A stretch of 47,700 nt of DNA, taken from contig NZ_CP024636.1 of NCBI RefSeq assembly GCF_009728735.1, positions 4,134,854 through 4,182,553 on the forward strand, in the 5' to 3' direction. This document shows, piece by piece, positions 1 to 47,700 of the stretch. Both the position numbers and the translations under genes were made by a program. The stretch's first letter is position 1. Each line of letters opens with the position of its first letter. Under the pieces are notes generated by a model. The model made no database searches. It was not told the origin of the DNA and worked only from the letters and a program-made list of their open reading frames with translations. Origin of the DNA: Pantoea phytobeneficialis (GTDB taxonomy: Bacteria > Pseudomonadota > Gammaproteobacteria > Enterobacterales > Enterobacteriaceae).

Positions 1-66
1 CCCGTTGCCGGGCAACAGGCAGAGGTCGAGTTTGTTTTTACTGACATCAATACCGAGATAAATCAT
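1..66 (-). CDS. IS110-family transposase, N-terminal fragment (runs off the window)
   Basis: Only the first 22 codons are present. The reverse complement starts with ATG at 66-64 and reads MIYLGIDVSKNKLDLCLLPG. The GIDVSK motif is the start of the RuvC-like DEDD domain of IS110-family transposases, with the first catalytic Asp in G-I-D. A ribosome-binding site (AGGGAG) lies about 7 bases upstream of the start. The gene continues beyond base 1, so intactness and the IS110 versus IS1111 subgroup cannot be judged. The long non-coding stretch upstream of the gene fits the IS110 subgroup. In this family the protein acts with a structured RNA made from the element's non-coding end. Confidence 0.85.
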   Translation of the reverse strand, partial: MIYLGIDVSKNKLDLCLLPGNG

Positions 67-92
67 AAGACAGCTCCCTTTCACATGAACCA

Positions 93-235
93 TCACGCCA
101 TCTTGCCTTGTACATACGAAGTCAGAGCTTCTGGTTACCGTTCAGAGTAGATGCTGGCGTGAAAGGAGAAACGGAGGGCTTTAAGCTACGGCACAAGATC
201 GGGTCTTAAGCGGCGCGACAAGCTGCCTCCGTTTC
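93..235 (-). ncRNA. Candidate IS110 bridge RNA (structured non-coding left end of the element)
   Basis: The region just upstream of the IS110 transposase start has no gene but holds two perfect stems. A 10-bp stem pairs 226-235 (CCTCCGTTTC) with 168-177 (GAAACGGAGG) around a 48-nt loop. An 8-bp stem pairs 155-162 (TGGCGTGA) with 93-100 (TCACGCCA) around a 54-nt loop. Only 5 nt separate them. Two successive stems with large loops, transcribed toward the recombinase, match the known layout of bridge RNAs, with a target-binding loop followed by a donor-binding loop. The limits given are those of the stems. The true RNA ends, the promoter and the outer element boundary (somewhere between 236 and 275) are not determined. 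Confidence 0.5.
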
Positions 236-275
236 GTGTAACGGGTAGCTAACCAGTTACAACTTCAAGATACAA

Positions 276-294
276 GCGGCGCGATTTATCGCGC
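276..294. repeat. REP-like palindrome (single unit)
   Basis: The core GCGCGAT-tt-ATCGCGC at 279-294 is a perfect 7-bp inverted repeat, preceded by GCG. It is the same unit found in pairs at 6990-7078, 9377-9438, 11217-11277, 21063-21118 and 30023-30083. Here only one arm of the usual pair is seen, just outside the likely IS110 end, so the insertion may have occurred beside or into a REP pair. Confidence 0.75.
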
Positions 295-309
295 AAAAAG
301 CACCGCGTA

Positions 310-381
310 GCGGCGAGGGAGGCTGGCGCAAGGCCCGGGATTGCAAAGGGTGCGGCCAGGCACCCTTTGCTCGGTCGCCGC
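310..381. other. Nested hairpin element between the IS110 end and the LysR gene
   Basis: A perfect 10-bp stem (GCAAAGGGTG 343-352 with CACCCTTTGC 361-370, 8-nt loop) sits inside an outer 7-bp stem (GCGGCGA 310-316 with TCGCCGC 375-381). No T-tract follows on either strand, so it is not a typical intrinsic terminator. It could be the 3' UTR fold of the LysR gene or part of another repeat. From 382 to 460 I see only GC-rich sequence with no gene. Confidence 0.45.
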
Positions 382-460
382 ACCGGCGAACTGAAACTGC
401 ATCAGCCTGCGGCGAACGAAACCGCCCCGGAGCCAAAACATCGCCAAGGCGAACGCTCCC

Positions 461-1375
461 CTACAGCTTCACCGTAAAAAACCGTGATTCACATTGCCGC
501 GCAATCTCCCACAACTTATTACGAATCACCTGTTTCAGTTGCAGGGTCGATTGCGACTGAGGCCGGTCACGGCGGCTAATCAGCATCACCTCAAACGGCA
601 ACGGCTGTGCCACTGGCAGCAGCTTCAGCTGATCGGCATAACGACAGGCGGTAAACAGATCCACGATCCCCACGCCGCCGCCCGCCAGCACCATGTCGGC
701 AATCACCGAGTAGGTTTTAATCGACAACGACACCCCCGGATTTAACCCCTTATCCCGCAGCGCGCGATGCAGCACACGGCCCAACGGGTCCTGGCTTTGC
801 ATCATCAGCAGGTTATTGGCGCACAGCCATTCAAGGGTGACCGGTTCATTGTGGGTATGATGCAGCGGCAGCAGCGCCACCATTGAGGATTGAAACAAAG
901 GTTCCGCCAGCAGGTCAGCATCCACCTGCTGACCAAATACCAGCGCGAAATCGAGCTGATTATCGAGAATGCTGCGACACAGGGTGCTGAAATGTTCGGT
1001 GACCAACTCCACGCTGACCGATGCCGCCTGTTGTCGCCAGGTGACCAGCGCCGGGGCCAGCACCATCTGACCAAAAGCATGCGCCGCACCAACGCGCACC
1101 GTCTGTCCTTCGCCACGCCGCAGTTGCTCCGTCAGCTCGGTGATGGACTGTAAGCGTTGATACAGTTCTTCCACTTCCGGCAGCAAACGCCGCCCTTCCG
1201 CCGTCACAATCATCCCCTGGGCGCGCCGTTCAAACAGCGCAAAACCAAGCTGCTGCTCGGCGTGGTTCAACACCCGGCTGACATTCGGCTGCGACACATT
1301 AAGCAGGCGCGCCGCACCGCTGATGCTGCCGGTCTGCACAATCGCCTGAAACACCTCAATATGTCGCAATCGCAC
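461..1375 (-). CDS. LysR-family transcriptional regulator
   Basis: The 304-residue protein has the LysR layout: an N-terminal winged helix-turn-helix (residues about 1-60, including GSISGAARLLNVSQPNVSR) and a C-terminal effector-binding domain (about 90-290). The start codon is GTG at 1375. The stop codon of the upstream dipeptidase gene lies at 1380-1378, so the two genes are almost certainly on one transcript. The regulator therefore probably senses a peptide or amino-acid ligand and controls the dipeptidase gene and the divergent transporter operon starting at 2643. This role is inferred from position. The ligand cannot be read from the sequence, and no specific E. coli orthologue was recognised. 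Confidence 0.9.
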   Translation of the reverse strand: MRLRHIEVFQAIVQTGSISGAARLLNVSQPNVSRVLNHAEQQLGFALFERRAQGMIVTAEGRRLLPEVEELYQRLQSITELTEQLRRGEGQTVRVGAAHAFGQMVLAPALVTWRQQAASVSVELVTEHFSTLCRSILDNQLDFALVFGQQVDADLLAEPLFQSSMVALLPLHHTHNEPVTLEWLCANNLLMMQSQDPLGRVLHRALRDKGLNPGVSLSIKTYSVIADMVLAGGGVGIVDLFTACRYADQLKLLPVAQPLPFEVMLISRRDRPQSQSTLQLKQVIRNKLWEIARQCESRFFTVKL

Positions 1376-1377
1376 GA

Positions 1378-2442
1378 TTATTCGCCCCAGGTGGCTTCAA
1401 GCACACGCAGCCAATTGCCGTAGCAAATTTTCTCCAGCAACTCTTGCGAATAACCGCGCGCCGCCAGCGCATCCACCACCAGCGGGAAACCGGCCACGTC
1501 TTTCATATCGCCCGGCATGGTCGCGCCATCCAGATCGGAACCAAAGCCGACGCCATCTTCACCCACTTTTTCCAGCAGATATTCCACATGCCGCACGATG
1601 GCGTCCACCGTGGTGGGCGCGTGACGATCGCCGTCTTCACGCAGGAACGGCACCGCAAAGTTCACGCCGACAAAACCCTGAGTTTCCGCAATCGCTGCCA
1701 GTTGACGATCGGTGAGATTGCGTGACTGGGCACTCAGCGCATGCGCATTGGAGTGGCTCGCCACCAGCGGCGCATCGCTGATCTCAGCGGTGTGCCAGAA
1801 ACCTTTTTCATCCATATGTGACAGATCCACCATGATGCGGCGCTGGTTACAGTCACGCACCAGTTGTTTACCTGCCGCCGTCAGACCATTGCCGATATCA
1901 GGCGAGGAGGGATAACGGAAGGGGACGCCGTCGCCAAACTGGTTCGGACGGCTCCATAGCGGCCCCAGGGTACGTAACCCGCTGGCGTAGAGGATGTCCA
2001 GCAGCTCGCCATGCGTATCCAGCGCTTCCGCCCCTTCAACATGCATCACCACCGCCAGAACCCCTTTACTCATGCATTCACGAATATCACGCACGCTGCG
2101 GCAGATTTTTACCTGGCCCTGCGACGCCTGCTCAATCCGCAGCAATAACGCCAGCATGGAGAAGGTGGCATCGCGCGCAGTGCTGATAATTTCATGAGGA
2201 AAATCTGAGAGGTCTGGCGCACTTCTTGCAACTAGCGGGTGTGATGGCACCCAGGTGGCAAAAATCCCACCTACCATATTTCCGTGCCGGATGCGGGGAA
2301 AGTCCATCTGGCCTGATTCAGTGCCGTTGAAAAAAACATTCACGGCATCGGGCTGATGGTGTTGCCACAGTTTGTTGAGGACATCGTTGTGACCATCAAA
2401 AACCGGGATGGCAATCCGGTTGGCGTTCGGCGAGTCAGACAT
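1378..2442 (-). CDS. Membrane-dipeptidase family (M19) zinc dipeptidase
   Basis: The 354-residue protein belongs to peptidase family M19 (renal or microsomal dipeptidase). The dinuclear zinc site is visible: H18-x-D20 in FDGHNDVL, bridging E136 in HVEGAEALD, H209 in VDLSHM, H230 in VASHSNAHA, and the GSDLDG motif near residue 302. M19 enzymes cleave dipeptides and characteristically accept a D-amino acid at the C-terminal position. No signal peptide is visible, so it is probably cytoplasmic. It is the first gene of a minus-strand pair with the LysR regulator and is divergent from the peptide ABC transporter at 2643, whose imported dipeptides are its likely substrates. The ribosome-binding site upstream of 2442 is weak. 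Confidence 0.92.
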   Translation of the reverse strand: MSDSPNANRIAIPVFDGHNDVLNKLWQHHQPDAVNVFFNGTESGQMDFPRIRHGNMVGGIFATWVPSHPLVARSAPDLSDFPHEIISTARDATFSMLALLLRIEQASQGQVKICRSVRDIRECMSKGVLAVVMHVEGAEALDTHGELLDILYASGLRTLGPLWSRPNQFGDGVPFRYPSSPDIGNGLTAAGKQLVRDCNQRRIMVDLSHMDEKGFWHTAEISDAPLVASHSNAHALSAQSRNLTDRQLAAIAETQGFVGVNFAVPFLREDGDRHAPTTVDAIVRHVEYLLEKVGEDGVGFGSDLDGATMPGDMKDVAGFPLVVDALAARGYSQELLEKICYGNWLRVLEATWGE

Positions 2443-2554
2443 GTTGTATCCGTTTCTTGTTCAGGGGAAAGCGCAAACGCTGCCAGTTGACGGGGCACAA
2501 TGCACCGAAACAGGGCAAGCGGCTGCGTATGAAACAAAAGGCTTAATGCCTGTT

Positions 2555-2584
2555 ATTAATCCTCCTGCCCGGCGGGAATGTCAA
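2555..2584 (-). promoter_or_regulatory. Putative sigma-70 promoter for the dipeptidase/LysR pair
   Basis: On the minus strand a perfect -35 TTGACA (2584-2579) is followed, 18 bp later, by ATTAAT (2560-2555) as a -10. It lies in the 200-bp divergent region between the dipeptidase and the transporter operon, which is AT-rich on the transporter side (2590-2630). A regulator bound here could control both directions. Confidence 0.5.
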
Positions 2585-2642
2585 GACAAAAAACAGCAAA
2601 TAATAATTTTTTTATTTTAATAATCAATAAGTTGGAGTTGTC

Positions 2643-4238
2643 ATGGTAACCAGAAGACGTTTTCTTGCAGGATGCACCGCAGTGCCCTTCCTTTCGTATC
2701 TCAGCCTCAATTCTGCCTTTGCTGCCACGCCCCCCAGCATGCTGGTGATGGCGATGCAGCTGGATAACATGACCAGCCTCGACCCGCATGAAAGCTTTGA
2801 AGCTATCGGCGGCCAGATCTGCGGCAACCTGTATCAGAAGCTGGTCATGCCGGACCCTCAGCAGGCCGACAAAGTGATTGGCGCGCTGGCAAAAAGCTGG
2901 GAAGTGAACGCCGACAACAGCGTTTATACCTTTCACATCGATCCGGCGGCTAAATTCGCCGACGGCACGCCCGTTACTGCCGAAGATGCAGCGTTCTCCA
3001 TCGAACGTATCGTGAAACTGGATAAAAGCCCGGCGTTTATCATTAACCAATTTGGCTTTACCAAAGATAACGTCACCCAGTTGGTGACAGCGAAAGACAC
3101 CCATACGCTGGAGATGAAACTGGGCGCACCGGCCGCTGAAAGCTTCCTGTTGTATTGCCTGTCAGCCACCGTCGGCAGCATCGTATCGAAGAAAGCGTGC
3201 CTGGCGAACCAGCAGAACAACGACTTCGGTAACGCCTGGCTGAAACAGCACAGCGCCGGTTCCGGTGCCTTTACCCTGCGCACCTGGAAAGCCAGCGAAA
3301 CCGTTATTCTGGAACTCAGCCCGCAATTTGCCAACCAAAGCAAAATTAAACGCGTGATCCTGAAGCATATTGCCGACCCGGCGGCCCAGGCACTGATGCT
3401 GAAAAAAGGCGATGTCGATGCCGCTTATGACCTGACCACCGAACAACTGTTGCAGGTAAAAAACGATCCTGCGGTCAATCTGGTCAATCAGTCCCTCTCG
3501 TCCGTGATGTTGATGTCGTGCAACACCAATAACGAATACCTGAAAAAACCGCAGATATGGCAGGCCCTGAAATGGGCGCTGGATTACGACAGCATCCAGA
3601 AAAACATTCTGTCGATGAGCTTCACCACCCATCAGAGTTTCCTGCCGAGTGGTTTCCCGGCAGCGCTGGACGACAACCCATTCCATAAAGATGTCGCCAA
3701 AGCCAAAGCGTTGCTGGCGGAAGCGGGTTATCCGGACGGGTTTGAAATCACCCTCGACCACTACTCGATGCAGCCCTACCCGGATATCGCCCAGGCGATT
3801 CAGACCCAACTGGGCGCGATTGGCATCAAAGTGTCGCTGATTGCGGCGGAAAACCGTCAGGTACTGACCAAAATGCGCGCCCGTCAGCATCAACTGGCGC
3901 TGACCGTATGGGGTGCGGATTACTTCGACCCGAACTCCAATACCGAAGCCTTCTGCGTTAACACCGACAACAGCGACAACGCGCGCAACCGCACGCTGGC
4001 CTGGCGTTGTAGCTGGTCTGATGATGAGTTCAACAAGCTGACCGAGCAGGCGCTGCACGAAGCCGATCCGGCCAAACGTATTGCGTTGTATCACCAGATT
4101 CAGCAGTTGGGTCGCGAGAAGAGTCCGTTTATCTACATGATGCAGAAAACCAAAAACGTCGCCGTCGGCAAAAATATCAGCGATGTCCATATGACGGTGC
4201 TGGAACAATGGCCGTATGAGCAGGTGAAAAAAGCCTGA
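2643..4238 (+). CDS. Peptide ABC transporter substrate-binding protein (SBP_bac_5), Tat-type signal
   Basis: The 531-residue protein is a family-5 extracellular solute-binding protein of the DppA/OppA type. After the signal come LDPHESFEAIGG, then WEVNADNSVYTFHID and FADGTPVTAEDA, which are standard cluster-C motifs. The N-terminus is TRRRFLAG followed by a short hydrophobic stretch ending in SAFA-AT. This matches the twin-arginine consensus, so export folded through Tat is likely, with cleavage after Ala about 27. A good ribosome-binding site (GGAG) precedes the ATG. It is the first gene of a six-gene operon, and its TGA overlaps the permease ATG by one base. Binding of D-containing peptides is inferred from the neighbouring peptidases. 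Confidence 0.9.
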   Translation: MVTRRRFLAGCTAVPFLSYLSLNSAFAATPPSMLVMAMQLDNMTSLDPHESFEAIGGQICGNLYQKLVMPDPQQADKVIGALAKSWEVNADNSVYTFHIDPAAKFADGTPVTAEDAAFSIERIVKLDKSPAFIINQFGFTKDNVTQLVTAKDTHTLEMKLGAPAAESFLLYCLSATVGSIVSKKACLANQQNNDFGNAWLKQHSAGSGAFTLRTWKASETVILELSPQFANQSKIKRVILKHIADPAAQALMLKKGDVDAAYDLTTEQLLQVKNDPAVNLVNQSLSSVMLMSCNTNNEYLKKPQIWQALKWALDYDSIQKNILSMSFTTHQSFLPSGFPAALDDNPFHKDVAKAKALLAEAGYPDGFEITLDHYSMQPYPDIAQAIQTQLGAIGIKVSLIAAENRQVLTKMRARQHQLALTVWGADYFDPNSNTEAFCVNTDNSDNARNRTLAWRCSWSDDEFNKLTEQALHEADPAKRIALYHQIQQLGREKSPFIYMMQKTKNVAVGKNISDVHMTVLEQWPYEQVKKA

Positions 4239-5248
4239 TGCCGTTACTGAAGAAAATCGTCAGCACCCTGAGCAGCCTGGTGCTGACGCTGTTTGGCCTG
4301 TCGGTTTTGACCTTTTTCATTGGCCGCGTGATGCCCACCGATCCGGTGCTGGCAGCGGTCGGTGATAACGCGCCTCAGTCCGTTGTGGAGCGCGTACGTG
4401 CGGAGATGGGGCTGGATCAGCCCCTTTACATCCAGTTTGGTCATTACCTCAATCAGCTGTTACATGGCGATCTCGGCAAATCGATTCTGACCTCCAATCC
4501 GGTCACCACCGATATCGCACGTTTCTTCCCTGCCACTATGGAGCTGGCAACGGCGGCGATTATTATCGCCGCGTTGATCGGTATCCCGCTGGGCGTGTGG
4601 GCGGCGGTGCGGCAAAGCACCTGGGTGGATCAAACCATCCGCGTAGTGTGCCTCGCCGGCCACTCGCTGCCGGTGTTCGTGCTGGCGTTACTCAGTTTGC
4701 TGGTGTTCTACGCGGTGCTGGGTATCGCGCCAGGACCGGGACGTCAGGACATCATCTGGCAGGATATGGTGCCGCAGGTCACCGGTTTCCTCACCATCGA
4801 CTCGCTGCTGGCAGGTGAATATGACGCTTTCCGCGATGCGCTGGCGCATATGGCGCAACCGGTGTTGATCCTCGCTTATTTCAGCATGGCCTACATCACG
4901 CGTATGACGCGTACCTTTATGCTCAACGCCCTGAGCGGCGAGTTCGTGATTACGGCACGCGCCAAGGGCTTATCTGCGGCTCGGGTGATCTGGCGTCACG
5001 CCTTCCCCACCGTGGCGGTGCAACTGGTGACGGTGCTGGCGCTGACCTATGCCGGACTGCTGGAAGGCGCGGTGGTAACGGAAAACGTCTTTGCCTGGCC
5101 GGGCCTCGGGCAGTATCTCACCACCTCGCTGATGAATGCCGACATGAACCCGGTGGTGGGCGCAACCTTGCTGGTCGGCACCGTGTATGTGCTGCTAAAC
5201 CAGTTGGCTGACCTTCTCTATCGACTTTGGGACCCGCGCGTAAAATGA
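4238..5248 (+). CDS. Peptide ABC transporter permease (DppB-like)
   Basis: The 336-residue integral membrane protein has the usual permease-1 features: a first membrane helix at about 10-30, a periplasmic segment with GLDQPLYIQFGHYL, five further helices, and the cytoplasmic EAA loop with ARAKGLSAARVIWRHAFP (about 245-265). That loop contacts the ATPase. It forms a heterodimer channel with the next gene product. It starts one base before the end of the binding-protein gene and its TGA overlaps the next ATG (ATGA at 5245-5248), so translation is coupled. It belongs to the di/oligopeptide/nickel permease family; substrate choice is set mainly by the binding protein. Confidence 0.92.
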   Translation: MPLLKKIVSTLSSLVLTLFGLSVLTFFIGRVMPTDPVLAAVGDNAPQSVVERVRAEMGLDQPLYIQFGHYLNQLLHGDLGKSILTSNPVTTDIARFFPATMELATAAIIIAALIGIPLGVWAAVRQSTWVDQTIRVVCLAGHSLPVFVLALLSLLVFYAVLGIAPGPGRQDIIWQDMVPQVTGFLTIDSLLAGEYDAFRDALAHMAQPVLILAYFSMAYITRMTRTFMLNALSGEFVITARAKGLSAARVIWRHAFPTVAVQLVTVLALTYAGLLEGAVVTENVFAWPGLGQYLTTSLMNADMNPVVGATLLVGTVYVLLNQLADLLYRLWDPRVK

Positions 5249-6144
5249 TCTTTTTCTCTCGTGACTGGCTACTTGATGACACGCCAGCTAACCGCCGTCA
5301 GGCGGTGTGGGGCCGTCGCTATCGTCTGTGGCTCAGCCTGCGCAGTAACCCGCTGGCGATGGCGGGGCTGCTGGTCATTTTCCTGATGTTGCTGCTGGCG
5401 CTGTTTGCCCCGCTGCTGACACCGTTCGATCCTGGCGCGCAGCATCTGGATAACCGCCTTGCGTTACCGTCCTGGGCACACTGGCTCGGCACCGATGAAC
5501 TGGGGCGCGATGTCTGGACGCGCATCATTTATGGCGGGCGCACCACGCTTGGCATGGTGATCGCCGTGGTGTTGCTGACCGCCCCGCTCGGCCTGTTAAT
5601 TGGCTGTATCGCCGGGTATGCCGGTGGATTTGTCGACAAGGCGCTGATGCGTCTGACCGATATCTTCCTCGCCTTCCCGCGCCTGATTCTCGCGCTGGCA
5701 TTTGTCGCCGCACTGAAACCGGGTGTCGAAAGTGCGGTGCTGGCCATCGCCCTCACCGCGTGGCCGCCCTATGCGCGCCTGGCGCGTGCGGAGACGTTGC
5801 AGTTCCGCAACAGCGATTTTATCGCAGCCAGTCGTCTGACCGGGGCAGCGCCATTACGCATTATTCTGCGCCATATCATGCCGTTGTGCGTGCCAAGCCT
5901 GATTGTGCGCGTCACCCTCGACATGAGTTCGATCATCATCACCGCTGCCAGCCTTGGCTTTCTCGGTATGGGGGCACAGCCACCTTCACCGGAATGGGGC
6001 ACGATGATCGCGACCGCGCGCCGTTTCCTGTTCAGCGAATGGTGGGTGCCGCTGATGCCGTGTATCGCTATTTTTCTGACGTCGCTGGCGTTCAACTTTC
6101 TTGGCGACGGTCTGCGCGACGTGCTGGACCCGAAGGAGCGCTAA
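5245..6144 (+). CDS. Peptide ABC transporter permease (DppC-like)
   Basis: The second permease subunit is taken as 299 residues from the ATG at 5245, which overlaps the previous stop codon. An upstream in-frame TTG at 5227 is possible but less likely. Features are the N-terminal OppC-like segment with a membrane helix at about 45-65, the motif WLGTDELGRDVWTRIIYGGR typical of DppC/OppC/NikC, and the EAA loop around AASRLTGAAPLRIILRHIMP. It ends FNFLGDGLRDVLDPKER, the standard ending of this family. It pairs with the 4238-5248 product in the inner membrane. The next gene starts immediately after its stop codon. Confidence 0.92.
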   Translation: MIFFSRDWLLDDTPANRRQAVWGRRYRLWLSLRSNPLAMAGLLVIFLMLLLALFAPLLTPFDPGAQHLDNRLALPSWAHWLGTDELGRDVWTRIIYGGRTTLGMVIAVVLLTAPLGLLIGCIAGYAGGFVDKALMRLTDIFLAFPRLILALAFVAALKPGVESAVLAIALTAWPPYARLARAETLQFRNSDFIAASRLTGAAPLRIILRHIMPLCVPSLIVRVTLDMSSIIITAASLGFLGMGAQPPSPEWGTMIATARRFLFSEWWVPLMPCIAIFLTSLAFNFLGDGLRDVLDPKER

Positions 6145-6972
6145 ATGTTGGTGGAAATTGAAAATCTGCGCATTGCCTTCCGCAATCGTGCTGAGACTTT
6201 TGAAGCAGTGCGTGGCGTCAGCTTTAGCGTTGGCCGCGAGAAGTTCGCCATTGTTGGCGAGAGCGGCTCCGGCAAATCGCTGACAGCGCGCAGCCTGATG
6301 CAATTGCTGCCGGGCAATGCCGAAGTCACGGCAGATGTGCTGCGTTTTGATGGTATCGATCTGCGCGGCGCCAGCGAAAAAGTGCTGCGCCAGATTCGCG
6401 GCAAACGCGTTGGTTTTATTTTGCAGGACCCGAAATATTCGCTGAATCCGGTGATGACCATCGGCCAGCAGATTGCCGAAGCCTGGCGCGAGCACAAAGG
6501 CGGCAGCAGAAAAGCGGCGATGCAGGCGGCGATTGAGTTGCTGGAACAGGTCAAAATCCGCGATCCCGAGACGGTGGCAAAACGCTATCCGCATGAAGTT
6601 TCTGGCGGCATGGGCCAGCGCGTGATGATCGCCATGATGCTGGCACCGGACCCGGAGCTGCTGATTGCTGACGAACCCACCAGCGCGCTGGATGCCACGG
6701 TGCAGGCCGAGATCCTGAAACTGATTGACGATCTGGTTTCTGCGCGCGGCATGGGGTTGATCCTGATCAGCCACGATCTGCCGCTGGTGTCGCATTTCTG
6801 CGATCGCGTGGCGGTGATGTACGCCGGACGGATCGTCGAATTGCTGGAAGCCGGGCAGCTACAACAGGCGCAGCATCCTTATACCCGCGGATTGCTGGCC
6901 TGCCTGCCATCGTTGCGCCATCCGCGCGAGCGGTTGCCGGTGTTGCAGCGCGATGCGGCGTGGCGGGATTAA
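6145..6972 (+). CDS. Peptide ABC transporter ATP-binding protein (DppD/NikD-like)
   Basis: The 275-residue ATPase has Walker A GESGSGKSLT (about 36-45), Q-loop FILQDP, signature SGGMGQRV, Walker B LLIADEP with the D-loop SALD, and the switch His in LISHDLP. The C-terminal oligopeptide-type region begins (HPYTRGLLACLPSLRHP) but stops soon after. The protein is thus about 50 residues shorter than E. coli DppD and closer to NikD in size. The ATG directly follows the upstream stop codon. Unlike the rest of the operon, it is separated from the partner ATPase by 143 bases filled with a REP-like pair and a tandem repeat. Confidence 0.92.
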   Translation: MLVEIENLRIAFRNRAETFEAVRGVSFSVGREKFAIVGESGSGKSLTARSLMQLLPGNAEVTADVLRFDGIDLRGASEKVLRQIRGKRVGFILQDPKYSLNPVMTIGQQIAEAWREHKGGSRKAAMQAAIELLEQVKIRDPETVAKRYPHEVSGGMGQRVMIAMMLAPDPELLIADEPTSALDATVQAEILKLIDDLVSARGMGLILISHDLPLVSHFCDRVAVMYAGRIVELLEAGQLQQAQHPYTRGLLACLPSLRHPRERLPVLQRDAAWRD

Positions 6973-6989
6973 TAAGCGTTTCCGAAATT

Positions 6990-7078
6990 GCGCGATGAAT
7001 CGCGCCGCCACGGTCTGGTGCGGCCTGTAGCGGCCTGTAGCGGCCTGTAGCGGCCTGTAGCGGCGCGATTTATCGCGC
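6990..7078. repeat. REP-like inverted pair inside the transporter operon
   Basis: Two palindromes, GCGCGAT-ga-ATCGCGC (6990-7005) and GCGCGAT-tt-ATCGCGC (7063-7078), face each other as in the other copies in this window. They lie between the two ATPase genes of one operon. Such elements in mRNA can stabilise upstream segments or cause partial termination, so they may lower expression of the downstream ATPase and hydrolase. That effect is inference. Confidence 0.8.
7021..7060. repeat. Four perfect tandem copies of a 10-bp unit
   Basis: The unit CGGCCTGTAG occurs four times without a mismatch from 7021 to 7060, followed by a partial copy (CGGC). The unit resembles the normal REP flank (TGTAGCGGC), so it looks like a slippage amplification of the spacer between the REP arms. 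The copy number is likely to vary between strains. Confidence 0.9.
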
Positions 7079-7115
7079 GAGTTGGATCGGATGATTAGCT
7101 AAACGAGCAAAACAC

Positions 7116-7856
7116 ATGATTCAAATCGATAATCTGCGCATCGCCTTTGGTGCGCACACCGTGGTGAAAGGCGTCAGCTTTGCCGTTGGTAACGGCGAAA
7201 GTTTTGGTCTGGTCGGCGAAAGCGGTTCCGGCAAATCCACCATCCTGCGGGCGCTGGCGGGCCTGAATGAACACTGGCAAGGCAGCATGACCTTCGGTGG
7301 TCAGGCGCTGAGTGCCAAACGCAGCCGGGCCTTTTTTCGTCAGGTGCAAATGGTGTTTCAGGACCCGTTCGGTTCGCTGCATCCACGCCAGACCATTGAC
7401 CGTATCCTGCACGAACCGTTGCTGGTACATCAGCTCGATCGCGCCGAGCAACGCATCAGCCAGGCTCTGAGCGAAGTGGGCCTGCCTGCGGCGGTGCGGT
7501 TCCGTTATCCCCACCAGCTCTCCGGTGGGCAGCGTCAGCGTGTGGCGATTGCCCGCGCGTTGATTGCCGAGCCGGAAGTGCTGCTGCTGGATGAACCGAC
7601 CTCCGCACTTGATGTGTCGGTGCAGGCGGAAATCCTTAATTTACTTAGTGATCTTCGCAGCGAACGCAAACTGACCTACATTATGGTGACACACAACCTC
7701 GCGGTGGTGACGCACCTGTGTCAGCGCATTGGCGTGATGCAACATGGCGAGATGGTGGAGCAACTAAGCGCCGATGACCTGCGCGCCCGCCGCATCCAGC
7801 ATCCGCACACCGCGCAACTTTTTGATCTCAGCATGACGCTGGAGGAACCGGCATGA
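7116..7856 (+). CDS. Peptide ABC transporter ATP-binding protein (DppF/NikE-like)
   Basis: The 246-residue second ATPase has Walker A GESGSGKST (about 37-45), Q-loop MVFQDPFGSLHPRQ, signature LSGGQRQRVAIARAL, Walker B VLLLDEPTSALDVS and switch His in VTHNLAVV. It is much shorter than DppF (about 330 residues) and near NikE length, so it lacks the long C-terminal extension. It pairs with the 6145-6972 ATPase to power import. It starts after the REP block, and its TGA overlaps the ATG of the S12 hydrolase (ATGA, 7853-7856), which ties that enzyme to the transporter. The extra 5' distance could allow separate control. Confidence 0.92.
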   Translation: MIQIDNLRIAFGAHTVVKGVSFAVGNGESFGLVGESGSGKSTILRALAGLNEHWQGSMTFGGQALSAKRSRAFFRQVQMVFQDPFGSLHPRQTIDRILHEPLLVHQLDRAEQRISQALSEVGLPAAVRFRYPHQLSGGQRQRVAIARALIAEPEVLLLDEPTSALDVSVQAEILNLLSDLRSERKLTYIMVTHNLAVVTHLCQRIGVMQHGEMVEQLSADDLRARRIQHPHTAQLFDLSMTLEEPA

Positions 7857-9364
7857 CAGCCCACTGGCAACAGGCCGCAGATGTTGCAAACTCAATTGTG
7901 CAAAGCTGGCAACAACCCGGCGCACCCGGCGGGGCCATCGTGCTGTTCGATGCTCACCATATTCACTCTACCCACTGTGCCGGTTTGGCCGATCTGGCCC
8001 AACAAACGCCGTTCACCGCCGACAGCGTGGTGCGCTTTGCCTCCATCACCAAACATCTGTTTGCCGCACTGGTGACCGGGCCAGGCCGCCGCTATCTGCG
8101 ACTGGAAGACACCCTGGCCCAGCATCTGCCGCAATTGACCGGCGCTAATGGTTCAGTAACCGTCGGCCAGGCGCTGGATATGAGCAGCGGTTTGCCGGAT
8201 GTGCGTGAAACCCTGTCGCTGCTCGGTTTGTCGGTCTACAACGCCACCACCGCCGCCGACCTGTTGGCTTTCGTGGCGCGCGAAGGCGATCTCAGTTATC
8301 CGCCCGGTAGCGAGATTTCCTACACCAACACCGGTTATCGTCTGGTGGAAGAAGCGCTGAAAGCCAAAGGCGTGTTGTTCAACGAACTGTTGCAGCAATA
8401 CGTCTGCGAACCGTTGGATATCAACCTGTTCGCCCCGGAAAGCTGGTTTGATATCGTCCCCGGCCTGGTGCCGGGTTACTGGAATAATGGGCAGCAGTGG
8501 CAGCTTTCCAGCGCCGGTCTGCATCTGTCGGCATCCGGCAGCGTGACCGGCAGCCTGCATGATTTGACGCGCTGGCTGCAAACGCTGTTGGCAGACACCG
8601 GTCCCGGTGCAGGCGTGCTGCAACGGCTGAGTGCGCCGCGCAATCTCAACGATGGACGCACCAGCGGTTATGGCCTTGGCATCACCAGCTCGACGCTCGG
8701 TAGCCAGACGCTGTTTGGTCATGGCGGTTCCCATGCCGGTTATAAAAGTTACTTCCTGCTGCACCCGGAACTGAAGATTGGGGTAGCTCTGGTCGCCAAC
8801 CGCGAAGATATCACCACCTCCGAAAGCGCACTGCGTATCCTGGCGGCGGCATTGGGCCGCACGTTGCCGGAGAAGGGGCACGATCTGACACCCGGTTTGT
8901 ATGTGGCACCGGATGCCGCCGACTGGCTGGAGATTAACGGCGTTACCGCCACCTGGCTCGGTGCCGGTGAAACCCTGTGGCGCGACGAGCGTCACGGCGA
9001 CGCCGTCTCCCTTTCCAGTACCTTCCCCATGCAGTTACGCCACGACGGTGCGGCGATTGTTGGTGAAATCGGCCATGCCGCGCGCCGTTTTGTGCCGGTG
9101 CAGCCCGATAGCGCCAGCCTCGATAACCTGCAAGGACGCTGGTTTGCGCCGCAGTGGCGCAGTGAAATGGTGATTGAAGGGGATGCGCTGACGATGGGCA
9201 TCGGCCCGGCGGCGATTCGTGCCACGCTGCAATCGCTGGGCGGCGATCGCGTGCTGGCTACCGCGCTGGATGGTCCGTGGGAAAAACGTTTTGTGTTGGC
9301 GCGCAGCGGCGATAGCGTGCGGCTGCTGCTGAACCGCAGCCGTGTGGTGACGTTTACGCGCTAA
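7853..9364 (+). CDS. Serine hydrolase of family S12, D-aminopeptidase-like
   Basis: The 503-residue protein has the penicillin-recognising fold with S64-x-x-K67 (ASITKHLF), Y157-T-N159 (ISYTNTGY) and H290-G-G (FGHGGSHAG) in place of the usual KTG. The HxG third motif, the motif spacing and the overall length match the D-aminopeptidase of Ochrobactrum (about 520 residues), which has two extra C-terminal beta domains. Residues about 340-503 here are consistent with those domains. That enzyme removes N-terminal D-amino acids from peptides. No signal peptide is seen, so it probably acts in the cytoplasm on imported peptides. It is translationally coupled to the ATPase and closes the operon. A beta-lactamase or esterase function is less likely given the context but not excluded. 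Confidence 0.85.
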   Translation: MTAHWQQAADVANSIVQSWQQPGAPGGAIVLFDAHHIHSTHCAGLADLAQQTPFTADSVVRFASITKHLFAALVTGPGRRYLRLEDTLAQHLPQLTGANGSVTVGQALDMSSGLPDVRETLSLLGLSVYNATTAADLLAFVAREGDLSYPPGSEISYTNTGYRLVEEALKAKGVLFNELLQQYVCEPLDINLFAPESWFDIVPGLVPGYWNNGQQWQLSSAGLHLSASGSVTGSLHDLTRWLQTLLADTGPGAGVLQRLSAPRNLNDGRTSGYGLGITSSTLGSQTLFGHGGSHAGYKSYFLLHPELKIGVALVANREDITTSESALRILAAALGRTLPEKGHDLTPGLYVAPDAADWLEINGVTATWLGAGETLWRDERHGDAVSLSSTFPMQLRHDGAAIVGEIGHAARRFVPVQPDSASLDNLQGRWFAPQWRSEMVIEGDALTMGIGPAAIRATLQSLGGDRVLATALDGPWEKRFVLARSGDSVRLLLNRSRVVTFTR

Positions 9365-9376
9365 GCACCAAAACCC

Positions 9377-9438
9377 GCGCGATGAATCGCGCCGCTACAA
9401 ATGATTGCACCCATCAGTAGCGGCGTGATTTATCACGC
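9377..9438. repeat. REP-like inverted pair between convergent genes
   Basis: GCGCGAT-ga-ATCGCGC (9377-9392) and the variant GCGTGAT-tt-ATCACGC (9423-9438, compensated on both arms) lie between the S12 hydrolase and the FAH-family gene. The compensated change keeps pairing intact, which suggests selection for structure. The right unit supplies the stop codon of the FAH gene (TGA at 9435-9433). Confidence 0.85.
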
Positions 9439-10269
9439 AATAGGGTGACGCAGGCGTCCGATTTTTTCGATCTCCACTTCAATCTCATCGCCGGGGAACA
9501 TAAACAGCGGTGGCGTGCGCTTCTTACCCACGCCGCCTGGTGAACCGGTGATGATCACATCCCCTGCCGCCAGCGGGCTGAATGCCGAGATGTATTCGAT
9601 GATCTTCGCTACCGGATGCACCATGCTGGCGGTGGTGTCGTTCTGTACTTCACGCTGATTCAGCCAGGTTTTAATCGCCAACTGCTGTGGATCGGGGATC
9701 TCATCCGCGGTGGTCATCCACGGGCCAAAACCCCCGGTTTGCGGCCAGTTTTTCCCGGCAGTGAACCAGGTGAACTGCATGTCACGCACGGTGGCATCCA
9801 TAAAGCAGCTGTAACCGGCGACGTGGGCCAACGCTTCATCCGCTTTGACCTGATACGTCGGTTTGCCGATGATCACCGCCAGCTCGCCTTCATAGTCGAA
9901 CTCCTGGGTAGTGACCGGTTTCAGCAGCGGCTGCTCATGAGCCGCCAACGAATCAGCAAAGCGCACAAATAAGGTCGGCGCTTCAAGCGTTTCAGCAAAC
10001 TCTTTGCGTTTGTCGGCGTAATTCATCCCAACGCAAAACACCTTACCCGGATTCTCAATCACCGGCAGAAAACGGATAGCACTGAAGGGGTAATCGGCAG
10101 GCAGCGCGTGGAACGCTGCCAGGTCGCTCTGCGCACCACGTTGCAGCAGGGTTTTCAGGTCGGGACATTCGGCACCGAGGCGTTTGCCGAGATCCACCAC
10201 ACCCTGTTCCTGCACGATTCCATAACTTTTTGTTGCCTGGTCAATAAGATAAAAACTGCAAAGCTGCAT
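9433..10269 (-). CDS. Fumarylacetoacetate hydrolase family protein
   Basis: The 278-residue protein has the FAH C-terminal fold: VFCVGMNYADKRKEF, the metal ligands in FDYEGELAVIIGKP, then TSMVHP-like and SPGGVG segments (ITGSPGGVGKKRTP). Family members are Mg- or Mn-dependent hydrolases, hydratases or decarboxylases of acylpyruvates and 2-keto acids. The start is taken at ATG 10269, with GAGG upstream. A longer ORF reaching 10320 has no better start. The gene lies downstream of the M55 peptidase but is separated from it by a strong terminator (10286-10347). It may thus be expressed by read-through or its own promoter, and its link to D-peptide use is unclear. The last residues are encoded inside a REP-like unit. 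Confidence 0.9.
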   Translation of the reverse strand: MQLCSFYLIDQATKSYGIVQEQGVVDLGKRLGAECPDLKTLLQRGAQSDLAAFHALPADYPFSAIRFLPVIENPGKVFCVGMNYADKRKEFAETLEAPTLFVRFADSLAAHEQPLLKPVTTQEFDYEGELAVIIGKPTYQVKADEALAHVAGYSCFMDATVRDMQFTWFTAGKNWPQTGGFGPWMTTADEIPDPQQLAIKTWLNQREVQNDTTASMVHPVAKIIEYISAFSPLAAGDVIITGSPGGVGKKRTPPLFMFPGDEIEVEIEKIGRLRHPIA

Positions 10270-10285
10270 GACTGCCTCGTTGGAA

Positions 10286-10347
10286 TAAAAAAATCGCGCG
10301 CAGGTTACCAAAAGCCGCACAGGAAAGCGGTACGACCTGCGCGCGAT
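10286..10347 (-). terminator. Strong intrinsic terminator after the dgcN-to-M55 operon
   Basis: A perfect 13-bp inverted repeat (ACCTGCGCGCGAT 10335-10347 with ATCGCGCGCAGGT 10293-10305) encloses a 29-nt loop that has its own small GCGG/CCGC stem. On the minus strand it is followed by seven T (10293-10287). It sits between the M55 gene and the FAH-family gene and should end most of the transcript. Confidence 0.8.
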
Positions 10348-10352
10348 GTGGC

Positions 10353-11174
10353 TTAATTTTGCGTACTCGCCAGATATGAGAAGGCACTCAGCAGGCTGAT
10401 CAGTGTCCCCATCTGCTCGGCACGATAGCCCACCGTTACCGCATCAATACGTGTTACACCGGGGATCAGGCTGAACAGATCGGCCAGCACCGGTTTGCTC
10501 GCCTGGAGCTGCATCTCATAAGGGGCGCTGAGGCGGGTGGTGCTGACCTGACTGGCACGCTGCACTGCCGCCGTCGCCGCCGCGCGAATGGCGTTTTGCG
10601 CCGCCTGCGGGCTGATGGATTCTGCGCAGGTATGGGAAATCGCGCGTTTTACGCAGACGTAGTCCACCGATGGATAATGCTCGCCCATCCAACCCTTGAG
10701 CTGATCGTCGCCGCTCACCAGCCACAGCGGTGTGCCCTGTTCGGCAGCCGCAGCGGCATAGATATCGCTCTCGCCCATCACTTTGCCGTTGATATGGATG
10801 CGCCAGAACGCGCGACCGTTAATGGTGTGCGCCAGCACGCCCGGCTCTCCTGCCGCGCTGTGATAACCGATAAAAAACAGGCCATCGAACGGTTGCTGCT
10901 CCAGCCCTTCGACCATCGACAAACCGCGAGGTTTGCCCTGCACCAGCCGGGCACGCGCATCGATATTTTCTGCGCGCAGGTTGGTCATTTGCGCGTGGCT
11001 GTCAGCCACTACCACCTCGGTGGCACCACCGGCAAATGCCCCGTCAATGGCGGCGTTGACTTCCTGTTCCATCAATTCACGCGCCAGCTGATATTCCGCA
11101 TGGCCGGGTGAACATTGTTCCGGGCGCATCACGCCCGCGATGCCTTCGATATCGGCGGAGATAAAGATTTTCAT
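10353..11174 (-). CDS. M55-family D-aminopeptidase (DppA-like)
   Basis: The 273-residue protein starts MKIFISADIEGIAGVM, the hallmark of peptidase family M55, in which D8 and E10 of SADIEG bind zinc. Further conserved parts are VADSHAQMTNLRAENID, the metal-site His in FFIGYHSAAG, HTINGRAFWRIHING, and YVCVKRAISHTCAESISP. The Bacillus subtilis DppA member forms a decamer and removes N-terminal D-Ala or D-amino acids from peptides. No export signal is seen. It is the last gene of the minus-strand operon, 118 bases after the P1 peptidase gene with a REP pair in between, and a strong terminator follows. This supports a role in breaking down imported D-peptides. Confidence 0.92.
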   Translation of the reverse strand: MKIFISADIEGIAGVMRPEQCSPGHAEYQLARELMEQEVNAAIDGAFAGGATEVVVADSHAQMTNLRAENIDARARLVQGKPRGLSMVEGLEQQPFDGLFFIGYHSAAGEPGVLAHTINGRAFWRIHINGKVMGESDIYAAAAAEQGTPLWLVSGDDQLKGWMGEHYPSVDYVCVKRAISHTCAESISPQAAQNAIRAAATAAVQRASQVSTTRLSAPYEMQLQASKPVLADLFSLIPGVTRIDAVTVGYRAEQMGTLISLLSAFSYLASTQN

Positions 11175-11216
11175 AGGGTGATGTTTGTTCCGTTAATCAT
11201 GTTACAAGCCAAAACC

Positions 11217-11277
11217 GCGCGATAAATCGCGCCGCTACATTACGTGCGTTCATTCGTAGCGGCGCGATTTATCGCGC
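11217..11277. repeat. REP-like inverted pair between the P1 and M55 peptidase genes
   Basis: GCGCGAT-aa-ATCGCGC (11217-11232) and GCGCGAT-tt-ATCGCGC (11262-11277) form a typical facing pair with about 30 bp between. It is located within an operon, in the only sizeable gap between the two peptidase genes. Confidence 0.85.
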
Positions 11278-11292
11278 AAGAATACCGGGAAG

Positions 11293-12339
11293 TTATGGTT
11301 GCGCCAGTTTGTCTAAAACATCCGTCAATGCCGGGCGGTGGTGGCCGCGGAAGCCGGTAACGGCTTCGGCACTCAGCAACGCATCCAGCACCGCGTGTTC
11401 AGTGGCATCGGCGGCGGCAGCGAGCAAGGGTTCCAGCGCCGCATCGTCCGGTGGCTGTGGTTGGCCCTGGGTGGAAAAGGCTACCGCGATATCGCCGGAA
11501 CCATGACCCCAGTAGCTGCCAAGACGTCCCAGGCCGGCACCCGCGCGCTTTGCCACGCGCTTCAACTGACGAGCATCCAGCGGCGCATCGGTCGCCATAA
11601 TGATGATGATGGAACCCGCATCGCGCTGTGGCGTCAGTTCCGGCAGCAACGGGGAGATCATCTCGCCGAGGCGCACGCCATCCAGCGTTAACGCCGTCAG
11701 TGCGCCAAAGTTCGCCAGCACCAGCACGCCCAGCGTGGCATTCAATGAAGGGATCAGACGCGAGGCGCTGCCAATGCCGCCTTTCAGGCTGAAGCAGCTC
11801 ATACCGCGCCCGGCCCCCACGCTGCCACGGGGGAAATCGGGCTGCGCCTGGTGCAGGGCTTGCTGCGCCAGCGCTTCCGTCACCGCCAGCGCCTGGATGT
11901 CGTTCAGCCAGCCGTCGTTGCACTCCAGCGCCAGCGGATTAACCGTAGGCAAACTGCGGCCCAGCTCCGGGTTGCGGCTGATGGCATCACGCACCAGGGT
12001 GGTAAACAGCGTGCCGACTGCCAGGGTGTTGCTGAGCAGGATTGGTGTCTGCAATTCGCCCAGCTCCTCCACCTGTACCAGACCAACCGGCTTGGCAAAG
12101 CCGTTAAACACCGCTGCCGCGCAGGGCAGCGGTTGCTGGAACAGATTGTCGCCCGGCGGCACAATCGCGGTGACGCCGGTCTGGATCTCACCCTCGGCCA
12201 ACGTGGCATGGCCGACGCGCACGCCGGGAACATCGCTGATCAGGTTGGTCGGCCCACAGGCGCTGCGCGGCTGACCGAGCTGGCGCGTTTCACGCCAGCG
12301 TTGCAGCAGCAGGTCGCGCTGCATCTGTTGAAAATCCAT
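11293..12339 (-). CDS. P1-family aminopeptidase (DmpA-like L-aminopeptidase/D-esterase)
   Basis: The 348-residue protein is an N-terminal-nucleophile hydrolase of family P1. It opens with TNLISDVPGVRVGHATL, has GSVGAGRGMSCFSLKGGIG, and LANFGALTALTLDG before the processing site. The auto-cleavage site G242-S243 lies in AGSIIIIMATDAPL. Cleavage there would free Ser243 as the nucleophile and give alpha and beta chains. DmpA of Ochrobactrum releases N-terminal L-amino acids from peptides and also hydrolyses D-amino-acid amides and esters. The gene follows the GsiD-like permease gene by only 2 bases, so it is part of the transporter operon and likely acts in the cytoplasm on imported peptides. Confidence 0.9.
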   Translation of the reverse strand: MDFQQMQRDLLLQRWRETRQLGQPRSACGPTNLISDVPGVRVGHATLAEGEIQTGVTAIVPPGDNLFQQPLPCAAAVFNGFAKPVGLVQVEELGELQTPILLSNTLAVGTLFTTLVRDAISRNPELGRSLPTVNPLALECNDGWLNDIQALAVTEALAQQALHQAQPDFPRGSVGAGRGMSCFSLKGGIGSASRLIPSLNATLGVLVLANFGALTALTLDGVRLGEMISPLLPELTPQRDAGSIIIIMATDAPLDARQLKRVAKRAGAGLGRLGSYWGHGSGDIAVAFSTQGQPQPPDDAALEPLLAAAADATEHAVLDALLSAEAVTGFRGHHRPALTDVLDKLAQP

Positions 12340-12341
12340 GT

Positions 12342-13226
12342 TTAACTCTTCAGTTTGGGATCAAGCGTATCGCGCAGGGCATCGCCCAGCAGGTTAAACG
12401 CCAGCACCGTGATAAAAATCGCCAGTCCAGGGAAGACGCTAACGTGCCACATGCCCGCCATCATCATGTTGCGGCTCATCGCGAGGATGTTGCCCCACTC
12501 CGGGACGTCCGGCTCCGGGCCAAGACCAATAAAACTCAGTCCGGCTGCGGTGAGAATACTGGTGCCGATGCGCATGGTGAAGTAGACAATCACGTTCGAC
12601 AGCGTACCCGGCAGGATATGGCGCAGCAGGATCACCCGGTCCGGCGCACCGGCGCAGCGTACCGCTTCCACATAGGCGGCCTGCTTCAGCGATAAGGTCG
12701 ACGCACGTACGATGCGGGCAAACACCGGTACGCTGAATACCGCCACCGCGATAATCACGTTATTCAGACCTGGCCCGAGAATGGCCACCACCGCAATCGC
12801 CAGCAGCATACCGGGGAAGGCGAACAGCACATCAGAACCACGCATGATCAGCATGTCGATCCAGCGACCATAGTAGCCCGCCAGCAAGCCAAGCATCACG
12901 CCCACCACCATGCCAAGCGTGACTGACACAACGCCAACATATAACGAGATACGTGCGCCAAAGATAATGCGACTGAACAGGTCACGACCGAGATCGTCGG
13001 TGCCCATCCAGTGCGCGGCAGACGGCGGTGACGACAGCGCCATCCAGTCTGGTGCCATCGGGTCCCACGGGGCCAGCCACGGGGCGAAAATCGCCACCAG
13101 TACCAGCAGCAACACAAAACCGCCCGATACCAGCGCCAGTGGATTGTGCACAAAGGCGTGGAGAAAATCGCGCCACGGCGAACGGATCGCCTCCTGCGTG
13201 TTGGCAGGCAGAGATTGCAGACTCAT
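12342..13226 (-). CDS. GsiD/DppC-like peptide ABC transporter permease
   Basis: The 294-residue permease subunit shows the OppC-type N-terminus, the motif WMGTDDLGRDLFSRIIFGAR (about 95-114) and an EAA loop around EAVRCAGAPDRVILLRHILP. It ends FNLLGDALRDTLDPKLKS. The chosen ATG at 13226 overlaps the TGA of the upstream permease and has AGGAG about 5 bases upstream; a GTG one codon earlier is possible. It is clearly a partner of the 13226-14155 permease. The system resembles the E. coli GsiABCD glutathione importer, but the surrounding peptidases and dgcNA suggest other peptide substrates. Confidence 0.92.
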   Translation of the reverse strand: MSLQSLPANTQEAIRSPWRDFLHAFVHNPLALVSGGFVLLLVLVAIFAPWLAPWDPMAPDWMALSSPPSAAHWMGTDDLGRDLFSRIIFGARISLYVGVVSVTLGMVVGVMLGLLAGYYGRWIDMLIMRGSDVLFAFPGMLLAIAVVAILGPGLNNVIIAVAVFSVPVFARIVRASTLSLKQAAYVEAVRCAGAPDRVILLRHILPGTLSNVIVYFTMRIGTSILTAAGLSFIGLGPEPDVPEWGNILAMSRNMMMAGMWHVSVFPGLAIFITVLAFNLLGDALRDTLDPKLKS

Positions 13227-14155
13227 CACGGCTCCTGTCGCAGGCGAATTGCCGGGTTAACCACTGCGTACAGCAGATCCACCAGCAGGTTAATCACAAT
13301 AAATTCAAAGACAAACAGCATAACCAGCGCCTGAATTACCGGCTGATCCTGCGCTTTGATCGATTCGATCAGCAGCCAGCCTAATCCCGGCCAGTTGAAC
13401 ACGCTTTCCACTACGATCGATCCACCCAGCAGAAAACCAAACTGCAAACCAAGCATGGTGATCACCGGGATCAGCGCATTGCGCATCACATGTTTCCAGG
13501 TGACCAGCCGATTACGTAACCCCTTCGCTTTGGCAGTACGCACGTAATCCTCCTGTGCCACTTCCAGGAACGCAGATCGGGTAAAGCGCGCCATCACCGC
13601 CGCCACCGAGGAGCCAAGGGTAATGGCGGGCAGGATGATATCGGTGGGCTTGTTGAAACCGCTGACCGAGAACAAACCAAACGGCATGGCAACAAACTGA
13701 ATCAGCAGCAGGCCCAGCCAGAAAGTCGGCATTGAGATACCGCCCACCGCGACGCTCATCAGCGTCCAGTCCTGCCATTTACCGCGTTTCAGTGCCGCCA
13801 GCACACCCAGAAACAGACCAAGAATCACCGACCAGGCAAAGCCCGCCAGCGCCAGCCACATGGTCGGCATAAAGCCTTTTTTGATCACTTCCAGCACCGG
13901 TTGTTGCGTGCGATAGGTGACGCCGAGATCGCCGCGAAACAGGCCGCCCAGCCAGTGCAGATATTGCTGCGGCAGCGGGTCATTCAGACCAAGATGCTGA
14001 CGCGCGGCTTCCACCGCCGCCAGCGGTGCATCCGGCCCGGCGTAGATACGTGCCGGATCGCCCGGTAGCAGTTTGATGAAGCCGAATACCAGCAGCGAGA
14101 CCACCAGCAGTACCGGGATCATCTCCAGCAGACGACGAATGATGTATGCGAACAT
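13226..14155 (-). CDS. GsiC/DppB-like peptide ABC transporter permease
   Basis: The 309-residue membrane protein starts MFAYIIRRLLEMIPVLLVVSLLVF, the usual first helix of DppB/GsiC permeases. It contains LLPGDPARIYAGPDAP and LGLNDPLPQQYLHWLGG, and the EAA loop TAKAKGLRNRLVTWKHVM (about 220-240). It ends with a membrane helix and LLYAVVNPAIRLR. Its stop codon overlaps the next start. The 145-bp gap to the upstream binding-protein gene is filled by a composite repeat at 14190-14287. With its partner it forms the inner-membrane channel of the second peptide importer in this island. Confidence 0.92.
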   Translation of the reverse strand: MFAYIIRRLLEMIPVLLVVSLLVFGFIKLLPGDPARIYAGPDAPLAAVEAARQHLGLNDPLPQQYLHWLGGLFRGDLGVTYRTQQPVLEVIKKGFMPTMWLALAGFAWSVILGLFLGVLAALKRGKWQDWTLMSVAVGGISMPTFWLGLLLIQFVAMPFGLFSVSGFNKPTDIILPAITLGSSVAAVMARFTRSAFLEVAQEDYVRTAKAKGLRNRLVTWKHVMRNALIPVITMLGLQFGFLLGGSIVVESVFNWPGLGWLLIESIKAQDQPVIQALVMLFVFEFIVINLLVDLLYAVVNPAIRLRQEP

Positions 14156-14189
14156 GCGTTTCCTTTTTGTGATGGTGCGAGCGGTGGGG

Positions 14190-14287
14190 CCCTCACCCTA
14201 ACCCTCTCCCGCCAGAGGGAGAGGGGACTGATCGAGCACCATCACTACCTCCCTCTCCCGTCTTGCGGGAGAGGGCCGGGGTGAGGG
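14190..14287. repeat. Composite roughly 100-bp palindromic repeat, copy 1
   Basis: Two hairpins built of CCCTCTCCC/GGGAGAGGG type arms flank a central stretch containing GATCGAG, and the outer ends are CCCTCACC and GGTGAGGG. The reverse complement closely matches 34592-34700. It lies between the gsiB-like and gsiC-like genes, where a hairpin could lower expression of the permeases relative to the abundant binding protein. Confidence 0.85.
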
Positions 14288-14300
14288 TCACAGCGATGTC

Positions 14301-15842
14301 TTACTTAAATGCCGCCTGGGTATACAGGAAGTTGCCATCTGGCAGCATCGACACGCCGCTCAGGTTGCTGCGTTTACCCACCAGGTTGTCTGGCGTACCG
14401 AGGAAGGCGACCGGGGCATCTTTCCACAGCAGCTTCTGCGCTTCGGCATACGCCACACCACGTTTCGCCGGGTCAGCGGTGGCCAGGCCACCGGCAATCG
14501 CTTTATCCACTGCCGGGTTGCTGTAGTACGACACGTTGTATGAGGTCGGCACCCAGGATTCGGTGGCGTACAGCGGGCGCAGTGCCCAATCCGCATCACC
14601 GGTAGAGGTGGACCAGCCGCCGTAGTAGAGGTCAAATTCCGCCTGCTTCGGATCCTTCACGCCCCACAGTTTGGCGTTGCGCGTCCCGGAATCCATTGGC
14701 GTCACGGTGACGCGAATGCCTGCGGTCGCGAGCTGCGCTTTCAGGAACTGCGCCGCACGCACGCTGGCAGTGGCGTTGGTGGTCCACAGCTTCAGATCCA
14801 GACCGTTCGGATAACCCGCCGCTTTCAGCAGCGCTTTGGCTTCATCCGGTGCGTAACGGTAGTTCGGGTCGCTCTGCTTCTGCCAGAACTGCACCCCTTC
14901 CGGGATGGCGGAGCTGGCTGGCTTGCCCATACCGGCAAACGCCACTTTCAGCCACAGATTGCGATCGATGGCGTAGTTGATCGCCTGACGCACGCGCAGA
15001 TCCGCCAGCGGTTTGTGCTGGGTGTTGATCGCCATGTAGTACAGGTAAATGCTCGGATCGCGCTGGATCGCCAGCTTGCTGTCGTTCTGCACGGTGCTGA
15101 TCAGATCGGACGGCAACGGCCAGATCGCATCCACCTGACCGGACTTGAGTGCGGCCACGCGCGTGGCATCTTCCGGGCTGGGTGAGAAGGTGACGTTATC
15201 GACTTTCGGCCAACCTTTCTGCCAGTAGCCATCGTATTTGGTCAGGTTGACCGCTTTCCCCGGCTGCCAGTCAACAAACTTAAACGGACCGGTACCCACC
15301 GGATGCAGACGCAGCTGCGCTTCGTCCGGGTACTGCTTGAGGATTGCCGGGCTCCACATCACCGCCGACGGATGCGCCAGGGTGTTGATAAAAGCACCAA
15401 ACGACTGGTTCAGCTCAACTTTGACCTGATCCGGGGCCAGTACCGTGACTTTCGCGATCATCTTGTACAGGCTGTTGCGCTTCAGGCCTTTGGTCTGATC
15501 GGCGAGGCGTTCAAGGTTGGCTTTCACCGCTTCCGCATCGAACGGCGTGCCGTCCTGGAAGGTCACGCCTTTGCGCAGCGTCAGGGTGAATTCGGTGGCA
15601 CTGTCGTTGCTGGTGTAGCCGGTCGCCAGCCAGGGTTGCAGCTTCATCTGGGCATCAAACTGGAACAGCCGTTCAAAGATACCGCTCTGCACCGAATAGC
15701 TGACGTTGTCCGAGGTATCGTGCGGATCAAGGCCAGTGATATCGGCATACATTGAGATGTGCAGATCCTGCGCCTGTGCGGCAGCCGCCAGGGAGAGGGT
15801 AAGTCCGAGAGCGAGCGAGGTGCGACGGAAAAACGGGTTCAT
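14301..15842 (-). CDS. GsiB-like peptide ABC transporter substrate-binding protein
   Basis: The 513-residue family-5 binding protein has a Sec signal (MNPFFRRTSLALGL..., cut after AQAQ or AQA, about residue 24). It aligns along its length with E. coli GsiB: LDPHDTSDNVSYSVQSGIFE, FQDGTPFDAEAVKANLER, LHPVGTGPFKFVDW, FYxGWSxSTGDADWAL-type segment and VRQAINYAIDRN. The family captures peptides in the periplasm. The AGGAG ribosome-binding site 6-7 bases before the ATG is strong. It lies 20 bases after the ATPase gene. Its similarity to GsiB suggests gamma-Glu or Glu-containing peptides as possible ligands, which fits the adjacent D-Glu enzymes; this is inference. Confidence 0.9.
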   Translation of the reverse strand: MNPFFRRTSLALGLTLSLAAAAQAQDLHISMYADITGLDPHDTSDNVSYSVQSGIFERLFQFDAQMKLQPWLATGYTSNDSATEFTLTLRKGVTFQDGTPFDAEAVKANLERLADQTKGLKRNSLYKMIAKVTVLAPDQVKVELNQSFGAFINTLAHPSAVMWSPAILKQYPDEAQLRLHPVGTGPFKFVDWQPGKAVNLTKYDGYWQKGWPKVDNVTFSPSPEDATRVAALKSGQVDAIWPLPSDLISTVQNDSKLAIQRDPSIYLYYMAINTQHKPLADLRVRQAINYAIDRNLWLKVAFAGMGKPASSAIPEGVQFWQKQSDPNYRYAPDEAKALLKAAGYPNGLDLKLWTTNATASVRAAQFLKAQLATAGIRVTVTPMDSGTRNAKLWGVKDPKQAEFDLYYGGWSTSTGDADWALRPLYATESWVPTSYNVSYYSNPAVDKAIAGGLATADPAKRGVAYAEAQKLLWKDAPVAFLGTPDNLVGKRSNLSGVSMLPDGNFLYTQAAFK

Positions 15843-15862
15843 AAAATCTCCTGGTATTGGGG

Positions 15863-17734
15863 TTAGCGCGAAACAATGCCGTCAGCGACCCAGTGCTGCG
15901 GAGCAACCTGGCGATAACGGGGTTTAATGACCGTTTCTCCCACCTTGCGTAGCGGCGAGGGGATCTCGCTGTCTTCGAAAGTTCGTTGTGGACGGTTCTG
16001 TGGATCTGCCACCGGCACCGAAGCCAGCAGCCGTTGGGTATAGGGATGTTGCGGGTTATTGAACACCGACTGGCGTGGCCCCAGCTCCACAATCTGGCCG
16101 AGGTACATCACCGCCACGCGGTTGGCGATACGCTCCACCACCGCCATGTCATGCGAGATAAAAATCCACGACACACCGGTTTGTTGTTGCAGATCCATCA
16201 TCAGGTTCACCACCTGTGCCTGAATCGACACATCCAGCGCAGAGACCGCCTCGTCAGCGATAATTACTTTTGGTTTCAGCGCCATTGCACGGGCAATCGC
16301 AATGCGCTGACGCTGGCCGCCGGAAAACTCATGCGGATAACGGCGCGCATGTTCCGGCAGCAGGCCAACACTTTTCAGCAACGCTTCCACCTGCGGCGTC
16401 GCCTCCTCCAGTGACTTCACCACGCCATGCAGCAGCAGCGGCTCGGCAATGGTGAACCCCACGGTTAAGCGCGGATTGAGTGAGGCATAGGGGTCCTGAA
16501 ATACCATCTGGATTTCACGCCTGAGCGGCTGAAACTGTGCCTCTTTCAGGTTGGCAATTTCGTTACCCTGGAAATGGATACTGTCGGCATCGCTGTTGAT
16601 TAAACGCATCAACGCGCGACCGGTGGTGGATTTGCCACAGCCGCTCTCGCCAACAATCGCCAGGGTTTCTCCCGGCCACAGCGTGAAATCGATCTGCTCC
16701 ACCGCATGTACCTGGTGAGTCAGCGCCGAGAAGATGCCGCTGCGAATCGGGTAATACACTTTCAGGCCACGGACATCGAGCAGCGGTTTGTCGTCATAAC
16801 GCGCGGTGCGCTGTTCGGCATTATCGGCTGGCACGGCACCGAGCAGCGGAAAGCGTTGCGGCCAGGCGTGTTCACGCATGTCACCGAGTTTCGGTACCGC
16901 CGCCAACAAGGCTTTGGTGTAAGGATGCTGCGGCGCATTGAAAATCTCCGCCACCGTGCCCTGTTCCACCACATCGCCGCGATACATCACCACCACACGG
17001 TCGGCGACTTCCGCCACCACGCCCATATCGTGGGTAATAAACAGCACCGCCATCTGTTTGGCGCGTTGCAGATCGCGCAGGATATGCAGAATGCGCGCCT
17101 GCACCGTAACGTCGAGCGCGGTCGTCGGCTCATCGGCGATCAACAATTGCGGGTCGCAGGCCAGCGCCTGCGCAATCATCACTCGCTGCCGCATCCCACC
17201 CGATAACGAGTGCGGGTAGCTTTTCATCACGCGATCGACATCGGCAATACGCACCTGGCGCAGCAGTTCGCGCGCACGCGCTTCGGCCTCGGCTTTGCCA
17301 CAAATTTGCTGGTCGCGTAGCGCTTCCGTCAGCTGATCGCCGACGCGCAACACCGGGTTCAGTGAGGTCATCGGCTCCTGAAAAATCATCGACATTTCGC
17401 GGCCACGCAAAGTGCGGCGCTGGGTTTCGTTGAGTTTTTCCAGCTGATGCAGTTGACCGCGACGATCGCGGAACTGGATGCTGCCGCGATCGATACGGCC
17501 TGACGCCGCCAGCAACCCCATCACCGCCAGCGAGGTGACCGATTTACCCGATCCACTCTCGCCAACCACGGCGACGATTTCGCCCTGATGTATTTCGAAA
17601 TTGATGCCTTTCAGCGCCTGGCTAACGCCGCTTCGGCCGCGAAAGCTGACGCTGAGGTCCTGAATAGCGAGTACCGGCGCAGTCGCGGAACCGGCAACGC
17701 TGGCGGCGTTGTGCATAAGTGAAGTGTCCGTCAT
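15863..17734 (-). CDS. GsiA-like dual ATP-binding subunit of a peptide ABC transporter
   Basis: The 623-residue protein (same length as E. coli GsiA) carries two complete ATPase domains. The first (about 20-270) has GESGSGKSVTS, LSGGMRQRVMIAQAL and LLIADEPTTALD. The second (about 315-560) has GESGCGKSTTG, FSGGQRQRIAIARAM and VIIADEAVSALD. In the second Walker B the usual Pro of DEP is Ala, while the catalytic Glu is kept. Each domain ends with the oligopeptide motif HPYT. The C-terminus resembles GsiA closely. One protein thus replaces the two separate ATPases of the facing operon. The gene starts 18 bases after the dgcA stop codon with a GGAG ribosome-binding site. Confidence 0.92.
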   Translation of the reverse strand: MTDTSLMHNAASVAGSATAPVLAIQDLSVSFRGRSGVSQALKGINFEIHQGEIVAVVGESGSGKSVTSLAVMGLLAASGRIDRGSIQFRDRRGQLHQLEKLNETQRRTLRGREMSMIFQEPMTSLNPVLRVGDQLTEALRDQQICGKAEAEARARELLRQVRIADVDRVMKSYPHSLSGGMRQRVMIAQALACDPQLLIADEPTTALDVTVQARILHILRDLQRAKQMAVLFITHDMGVVAEVADRVVVMYRGDVVEQGTVAEIFNAPQHPYTKALLAAVPKLGDMREHAWPQRFPLLGAVPADNAEQRTARYDDKPLLDVRGLKVYYPIRSGIFSALTHQVHAVEQIDFTLWPGETLAIVGESGCGKSTTGRALMRLINSDADSIHFQGNEIANLKEAQFQPLRREIQMVFQDPYASLNPRLTVGFTIAEPLLLHGVVKSLEEATPQVEALLKSVGLLPEHARRYPHEFSGGQRQRIAIARAMALKPKVIIADEAVSALDVSIQAQVVNLMMDLQQQTGVSWIFISHDMAVVERIANRVAVMYLGQIVELGPRQSVFNNPQHPYTQRLLASVPVADPQNRPQRTFEDSEIPSPLRKVGETVIKPRYRQVAPQHWVADGIVSR

Positions 17735-17752
17735 CGTTGCTCCGCGTGCGGG

Positions 17753-18718
17753 TTATAGCCAGATTCGGCCCTGGGAATAGGAGAGGAATGGCGAGCTGTC
17801 TGCCGCCAGCCAAATCGGGCCATCCAGATCGACATGTTCTGCCGCAATCGCCACTGGCAGCGCCGCTTCCATCGCCAGCGATGAACCCAGCATGCAGCCG
17901 ACCATCAGGCGCATATCCAGCTTTTGTGCTTCGGCCACCATCGCCAGCGCTTCGGTTAACCCGCCGCATTTATCCAGCTTGATGTTGATCATTTCGTAGC
18001 GATTGCGCAGTTGCGCGATGTCTTCCCGCGTGTGGCAACTCTCGTCAGCACACACCGGAATCGGATGGGTGAAACGCTGTAAATCCTGATCCTGACCGGC
18101 CGGTAGCGGTTGCTCGACCATCGCGATGTTGTACGGCAGCAGCGCGTTAAGCAGGCTGTGCAGATCCACACCAGACCAGGCTTCGTTGGCATCAATAATC
18201 AGCGTGGCGTACGGGGCCGCAGCGCGGATCGCCGCCACTTTTTCCAGAATGTCGTCACGATTAAGTTTGATTTTCAGCAGGATCGCGCCACGCGATACCG
18301 CATCGGCTGCCGCTTCCGCCATATTGGCAACGCTGTCCAGGCTGAGAGTTTCGGCGGTGATCACCGAAATTGGCTGCTCCTGCTGCGTCAGCTGCCAGAT
18401 TGACTGTTTCGCCAGCGCAGCGCCGAGCCGCCACAGCGCGCAGTCCAGCGCGTTACGCGCTGAACCGGCATGCAGACGGGTTTGCAGATCGACACGGCTG
18501 AGGCCCGCTTCGATGTCAGCGCGCATCGCTTCCAGCTCGGCGTTGACGCTTTCTGGCGTTTCGTCGTAACGCGGCGTAGGTGTACATTCGCCGCGACCAA
18601 TAAAGCCATTCTGCTCCAGGGTGACGCGAATCACCGTCACTGCGGTGCGCGTGCCACGCGAGATGGCAAACGGGCGCGCCAGCGGCAGCTCCAGCACTTC
18701 AATCTGCATGCGCCGCAT
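17753..18718 (-). CDS. dgcA: Enolase-superfamily epimerase, DgcA/L-Ala-D/L-Glu epimerase-like
   Basis: Taken from ATG 18718, directly after the dgcN stop codon, the protein has 321 residues, as in E. coli YcjG. Catalytic K149-x-K151 is in LLKIKL, metal ligands are D176 (IIDANE), E202 (EQPLPA) and D225 (CADESCH), and the opposite base lies in IKLDK (K247/K250). This is the dipeptide-epimerase group of the enolase superfamily. Because dgcN directly precedes it, the likely role is racemisation of N-acetyl-D-Glu to N-acetyl-L-Glu, as described for DgcA. The alternative is L-Ala-D-Glu epimerase for murein peptide recycling. Both roles fit a D-Glu-containing peptide diet. An upstream GTG (18727) has its GGAG too close to serve. 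Confidence 0.85.
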   Translation of the reverse strand: MRRMQIEVLELPLARPFAISRGTRTAVTVIRVTLEQNGFIGRGECTPTPRYDETPESVNAELEAMRADIEAGLSRVDLQTRLHAGSARNALDCALWRLGAALAKQSIWQLTQQEQPISVITAETLSLDSVANMAEAAADAVSRGAILLKIKLNRDDILEKVAAIRAAAPYATLIIDANEAWSGVDLHSLLNALLPYNIAMVEQPLPAGQDQDLQRFTHPIPVCADESCHTREDIAQLRNRYEMINIKLDKCGGLTEALAMVAEAQKLDMRLMVGCMLGSSLAMEAALPVAIAAEHVDLDGPIWLAADSSPFLSYSQGRIWL

Positions 18719-18719
18719 C

Positions 18720-19727
18720 TTAGCCACGCTCCTTCAGCAGCGCCGCGATGTCACTGATACCAAAGCGCACCGGGTCGGTGGCAGGTACGCCAAACTCGGC
18801 ACTGACCTCGGCGCAGTAGGCGCGCGCTTCTTCTTCGCTGTAGCTCGAGGTGTTGATAGCGAAACCGGCCAGTTGCACCGAGTCACTGGTGACGGTGGCG
18901 GCGCGCAGGTTAGCTTCCACGCAATCTTTCAGGCTGACCATCGGTTGATGCGGCAGATGGCGCATATGTGGGCGGCCCATCTCATGACACATCACCAGCC
19001 ACTGCGGCTGCGCACCGTGGATCAGACCCATCGAAACACCGGCGTAGGACGGATGGAACAAGGAACCCTGGCCTTCAACGATGTCCCAGTGATCGGCCTC
19101 GTTAGCCGGTGACAACGCTTCAACCGCACCCGCGATAAAGTCAGCAATCACCGCATCGATCGCGATACCGGCACCCGCAACCAGGATACCGGTCTGACCG
19201 GTGGCGCGGAAATCTGCTTTCAGGCCGATATCACGCATTGCGGCTTCCAGCGCCAGCGAGGTGTACATCTTGCCTACTGAGCAGTCGGTGCCGACTGTAA
19301 GTACACGCTTACCGGTACGTTTTTTGCCGCTGCCAACGTCCAGCTTCGGACGCATATGGCGGATATCAAACAGTTCAACGCCGAATTCCTGTGCCAGCGC
19401 CACCAGCTCAGGCTCATCCACCAAACGATGGTGCAGGCCGCTGGCAACATTCATACCGGCTTTGATGGCGTTGCGCACGGTATCCAGCCAGTGCTGCGGC
19501 AGGTAACCACCGGCGTTGGCGGTGCCGAGCACCAGGGTTTTCGCGCCACGCGCTTTGGCGGTGGCGATGTCGATCTCTTCCAGACCAAGGCTCACGGTGC
19601 AGCCAGGCAGTTTGATTTCGCCAACGCACTGCTCAGGACGCCAGACGTGGATGCCGCGCGCGGTTTTAGCCGCCAGTGGATCGGTTACGTCGCCAAGGAA
19701 AAGCAAATAAGGTTGCGGGATCAGCAT
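18720..19727 (-). CDS. dgcN: DgcN/DUF1611-family N-acetyltransferase (D-glutamate)
   Basis: The 335-residue protein has the DUF1611 layout: an N-terminal Rossmann-like part (LLFLGDVTDPLAAKTARG, LVLGTANAGGYLP) and a C-terminal P-loop-like domain with VGTDCSVGKMYTSLALE (about 145-161), then VEGQGSLFHPSYAG and LVMCHEMGRPHMRHLP. Members described as DgcN acetylate D-glutamate before DgcA inverts it and the L form enters central metabolism. It is the first gene of the operon and its stop codon is one base before the dgcA start. The promoter region upstream carries two touching palindromes. Assignment rests on family and on pairing with dgcA; the acetyl-acceptor is not proved by the sequence. Confidence 0.85.
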   Translation of the reverse strand: MLIPQPYLLFLGDVTDPLAAKTARGIHVWRPEQCVGEIKLPGCTVSLGLEEIDIATAKARGAKTLVLGTANAGGYLPQHWLDTVRNAIKAGMNVASGLHHRLVDEPELVALAQEFGVELFDIRHMRPKLDVGSGKKRTGKRVLTVGTDCSVGKMYTSLALEAAMRDIGLKADFRATGQTGILVAGAGIAIDAVIADFIAGAVEALSPANEADHWDIVEGQGSLFHPSYAGVSMGLIHGAQPQWLVMCHEMGRPHMRHLPHQPMVSLKDCVEANLRAATVTSDSVQLAGFAINTSSYSEEEARAYCAEVSAEFGVPATDPVRFGISDIAALLKERG

Positions 19728-19827
19728 GATGTTTCTCGTATCAGACAGGTGAAAAGGACCTGAGCTGACTATTCCATGCTGCTGGCGAGGGTGACGAATG
19801 CTTGTTTAGTGGCGGGGTATAACCTCA

Positions 19828-19850
19828 GGCTATAGCCAGATCTAAATCTG
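19828..19850. promoter_or_regulatory. Two touching palindromes upstream of dgcN (candidate operator)
   Basis: GGCTATAGCC (19828-19837) is a perfect 10-bp palindrome, and CAGAT-ctaa-ATCTG (19837-19850) is a 5-bp dyad sharing one base with it. They lie about 100-120 bp upstream of the dgcN start and overlap a possible promoter (TTTAGA then TTATAC on the minus strand). This is the best place for a substrate-responsive repressor or activator of the operon. No protein can be assigned. Confidence 0.4.
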
Positions 19851-19979
19851 ATGACTGAAGGGGTAAAACGACGTTTTCAGGGAGAAATTGGGGAGAGAAT
19901 GCGCGGGAGAGATAAGAAAATCATTGATAATCACCGGTCGATCCCTGACCGCGATTATCGAGGGTTGCGTGCGGAGCGC

Positions 19980-20057
19980 TTAGTTTAAAGCACCCGGCGG
20001 TACGTGTTTGTAAGTTTCAACATAAGCACGAAACACGTATTTGAAGAACCGTTTCAT
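19980..20057 (-). CDS. Possible 25-residue small protein (unrecognised)
   Basis: From ATG 20057 a short frame reads MKRFFKYVFRAYVETYKHVP and ends PGALN at 19980. AGGTG stands four bases before the start, an acceptable ribosome-binding site. The N-terminal two thirds are basic and aromatic and could form an amphipathic helix that binds membranes. A longer in-frame start at 20174 (64 residues) adds a hydrophobic stretch but overlaps nothing else. It lies alone in the 468-base gap between dgcN and mntP; otherwise that gap shows only the dgcN promoter side and AT-rich sequence. No function is proposed. Confidence 0.3.
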   Translation of the reverse strand: MKRFFKYVFRAYVETYKHVPPGALN

Positions 20058-20195
20058 AAAGCACCTGATTAAAAATAAGTTGAGAAATACTAAAAAAAGT
20101 ATATCCCCAGCCTGTTTTTTAAGCAAGAAACTTTGAACCAGATCACAAAATTGCAGGTTTTTTCGCATCTGCACAATCTGCCGATACGAAAGACC

Positions 20196-20768
20196 TTAAC
20201 TGAACCAACCCAGATGTTCCACCAGAATGGTGGAACCGATACAAATCAGGACAACGCCTCCCAGCACTTCCGCCCATTTGCCCAATACCGGGCCAATAAA
20301 GCGTCCCACCATCACGCCGGTGGTCGCCATGACGGTGGTGGCTGCGCCGATGGTGATAGCGGTCATCACGATGTTCACCTGCAAAAACGCCAGGCCAACA
20401 CCCACTGCCAGGGCATCCAGACTGGTGGCTACCGCGGTTAACGCCAGCACCATAAAACCGTGACGCTGCGGCGGATCACAGGGTTCACCGGCGGTCTGAC
20501 TTAAGCCCGCCATCATCATACGGCCACCGAGCAGGGTCAGCAGGCCAAAGGCCAGCCAGTGATCCCATGCCATTACATAACGACTGGCCGCCAGGCCAAT
20601 TGCCCAACCAATCAGCGGGGTGAGCATTTCAATCACACCGAAAATCAGACCGGTGCGCAGTGCCTCTTTAAAATCTGGACGATGCAGGGACGCGCCTTTG
20701 CCAAGTGCTGCGGCGAAAGCGTCCATTGACATACCTAAGGCCAGAATCAGGGTTGCGATAAATGTCAT
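20196..20768 (-). CDS. mntP: Manganese efflux pump MntP
   Basis: The 190-residue protein matches the MntP (YebN) family in length and sequence. It has six membrane helices, the first carrying [17 protein letters not shown] with the conserved Asp, and the fourth carrying [17 protein letters not shown] with the second conserved Asp. The two halves are inverted-repeat related, as usual. It exports Mn2+ when the metal is in excess. Upstream at 20904-20919 is a near-consensus MntR site. I do not see the yybP-ykoY manganese riboswitch that precedes mntP in E. coli. The gene appears monocistronic. Confidence 0.95.
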
Positions 20769-20903
20769 GATTTTTCAGTCGACGCGGAGCAAAAGGCGTA
20801 TAAGCCTGGAGTTTGTCCGCATCTATTGTTCAGTAATGAAAAAGTGCGCGCAGTCTAGCACGCAAACTCACTAAAAAAAAGACAGTAAAATCAGGGCTTT
20901 AAG

Positions 20904-20919
20904 TATAGCAAAGGCTATA
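20904..20919. promoter_or_regulatory. MntR-binding site (mntP operator)
   Basis: TATAGCAAAGGCTATA agrees with the enterobacterial MntR box, whose centre is ATAGCAAAGGCTAT. It lies about 135-150 bp upstream of the mntP start. MntR activates mntP and represses manganese uptake genes in E. coli, so an activating position here is plausible. A candidate -10 (TGCTAGACT on the minus strand, near 20855-20863) lies downstream of it. Confidence 0.75.
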
Positions 20920-21062
20920 ACTCTTAACTCTCGCTATTTCTGCTGCTAAGTCGATGGAATAGAAGAAAATTATTCAGCCTGTCGTCCCAGGGATTGCGCC
21001 GTGTGGGGCTTTGTGCGCTAATGCCCGCTCGATTTGATGCTATTGCACGAATTCGGGTAGCG

Positions 21063-21118
21063 GCGCGATTTATCGCGCTATTTTCACGGTTATTTAAAAC
21101 CCGCGCGATAAATCGCGC
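21063..21118. repeat. REP-like inverted pair upstream of a small membrane protein gene
   Basis: GCGCGAT-tt-ATCGCGC (21063-21078) and GCGCGAT-aa-ATCGCGC (21103-21118) face each other, both within GTAGCGGC flanks. The pair lies in the 388-base gap between mntP and the 21157 gene, together with the MntR box. I see nothing else in that gap. Confidence 0.85.
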
Positions 21119-21156
21119 CGCTACGCTATATGCGCGACTTGTTGTGGAATTTTGCG

Positions 21157-21399
21157 ATGAAAAACCCGTTAGAAACCCTGATTATCCCTGGCGGCATTTT
21201 ACTGCTGGGCTTTCTCTCCGCGCTGCTGCTGCCTGCGCCAGCCTTTAGCCTGGCGATGGCAAAGAGCCTGCAAACCCGCTTTCATTTGCAGGATCTGAAT
21301 CAGCTTTACACCATTGTGTTTTGTCTGTGGTTTTTACTGCTGGGCGCGATTGAATTTTTCGTTATTCGCTTCGTCTGGCGACGCTGGTTCAGGCAGTAA
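21157..21399 (+). CDS. Small inner-membrane protein (unrecognised, 80 residues)
   Basis: From ATG 21157 the protein reads MKNPLETLIIPGG..., with two hydrophobic segments (about 7-30 and 50-72) and a basic end (RFVWRRWFRQ), so a two-helix inner-membrane protein is expected. An in-frame ATG at 21130 is possible, but only a weak GTGGA precedes either start. The 3' end overlaps the convergent azoR gene by 11 bases, and the stop codons are placed as in a real gene pair. I do not recognise the family and propose no function. Confidence 0.6.
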   Translation: MKNPLETLIIPGGILLLGFLSALLLPAPAFSLAMAKSLQTRFHLQDLNQLYTIVFCLWFLLLGAIEFFVIRFVWRRWFRQ

Positions 21400-22033
21400 C
21401 CGCAGCATCGGCCCATAGCGTCACCACCGCATCCAGATCGCGATACGCCTGCGCCAGGCCCGCTTCCCGTGCGGCCTGGTCCGCAAATGCCAGCGGTTCT
21501 GCGTTGACAAACTGCGGCGCCTGGATGCCGATAAAGCCAAAGGCAGCACGCAGGGCGGGCGTTAAGGCGTCCATGTCAGCATAGGGCGAACCCGGTTGCA
21601 GGCTTGCCCCACGCGTGGTCAGAAACAGCGCTTTCTGGCGCGTCAGATTTCCAATCACATTTTGTTGTTCATCAAAGTGATACGTCAGATTGGTGCGAAT
21701 AATGGCATCAATATAGGCTTTGAAGGCCGATGGCATACTCCAGTTGTACATCGGCATAGCGAACAGCAAGGCATCGGCATCGAGCAGTTGCGCACACAGG
21801 CGATCGGAATCTGCCAGCACCGCTTTCATACGTGGCGTGCGTTGGTCCTCCGGTGTGTAAGTCGCCTGGGCAAACTCCCCGCTGACATGGCTCACCGGAT
21901 GCTGGTCCAGATCGAGATACTCCACCTGCAACGCAGGCAGCTGCGCCTGCAAACGCTCAACAAAATAACGACTTAACGCGCGAGAGTTGGATTTGGCACC
22001 TTTTGGGCTGACATCAACATGTAACAGTTTCAT
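21389..22033 (-). CDS. azoR: FMN-dependent NADH-azoreductase
   Basis: The 214-residue protein has the flavodoxin-like-2 fold of AzoR: VDVSPKGAKSNSRALSRYF near the N-terminus binds the FMN phosphate, AMPMYNWSMPSAFKAYIDAI (about 95-115) contacts the isoalloxazine ring, and LFLTTRGASLQPGSP forms the other FMN loop. AzoR dimers reduce quinones and azo compounds and help against thiol-specific stress. The ATG at 22033 has GAGGAA upstream; the GTG one codon earlier is less likely. The gene lies downstream of a MocR regulator gene, with a 13-bp inverted repeat in the gap that could be its operator. Confidence 0.9.
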   Translation of the reverse strand: MKLLHVDVSPKGAKSNSRALSRYFVERLQAQLPALQVEYLDLDQHPVSHVSGEFAQATYTPEDQRTPRMKAVLADSDRLCAQLLDADALLFAMPMYNWSMPSAFKAYIDAIIRTNLTYHFDEQQNVIGNLTRQKALFLTTRGASLQPGSPYADMDALTPALRAAFGFIGIQAPQFVNAEPLAFADQAAREAGLAQAYRDLDAVVTLWADAAVTA

Positions 22034-22082
22034 CACTCAGATTCCTCATTCGTTGCAATGAGGCGTACCTTAATCCTCCCAT

Positions 22083-22125
22083 TGGACCAGTAAAAGGCAC
22101 AAGAATGCGGTTTTTTACTGGTCCA
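22083..22125. promoter_or_regulatory. 13-bp perfect inverted repeat between the MocR gene and azoR
   Basis: TGGACCAGTAAAA (22083-22095) and TTTTACTGGTCCA (22113-22125) are exact inverse copies separated by 17 bases. The right arm includes the stop codon of the MocR gene. It is 50-90 bp upstream of azoR. No T-tract follows on the minus strand, so an operator for the neighbouring MocR regulator is as likely as a terminator. Confidence 0.5.
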
Positions 22126-23557
22126 TGCGTGGTTGATGCGCATCCACCAGCCATTTCAGCCGTTCGGCACAGCGCGCAAACCCTTCGCGCGGTAACTGGG
22201 TCACCCCCAGCAGGAAACCATATTGTCGCCCGGTTTCGTGTTGAAACCAGATGGAGAGCGGTGAAGGTGCCAGGCCATAGGCCAGCGCCTCACGGGCAAT
22301 TTGCTGGTCTGGCGTGCCTGCGGGCAAACGGACAATCACTGCCAGACCGGCGCGTTGAACATCAGTAAAATGCGGGCGTAATGCCGCAACAATCCCCTCC
22401 AGCCGCTCATGATAGACCCGCTTCATACGCCGCAAATGGCGCAGGAAATGGCCCTCACGCAGGAATTCCGCTACCGCGTCATGCAGCAGCGCAGAGGAGG
22501 CGGGTGCCAGCAGTGCGCTGGTGTCGGCAAAGCGCGCCGCCAGACCGGGCGGCACCACGACAAATCCCAGCCGCAGGCTTGGGCTGAGGGTTTTACTGAA
22601 GGTGCCGACGTGGATCACTCGCCCGTCGTTATCCATCGCCGCCAGCGCCGGGGCGGCACGGCTGCCGAGTTGCAGTTCGCCGAGATAGTCATCTTCCACG
22701 ATCCAGCGCTGTTGGGAGCTGGCCCAGGCCAGCAACGCCTGGCGGCGCGCCAGCGAGAGCGTTACCCCAAGCGGTGCCTGCTGTCCGGCCGTGACCAGGG
22801 CAAATGCAGCATCAGGCGCGCGCGCAATCCCCTCCTCCACCTGCAATCCCTCGACATCGACTGGAATGCCAACTGGCGTGACATGCATGTGCTGCAATGC
22901 CGCGCGTGCCAGCATAAAACCGGGTTCTTCCATCCATGCCTGTTGACCGTGTAAACCGAGCGCCAGCGCAATCAAACCCAGCGCGCCCGCGTAGCCATTG
23001 GTTACCAGGATCTGACTTGCCTGGCAATGAATCCCGCGCGCCACCGCCAGATAGCCCACCAGCGCCTGGCGCAGCGCAAGGCTGCCGCGCGGATCGGGAT
23101 AACCGCGTGACTGGCTGGCCTGCTGGCGCGCCTGCCGTTGTACTACGCGCGTCCAGACTTTGGCCGGAAAAGCGTCGCTGGCGGGGACGCCCATTTGGAA
23201 AGTCAGCGGCGCCGTGTCGAAGTCATACACCATGTCAAGCAGAGCGGACCCTGTCGCAGCCACCGCCGCGCGCGGCGGCTGGCTTAACGCCGCTGCCGCC
23301 ACAAAGGTGCCTGCCGCCCCTTTTGCCACCAACAATTGGCTATCCACCAACATGTCATAAGCGCGACGCACCGTGCCGCGCGCCACGCCCAGCTGCACTG
23401 CCAGATCACGGCATGATGGCAAGCGCGCACCGGCCACCAGTTGCCCTTCGGCAATCGCCATGCTGAGTTGCTGATGCAGCTGTTCACTCAACCCCCGCGT
23501 ATCGCTGCGATCCAATGTCAGGGCGAATGGGCCACTGCTTTTGTCATTTTTTGGCAC
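22115..23557 (-). CDS. MocR-type PLP-dependent GntR-family regulator
   Basis: The 480-residue protein joins an N-terminal GntR winged helix (residues about 12-80, with ARLPSCRDLAVQLGVARGTVR) to an aminotransferase-like domain (about 110-475). The PLP lysine is in GTFSKTLSPSLRLGF, and the PLP-site Asp lies in VEDDYLGELQ. The start is GTG at 23557 with GGAG upstream. MocR proteins such as PdxR or GabR sense PLP or amino compounds and usually control adjacent or divergent genes. Here the targets would be azoR downstream and the divergent AhpD-like gene at 23622. Effector unknown. Confidence 0.9.
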   Translation of the reverse strand: MPKNDKSSGPFALTLDRSDTRGLSEQLHQQLSMAIAEGQLVAGARLPSCRDLAVQLGVARGTVRRAYDMLVDSQLLVAKGAAGTFVAAAALSQPPRAAVAATGSALLDMVYDFDTAPLTFQMGVPASDAFPAKVWTRVVQRQARQQASQSRGYPDPRGSLALRQALVGYLAVARGIHCQASQILVTNGYAGALGLIALALGLHGQQAWMEEPGFMLARAALQHMHVTPVGIPVDVEGLQVEEGIARAPDAAFALVTAGQQAPLGVTLSLARRQALLAWASSQQRWIVEDDYLGELQLGSRAAPALAAMDNDGRVIHVGTFSKTLSPSLRLGFVVVPPGLAARFADTSALLAPASSALLHDAVAEFLREGHFLRHLRRMKRVYHERLEGIVAALRPHFTDVQRAGLAVIVRLPAGTPDQQIAREALAYGLAPSPLSIWFQHETGRQYGFLLGVTQLPREGFARCAERLKWLVDAHQPRMDQ

Positions 23558-23621
23558 TTTTGTTGCTCCATACGGCAGTGAACAATGCAGATGAAAACCT
23601 TAACTGATTGAGGAACGAAAG

Positions 23622-24077
23622 ATGAGCCAACGTATCGATTTTTACAGCGCCGCGCCCGGTGCGATGAAAGCCCTGGGTGGCGTTTATAGCTATCTGACAC
23701 AAACCGACCTGTCGCACAGCCTGCTGGAGCTGGTATTTCTGCGCGTTTCGCAGATTAACGGCTGTGCTTACTGCATCGATATGCACACCCAGGCACTGCA
23801 CAAAGCCGACATGCCGTGGCACAAAATTGTGTTAACCCAGGTATGGCATGAATCAGGCACGCTGTTTGATGCCCGCGAACAGGCAGCGCTGGCATGGGCC
23901 GAGAGCCTGACGCTGATTGCCAGCCAGGGTGCGCCCGAGGCGTTGTTTGCGCAAGTGAAAGCAGTGTTCAGCGATAAGGAGATTGTGGATCTCAACGTGG
24001 CAATCGGTTTGATGAATACCTATAACCGGCTGGCGATCAGTCTGAAAAAGTTACCTGATAGTGCACCGCGTGATTGA
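23622..24077 (+). CDS. Carboxymuconolactone decarboxylase/AhpD-like protein
   Basis: The 151-residue protein has the all-helical CMD fold. Its AhpD-type redox motif is NGCAYCIDMHTQAL (C48-x-x-C51 and H55, about), followed by REQAALAWAESLTLI. AhpD-like proteins act as alkylhydroperoxidase-type thiol peroxidases or disulfide partners. A GAGGAA ribosome-binding site precedes the ATG. It is divergent from the MocR regulator gene with only 64 bases between. With azoR on the other side, this forms a small redox and electrophile-stress group, probably under the same regulator. Confidence 0.88.
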   Translation: MSQRIDFYSAAPGAMKALGGVYSYLTQTDLSHSLLELVFLRVSQINGCAYCIDMHTQALHKADMPWHKIVLTQVWHESGTLFDAREQAALAWAESLTLIASQGAPEALFAQVKAVFSDKEIVDLNVAIGLMNTYNRLAISLKKLPDSAPRD

Positions 24078-24091
24078 AATTTCTTCTGACG

Positions 24092-24109
24092 GGCGCGGTA
24101 GCTCGCGCC
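24092..24109. terminator. Short GC hairpin after the AhpD-like gene
   Basis: GGCGCG (24092-24097) pairs with CGCGCC (24104-24109) around a GTAGCT loop. No T-run follows, so termination would be weak. Confidence 0.3.
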
Positions 24110-24586
24110 TGAATAAGTCATCACACAAATGTAACATTATTTTTACACAACCAGGCGAAATATCGCGCAACATAAAAATCGCATAAAAAATCAATTTTCT
24201 TTAAATTCAATATTATCATAATGTTAACATTAACCCTTTGGTGTTAACCCCGTAAAAATCCGCACAAAAGCATCACAATGTCGCAACATAGACATTGCCG
24301 TAACCGTCTGATTAAGGGATAAAAATCCCTTATGACAAGCGGGTTCCGCCGATTAATTCTTATGCTGAATCATTTCTGCCTTTAAAAAATAAACAAACGT
24401 TTAATTCCGATACGAGAATGTTATATTCGAATGACTATGCATAACGTGCAGTTAACCGTTAGCACCCCCACGACTTAACCTGAGTCTTAACCTTTGAGAA
24501 ACGGCGCGACGCGCTCGAAAGAAGCGTGGCTGTTTCGCCTGCGAACCTGTTGAACTTCAGGTCAACAGAAGAGGAGATGTCGCCTC
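24110..24586 (+). promoter_or_regulatory. Long AT-rich leader and promoter region of mqo
   Basis: This roughly 480-base stretch has no gene. It holds repeated GTTAAC-type boxes (TGTTAAC near 24222 and GTGTTAACC near 24241) that resemble direct-repeat ArcA sites, and a 7-bp hairpin (AAGGGAT 24314-24320 with ATCCCTT 24325-24331). Possible -10 elements (TTATATTCG near 24421) occur further down. The last 100 bases before the start are GC-rich and end with GAGGAG about 7 bases before the ATG. Control of mqo by ArcA and by carbon source is known in E. coli; the sites here are inferred. Confidence 0.4.
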
Positions 24587-26200
24587 ATGAGCAAAACTGC
24601 GGTAAATCTGGCGCTGGCAGTAAGCGCCGCTGGCATGGAAAGCGCAAACCTTCAGGAACGAAAAGACGTTGATGTGCTGTTAATTGGCGCTGGCGTCATG
24701 AGCGCTACTTTAGGAACCTGGTTGCAAGACCTGGAGCCGGATTGGTCTATTGAGATGGTCGAACGCCTGGCAACGGTAGCGGAAGAGTCATCCAATGGCT
24801 GGAACAATGCCGGTACCGGTCACGCTGCGCTGGCGGAGCTGAACTACACGCCGCAGAAGGCGGATGGCGGCATCGATATTTCTAAAGCGGTGGCGATTAA
24901 CGAATCGTTCCAGATTTCCCGTCAGTTCTGGGCGTATCACGTTCAGAAAGGCAATCTGCGCAATCCGAAAAGCTTTATCCACAGTACGCCGCACATGAGC
25001 TTCGTCTGGGGCGACGACAACGTCGAATTCCTGCGCAAACGTTTCCAGGCGCTGCAAAAAAGCACCCTGTTCCGTGGCATGGAATACTCAGAAGAACGCG
25101 ATCAAATCACGCAGTGGATTCCGCTGGTGATGAATGGTCGCGACAAAAAACAGAAAGTGGCTGCCACCTGGACCGAAATGGGCACCGACGTGAACTTCGG
25201 TGAAGTGACGCGCCAGCTGATCGCCGCCCTGGAGAAGAAAGCCAATTTCCGCCTGCGGATGCGCCAGGAAGTGCGTGATATCAAGCGCCTGAGTGATGGT
25301 CGCTGGCAGGTTAGCCTGTTTAATCCCGACAGTGGCGAAAGCCGTGTGCTCAACGCCCGTCAGCTGTTTATCGGCGCAGGCGGCGCGGCACTGCCGCTGC
25401 TGCAAAAATCGGGCATCCCGGAGGTGAAAGGCTATGCCGGTTTCCCGGTGGGCGGCTCGTTCCTGGTGACAGAGAACCCGGACGTGGTGCAGCAGCATAT
25501 GGCGAAGGTGTATGGCAAAGCCTCTGTCGGCGCACCACCGATGTCCGTGCCGCACGTTGATACCCGCGTGCTGGATGGCAAGCAGGTGCTGCTGTTTGGT
25601 CCCTTCGCCACCTTCTCCACCAAATTCCTCAAGCAAGGTTCGCTGCTGGATATGTTCGGCGCGATGAATGGCAGCAACCTGATGCCAATGATGCAGGTTG
25701 GGCTGAAAAACTTCGATCTGGTGAAATATCTGGTTGATCAGGTGCTGCAAAGCGACAGCGATCGTATGGACGCCCTGCGCGCCTATGTACCGCAGGCGAA
25801 GCAGGAAGACTGGCGTCTGGTGACGGCAGGTCAACGCGTGCAGATCATCAAGAATGATGAGAAAGACGGCGGCGTGTTGCGTCTTGGCACCGAAGTGGTC
25901 ACCTCACAAGATGGCACGATTTCGGCGCTGCTGGGCGCATCACCGGGGGCATCGACTGCCGCACCGATTATGCTGGAGCTGATGGCGAAGGCCTTCCCGG
26001 AGCAGATGCGTTCGCCTGAGTGGCAGACCAAAATCCGCACGGTTATTCCATCCTGGGGCCGTAAACTCAACGGTGACGTGGCACTGACCGAGAAAGTATT
26101 GGCAGAAACCAGTCGCGTGCTGCAACTCGATTACGCACCGGTGACACCGATGGCCGCGAACGACGAAGGCCGCGAAACCGCGCACGTCGTCGGCAAGTAA
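24587..26200 (+). CDS. mqo: Malate:quinone oxidoreductase
   Basis: The 537-residue flavoprotein matches Mqo along its whole length. The FAD-binding motif [19 protein letters not shown] starts near residue 28, followed by [29 protein letters not shown], and late motifs [15 protein letters not shown] and IRTVIPSWG. The enzyme is a peripheral inner-membrane protein that oxidises malate to oxaloacetate and passes electrons to quinone, an alternative to NAD-dependent malate dehydrogenase. It is monocistronic, with a long leader upstream and a bidirectional hairpin (26209-26232) downstream. The N-terminal extension before the FAD motif, hydrophobic and rich in Ala, is typical of enterobacterial Mqo. 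Confidence 0.97.
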
Positions 26201-26208
26201 ATACCTGT

Positions 26209-26232
26209 AACGGCGCGGTTGATCGCGCCGTT
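26209..26232. terminator. Bidirectional hairpin between mqo and the LysE-family gene
   Basis: AACGGCGCG (26209-26217) pairs perfectly with CGCGCCGTT (26224-26232) around a 6-nt loop. It lies between two convergent genes. Only short T-runs follow, so it is a likely but not ideal terminator. Confidence 0.55.
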
Positions 26233-26240
26233 TCGTATTC

Positions 26241-26828
26241 TTACACCAACTGCAACGCGTCGTACAACATCCACCCGGTCGTCACCACCAGCGACAACGC
26301 CATCAGGCTGTTGAAGGCCTGGCGCTTCCACGCAATTTGCAGGTGGTTGCGCAAGCGATCTCCCAGCGCCGCCCAGATCAAAATGCACGGCAGGTTCAGC
26401 AGCGCAAATCCCACCACGATCGCCGCCACCCCATTGCTGTTGGCATACATCAACGCCACGTTACTCGCCATTAACCAGGCTTTGGGATTGACCGCCTGAA
26501 ACAAGGCACCACTCAGGATGGTCATCGGCTGAACGCTGTCTCGTGCCTCGGGCGCTCCCGCACGAAAAATCTTCCACGACAGCCAAAGCAGGTAGCCACA
26601 TCCCACCAGCGTTAACGGCAGGCGAATCGCGCTCATCCAGTGCAGCAGCACCTCCAGCGCTACCCCCGCCAGTACCACCTGCATCGCACAGCCCAGCATA
26701 ATGCCGAACACCATCGGCAACGTACGCTTAAAGCCAAAATTCACCCCGGAAGTGGCAAGCAGCAGGTTGTTCGGGCCGGGGGTGATCGACATAACGGTGA
26801 CATAACTGAAGAAAGAGGGATCGAGCAT
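26241..26828 (-). CDS. LysE/RhtB-family amino-acid exporter
   Basis: The 195-residue protein has six predicted membrane helices and family motifs: SITPGPNNLLLATSGVNFG (about 14-33) in the first helix, GIMLGCAMQVVLAGVALE, and FQAVNPKAWLMASNVALMY (about 110-128). LysE/RhtB proteins export amino acids or their derivatives using the proton gradient. The ATG at 26828 has AGGAA upstream. It is divergent from the MocR regulator gene at 26964 with 135 bases between, an arrangement commonly seen when the MocR protein controls the exporter. The substrate cannot be told from the sequence. Confidence 0.9.
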   Translation of the reverse strand: MLDPSFFSYVTVMSITPGPNNLLLATSGVNFGFKRTLPMVFGIMLGCAMQVVLAGVALEVLLHWMSAIRLPLTLVGCGYLLWLSWKIFRAGAPEARDSVQPMTILSGALFQAVNPKAWLMASNVALMYANSNGVAAIVVGFALLNLPCILIWAALGDRLRNHLQIAWKRQAFNSLMALSLVVTTGWMLYDALQLV

Positions 26829-26963
26829 GATGCAGTTCCTGATTGATCAACATGACTTCATGCTAATCGTCACAACGCAATGGAAACAGAGACACAAAAT
26901 GACTATTGTTATGGTTACAGTTTGCCAAATTGATAATTGTACCCATCAAATGCGGAGGCTTTT

Positions 26964-28454
26964 GTGTCCCTTCCTCTTTCATCCGGCCAGACGCTATATC
27001 AGCAGCTCGCCGACAGCTTTGCGGAATCTATCCACCAGGGAACACTGAAGCCCGGTAAACGCCTGCCCGCCATACGTCGGGTAGCGCAATCCCATCAGGT
27101 GAGTATCAATACGGTACTCAATGCCTGGCAAATTCTGGAAGATCGCGGCCTGATCGAAGCACGTCCTCAGTCCGGGTATTATGTACGCAGCGTGTTACCT
27201 GCGCTGACACGTCCGGTACAGAAAATGCGCGCGAAGGTGGATGACCCGAGTACACAAAAGCTGGAGCTGATTGAGCAGGTGTTTGCCGCGCAGAATAACC
27301 CGGACTACACCAATATCTCGCTGGCCTGCCCACAAGATGCTGAATTGTATCCGTCAGCCCGTCTGAGCCGGATAACCGCCAGCGTTTTACGCCGTAACCC
27401 GCAAATAGTTGGTCGTTACGCGCTTCCGCCGGGTAGTGAGCGCTTACGGGAGGAGATTGCACGCCGCAGTCTGCATACCGGGATAAACCTTACCGCGCAG
27501 GACATCACCCTCACTCACGGCTGCATGGAAGCACTACAACTGGCGCTGCGCGCGGTCACCAAACCCGGAGACTGTGTCGGGCTGGAATCCCCCACCTACT
27601 TCTTTCTCTTCCCACTGCTGGCTTCACTGGGGCTGAAAGCGCTGGAGATTCCCACCGATCCACAGCAGGGATTATCGCTGGATGCCCTGGAGATGCTGCT
27701 CCAGGAACAGCGTATTCAGGCGCTGATCGCCATGCCCGGCGCGCAGAACCCACTCGGCTACGTGATGCCGCTGGCGAATAAGAAACGTCTGGCGAAGTTA
27801 GTAAATACTTACCATCTTCCATTGATTGAAGACGGTCTGTACGACGAATTGCAGTTTGACTGGCCGTTGTCACCGCCGGTTAAAGCCTTCGACAACGATG
27901 GCTGGGTGATTTACTGCACCAGCTTTACCAAAACCGTCGCACCCGATTTTCGCATCGGCTGGACCGCCGCCGGGCGTTTTCACGAAAAAATTGCGCGGCT
28001 GAAGGCGGTGTCGTCGATGTCGGAGTCCCGCCTGCTGAGCGAAGTGCTGGCGGAGTTTCTCGCCAGCGGTGGCTACGATCACCACCTGCGCACCCTGCGT
28101 CGCCGCTATGCTGCCAATCTTGATGCAGCGCGTGGCATTATCGCCCGCCATTTCCCGCAGGGAACGCGCGCTACCCTGCCGCGCGGTGGCTTTGTGTTTT
28201 GGGTCGAACTGCCGGGAAAAGTGGATACCGTGGAGATGTTTCATCGGTTGTTGCAGGAGCAAATTTGCGTCACGCCGGGTGCGCTGTACTCACTGAGTGA
28301 GCGCTACACCCATGCGCTGCGCCTCTCCTGCTGCTATCCGTTCGATGCGCGTTATACCTGGGCACTGGAGCGCACTGGCGCACTGGCCTGCGAATTAAGC
28401 GGCCTGCCGCCAGGACAGGATCAAGGCGTGCCGTTACGGCCCCAGGTGGTGTAA
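26964..28454 (+). CDS. MocR-type PLP-dependent GntR-family regulator (PtsJ/YdcR-like)
   Basis: The protein has 496 residues from the GTG at 26964, which has GGAGG six bases upstream. An in-frame TTG at 26937 lacks a site. A GntR winged helix (about 8-75, RLPAIRRVAQSHQVSINTVL) is followed by a class-I aminotransferase-like domain with PLP lysine in TSFTKTVAPDFRIGW. Conserved residues NPLGYVMP and ALRLSCCYPF mark the aminotransferase fold. It probably controls the divergent LysE-family exporter in response to an amino acid or vitamin B6. Its 3' end overlaps the convergent glutathione-transferase gene by 34 bases. Confidence 0.88.
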   Translation: MSLPLSSGQTLYQQLADSFAESIHQGTLKPGKRLPAIRRVAQSHQVSINTVLNAWQILEDRGLIEARPQSGYYVRSVLPALTRPVQKMRAKVDDPSTQKLELIEQVFAAQNNPDYTNISLACPQDAELYPSARLSRITASVLRRNPQIVGRYALPPGSERLREEIARRSLHTGINLTAQDITLTHGCMEALQLALRAVTKPGDCVGLESPTYFFLFPLLASLGLKALEIPTDPQQGLSLDALEMLLQEQRIQALIAMPGAQNPLGYVMPLANKKRLAKLVNTYHLPLIEDGLYDELQFDWPLSPPVKAFDNDGWVIYCTSFTKTVAPDFRIGWTAAGRFHEKIARLKAVSSMSESRLLSEVLAEFLASGGYDHHLRTLRRRYAANLDAARGIIARHFPQGTRATLPRGGFVFWVELPGKVDTVEMFHRLLQEQICVTPGALYSLSERYTHALRLSCCYPFDARYTWALERTGALACELSGLPPGQDQGVPLRPQVV

Positions 28455-29044
28455 CCCTCGCGCTCGGTCAGGCGTTCGTAATAGGTGCGTACCGCTGGCA
28501 GGTCGGCATGTTCCAGCGGAGTTTCAAACCAGCGGTTCACCGCCAGACCGACCGGGATATCCGCCAGAGTGAAGTTACGACCTGCTACGTAGCGCCCGGT
28601 TTTTTCCAACTGCTGGTTGAGAATACCCATAGTGTGATTCCAGCCTTTGCAGGCTGCCGCCAGCAGACGTTCATCCTGGTGGGCGGGTGAATTGCGCACC
28701 AGCGACATAAACGCGTAGCGCCATGAGGTGTTAAGTTCAGTGGCTTGCCAGTCAGTCCATTGATCGATCGGCGCACGGGCGCGCGGGTTTTCCGGGTAGA
28801 GCCACTCGCCGCCGTAACTGGTGGCAAGATAGCGCAGAATGGCATTGGACTCCCACATGACGAAATCGTCTTCGATAATCACCGGGATCATGGCATTGGG
28901 GTTAAGCGCCAAAAATTCGGGAGAGTGCAGGGATTTGTTTTCATCGCCCCAGACTTCGTGCTCGTAAGGAATATCCAGCTCGGCACATAGCCACAAAACT
29001 TTGCGCACGTTAATTGATGATGTGCGGCCAAGAATTTTTAACAT
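28421..29044 (-). CDS. Glutathione S-transferase family protein
   Basis: From ATG 29044 (GGAG six bases upstream) the protein has 207 residues. The thioredoxin-like N-terminal domain starts MLKILGRTSSINVRKVLW, with S9 or S10 as the likely thiol-activating residue, then NPNAMIPVIIEDD with the cis-Pro and the glutathione-binding ESNAILRYLA. The helical C-terminal domain contains NFTLADIPVGLAVNRWFE. Such enzymes conjugate or reduce with glutathione; the substrate is unknown. Upstream ATG codons to 29104 are in frame but lack a good ribosome site. It is convergent with, and overlaps, the MocR gene by 34 bases, and is divergent from the PhzF-family gene. Confidence 0.9.
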   Translation of the reverse strand: MLKILGRTSSINVRKVLWLCAELDIPYEHEVWGDENKSLHSPEFLALNPNAMIPVIIEDDFVMWESNAILRYLATSYGGEWLYPENPRARAPIDQWTDWQATELNTSWRYAFMSLVRNSPAHQDERLLAAACKGWNHTMGILNQQLEKTGRYVAGRNFTLADIPVGLAVNRWFETPLEHADLPAVRTYYERLTEREGYTTWGRNGTP

Positions 29045-29157
29045 AGCGAACTCCGGTTGCATAATTGTTAATCTATTCATAGCCCTAATGATTACCTTTA
29101 GCAATCAACATCATGTAAATCAGGATTTCAGACCACCTCAACGAGGAAGGAGTGACA

Positions 29158-30006
29158 ATGAAGGTCGCGTTTAAACAAGTGGATGTCTTTACCTCATCAG
29201 CCTTTCGCGGCAATCCGCTGGCGGTGATTATGGATGCACAGGGATTGAGCGATGCGCAATTGGCTGCGATTGCGCGCTGGACCAATTTGTCGGAAACCAC
29301 CTTTGTGCTGCCACCGGAGGATGCAGCAGCGGATTATCGGGTGCGCATCTTTACCCCCGGTGGTGAGCTGCCGTTTGCCGGGCATCCGACGCTTGGCACC
29401 GCGCATGCGCTGCTTGAGGCGGGCTGGCCGCTGAAGATGCCGGGCAAAATCGTGCAGGAGTGTGGCGTTGGCCTGGTGGACGTCAGGATCAGCACTGACG
29501 GAGCGCTGGCTTTCGCCGCCCCGGCAGCCACCCTGACTCCCTTCAGCGATGCGCTGATCGGCAGCGCCATTAATAGCGACGCCCTGGATGAAAGCCAGTC
29601 GCCTACGGTGGTGGATATGGGGATCCGCTGGCTGCTGTTACCGATGACCAGCGCCGCAGCAGTGCGGGAGATTAAGGCCAACGCCAGTGATCTGCTGCGC
29701 TTGCAGAAACACGCCAAGGTGAATGGCATCGCCCCATTTGGCCCGCTACCACAAGGTGAAAGCGAACAATATGAATTGCGCGCGCTGTTTATAGAGAACG
29801 GCAGCCTGGTGGAAGATCCGGTGACCGGCAGCGCCAATGCCTGCCTGGCGCGCTATTTGGCGTCACAGGGCGATACCCGCGACTACCGCGCCCGTCAGGG
29901 CAGCGTGGTTCAGCGTGACGGACGCATTCAGGTCAGTTTCACGCCAGAGGCCATCTGGATTGGCGGCCAGACAGTGACGGTGATCGACGGCACCATCGAA
30001 CGATAA
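29158..30006 (+). CDS. PhzF-family isomerase
   Basis: The 282-residue protein, from ATG 29158 with AGGAAGGAG upstream, has the two-domain PhzF fold. It has AFRGNPLAVI, catalytic E46 in TNLSETTFVLP, FTPGGELPFAGHPTLG in the first half, and VEDPVTGSANACLARYL (about 222-238) in the second. PhzF enzymes isomerise by proton transfer at the catalytic Glu, as in phenazine synthesis. Most enterobacterial members, such as YddE, are not linked to phenazine, and no other phz genes are present here. The true substrate is unknown. A REP pair follows the gene. Confidence 0.9.
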   Translation: MKVAFKQVDVFTSSAFRGNPLAVIMDAQGLSDAQLAAIARWTNLSETTFVLPPEDAAADYRVRIFTPGGELPFAGHPTLGTAHALLEAGWPLKMPGKIVQECGVGLVDVRISTDGALAFAAPAATLTPFSDALIGSAINSDALDESQSPTVVDMGIRWLLLPMTSAAAVREIKANASDLLRLQKHAKVNGIAPFGPLPQGESEQYELRALFIENGSLVEDPVTGSANACLARYLASQGDTRDYRARQGSVVQRDGRIQVSFTPEAIWIGGQTVTVIDGTIER

Positions 30007-30022
30007 GGCACCGATGCACATT

Positions 30023-30083
30023 GCGCGATAAATCGCGCCGCTACGGTATCTGCACATATTTGTAGCGGCGCAATTTATTGCGC
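30023..30083. repeat. REP-like inverted pair between convergent genes
   Basis: GCGCGAT-aa-ATCGCGC (30023-30038) and the compensated variant GCGCAAT-tt-ATTGCGC (30068-30083) face each other between the PhzF-family and SDR genes. The paired substitution again keeps the stem. Confidence 0.85.
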
Positions 30084-30089
30084 GATTGA

Positions 30090-30848
30090 TTACAGTGCTT
30101 GCCCGCCGGACGCTTCGATACGCTGGGCGGTGATCCAGCCAGTTTCATCGCTCAGAATTGCGCTGACCGCGTCGCCGATATCATCCGGCAGTCCCACGCG
30201 GCCCAGTGCCGTCAGCGAGGCAATGGTGTCATTGATTTCTTTGGTGTCGCGTACGCGGCCACCGCCAAAATCCGTCTCAATCGCCCCTGGTGCCAGGATG
30301 TTGACGCGGATACGCCGTTCGCCCAATTCCTTCGCCTGGTAGCGCGTCAACACTTCCATCGCCCCTTTCATGGAGGCATAGGTGCTGGACCCTGGATAAG
30401 TGATACGCGTCAGGCCGCTGGAGATATTGAGGATACGACCACCATCAATAATCACCGGCAGCAGCTTCTGGGTAAGGAAGTACGGCCCTTTGAAATGCAC
30501 GTTGACCAGTGCATCAAACTCGTCCTCGGTGGTTTCGCTGAACAGCTTGTAGTGACCGTGACCGGCGTTGTTCACTAAATAGTCAAAGTTGTCTCGCTGC
30601 CACACCTTTTGCAGCGTCTCTTTAACCTGACTGACAAAGCCATCAAACTGACGCGTATCGCCGACATCCAGCAACAGCGCGGCAGCACGCGCACCCAGCG
30701 CTTCAATTTCCTTCACCACCGCCTCAGCTTCTTCTGCATGGCTGCGGTAAGTAAAAATAATATCGGTGCCTTTTGCGGCCAGTTTTAGCGCGGCATTCTT
30801 GCCTAAACCGCGATTGCCGCCAGTAATCAACGCAATTTTGTGACTCAT
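30090..30848 (-). CDS. Short-chain dehydrogenase/reductase
   Basis: The 252-residue protein has the classical SDR pattern: T9-G-G-x-R-G-L-G cofactor site in LITGGNRGLG, NNAGHG at 93-98, Ser in NISSG (about 143), and the catalytic Y157-A-S-M-K161. TYRSHAEE after the second strand suggests a preference for NADP (Arg after beta-2). It ends with ITAQRIEASGGQAL, typical of quinone- or FabG-like SDRs. The chosen ATG at 30848 has AGGAGCG upstream. The substrate is unknown. It is divergent from the yhjC-like regulator (115-bp gap), so it may be a target of that LysR protein. Confidence 0.9.
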   Translation of the reverse strand: MSHKIALITGGNRGLGKNAALKLAAKGTDIIFTYRSHAEEAEAVVKEIEALGARAAALLLDVGDTRQFDGFVSQVKETLQKVWQRDNFDYLVNNAGHGHYKLFSETTEDEFDALVNVHFKGPYFLTQKLLPVIIDGGRILNISSGLTRITYPGSSTYASMKGAMEVLTRYQAKELGERRIRVNILAPGAIETDFGGGRVRDTKEINDTIASLTALGRVGLPDDIGDAVSAILSDETGWITAQRIEASGGQAL

Positions 30849-30963
30849 GATTCGCTCCTGTTGCAAAATTGAACACGTTTCAAGGATATTCTCTGAGGTT
30901 TGATCTATAAACTCGTTGTAATGCGCTGCACTGTTTCACTAACAACAACAATCGGTGAACAAC

Positions 30964-31863
30964 ATGGATAAAATTCACGCAATGCAGGTTTTTGTGCGGG
31001 TGGCAGAAATGGGCAGTTTTACCCGCGCGGCAGAGAGCCTTGGTTTGCCAAAAGGCAGCGTATCGCGCCAGTTACAGGCGCTGGAAAATCAAATGGGTAC
31101 ACGGCTGCTGCATCGCACTACGCGCCGTGTCCATCTCACCCAGGATGGGCTGGTTTATTACGATCGCTGCCTCGATTTGTTGTCGATGCTGGATGATATG
31201 GACAGCCTGTTTCAACACGATCCGGCGACGCTGAGCGGCAAATTGCGCGTGGATATGTCGGTAGCGATGGCGACCGGTTTTATCCTGCCGCGGTTGCCGG
31301 AGTTTTTGCAGCACTATCCCGGCATTGAGATTGAGCTTAGCAGCAGCGATCGCCAGGTGGATGTGATCCGTGAGGGATTTGACTGCGTGATACGCGTGGG
31401 GGAGCTGAAAGATTCCGGCCTGATCGCGCGTAAAATCGGAACCCATGCCTTGATTAACTGCGCCAGCCCCGATTACCTTTCCCGCTTCGGTATGCCGGTG
31501 CGCCTGGAAGATTTATCGCAACATGCGATGGTGCACTATACCCAGCAGTTGGGCCAGCCATCGCCTGGCTTTGAATATTTTGATGGCAAGCAGACGCATT
31601 TCGTGCAAACCGGCGGCGTGGTAACCGTCAACAGCACCGAAACCTATCGTGCGGCGTGTATTGCCGGGCTGGGGATTATTCAGGTGCCGGCGATTGGCGT
31701 GCAGCCATTGCTGGAGTCCGGGCAACTGGTGGAAGTGCTGCATCATTTTCCGGCTAAACCGATGCCGATTTCGCTGCTCTATCCGCATCGACGCAATGTT
31801 GCACGCCGGGTGCGGGTGTTTATGGAGTGGTTAAGCCAGGTCTTGCAGGAGTACGTCACTTAG
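30964..31863 (+). CDS. yhjC: LysR-family regulator, YhjC orthologue
   Basis: The protein has 299 residues from ATG 30964; a GTG three codons earlier (30955) is an alternative. The helix-turn-helix SFTRAAESLGLPKGSVSRQL and the start MDKIHAMQVFVRVAE closely match E. coli YhjC, as do INCASPDYLSRFG and AGLGIIQVPAIGV in the effector domain. It is followed by yhjD and yhjE as in E. coli, supporting orthology. The divergent SDR gene upstream is not part of the E. coli arrangement and could be an additional target here. Confidence 0.85.
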   Translation: MDKIHAMQVFVRVAEMGSFTRAAESLGLPKGSVSRQLQALENQMGTRLLHRTTRRVHLTQDGLVYYDRCLDLLSMLDDMDSLFQHDPATLSGKLRVDMSVAMATGFILPRLPEFLQHYPGIEIELSSSDRQVDVIREGFDCVIRVGELKDSGLIARKIGTHALINCASPDYLSRFGMPVRLEDLSQHAMVHYTQQLGQPSPGFEYFDGKQTHFVQTGGVVTVNSTETYRAACIAGLGIIQVPAIGVQPLLESGQLVEVLHHFPAKPMPISLLYPHRRNVARRVRVFMEWLSQVLQEYVT

Positions 31864-31868
31864 CAGGC

Positions 31869-31874
31869 TATAAT
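31869..31874 (+). promoter_or_regulatory. Putative -10 element for yhjD
   Basis: A perfect TATAAT lies 29 bases before the yhjD start codon, just after the yhjC stop codon. The best -35 (TTGCAG, 31843-31848) is 20 bp away, longer than ideal, so an activated promoter is possible. Confidence 0.4.
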
Positions 31875-31902
31875 TTTAATTTCGCTGTGAACAGGATGAT
31901 GA

Positions 31903-32910
31903 ATGTCTATGACGGACGAAAAAAATCAGGAAAAAGCGGCCGGGCAAAAGCCGCTCATTGATCTGAAAACCGGTAATCAGCATGTGGACCGCTCGATTGT
32001 GCATGTCTCACGCTTCGCGACCTGGTTTCAGGCCATCCCGGCGGTAGCCCATTTTTTGCGCGCGCTGGAGCGGTTCAATGATCGTCTCGGCAGCCAGTTT
32101 GGTGCCGCCATTACCTACTTCTCGTTTCTCTCATTGATACCGATTTTGATGGTCTCCTTTGCGGCGGTCGGTTTTGTGCTGGCGTCGAATCAGGATTTAC
32201 TCACGGAGTTGATCAACAAAATCGTCAACAGTATCAGCGATCCTAACCTTGCCAATACCCTGAAAAACACCGTCAATACGGCGATTCAACAGCGTGCTAC
32301 CGTCGGCCTGACCGGCCTGCTGCTGGCGCTGTATTCAGGCATTAACTGGATGGGTAACCTGCGCGAAGCGATTCGCGCGCAATCGCGTGATGTGTGGGAA
32401 CGGAAACCTGATGATCAGGAAAAATTCTGGAAGCGATACATTCGTGATTTTATCTCACTCACCGGTCTGATGCTGGCGCTGGTCATCACCTTGTCGCTGA
32501 CCTCGGTGGCCGGGGCGGCACAGGCCGCGATTGTGCAGGCGCTGGGGCTGGATCATATTGAGTGGTTACGCCCGGCGATGACCATCATTACCCTGAGTAT
32601 CTCTATCTTTGCTAACTATTTACTCTTCCTGTGGATTTTCTGGATTTTGCCGCGCCACAAGCCGCGTAAGAAAGCGCTGTTTCGCGGTACGCTGCTGGCG
32701 GCTGTTGGCTTTGAGGTGATTAAGTTTGTCATGACCATTACCTTGCCGAAACTGGCGACCTCCCCCTCCGGTGCGGCATTTGGTTCGGTATTAGGTCTGA
32801 TGGCATTTTTCTACTTCTTTGCGCGTCTCACGCTGTTCTGCGCCGCCTGGATCGCCACCGCCAGATATAAAGATGATAAAGAGATGCCACAACCCCACCA
32901 GCAACATTAG
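31903..32910 (+). CDS. yhjD: Inner-membrane protein YhjD (YihY/BrkB family)
   Basis: The 335-residue protein matches E. coli YhjD (337 residues) almost throughout. Very conserved parts are ERFNDRLGSQFGAAITYFSF, SGINWMGNLREAIRAQSRDV and SPSGAAFGSVLGLMAFFYFF. It has five or six membrane helices after a cytoplasmic, charged N-terminus of about 50 residues. The family is widespread; in E. coli a YhjD change suppresses lethal lipid A precursor accumulation, so a role in lipid transport or envelope physiology has been proposed. AGGA precedes the ATG. A strong hairpin follows (32916-32964). Confidence 0.95.
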   Translation: MSMTDEKNQEKAAGQKPLIDLKTGNQHVDRSIVHVSRFATWFQAIPAVAHFLRALERFNDRLGSQFGAAITYFSFLSLIPILMVSFAAVGFVLASNQDLLTELINKIVNSISDPNLANTLKNTVNTAIQQRATVGLTGLLLALYSGINWMGNLREAIRAQSRDVWERKPDDQEKFWKRYIRDFISLTGLMLALVITLSLTSVAGAAQAAIVQALGLDHIEWLRPAMTIITLSISIFANYLLFLWIFWILPRHKPRKKALFRGTLLAAVGFEVIKFVMTITLPKLATSPSGAAFGSVLGLMAFFYFFARLTLFCAAWIATARYKDDKEMPQPHQQH

Positions 32911-32915
32911 TTACA

Positions 32916-32964
32916 TTTGCCGCAACAGCCAAAAATGTTCCCCATTGGCTGTTTTTGCGGCAAA
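32916..32964. terminator. Long hairpin after yhjD
   Basis: TTTGCCGC (32916-32923) pairs with GCGGCAAA (32957-32964), and AACAGCC (32924-32930) pairs with GGCTGTT (32947-32953), with a 3-T bulge. No clean T-tract follows on the plus strand. The rest of the 276-base gap to yhjE holds no gene. Confidence 0.45.
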
Positions 32965-33186
32965 ACCCAGCAGGAATCGCTAAAGGGTCACTTTTATTTG
33001 GCCCTTTTGCAGAGATTCCCGCCAAAAAAGCCGCCGTTCCCCTTCCCATCCGCCGCCGATTGCATGAACTCAGAAATTATCCTCTTTTTCGCCGAAAAAG
33101 CCTGTTGTGACGCGGTTTTTCGCCATTGAATGACGCAAAACAGGTGCGTAAGATTCTTTGTTTCAATTTACAATTAAGAAACAGTT

Positions 33187-34521
33187 ATGCAAGCCTCCAT
33201 CACAGAACCACTCGACAAAAAACACGACGATGCGCCAGTCAATTCACGCGGCAAAGTGGTCGTAGCGTCTCTTGTCGGCACCGCGATTGAATTCTTCGAT
33301 TTCTATATTTACGCCACTGCGGCGGTGATTGTTTTCCCGCATATCTTCTTCCCACAGGGTGATGCCACAGTCGCGACGCTACAGTCGCTGGCGACGTTTG
33401 CCATCGCCTTCGTCGCGCGTCCAATTGGTTCAGCGGTGTTTGGTCACTTTGGTGACCGCGTGGGCCGTAAAGCCACCCTGGTGGCTTCCCTGTTGACCAT
33501 GGGGGTATCGACCGTACTGATCGGCCTGCTGCCTGGTTATCAAACCATTGGTGTGGCTGCACCGCTGCTGCTGGCGCTGGCACGTTTTGGTCAGGGTCTG
33601 GGCCTCGGGGGCGAATGGGGAGGTGCTGCGTTGCTGGCAACCGAAAATGCCCCGGCGAAAAAGCGTGCGCTGTACGGATCGTTCCCGCAGCTTGGCGCAC
33701 CGATTGGCTTCTTCTTCGCTAACGGTACCTTCCTGCTGCTCTCCTGGCTGCTGACTGACGAGCAGTTTATGCAATGGGGCTGGCGTGTACCTTTTATCCT
33801 CTCCGCCGTACTGGTGATTATCGGTTTGTATGTTCGCGTATCGCTGCATGAAAGCCCGGTATTCGCAAAAGTGCAGAAAGAGAAGAAGCAGGTACGCGTA
33901 CCGATTGGCACCCTGCTGAGCAAACATCTTGTGGCGACCATTCTCGGCACCTTTATCATGCTCGCCACCTATACGCTGTTCTACATCATGACCGTCTATT
34001 CCATGAGCTACGGCACGGCGCCAGCGCCGGTCGGCCTGGGTTATTCACGTAACAGCTTCCTGTGGATGCTGATGGTGGCGGTGATTGGTTTTGGTGTGAT
34101 GGTGCCGATTGCTGGCCTGCTGGCTGACCGTTTCGGTCGCCGTAAAACCATGATCACCATTACCCTGATGATTATCGCGTTCGCCTTTATGTTCCCGGCG
34201 CTGCTTGGTTCGGGTTCGCAGGTGCTGGTGATGGGCTTCCTGCTGCTCGGCCTGAGCATTATGGGCCTGACGTTTGGCCCGATGGGTGCGTTGCTGCCAG
34301 AGCTGTTCCCGACTGAAGTGCGTTATACCGGTGCTTCGTTTTCCTATAACCTGTCGTCGATTCTGGGGGCATCCGTTGCACCTTATATCGCGACCTGGCT
34401 GAACGCGAACTACGGTTTGCAGGCGGTGGGTTTTTATCTGGCTTCGATGGCGGCATTGACCTTGATTGCGTTGATTGCCTGCAAAGAGACACGTAATCAG
34501 ACGCTGTATGAAGCAGTGTGA
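33187..34521 (+). CDS. yhjE: MFS transporter YhjE (metabolite:H+ symporter family)
   Basis: The 444-residue protein has twelve predicted membrane helices and the signatures of the metabolite:H+ symporter group of the major facilitator superfamily: GTAIEFFDFYIYATAAVIVFP in the first helix, HFGDRVGRKATL in the loop between helices 2 and 3, and LGLGGEWGGAALLATE. It matches E. coli YhjE (440 residues). The substrate is not known; relatives carry shikimate, proline-betaine or dicarboxylates. It follows yhjD by 276 bases, so it probably has its own promoter. An intrinsic terminator at 34544-34568 ends it. Confidence 0.93.
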   Translation: MQASITEPLDKKHDDAPVNSRGKVVVASLVGTAIEFFDFYIYATAAVIVFPHIFFPQGDATVATLQSLATFAIAFVARPIGSAVFGHFGDRVGRKATLVASLLTMGVSTVLIGLLPGYQTIGVAAPLLLALARFGQGLGLGGEWGGAALLATENAPAKKRALYGSFPQLGAPIGFFFANGTFLLLSWLLTDEQFMQWGWRVPFILSAVLVIIGLYVRVSLHESPVFAKVQKEKKQVRVPIGTLLSKHLVATILGTFIMLATYTLFYIMTVYSMSYGTAPAPVGLGYSRNSFLWMLMVAVIGFGVMVPIAGLLADRFGRRKTMITITLMIIAFAFMFPALLGSGSQVLVMGFLLLGLSIMGLTFGPMGALLPELFPTEVRYTGASFSYNLSSILGASVAPYIATWLNANYGLQAVGFYLASMAALTLIALIACKETRNQTLYEAV

Positions 34522-34543
34522 TGCGTTGAAGTGTTAAATGCGA

Positions 34544-34568
34544 AACCCGGCTCAGGCCGGGTTTTTTA
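34544..34568 (+). terminator. Intrinsic terminator of yhjE
   Basis: CCCGGC (34546-34551), loop TCAG, GCCGGG (34556-34561), preceded by AA and followed by six T. Confidence 0.9.
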
Positions 34569-34591
34569 TTGGGTGGGGTTAGGTGCGTGCT

Positions 34592-34700
34592 GTTACCCTC
34601 ACCCCGGCCCTCTCCCATGAGGGAGAGGGAGGTGTGCCATATGCTCGATCAGTTCCCTCTCCCGCTTGCGGGAGAGGGTTAGGGTGAGGGTGAGGGTAAC
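34592..34700. repeat. Composite roughly 100-bp palindromic repeat, copy 2
   Basis: It runs from GTTACCCTCACC to GGTGAGGGTAAC, with two CCCTCTCCC/GGGAGAGGG hairpins and the shared central GCTCGATCAGT. It is in inverted orientation relative to copy 1 at 14190-14287, about 20 kb away. It lies between the convergent yhjE and ilvC genes. Confidence 0.85.
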
Positions 34701-34718
34701 AACGCGCAGCTTAACCCA

Positions 34719-34746
34719 AAAAAAACCCCGGCAAGCCGGGGTTTTT
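34719..34746 (-). terminator. Bidirectional intrinsic terminator after ilvC
   Basis: CCCCGG (34726-34731), loop CAAG, CCGGGG (34736-34741), flanked by A-tract and T-tract. On the minus strand it follows the ilvC stop codon by about 30 bases. Confidence 0.9.
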
Positions 34747-34774
34747 CGTTGCTGAAAACTGTGTCGCGAACGGA

Positions 34775-36250
34775 TTAACCCGCTACGGCGATACGTTTCA
34801 TGTCGGTCATGTAGCCACGCAGTTTGCGGCCAACCGCTTCGATCGGGTGCTGACGAATCGCTTCGTTCACGTCACGCAGCTGCGCGTTGTCTACCTGAGT
34901 GCCTTCCACTGCTTTGCCCAGGTCGCCCGGTTGCAGGGTGGTCATGAACTCTTTCAGCAGCGGTACAGCCGCGAAGGAGAACAGGTAGTTACCGTATTCT
35001 GCGGTATCCGAGATAACCACGTTCATTTCATACAGGCGCTTACGTGCAATGGTGTTAGCGATCAGCGGCAGCTCGTGCAGTGATTCATAGTAAGCAGACT
35101 CTTCAATGATGCCCGCGTCGATCATGGTTTCGAATGCCAGCTCAACGCCCGCTTTCACCATTGCAACCATCAGAACGCCTTTGTCGTAGTATTCCTGCTC
35201 TTCGATTTTACCTTCGAACTGCGGTGCGGTTTCGAACGCGGTTTTACCGGTCTCTTCACGCCAGGTCAGCAGGTTTTTGTCGTCGTTGGCCCAGTCAGCC
35301 ATCATGCCGGAGGAGAATTCACCAGAGATGATGTCATCCATGTGCTTCTGGAACAGCGGAGCCATGATGCCTTTCAGCTGCTCAGACAGCGCGTAAGCAC
35401 GCAGTTTAGCCGGGTTAGACAGACGATCCATCATCAGGGTGATGCCGCCGAACTTCAGGGATTCGGTGATGGTTTCCCAGCCGAACTGAATCAGTTTTTC
35501 AACGTAAGCCGCATCGTGGCCTTCTGCCACCAGCTTGTCGAAGCACAGCAGAGAACCGGCCTGCAACATACCGCACAGGATGGTCTGCTCACCCATCAGG
35601 TCAGATTTCACTTCCGCAACGAAAGAGGATTCCAGCACGCCCGCACGGTCACCACCGGTCGCAGAGGCCCAGGCTTTAGCAATCGCCAGGCCTTCGCCTT
35701 TCGGATCGTTTTCCGGGTGAACTGCGATCAGGGTCGGCACACCGAAGCCACGCTTGTACTCTTCGCGCACTTCAGTACCCGGGCACTTCGGCGCCACCAT
35801 GACCACGGTGATGTCTTTACGGATGGTTTCGCCCACTTCAACGATGTTGAAACCGTGTGAGTAGCCCAGCGCTGCGCCGTCTTTCATCAGCGGCTGTACC
35901 GCCTGAACTACAGCAGAGTGCTGCTTGTCTGGCGTCAGGTTAACCACCAGGTCAGCCTGCGGGATCAGCTCTTCGTAAGTACCCACTTTGAAGCCGTTAT
36001 CGGTCGCTTTGCGGAAAGAAGCACGCTTCTCAGCGATCGCTTCGGCACGCAGGGCGTAAGCAATATCCAGACCGGAATCACGCATGTTCAGACCCTGGTT
36101 CAGGCCCTGAGCACCACAGCCAACGATGACGACTTTTTTCCCTTTCAGGAAGCTGGCGCCATCCGCGAATTCATCGCGCGCCATGAAACGACATTTGCCT
36201 AACTGCGCTAACTGGTTGCGCAGGTTCAAAGTGTTGAAGTAGTTAGCCAT
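34775..36250 (-). CDS. ilvC: Ketol-acid reductoisomerase (NADP+)
   Basis: At 491 residues this is the long, class II form found in enterobacteria. The NADPH-binding motif [20 protein letters not shown] lies near residue 35, and Mg ligands lie in the duplicated, knotted C-terminal domains ([13 protein letters not shown], and [31 protein letters not shown] region). It converts acetolactate and acetohydroxybutyrate to the dihydroxy acids in valine and isoleucine synthesis. It is transcribed divergently from its activator gene ilvY and ends at a strong terminator. In E. coli its promoter is switched on by IlvY bound to the enzyme's own substrates. Confidence 0.98.
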
Positions 36251-36371
36251 GGGTACTCCGGTTTGATGTTGTGTTTGCTTTGTTCAGTAACGACGCTGTT
36301 ATCAGTGTCGCGAATGACCCCATCATATGACAGGAAATCTGTTGCTTAAATTGATATATTTACAAGGTCAC

Positions 36372-36388
36372 ATTGCAGGATTTGCAAT
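36372..36388. promoter_or_regulatory. Candidate IlvY operator in the ilvY-ilvC divergent region
   Basis: ATTGCA (36372-36377), five bases, TGCAAT (36383-36388) forms an exact dyad of LysR type, 23 bp before the ilvY start. A second, looser site (TTGATATATTTACAA, about 36350-36364) lies toward ilvC. Two adjacent operators are known for E. coli IlvY. Confidence 0.65.
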
Positions 36389-36410
36389 ATTACTTTGAGG
36401 TTACCCGCGC

Positions 36411-37292
36411 ATGGATTTACGAGACCTGAAACTCTTCCTCCATCTGGCCGAGAGCTGCCACTTTGGCCGCACAGCACGCGCCATGCATGTCAGCCCATCT
36501 ACCCTGTCGCGCCAAATCCAGCGCCTTGAGGAGGATGTCGGCCACGCGCTGTTTCTGCGTGATAACCGGACCGTGACACTCACCGAGGCCGGTGAACGGT
36601 TGCGTCAGTTTGCCCAGCAAACCCTGCTGCAATATCAACAACTGCGTCATGTGATGGACCTGAACGGCCCCTCGCTCAGTGGCGAGTTACGTCTGTTTTG
36701 TTCGGTCACGGCAGCCTATAGCCATTTGCCACCGATTCTCGACCGCTTTCGCGCCGAACATCCGCAGGTGGAGATCAAGCTCACCACCGGCGATGCCGCC
36801 GATGCGATTGAGATGGTGCAGTCTGGTGAGGCCGACCTGGCGATTGCCGGTCGCCCTGAATCGCTGCCCGCCAGCATAGATTTTACGCCACTTGGGCTGA
36901 TTCCGCTGGTCCTGATCGCCCCGGCGTTGCCCTGCCCGGTGCGGAATCAGGCGACCCAGGACGAGCCTGACTGGTCGCTGATTCCGTTTATCCTGCCGGA
37001 ACAAGGGCCTGCACGCCGGGGGATCGACCTGTGGTTTCGCCGCCGCCGCATTCCCAATCCGCTGATTTATGCCACGGTGTCGGGCCATGAGGCGATTGTG
37101 TCGATGGTGGCGCTGGGATGTGGCATCGCGCTGCTGCCGGACGTGGTACTGGAAAACAGCCCGGAACCGGTACGTAATCGCGTGTTGGTGCTGGAGAACG
37201 TCGAGTCGGTCGCGCCGCTCGAGCTGGGCGTTTGCGTACAAAAAAAGCGGCTCGGAGAGCCGCTTATCAATGCCTTCTGGAACCTGCTGTAG
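36411..37292 (+). CDS. ilvY: LysR-family activator of ilvC
   Basis: The 293-residue protein starts MDLRDLKLFLHLAESCHFGR and has the helix-turn-helix around ARAMHVSPSTLSRQIQRLEE, as in E. coli IlvY. The effector domain contains LTTGDAADAIEMVQSGEADLA. IlvY activates ilvC when acetolactate or acetohydroxybutyrate accumulates and represses its own gene. Position between ilvC (divergent) and ilvA (convergent) confirms orthology. The stop codon directly abuts the ilvA stop codon (37292/37293). The last codons (QKKRLGEPLINAFW) also form, on the other strand, the apparent terminator of the ilv operon. Confidence 0.96.
   Translation: MDLRDLKLFLHLAESCHFGRTARAMHVSPSTLSRQIQRLEEDVGHALFLRDNRTVTLTEAGERLRQFAQQTLLQYQQLRHVMDLNGPSLSGELRLFCSVTAAYSHLPPILDRFRAEHPQVEIKLTTGDAADAIEMVQSGEADLAIAGRPESLPASIDFTPLGLIPLVLIAPALPCPVRNQATQDEPDWSLIPFILPEQGPARRGIDLWFRRRRIPNPLIYATVSGHEAIVSMVALGCGIALLPDVVLENSPEPVRNRVLVLENVESVAPLELGVCVQKKRLGEPLINAFWNLL
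37240..37265 (-). terminator. Intrinsic terminator of ilvGMEDA embedded in ilvY coding sequence
   Basis: On the minus strand AAGCGGCT (37265-37258), loop CTCCG, AGCCGCTT (37252-37245) is followed by a run of seven T (37246-37240). It is 28-55 bases beyond the ilvA stop codon, the normal distance for a terminator, but lies wholly within the ilvY frame. Confidence 0.8.
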
Positions 37293-38840
37293 TTACTGAC
37301 CGGCGAGGAAGAAGCGGAACGCCGGGTTATTGGCTTCGTCGTGGAAGTCATAACCCAGCGCCGTGAGATGCTCCTCAAAGCGCGGCTCATCATCACCCAG
37401 TTCAAACGCCGCCAGCACACGACCGTAATCGGTGCCGTGGCTGCGATAGTGGAACAACGAGATATTCCAGTGCGTACCGAGCGTTTGCAGGAACTTCAGC
37501 AACGCACCGGGTGCTTCCGGGAACTCGAAGCTGAACAGGCGCTCACGCAACGGTTTGGATGGACGACCACCGACCATGTAACGGACGTGCAGCTTGGCCA
37601 TCTCATCGTCGGAGAGGTCCACCACGTTATAACCACCCTGCGTGAGCTGGCTGATGATTTCGCTACGTTCCTCCAGCCCGCGCGTCAAGCGCACGCCAAC
37701 GAAGATGCAGGCGTTGTCGGCATCGGCGTAACGATAGTTGAACTCAGTGACGGAACGACCGCCCAGCGTCTGGCAGAACTTCAGGAAGCTGCCTTGTTGC
37801 TCAGGGATGGTGACCGCCAGCAACGCTTCACGCTGCTCGCCCAGTTCGCAGCGCTCGGAGACGTAGCGCAGACCGTGGAAGTTGACGTTGGCCCCCGACA
37901 GCACATGCGCCAGACGTTCGCCCTTGATGTTGTGCTGCTGGATGTATTTTTTCATCCCGGCCAGCGCCAGCGCCCCGGAAGGCTCCGCCACCGCACGCAC
38001 ATCCTCGAACAGATCTTTCATCGCGGCGCAAATAGCATCGCTGTCCACGGTGATGATGTCGTCCAGATACTCCTGGCACAGGCGGAAGGTTTCGTCGCCG
38101 ATACGCTTCACCGCCACACCTTCAGCAAACAAACCGACACGCGCCAGATCAACCGGATGACCGGCATCCAGCGCCGCTTTCAGGCAGGCTGAATCTTCTG
38201 ACTCAACGGCAATCACTTTAATCTGCGGCATCAGTTGCTTGATCAGCACCGCCACACCCGCCGCCAGACCACCGCCACCGACCGGTACGAAAACGCGATC
38301 GAGATGCGCATCCTGCTGCAACAGTTCCATCGCCAGCGTGCCCTGCCCGGCGATCACCGCCGGATGATCAAACGGGTGAACGAAGGTGTAACCTTGCTGC
38401 TCCGCCAGCTCAATCGCCTTGGCTTTTGCCTCGTCGAAGTTGGCACCAAACAGGTAAGCCTCACCGCCAAATGCGCGCACCGCATCAACCTTGATATCTG
38501 CCGTGGCCAGCGGCATCACAATCAGTGATTTGATGCCTAAGGTACTGGCTGAGAGGGCCACGCCCTGCGCGTGGTTGCCAGCGGATGCCGTCACCACGCC
38601 GCGCGCTTTCTGCTCCTCAGTCAGCCCGGCAATCATCGCGTAAGCCCCGCGCAGCTTGAAGCTGTGCACCGGCTGACGATCTTCACGCTTCACCAGAATG
38701 GTGTTGCCAAGACGCGATGAAATTTTTTCCATTTTCTGTAACGGCGTGACCTGTGCAATTTCGTACACCGGTGAACGCAATACCGCGCGCAAATACTCCG
38801 CGCCGCAAGGCGCCGCGGGTAGCGGTTGAGACTCAGCCAT
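37293..38840 (-). CDS. ilvA: Threonine dehydratase, biosynthetic
   Basis: The 515-residue enzyme has the PLP lysine K62 in PVHSFKLRGAYAMI, the glycine-rich phosphate loop VGGGGLAAG and SAGNHAQGVALSA. Two C-terminal ACT-like regulatory domains (about 335-410 and 430-505) bind isoleucine and valine. It deaminates threonine to 2-oxobutanoate, the entry step to isoleucine, and is inhibited by isoleucine. It is the last gene of ilvLGMEDA and starts 3 bases after ilvD. The stop codon abuts that of the convergent ilvY gene. Confidence 0.98.
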   Translation of the reverse strand: MAESQPLPAAPCGAEYLRAVLRSPVYEIAQVTPLQKMEKISSRLGNTILVKREDRQPVHSFKLRGAYAMIAGLTEEQKARGVVTASAGNHAQGVALSASTLGIKSLIVMPLATADIKVDAVRAFGGEAYLFGANFDEAKAKAIELAEQQGYTFVHPFDHPAVIAGQGTLAMELLQQDAHLDRVFVPVGGGGLAAGVAVLIKQLMPQIKVIAVESEDSACLKAALDAGHPVDLARVGLFAEGVAVKRIGDETFRLCQEYLDDIITVDSDAICAAMKDLFEDVRAVAEPSGALALAGMKKYIQQHNIKGERLAHVLSGANVNFHGLRYVSERCELGEQREALLAVTIPEQQGSFLKFCQTLGGRSVTEFNYRYADADNACIFVGVRLTRGLEERSEIISQLTQGGYNVVDLSDDEMAKLHVRYMVGGRPSKPLRERLFSFEFPEAPGALLKFLQTLGTHWNISLFHYRSHGTDYGRVLAAFELGDDEPRFEEHLTALGYDFHDEANNPAFRFFLAGQ

Positions 38841-38843
38841 CTG

Positions 38844-40694
38844 TTAGCCTCCCAGCTTAGACTTATCGCGCACCGCGCCTTTGTCAGCGCTGGTCGCGAG
38901 TGATGCATAAGCACGCAGGGCGAAGGAAACCTGACGCTCACGGCCATGCGGCGTATACGCTGCATCACCACGGGCTTCTTCCTCTTCACGACGTGCGTGC
39001 AGTTCGTTTTCCGGCACCGCCAGCTTGATGCCACGGTTCGGGATGTCGATTTCGATGATGTCGCCGTCTTTCACCAGCGCGATGGTGCCGCCGTTGGCCG
39101 CTTCCGGTGAAGCGTGGCCGATAGACAGACCGGAGGTACCGCCTGAGAAACGACCATCGGTGATCAGCGCACAGCTTTTGCCGAGGCCCATCGATTTCAG
39201 GTAGGTGGTCGGATAGAGCATTTCCTGCATGCCCGGTCCACCTTTCGGCCCTTCGTAGCGAATCACCACGACATCGCCCGCGACCACTTTACCGCCGAGA
39301 ATCGCTTCAACCGCATCGTCCTGGCTTTCGTAAACTTTGGCCGGGCCTTTGAAGGTGAGGATCTCTTTGTCCACACCAGCGGTTTTCACGATACAGCCAT
39401 CTTCCGCCAGGTTGCCGTACAGCACCGCCAGACCACCGTCTTGCGAGAAAGCGAATTCACGGGTGCGGATACAACCTTCCTGACGGTCGTCATCCAGCGT
39501 GTCCCAACGGCAATCCTGCGAGAACGCCTGAGTGGTGCGAATACCGGCCGGACCGGCGCGGAACATCTTTTTCACCGCTTCGTCTTTGGTCAGCATGATG
39601 TCGTACTGATCCAGGGTTTCACGCAAGTTCAGACCCAGCACGTTGCGCACGTCAGTGTGCAACAGGCCAGCGCGATCCAGTTCACCGAGGATGCCGATTA
39701 CGCCACCCGCGCGGTGCACATCTTCCATATGATATTTCTGGGTGCTCGGGGCCACCTTACACAGATGCGGCACTTTGCGTGACAGACGGTCGATATCAGA
39801 AATGTTGAAGTCGATTTCGCCTTCCTGCGCGGCGGCCAGCAGGTGCAGTACGGTGTTGGTGGAGCCGCCCATCGCGATATCCAGCGTCATGGCGTTCTCA
39901 AACGCGGCTTTGCTCGCGATATTACGCGGCAGTACGCGGGCATCATCCTGCTCGTAATATTGTTTGGTCAGGTTAACGATGCGCTTACCGGCATTGATAA
40001 ACAGGTCCTTACGATCAGCATGGGTCGCCAACAGCGAACCGTTACCTGGCTGTGACAGACCCAGCGCTTCGGTCAGGCAGTTCATCGAGTTGGCGGTGAA
40101 CATACCAGAACAGGAACCACAGGTCGGGCAGGCGGAACGTTCAATCTGCTCGCTATCGGCATCGCTGACGTTCGGGTTCGCACCCTGAATCATCGCATCC
40201 ACCAGATCCAGCTTGATGATTTTGTCAGACAGCTTGGTTTTACCCGCTTCCATCGGGCCACCGGAAACGAAGATCACCGGAATGTTGAGGCGCAGCGAGG
40301 CCATCAGCATTCCCGGGGTGATCTTGTCGCAGTTGGAGATGCAGACCATCGCATCGGCACAGTGGGCGTTGACCATGTACTCGACGGAGTCAGCGATCAA
40401 CTCGCGCGAAGGCAGTGAATACAGCATGCCGCCATGACCCATGGCGATACCGTCATCCACCGCAATGGTGTTGAACTCTTTAGCCACACCGCCAGCCGCT
40501 TCGATTTGTTCAGCGACCAGTTTGCCGAGATCGCGCAGGTGGACGTGGCCAGGCACGAATTGGGTGAATGAGTTGACCACGGCGATAATCGGCTTACCGA
40601 AATCGGCGTCGGTCATTCCTGTCGCGCGCCACAAGGCACGGGCACCCGCCATGTTACGGCCATGGGTGGTGGTGGCGGAACGGTACTTAGGCAT
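38844..40694 (-). CDS. ilvD: Dihydroxy-acid dehydratase
   Basis: The 616-residue protein shows the iron-sulfur cluster cysteines in [10 protein letters not shown] and [19 protein letters not shown], and [16 protein letters not shown] near the C-terminus, all characteristic of IlvD/Edd. It dehydrates the dihydroxy acids to 2-keto acids, common to valine and isoleucine. Length equals that of E. coli IlvD. It follows ilvE by 60 bases, a gap that holds a 10-bp hairpin, and is followed directly by ilvA. Confidence 0.98.
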
Positions 40695-40721
40695 GCTCTA
40701 TTTACTCCAGTAAGGATAATG

Positions 40722-40745
40722 TCGCGGACGCTACTGCGTCCGCGA
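40722..40745. other. Perfect 10-bp hairpin between ilvE and ilvD
   Basis: TCGCGGACGC (40722-40731), loop TACT, GCGTCCGCGA (40736-40745). In the direction of transcription the T-run precedes rather than follows the stem, so it is not an intrinsic terminator. It may be an mRNA stability or processing element that sets ilvE versus ilvD levels. Confidence 0.7.
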
Positions 40746-40754
40746 AAAAACGTG

Positions 40755-41684
40755 TTATGGGTTAACCTGGTCCAGCCAGCCCCATTTGTCTTCAGTTTCG
40801 CCAGTGAACAGGCCAAAGAATGCCTGCTGAATGCGTTTGGTCACCGGACCACATTTGCCTGCGCCCACCTGGATTCCGTCAACGCTGCGAACCGGAGTGA
40901 TTTCCGCCGCAGTACCAGACATGAACACTTCGTCAGCCAGGTACAGTGATTCGCGTGACAGCACCTGCTCGCGAACTTCGATACCCATGTCTTTTGCCAG
41001 TTTGATGATGGCGTCACGGGTGATGCCCGGCAACGCAGAAGAAGTGAACGGCGGCGTGAACAGAATGCCATCTTTCACTTCGAACAAGTTTTCACCAGCA
41101 CCTTCTGAAATATAGCCGTTGGTGTCGAGAGCGATACCTTCCTGATAGCCGTGGCGACGAGCTTCGCTACCCACCAGCAGAGAAGAAAGGTAGTTACCAC
41201 CGGCTTTCGCTGCGGTCGGCAGGGTGTTCGGGGCTACGCGGTTCCATGAAGAAACCATCGCGTCGATGCCCTGCTCCAGCGCTTCAGCACCCAGGTAAGC
41301 ACCCCAAGGGAACGCAGCGATGATCACATCGGTGGTGTAGCCATCTGGCGGGTTCACACCCAGGCCCACGTCGCCTACGAAGGCCAGAGGACGGATGTAA
41401 GCGCTTTTCAGTTTGTTGACGCGCAGCACTTCACGGCAGGCTTCCATCAGCTCATCTACGCTGGCTTTGATCGGGAAGCGGTAGATTTTGGCGGAGTCGT
41501 GCAGACGCTGCATGTGTTCACGATGACGGAACACCACCGGGCCTTTGTGTGAGTCGTAGCAACGCACGCCTTCAAACACTGAAGTACCGTAATGCAACGC
41601 GTGAGACATGACGCTGACCTTGGCGTCTTCCCACTTAACCATCTCCCCATTGAACCAAATAAAGTCTGCTTTCTTCGTACTCAT
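40755..41684 (-). CDS. ilvE: Branched-chain amino acid aminotransferase
   Basis: The 309-residue class IV aminotransferase has the PLP lysine K160 in LPTAAKAGGNYLSS, the substrate-site motif YGTSVFEGVRCY (about 32-43) and GYISEGAGENLF. It performs the last step of valine, leucine and isoleucine synthesis. It lies 18 bases after ilvM in the same operon. The length is identical to that of E. coli IlvE. Confidence 0.98.
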   Translation of the reverse strand: MSTKKADFIWFNGEMVKWEDAKVSVMSHALHYGTSVFEGVRCYDSHKGPVVFRHREHMQRLHDSAKIYRFPIKASVDELMEACREVLRVNKLKSAYIRPLAFVGDVGLGVNPPDGYTTDVIIAAFPWGAYLGAEALEQGIDAMVSSWNRVAPNTLPTAAKAGGNYLSSLLVGSEARRHGYQEGIALDTNGYISEGAGENLFEVKDGILFTPPFTSSALPGITRDAIIKLAKDMGIEVREQVLSRESLYLADEVFMSGTAAEITPVRSVDGIQVGAGKCGPVTKRIQQAFFGLFTGETEDKWGWLDQVNP

Positions 41685-41702
41685 TGTTATTTCCTTTCGC
41701 GA

Positions 41703-41960
41703 CTAGGCACGGATTTGTTGTGTTGTCTGTTGTTGGATCTGGACGCAAGCGACATCCATCAGTTTGCTTAACTGCGAAGACAGTAAATCGACAGAGCGCT
41801 GGCTGGCAACGGTCATTTCGATATTAATATTTTCGGCATTCGCGGCTGATGCCATGTTCATGGTGCACACCTGGAAACCACGGTGGCGCACGACGCGCAA
41901 AATGCGCTCCAATATTTCAGGGCGGAAGCGCGCTTCGATAGACAATTGATGCTGGTTCAT
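41703..41960 (-). CDS. ilvM: Acetolactate synthase II small (regulatory) subunit
   Basis: The 85-residue protein is a single ACT-type domain, [20 protein letters not shown] at the start, as in E. coli IlvM (87 residues). It is needed for full activity of the IlvG large subunit. Its ATG overlaps the ilvG stop codon (41957-41960), so the two subunits are made in a coupled way. Confidence 0.95.
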
Positions 41961-43603
41961 ACGGTTTTCTCCATCATGTTTGCGTTGCTGGCACCAGGCG
42001 GTACCAAAGGCCAGACGTTTTCATGCTCATCAATCGCAACATGCAGGAAGTATGGACCTTCACTGTTCAGCAGAGCATCAAGGGCGGCGTCGACCTGATC
42101 TTTACGGCTAATGCGCTGGCCGGGGATATCAAAAGCGCTGGCCAGCGTGAGGAAATCGGGGTTATCAGTAAGGATGGTTTCGCTGTAGCGACCATCAAAG
42201 AACAGCTGCTGCCACTGGCGTACCATGCCGAGGCGCTGGTTATCCAGCAGCAGGATTTTAACCGGCAGTTTGCCGCGTTTAATGGTACCCAGCTCCTGAA
42301 TGTTCATCATGATTGAGCCATCACCGGATACGCAGATGACGGTATCGTTCGGACGGGCCACCTGGGCACCTACCGCAGCCGGCAGGCCAAAGCCCATAGT
42401 GCCAAGGCCGCTGGAGGTAATAAAGTTTTCCGGCGCGCTGAATGACATATGCTGCGCTGCCCACATCTGATGCTGACCCACGTCAGTGGTCACCACTGCG
42501 CTGTCGGCTTTACGATCGGACAACTGCTTCAGCAGCAGCGGGGCATAGATTGCTTCGCCTGGATGATCGTAACGCCAGTTGAATTCGGCCTTCAGCGCTT
42601 TAACTTCGGTGCGCCATGCATCGATTTGCAGCGGCATGCTCAGCGCGGGCAGCACCTGATTCAAATCACCCTGCAACGAAACGTGCGCACGGCGCAGCTT
42701 GTTCAGTTCGGCGGGGTCGATATCAATATGGATAACGCTGGCGTGTGGCGCGAAGGTGTCCAGCTTACCGGTAACGCGGTCGTCAAAACGCGCACCAACC
42801 GCGATCAGCAAATCGCACTCCTGGACCGCCAGGTTAGCCGCTTTGGTGCCGTGCATCCCCAGCATGCCGAGATAAAGATCGCTGTTGGCATCCGCGCTAC
42901 CCAAACCTTTCAGCGTGGCGACCATCGGGATGCCGGTATCGATCGCCATCGCACGTAACGCAGGGACTGCCTGCGCCATACCCACGCCACCACCGATATA
43001 AAGCATCGGTTTTTTCGCCTGCGCCATCAGGGCGCGCGCTTCCGCGATATGCTGCGGTGAATGGCTCAACGCCTCTTCAACCGGCAGCAGGTGCGGCGTG
43101 AGATCGCCATGAGCGATTTGGATGTCTTTCGGGATATCAACCAGTACCGGACCTGGGCGGCCAGACTGGGCGATGGCGAAGGCTTCAGCCATGACTGAAG
43201 GTAAATCATCAAGGGATTCAACGAGGAAGCTATGCTTGGTGCAGGCCAGTGACAAGCCGAGAACGTCAATTTCCTGGAACGCATCGGTGCCGATAAACGG
43301 AGAAGCAACCTGGCCGGTAATGGCAACCACCGGGATGGAGTCCATCATTGCATCGGCTAAGCCGGTGATCAGATTAGTTGCGCCAGGGCCAGAGGTGGCA
43401 ATACAGACGCCGGTCTTGCCAGTAGAGCGAGCATAACCAATCGCCGCCATCACTGCACCTTGCTCATGCCGACACAGTAGGTGTTCCACGCCGCCATCGT
43501 AGAGCGCATCGTACACTGGCATGATGGCACCGCCAGGATAACCAAACACTGTATCAACACCCTGCGCGCGTAAAGCCTGAACTACCCACTGTGCACCTGT
43601 CAT
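41957..43603 (-). CDS. ilvG: Acetolactate synthase II large subunit (intact)
   Basis: The 548-residue enzyme starts [20 protein letters not shown] from ATG 43603, with AGGAG seven bases upstream. An extra 10 codons upstream are in frame but unlikely. The TPP-site Glu is in [19 protein letters not shown], the TPP-binding motif is [15 protein letters not shown] and the FAD region includes [12 protein letters not shown]. It condenses pyruvate with pyruvate or 2-oxobutanoate. The frame is continuous over the whole length, unlike in E. coli K-12, where ilvG carries a frameshift. The AHAS II isozyme should therefore be active, and it is little inhibited by valine. Confidence 0.97.
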
Positions 43604-43696
43604 GGTTATTCTCCTGTATCCCTGCGGGAACAACAGAATTTTATGCTACTGTTCATTATCTGTTCCTCGATGATTCGCTGATATTTTACCTGGTCG

Positions 43697-43733
43697 AAAA
43701 AAAACCCCCGGACCTTGCGGTGCGGGGGTTTTT
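43697..43733 (-). terminator. ilvGMEDA attenuator (rho-independent terminator)
   Basis: On the minus strand CCCCCG (43728-43723) pairs with CGGGGG (43710-43705), with a GCACC/GGT inner extension, followed by eight T (43704-43697). It lies about 20-55 bases after the ilvL stop codon. Ribosome stalling on ilvL would prevent its formation. Confidence 0.9.
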
Positions 43734-43752
43734 CGAATTCCAGGCTTGATTT

Positions 43753-43851
43753 TTAAGCCTTTCTTTCTCCAAGCGTAGCCCCGCACGGTGGGATAATAAT
43801 CACCACCACGCTAATCACGACTAGGCTAATCACTTGTAGAAGGGCTTTCAT
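43753..43851 (-). CDS. ilvL: ilv operon leader peptide
   Basis: A 32-codon frame reads MKALLQVISLVVISVVVIII and ends PPCGATLGERKA. Fifteen of the 32 residues are Ile, Leu or Val, the amino acids that regulate the operon. It aligns with the E. coli leader, including the VISVVVIIIPPCGA block. Shortage of any of these charged tRNAs stalls the ribosome, so the downstream terminator (43697-43733) does not form and transcription continues into ilvG. Confidence 0.95.
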   Translation of the reverse strand: MKALLQVISLVVISVVVIIIPPCGATLGERKA

Positions 43852-43892
43852 GTGTTGTTCGTTTTTTCGATTGTTCGAAGTAATACCTACAG

Positions 43893-43921
43893 AGTTACCA
43901 TAGTTATCCGGGCATTGACAA
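43893..43921 (-). promoter_or_regulatory. Promoter of ilvLGMEDA
   Basis: On the minus strand TTGTCA (43921-43916) is followed 17 bp later by GTAACT or, 18 bp later, TAACTC as the -10. Transcription from about 43886 would give a leader of about 190 nt up to the attenuator, matching the roughly 185-nt leader known for E. coli. The rest of the gap to yifB (43922-44179) is AT-rich with no gene and must hold the yifB promoter. Confidence 0.55.
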
Positions 43922-44179
43922 TAATTTTCATCAGAAATTTTTATGACGCAACGGCACGAAAGTGGTTATCACCTTGTAAGTAAACGGTTATTTGTATTTG
44001 TGATAAATATTCATTACGACCGCGTCGTAACATTCAATTTCGTTCTGAGAACCAGCATCCAAAATACGTGAACAGGCAGAAATTCGCAGCGAAATGATGG
44101 AACCCTGCGCGTAATTCTGATCATCCCGATTAGGCCTTCCTTATAAAGCCCTGCAAGATAGAACCAACAAGGAGTGGTT

Positions 44180-45700
44180 ATGTCTTTATCAAGGGTTTTG
44201 ACACGCGCGGCGCTGGGTGTGCAGGCACCGCTGGTAACGGTGGAAGTGCATATTAGCAACGGCCTGCCTGCCTTAACGCTGGTGGGTTTACCGGAAACCA
44301 CGGTAAAAGAAGCGCGTGAGCGGGTGCGCAGCGCTATCATCAACAGCGGATTTACCTTTCCGGCAAAGCGCATCACCATCAATCTCGCCCCTGCAGATCT
44401 CCCTAAAGAAGGTGGGCGCTACGACCTGCCGATCGCCATTGCGATTCTCGCCGCCTCAGAGCAGCTTCCTGACGCGAAACTCGGGCAATATGAATTCCTG
44501 GGTGAATTAGCACTGAACGGGGCGCTGTGTGGCGTTCAGGCTGCCATTCCTGCGGCTATGGCCGCCCTCCAGGCGGGTAGACAAATGGTACTCTCTGAAC
44601 AGAATCAACAGGATGTAGGTTTAATTCAGCAAGGCACAACCCTGATTGGTAAACATCTGCTGGAGATTTGCGCCTTTCTGCATAATCAGACGGAGTTACC
44701 CATTGCTCGTTATCAGCCTGACAGCATCGACAACGACAGCCAGGATCTGAGCGATATTATTGGGCAGGAACAAGGACGACGGGCATTGGAGATTACCGCC
44801 GCAGGCGGTCACAATTTGCTGCTGCTGGGTCCGCCGGGAACCGGGAAAACCATGCTGGCCACACGCTTGCCCGGCATTATGCCCCCGTTGAATGACCAGG
44901 AGGCACTGGAGTGTGCGGCTATCGCCAGCCTGGTCAGTAGCGGCAACCTTCAACAACAATGGCGTAAACGCCCCTTCCGCGCACCACATCATAGCGCTTC
45001 GCTGTATGCATTGATTGGCGGCGGTTCCTTACCCCGTCCGGGTGAAATTTCGCTGGCGCACAATGGTGTCCTTTTTCTGGATGAGTTACCTGAGTTCGAA
45101 CGTCGGGTACTGGATGCGCTACGCGAGCCGATTGAGTCCGGTGAGATTGCCATCTCTCGCACCCGCGCCAAAGTTACCTATCCAGCGCGTTTTCAGTTAA
45201 TTGGCGCAATGAACCCCAGCCCAACTGGCCATTATCAGGGAAACCATAACCGATGTACTCCACAGCAGGTATTGCGCTATCTGAGCCGTCTTTCCGGCCC
45301 TTTTCTTGACCGTTTTGATCTCTCCCTCGAAGTGCCGCTGTTACCCAGCGGTACACTTAGCCAGAAACAGCAGCGCAGTGAGAGTAGCGCAGAGGTGCTA
45401 CAACGTGTGGTTGCGGCACGGCAACGTCAAATCAACCGCAGTGGGAAAGTGAACGCATATCTTTCGAATGCAGAAATACAGCGCTGGTGTGAGCTGGTTG
45501 AAGAAGATGCAAAGTGGCTTGAAGAGGTGCTGAATTCACTTGGCCTGTCAGTGCGTGCCTGGCAACGTATTCTGAAGGTGGCGAGAACGATAGCCGATTT
45601 GGCAGGAGAGGCGCGAATTACCCGGCATCATATTCAGGAAGCGGTAGGGTATCGCAGTATTGATCGCTTGATGATTTTTCTACACAAAAGTCTGGAGTAA
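44180..45700 (+). CDS. yifB: YifB/ComM family Mg-chelatase-like AAA+ ATPase
   Basis: The 506-residue protein from ATG 44180 (AAGGAG upstream) has the ComM layout. The N-terminal Lon-like S5/EF-G domain starts MSLSRVLTRAALGVQAPLVT. The AAA+ domain has Walker A GPPGTGKTM (about 215-223), Walker B GVLFLDELPEF, an Arg-finger region, and the C-terminal Mg-chelatase-like lid GEARITRHHIQEAVGYRSID. ComM is a hexameric helicase that extends branch migration during natural transformation; most enterobacteria keep the gene without known competence. A terminator at 45703-45724 separates it from maoP. Confidence 0.95.
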   Translation: MSLSRVLTRAALGVQAPLVTVEVHISNGLPALTLVGLPETTVKEARERVRSAIINSGFTFPAKRITINLAPADLPKEGGRYDLPIAIAILAASEQLPDAKLGQYEFLGELALNGALCGVQAAIPAAMAALQAGRQMVLSEQNQQDVGLIQQGTTLIGKHLLEICAFLHNQTELPIARYQPDSIDNDSQDLSDIIGQEQGRRALEITAAGGHNLLLLGPPGTGKTMLATRLPGIMPPLNDQEALECAAIASLVSSGNLQQQWRKRPFRAPHHSASLYALIGGGSLPRPGEISLAHNGVLFLDELPEFERRVLDALREPIESGEIAISRTRAKVTYPARFQLIGAMNPSPTGHYQGNHNRCTPQQVLRYLSRLSGPFLDRFDLSLEVPLLPSGTLSQKQQRSESSAEVLQRVVAARQRQINRSGKVNAYLSNAEIQRWCELVEEDAKWLEEVLNSLGLSVRAWQRILKVARTIADLAGEARITRHHIQEAVGYRSIDRLMIFLHKSLE

Positions 45701-45702
45701 AA

Positions 45703-45724
45703 AAACGGGGCCAATGCCCCGTTT
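45703..45724. terminator. Bidirectional terminator between yifB and maoP
   Basis: AAACGGGGC (45703-45711), loop CAAT, GCCCCGTTT (45716-45724), with an A-run on the left serving as the T-tract for maoP. It touches both stop codons within a few bases. Confidence 0.88.
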
Positions 45725-45725
45725 C

Positions 45726-46064
45726 TTAGTCTTCGCTGTCGCTGTAATCTTCGACGCTGTCCATTTGCGGCTTACCGCCGGAGAGCGTGTGAAAACGCTT
45801 AGGACGCTTGATACGTGCGGTATATTTCGACCATACACGCTCCGCTTCCGTTTGCGGCTCACGAATACCACGACATACTTCAATAAATAAACGTTCTTCT
45901 TCCGTCACTGGCTCACGCTTTGCCAGGTCCAGTTCATTAAAGGCAAAACCGTGGCGCTCAAGAAGCGTAGCTTCTTTAATGGTGAAATCACCATGACGCG
46001 AAAAACCACGAGGGTAATGCTTGTTATCAAAGAAACGATTCGTTGTTGCGAAGCTATCCGCCAT
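45726..46064 (-). CDS. maoP: Macrodomain Ori protein MaoP (YifE)
   Basis: The 112-residue protein matches E. coli MaoP in length and sequence, starting [20 protein letters not shown] and ending in an acidic tail ([11 protein letters not shown]). In E. coli MaoP, together with the nearby maoS DNA site, keeps the Ori macrodomain of the chromosome separate. The divergent hdfR gene and the 121-bp gap between them are preserved, so the same function is likely. Proximity to the rRNA operon places the window in the origin half of the chromosome by analogy. Confidence 0.95.
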
Positions 46065-46185
46065 TTTACACGCTCCTGATTCTCATATGGCCGTGCTATT
46101 TATGGCGCGGAGTATTAGATAGGCTTGACAGAGTGTAAAACAAAACATTTAAATCAATACGACAAACATTTTTTGGGAGAATGCT

Positions 46186-47007
46186 GTGGATACGGAATTA
46201 CTGAAAACTTTCCTCGAAGTGAGCAGAACTCGCCATTTCGGGCGTGCTGCTGAAGCGCTTTACCTCACGCAATCTGCCGTTAGTTTTCGCATTCGCCAAC
46301 TGGAAAACCAGCTGGGCGTTAACCTTTTTACGCGCCATCGTAATAACATTCGGCTGACTTCTGCGGGCGAGCGCTTATTACCTTACGCAGAAAGCCTGAT
46401 GAGTACCTGGCTGATGGCAAAAAAGGAAGTCTCCCATACACAGCAGCATCATGAGCTTTCTATCGGGGCCAGCGCATCGCTGTGGGAGGCTTATCTAACC
46501 CCCTGGTTACAATCGCTTTATGAGAACAGAGAAAGCCTTCATCTTGAAGCGCGTATCGCGCAACGGCATTTGCTGGTGAAGCAGTTACATGAGCGGCAGC
46601 TTGATCTTTTAATCACCACCGAAGCGCCAAAGATGGATGAATTGACCAGCCAGCAAATTGGCCACATTTCACTCGCATTATTTCGTGCGCGTAAAACTGA
46701 GAAGCGTGAAAAATATGATTACATCAAACTGGAATGGGGAGCAGATTTTCACCAACATGAAAACTATCTGTCCAGTGATGACGTTCCGGTATTAACGACA
46801 ACATCGGCGCATGTTACCCGAGAATTGCTGCATACGACTGGTGCTTGCGCGTTTTTGCCTGATTTTTGGCATAGCATTTACAGCGATCTGATGGTTATTC
46901 CTGATACGCCTGTCGCTGTCAGACCACTATATGCGGTCTGGCTACAAAATAGTGATCAGCAGGCGCATATTCGCCAGTTGCTCAAATATCCGGTATTGAC
47001 ACATTGA
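46186..47007 (+). CDS. hdfR: LysR-family regulator HdfR (flhDC repressor)
   Basis: The 273-residue protein starts at GTG 46186, with GGGAGA nine bases upstream. The helix-turn-helix is in [20 protein letters not shown]...[16 protein letters not shown]. coli HdfR is of similar length and represses the flagellar master operon flhDC. Its own gene is repressed by H-NS. The AT-rich upstream sequence (46065-46185), richer in A and T than the neighbours, would suit H-NS binding. Divergent maoP and the downstream rRNA operon end match E. coli order. Confidence 0.93.
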
Positions 47008-47140
47008 TGTAATAAAATCAGAAGGATTTGAGTGGATATTGGTGAAGCTCAATTCCCTCCATCACTAAACGATCTGAGCATTTTGTGCTGGAGAAAAGTA
47101 TCCAGGAGAGGGTAGTGAAAATATGCAGGTTATTTTAGGC

Positions 47141-47170
47141 AAAAAAAATCCTTTGCCTAAGCAAAGGATT
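47141..47170 (-). terminator. Terminator of the rRNA operon
   Basis: AATCCTTTGC (47170-47161 on the minus strand), loop TTAG, GCAAAGGATT, then eight T (47148-47141). It is directly after tRNA-Trp. Confidence 0.92.
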
Positions 47171-47176
47171 GTTTTC

Positions 47177-47252
<76 letters not shown>

Positions 47253-47261
47253 AAATGAGGG

Positions 47262-47338
47262 TGGCGGTGCGGACGGGACTCGAACCCGCGACCCCCGGCG
47301 TGACAGGCCGGTATTCTAACCGACTGAACTACCGCACC
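47262..47338 (-). tRNA. aspT: tRNA-Asp (anticodon GTC)
   Basis: The 77-nt gene starts GGTGCGGTAGTTCAGTCGG and ends with an encoded CCA. The anticodon loop CTGTCAC gives GTC. It lies 9 bases before tRNA-Trp and 72 bases after 5S, as in E. coli rrnC. Confidence 0.98.
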
Positions 47339-47410
47339 ACCGAATACTGCATTACCAGCGGGGTCTCGCTGATAACCGGTGTTACCTTTTCAGGTAAATA
47401 CCTTAAATTG

Positions 47411-47530
47411 ATGCCTGGCAGTTCCCTACTCTCGCATGGGGAGACCCCACACTACCATCGGCGCTACGGCGTTTCACTTCTGAGTTCGGCATGGGGTCAG
47501 GTGGGACCACCGCGCTACAGCCGCCAGGCA
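47411..47530 (-). rRNA. rrf: 5S ribosomal RNA
   Basis: A 120-nt gene from TGCCTGGC (47530) to GCCAGGCAT (47411) matches enterobacterial 5S almost base for base, including the ACTCAGAAGTGAAACG loop. Confidence 0.98.
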
Positions 47531-47633
47531 AATTCTGTTTATCCGCACCGCCCTCGCAGGCCATACGAATCAATCCGTTCGAACAATGCTGAAAATTCTC
47601 GCGTCTCTCAACTCAAAACGCCTCTGGCGTTGT

Positions 47634-47700
47634 AAGGTTAAGCCTCACGGGTCATTAGTACCGGTTAGCTCAATGCATCGCTGCACTTACACATCCGGCC
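47634..47700 (-). rRNA. rrl: 23S ribosomal RNA, 3' end (partial)
   Basis: The last 67 bases of 23S rRNA, ending GGCTTAACCTT at 47634, are present; the gene continues beyond the window. The 23S-5S spacer (47531-47633) contains no tRNA. Confidence 0.95.

Follow-up and report, generated by a model that had tools for sequence, protein, structure and literature searches.

The stretch of DNA analysed here (the window, 47,700 nucleotides from Pantoea phytobeneficialis) carries an island that is made up of two modules: a core, and a unit of importer 1, an S12 hydrolase and an M19 dipeptidase. The core is probably (at about 0.6) an expanded operon of the iaaA-gsiABCD type, which would scavenge peptides that contain D-residues, isopeptide bonds or both, and epimerize N-acylated Glu. 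It consists of dgcN-dgcA, a GsiABCD-like importer, an S58 peptidase, an M55 protein and a LysR-type regulator, and is conserved across the Enterobacterales; in the Alphaproteobacteria it is kept without dgcNA. If this reading is true, the core represents a widespread Gram-negative route for eating peptides that ordinary peptidases leave, with a testable operator and regulator named.

An earlier note on this DNA had described four hydrolase families interleaved with two complete peptide ABC importers and a dgcN-dgcA-like pair. Pfam and NCBIfam searches recovered all of these in that arrangement (Table 1), together with an FAH-family gene (PF01557) that had been overlooked. Overlapping start and stop codons had been thought to tie enzymes to transporters, which is the case for ATPase F and S12 only (4 nt, 7853–7856). 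Elsewhere, the S58 gene is separated by 2 nt from its permease gene upstream, the DgcA gene lies 18 nt ahead of the ATPase gene, and the 8-nt overlap at 18720–18727 joins DgcN to DgcA, not an enzyme to a transporter.

Table 1. Features of the island, with positions in the window
Feature	Position	Strand	Basis
LysR-type regulator	461..1375	-	PF00126/PF03466; synteny
M19 dipeptidase (module 2)	1378..2442	-	PF01244 313 bits; PDB E 4e-106, nearest solved 3ly0/3fdg
Divergent promoter region, M19/importer 1	2443..2642	.	Conserved GTCAAG block; core operator copy absent
Family-5 solute-binding protein, importer 1 (module 2)	2643..4238	+	PF00496
Permease B, importer 1	4238..5248	+	PF00528/PF19300
Permease C, importer 1	5227..6144	+	PF00528/PF12911
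ATPase D, importer 1	6145..6972	+	PF00005
ATPase F, importer 1	7116..7856	+	PF00005
S12 serine hydrolase, D-aminopeptidase-like	7853..9364	+	PF00144; NF009622 98 bits; nearest solved 1ei5, distant
FAH-family protein	9433..10320	-	PF01557
M55 D-aminopeptidase-family protein, relative of DppA (1hi9)	10353..11174	-	PF04951 324 bits
S58/P1 (DmpA-type) peptidase	11293..12339	-	PF03576 348 bits
Permease GsiD-like, importer 2	12342..13229	-	57% to E. coli GsiD
Permease GsiC-like, importer 2	13226..14155	-	53% to E. coli GsiC
Solute-binding protein GsiB-like, importer 2	14301..15842	-	40% to E. coli GsiB; nearest solved 1uqw YliB
Double ATPase GsiA-like, importer 2	15863..17734	-	57% to E. coli GsiA
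Enolase-superfamily acyl-Glu/dipeptide epimerase, own clade (annotated 'DgcA')	17753..18727	-	NCBI model scores; tree
DgcN-like P-loop protein, own clade	18720..19727	-	NF041892 525 bits; tree
Conserved AAACAAGNATTCGTC block, likely part of core promoter region	19793..19807	-	Conservation
Palindromic element ATARCCTNAGGYTAT, centre ~100 bp before dgcN	19819..19833	.	Conservation; putative LysR-type regulator site

The motifs that we take to be catalytic are intact in S58 (G242-S243), S12 (S64xxK67 and Y157xN159), M19 (H18xD20), DgcN (P-loop 146–153) and DgcA (K152xK154). Residues D8, E10, H60, H105 and E135 of M55, presumably its active site, are invariant in an alignment of 18 sequences. M55 passes its family cut-off (324 bits against 25), as does the S58/DmpA protein (348 bits), in which the Gly-Ser pair is presumably the site of autocleavage. 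The S12 protein keeps the SxxK and YxN motifs and scores below the equivalog cut-off of D-aminopeptidase DAP (NF009622, 98 against 443 bits), and the closest solved structures to M19 are 3ly0 and 3fdg. The S12, S58 and M55 families also include enzymes for L- or beta-substrates. No signal peptide is obvious by eye in any of the hydrolases.

The co-occurrence search suggested by the earlier note showed that these genes co-occur and co-localize well beyond chance, in Fisher tests uncorrected for kinship. PF07755 matched in 48 genomes, of which 27 (<100 bits) were dropped before DgcN was counted; genomes with a split or broken DgcN (G026, G028) or a broken S12 (G104) were retained, and the genus searches around G105 found one genome only. 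M55 is present in 21 of 149 family genomes, with S58 at most 3 kb away in every one of the 21, broken copies counted. In the phylum sample, M55 occurs in 21 of 398 genomes; S58 adjoins it in at least 16 of the 21 by by-eye comparison, and a neighbouring S58 was not seen in 5 among the matches listed. Thus, the adjacency of M55 and S58 (21/21 and at least 16/21 genomes) is not due to chance. The dgcNA-S58-M55 linkage persists where importer genes are absent (L112, L119), and in relatives without module 2 the LysR orthologue immediately follows M55 or an M55-IaaA pair.

A recurrent partner of the core is an IaaA-type gene; its representative, L036, shares 64% identity with E. coli IaaA. Such genes occur no more than 12 kb from M55 in 11 of 36 Enterobacterales-type loci and in 21 of the 44 other named loci, and four of the loci (L113, L114, L118, L173) have the order IaaA-GsiABCD-S58-M55. 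As the conserved core often carries this isoaspartyl peptidase, it resembles an expanded iaaA-gsiABCD operon, and the range of substrates is likely widened from D-peptides to isopeptides. The IaaA-type gene is absent from the window's cluster. There, an FAH-family gene takes the position that IaaA has in Dickeya/Pectobacterium; among 80 named loci it occurs in 6, all of them Pantoea/Erwinia.

The E. coli gene order is iaaA-gsiABCD. The four subunits of importer 2 share that order and are 40–57% identical to their E. coli counterparts, and many relatives have the IaaA-type neighbour. Unlike the E. coli operon, the island adds S58, M55, DgcA-like and DgcN-like proteins, its own LysR and the palindrome, its cluster in the window is without iaaA, and all four subunits miss the NCBI equivalog cut-offs (GsiA 829 against 1077 bits, GsiB 465/594, GsiC 394/463, GsiD 410/484). 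An importer closest to GsiABCD, which in E. coli lies beside an isoaspartyl peptidase gene, would also suit the scavenging of glutathione, gamma-glutamyl or general peptides for sulphur or nitrogen, the D-peptidase names then being misleading. This explanation is very doubtful in view of the missed cut-offs, and, to our knowledge, dgcNA, M55 and S58 have no known part in glutathione use. The clusters that scavenge cyanophycin or beta-Asp dipeptides similarly combine isoaspartyl dipeptidase with transporters, as far as the accessible part of PMC10206079 goes. They differ from the island, which adds D-type peptidase families and in which a scan of 20 proteins found no cyanophycinase family.

Yu et al. 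2023 are said to have described a DgcN-DgcA D-glutamate pathway, and the island genes had been taken for this known pair, which converts D-Glu to L-Glu. They turned out to be divergent paralogues instead. Both proteins pass the NCBI equivalog cut-offs (DgcN 525 against 480 bits, DgcA 430 against 400); however, the genome's own YcjG orthologue also passes the DgcA model at 422 bits, and so this model is non-discriminating. The YcjG model NF011708 (PRK15129; cut-off 343) gave 360 bits for the window DgcA and 346 for a DgcA of the canonical clade (L128). In the trees, island DgcA and DgcN form clades apart from the canonical pair (100/99 and 100/100), and are not orthologous to it on this measure, the canonical group being set by score and gene pair, not by biochemically tested DgcN/DgcA. 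Of 20 columns in which YcjG and canonical DgcA can be told apart, the island clade is YcjG-like in 7, DgcA-like in 4 and neither in 9, a mixed result that is not decisive. The DLDGP (DxD) motif occurs in all three clades and is therefore useless for telling dipeptide from N-acetyl specificity.

DgcN was not found in any of six Pectobacterium genomes, all of which keep the island-type DgcA. The dN/dS values of these cluster copies (0.042–0.075 in 15 pairs) indicate that DgcA is kept under selection there. Conversely, two loci (L054, L108) have DgcN without a neighbouring DgcA. Since the proteins form their own clades and DgcA occurs without DgcN in Pectobacterium, the dgcN-dgcA names should not be read literally. 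If the present reading is right, annotators should beware that at least three epimerase clades receive the name DgcA from NCBI. The earlier note had proposed the salvage of free D-Glu or D-Glu polymers, whereby peptidases release D-Glu, DgcN acetylates it and DgcA racemizes the product. The equivalog scores agree with such a route, but the permissive DgcA model, the separate clades and the parting of the two genes make it unlikely. The island shares with the known pathway two adjacent families with overlapping genes; unlike it, the island has no D-amino-acid transaminase behind the pair, which sits in a peptide-import operon. The work of Yu et al. 2023 is cited in the available portion of PMC12363236. 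A published strain, as described in the accessible part of its report, has a D-specific hydrolase linked with a peptide ABC operon, has also a D-Glu acetyltransferase and racemase, and reportedly grows on D-Glu and peptidoglycan. Its hydrolase is a different one, and that part of the report contains no description of a single operon with M55/S58/dgcNA.

Of 31 core clusters, 30 have the palindrome ATARCCTNAGGYTAT upstream, against 0 of 19 paralogous loci. The count covered 400 bases upstream, of which one paralogous locus (L126) offered only about 150. It is missing from one core locus (L045) with up to two mismatches allowed. From this conservation, the palindrome is probably the site of the LysR-type regulator, and the core, the larger gene set, seems to have its own switch. 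The best model for the regulator is NF008239, which we take to represent the DAP-responsive LysR, at 143 bits against a cut-off of 288; the protein is 27% identical to E. coli LysR.

In B. subtilis, ykfA-D adjoin the dppB-E importer and serve murein peptide use, according to the accessible part of PMC2954226. A Gram-negative counterpart would use external murein peptide (L-Ala-gamma-D-Glu-Dap) through import, trimming, L-Ala-D-Glu epimerization and dipeptide cleavage. The island repeats the dpp-ykf outline, since a single locus holds M55, a Glu epimerase of the enolase superfamily and a peptide ABC importer, and the best model of its regulator points the same way. However, that score is far under the cut-off, with low identity to E. 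coli LysR, and the IaaA-type partners of the relatives are unneeded for murein. Compared with the available account of dpp-ykf, the island lacks YkfA/YkfC-type enzymes, has S58, S12, M19 and a DgcN-like protein, and uses a Gsi-type importer. Among the 20 proteins scanned there was no NlpC/P60, MpaA-type or LD-carboxypeptidase family. As the genome keeps ycjG-mpaA at a locus of its own and no gamma-D-Glu-Dap endopeptidase family came up in the island, simple murein recycling becomes less likely, and this explanation is distinctly improbable.

Module 2 comprises importer 1, S12 and the divergent M19, and is joined to the core in some genera and separate in others. The idea of one modular pathway is not supported as such: by synteny, there are two separable modules, which are linked in part of the lineages only. 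The S12-M19-importer 1 unit lies away from M55 in 4 of the 10 genomes having S12 and M19 together (G057, G035, G024, G115). A scan of the window with up to three mismatches found no core palindrome upstream of module 2, the sole match being before dgcN; joint control through that site is therefore not claimed. Both observations suit two unrelated peptide-use modules that sit side by side, a situation that would be compatible with other readings of the core. It is nonetheless somewhat unlikely, because Pantoea, Winslowiella and Dickeya undicola share the nested order M55-[S12..M19]-LysR, 12 genomes have both S12 and M55 (Fisher p 3e-9, kinship uncorrected), and in G057 the core LysR orthologue lies beside M19 and away from M55 (L161, L104).

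For the expanded iaaA-gsiABCD-type operon, the following scheme is proposed. The GsiB-like binding protein and the GsiACD-like pump would import short peptides that are poor substrates for ordinary peptidases because they contain D-residues, beta/gamma isopeptide bonds or both. Once these are in the cytosol, S58 and M55 may cut off N-terminal residues, and IaaA, in many relatives, would handle beta-aspartyl bonds. The enolase-superfamily enzyme is predicted to convert acyl-D-Glu to acyl-L-Glu, as a dipeptide or in the N-acetyl form, the latter being provided by DgcN where present. The LysR-type regulator would control the operon via the palindrome upstream of dgcN, and module 2 may contribute extra uptake and dipeptide cleavage. 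Import followed by stepwise cleavage had been put forward before. Intracellular breakdown of imported odd peptides is indeed the natural reading, but neither as one module nor with a canonical DgcNA.

A classical genomic island was considered and rejected: the GC rise is merely small, tRNAs occur only at 47 kb, and a scan of 20 proteins, reaching to 23.6 kb, detected no integrase family. The core is located on plasmids of Klebsiella, Enterobacter and Pantoea, and is near-identical between a Klebsiella plasmid, an Enterobacter plasmid and an E. coli chromosome. Tentatively, the island pair may be a second, neofunctionalized DgcN/DgcA system for imported peptides, not free D-Glu, within a self-contained regulator-plus-operator cassette for the catabolism of non-canonical (D-/isopeptide-linked) peptides that plasmids spread among Enterobacterales of plant-associated and of clinical or wastewater origin. 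If the scavenging reading is right, the core is a nutrient cassette found on plasmids as well as chromosomes.

The genes at 461–19727 encode two complete family-5 peptide importers, M19, S12, M55 and S58 (P1/DmpA-type) peptidases, DgcN-like and DgcA-like proteins, a LysR-type regulator and an FAH-family protein. The earlier note's inventory of M19, S12, P1/S58, M55, dgcN-dgcA and two ABC importers is thus borne out, although the FAH-family gene was absent from its list. The motifs regarded as catalytic are intact. The host genome comprises 5.7 Mb in 5 contigs, and the M55 protein shares 94% identity with one labelled Pantoea trifolii and 96% with that of Erwinia sp. S63.

The window proteins were compared by tblastn with 80 named M55 loci and stretches of further relatives, and open reading frames were clustered. 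These comparisons show a core in relatives: [DgcN]-DgcA-GsiA-GsiB-GsiC-GsiD-S58-M55, mostly followed by LysR. Thirty-six loci (L022–L056 and L094) were treated as Enterobacterales-type, among them a Vibrio locus and a record entitled Martelella alba whose genes look enterobacterial. The titles of the other 44 point mostly to Alphaproteobacteria, with some Firmicutes and a few others.

Genes and DNA elements: position in the window and presence within 12 kb of M55 (E at most 1e-20; some loci are short)
Feature	Window position	Enterobacterales-type loci	Other M55 loci
S58		36/36	28/44
GsiD-like		32/36	23/44
DgcA		30/36	0/44
DgcN		23/36	0/44
LysR		32/36	0/44
S12		10/36	0/44
M19		8/36	0/44
FAH	9433–10320	6/36	
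IaaA-type		11/36	21/44
Palindrome, exact	19819–19833		
GTCAAG block region, between M19 and importer 1	2443–2642		

A single island had been proposed. The genes do lie together in the window, but they form two modules. In the window, as in close Pantoea relatives, Winslowiella and Dickeya undicola, the block S12-importer 1-M19 separates M55 from the LysR gene; in four further loci (L161–L164) it lies apart from M55. An orthologue of the window LysR (90%) directly follows M55 in P. ananatis and P. agglomerans.

The co-occurrence search suggested by the earlier note upheld the pairing of M55 with S58. Among 149 family genomes, M55 occurs in 21, S58 in 26, S12 in 16, M19 in 28 and strong DgcN matches in 21, with 27 more genomes holding weak DgcN matches left out. 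All 21 M55-bearing genomes have S58 at most 3 kb from M55; DgcN is within 12 kb of it in 13 of them and S12 within 5 kb in 5. S12 and M19 are at most 8 kb apart in 10 of 16. Of 398 genomes sampled across the phylum, 21 carry M55, with S58 adjacent in at least 16 (lists compared by eye); among the matches listed, five genomes (G477, G156, G330, G337, G319) had no S58 beside M55. In some lineages these genes seem to be decaying: L120 (genome G104) and L121 (genome G026) hold M55, S58, S12 or DgcN copies that are broken or partial. The S58 gene of Pantoea ananatis LMG 2665 (L026, L103) matches in two pieces and is possibly altered; that of strain LMG 5342 aligns over 345 residues. S12 homologues in four genomes lacking the second module (L166–L169) adjoin an N-formylglutamate amidohydrolase-family gene.

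The core resembles a gsi operon that has been expanded. The importer 2 subunits match E. coli GsiA, B, C and D at 57, 40, 53 and 57% identity, and a recurrent partner of the core in relatives is an Asparaginase_2 protein, 64% identical to the E. coli isoaspartyl peptidase IaaA. The E. coli order is iaaA-gsiABCD, and four relatives (L113, L114, L118, L173) read IaaA-GsiABCD-S58-M55. Counting against gsi membership, none of the four importer 2 subunits reaches its own Gsi equivalog cut-off. The FAH gene of Pantoea loci holds the position of IaaA in Dickeya, and none of the 80 named M55 loci contains both types. Occupying this isoaspartyl peptidase slot, the FAH-family gene was found in 6 of those 80 loci, all Pantoea/Erwinia.

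The earlier note had read dgcN-dgcA as the known D-Glu-to-L-Glu pair, a reading that two findings speak against: both island proteins form their own clades, and six Pectobacterium genomes with no DgcN match retain DgcA. The NCBIfam DgcA model scores the window protein at 430 bits against a cut-off of 400. The YcjG (L-Ala-D/L-Glu epimerase) orthologue of the same genome, 74% identical to E. coli YcjG and adjacent to an MpaA gene, also passes at 422. The name “N-acetyl-D-Glu racemase” is therefore over-assigned by this equivalog cut-off, as it admits a YcjG orthologue too (L132, L128 and L037 were scored). Island DgcA forms a clade (100/99) separate from YcjG and canonical DgcA, and island DgcN a clade on a very long branch. 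“Canonical” here denotes a high-scoring protein encoded in a separate dgcNA locus, in trees built without any biochemically tested protein. Both island proteins are probably DgcA and DgcN by name only. A D-amino-acid transaminase gene follows DgcA in both canonical-clade loci examined (L128, L131), whereas the island has none behind DgcA. The whole genome behind L131 (G105) is without a DgcN match.

Among the 12 genomes behind named loci, no DgcN match was found in any of six Pectobacterium genomes (mostly drafts; that of L037 is a complete chromosome). In both Brenneria genomes the only match lies outside the cluster; the Lonsdalea, the Martelella and both Dickeya genomes have two each. The six Pectobacterium cluster DgcA copies are under purifying selection (dN/dS 0.042–0.075 over 15 pairs; 0.110–0.173 when compared with G105, a relative likewise without a DgcN match), which argues that island-type DgcA has work to do without DgcN.

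The most likely scheme is one of import, trimming, cleavage and inversion, for substrates that we infer throughout. Short peptides containing D-residues, isopeptide bonds or both would be imported and trimmed by S58 and M55. Where the second module is present, M19, the closest solved relatives of which are 3ly0/3fdg, would cleave dipeptides, with S12 acting too. The DgcA-like enzyme would invert acyl-D-Glu. Murein recycling of the usual kind is a less likely role: ycjG-mpaA lies elsewhere in the genome, and a search of the island for gamma-D-Glu-Dap endopeptidase families gave none. In line with the earlier note, no description of the gene set as one system was found in the open-licence PMC literature, among the matches listed.

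Upstream of the first core gene, alignment of the DNA revealed two elements, the palindrome ATARCCTNAGGYTAT and the block AAACAAGNATTCGTC. Allowing two mismatches within 400 bp of that gene, the palindrome was found in 30 of the 31 named loci with dgcN or dgcA (L045 being the one without), at 77–111 bp in 26 and 222–241 bp in four. It was found in none of 19 loci of canonical dgcNA, ycjG-type or single dgcN genes (only ~150 bp upstream covered in L126). The 36 loci (673 kb) hold 41 matches in total. The window copy is its only match at up to three mismatches; as some two would be expected there by chance, it is the exact match at a conserved place that is telling, not the count. Judging by gene order and by the form of the site, the LysR-type protein may bind it. 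A second near-copy lies close to the M55 end, before iaaA-LysR, in five of six Pectobacterium loci (L035–L038 at 10736, L040 at 9945). A separate conserved GTCAAG block, which another regulator perhaps binds, lies in the intergenic region between M19 and importer 1.

M55 homologues are carried by 36 PLSDB plasmids (20 Klebsiella, 12 Pantoea, 3 Enterobacter and 1 Microvirga, the last a distant homologue), and an S58/P1-type gene is also named under the M55 match in 34 of the 36 rows. The three plasmid stretches opened (L185–L187) all contain the complete core with LysR. The cassette occurs on the chromosome in 5 of 5426 E. coli genomes, where 92% of 9.9 kb aligns with the window DNA at 79.9% identity. 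Three copies, from the E. coli AH04 chromosome and from one plasmid each of Klebsiella and Enterobacter, agree at 99.8–99.9% over 11–14 kb and have transposase genes close by on at least one side. In the Enterobacter copy, the cassette LysR is adjoined by another isoaspartyl peptidase and dipeptide-importer genes, which is again a hydrolase with a second importer, of another kind. The near-identity of these plasmid copies and of those on a few E. coli chromosomes (L184–L187), all flanked at some distance by insertion sequences, extends to the regulator and promoter, and clinical and wastewater strains are among the carriers.
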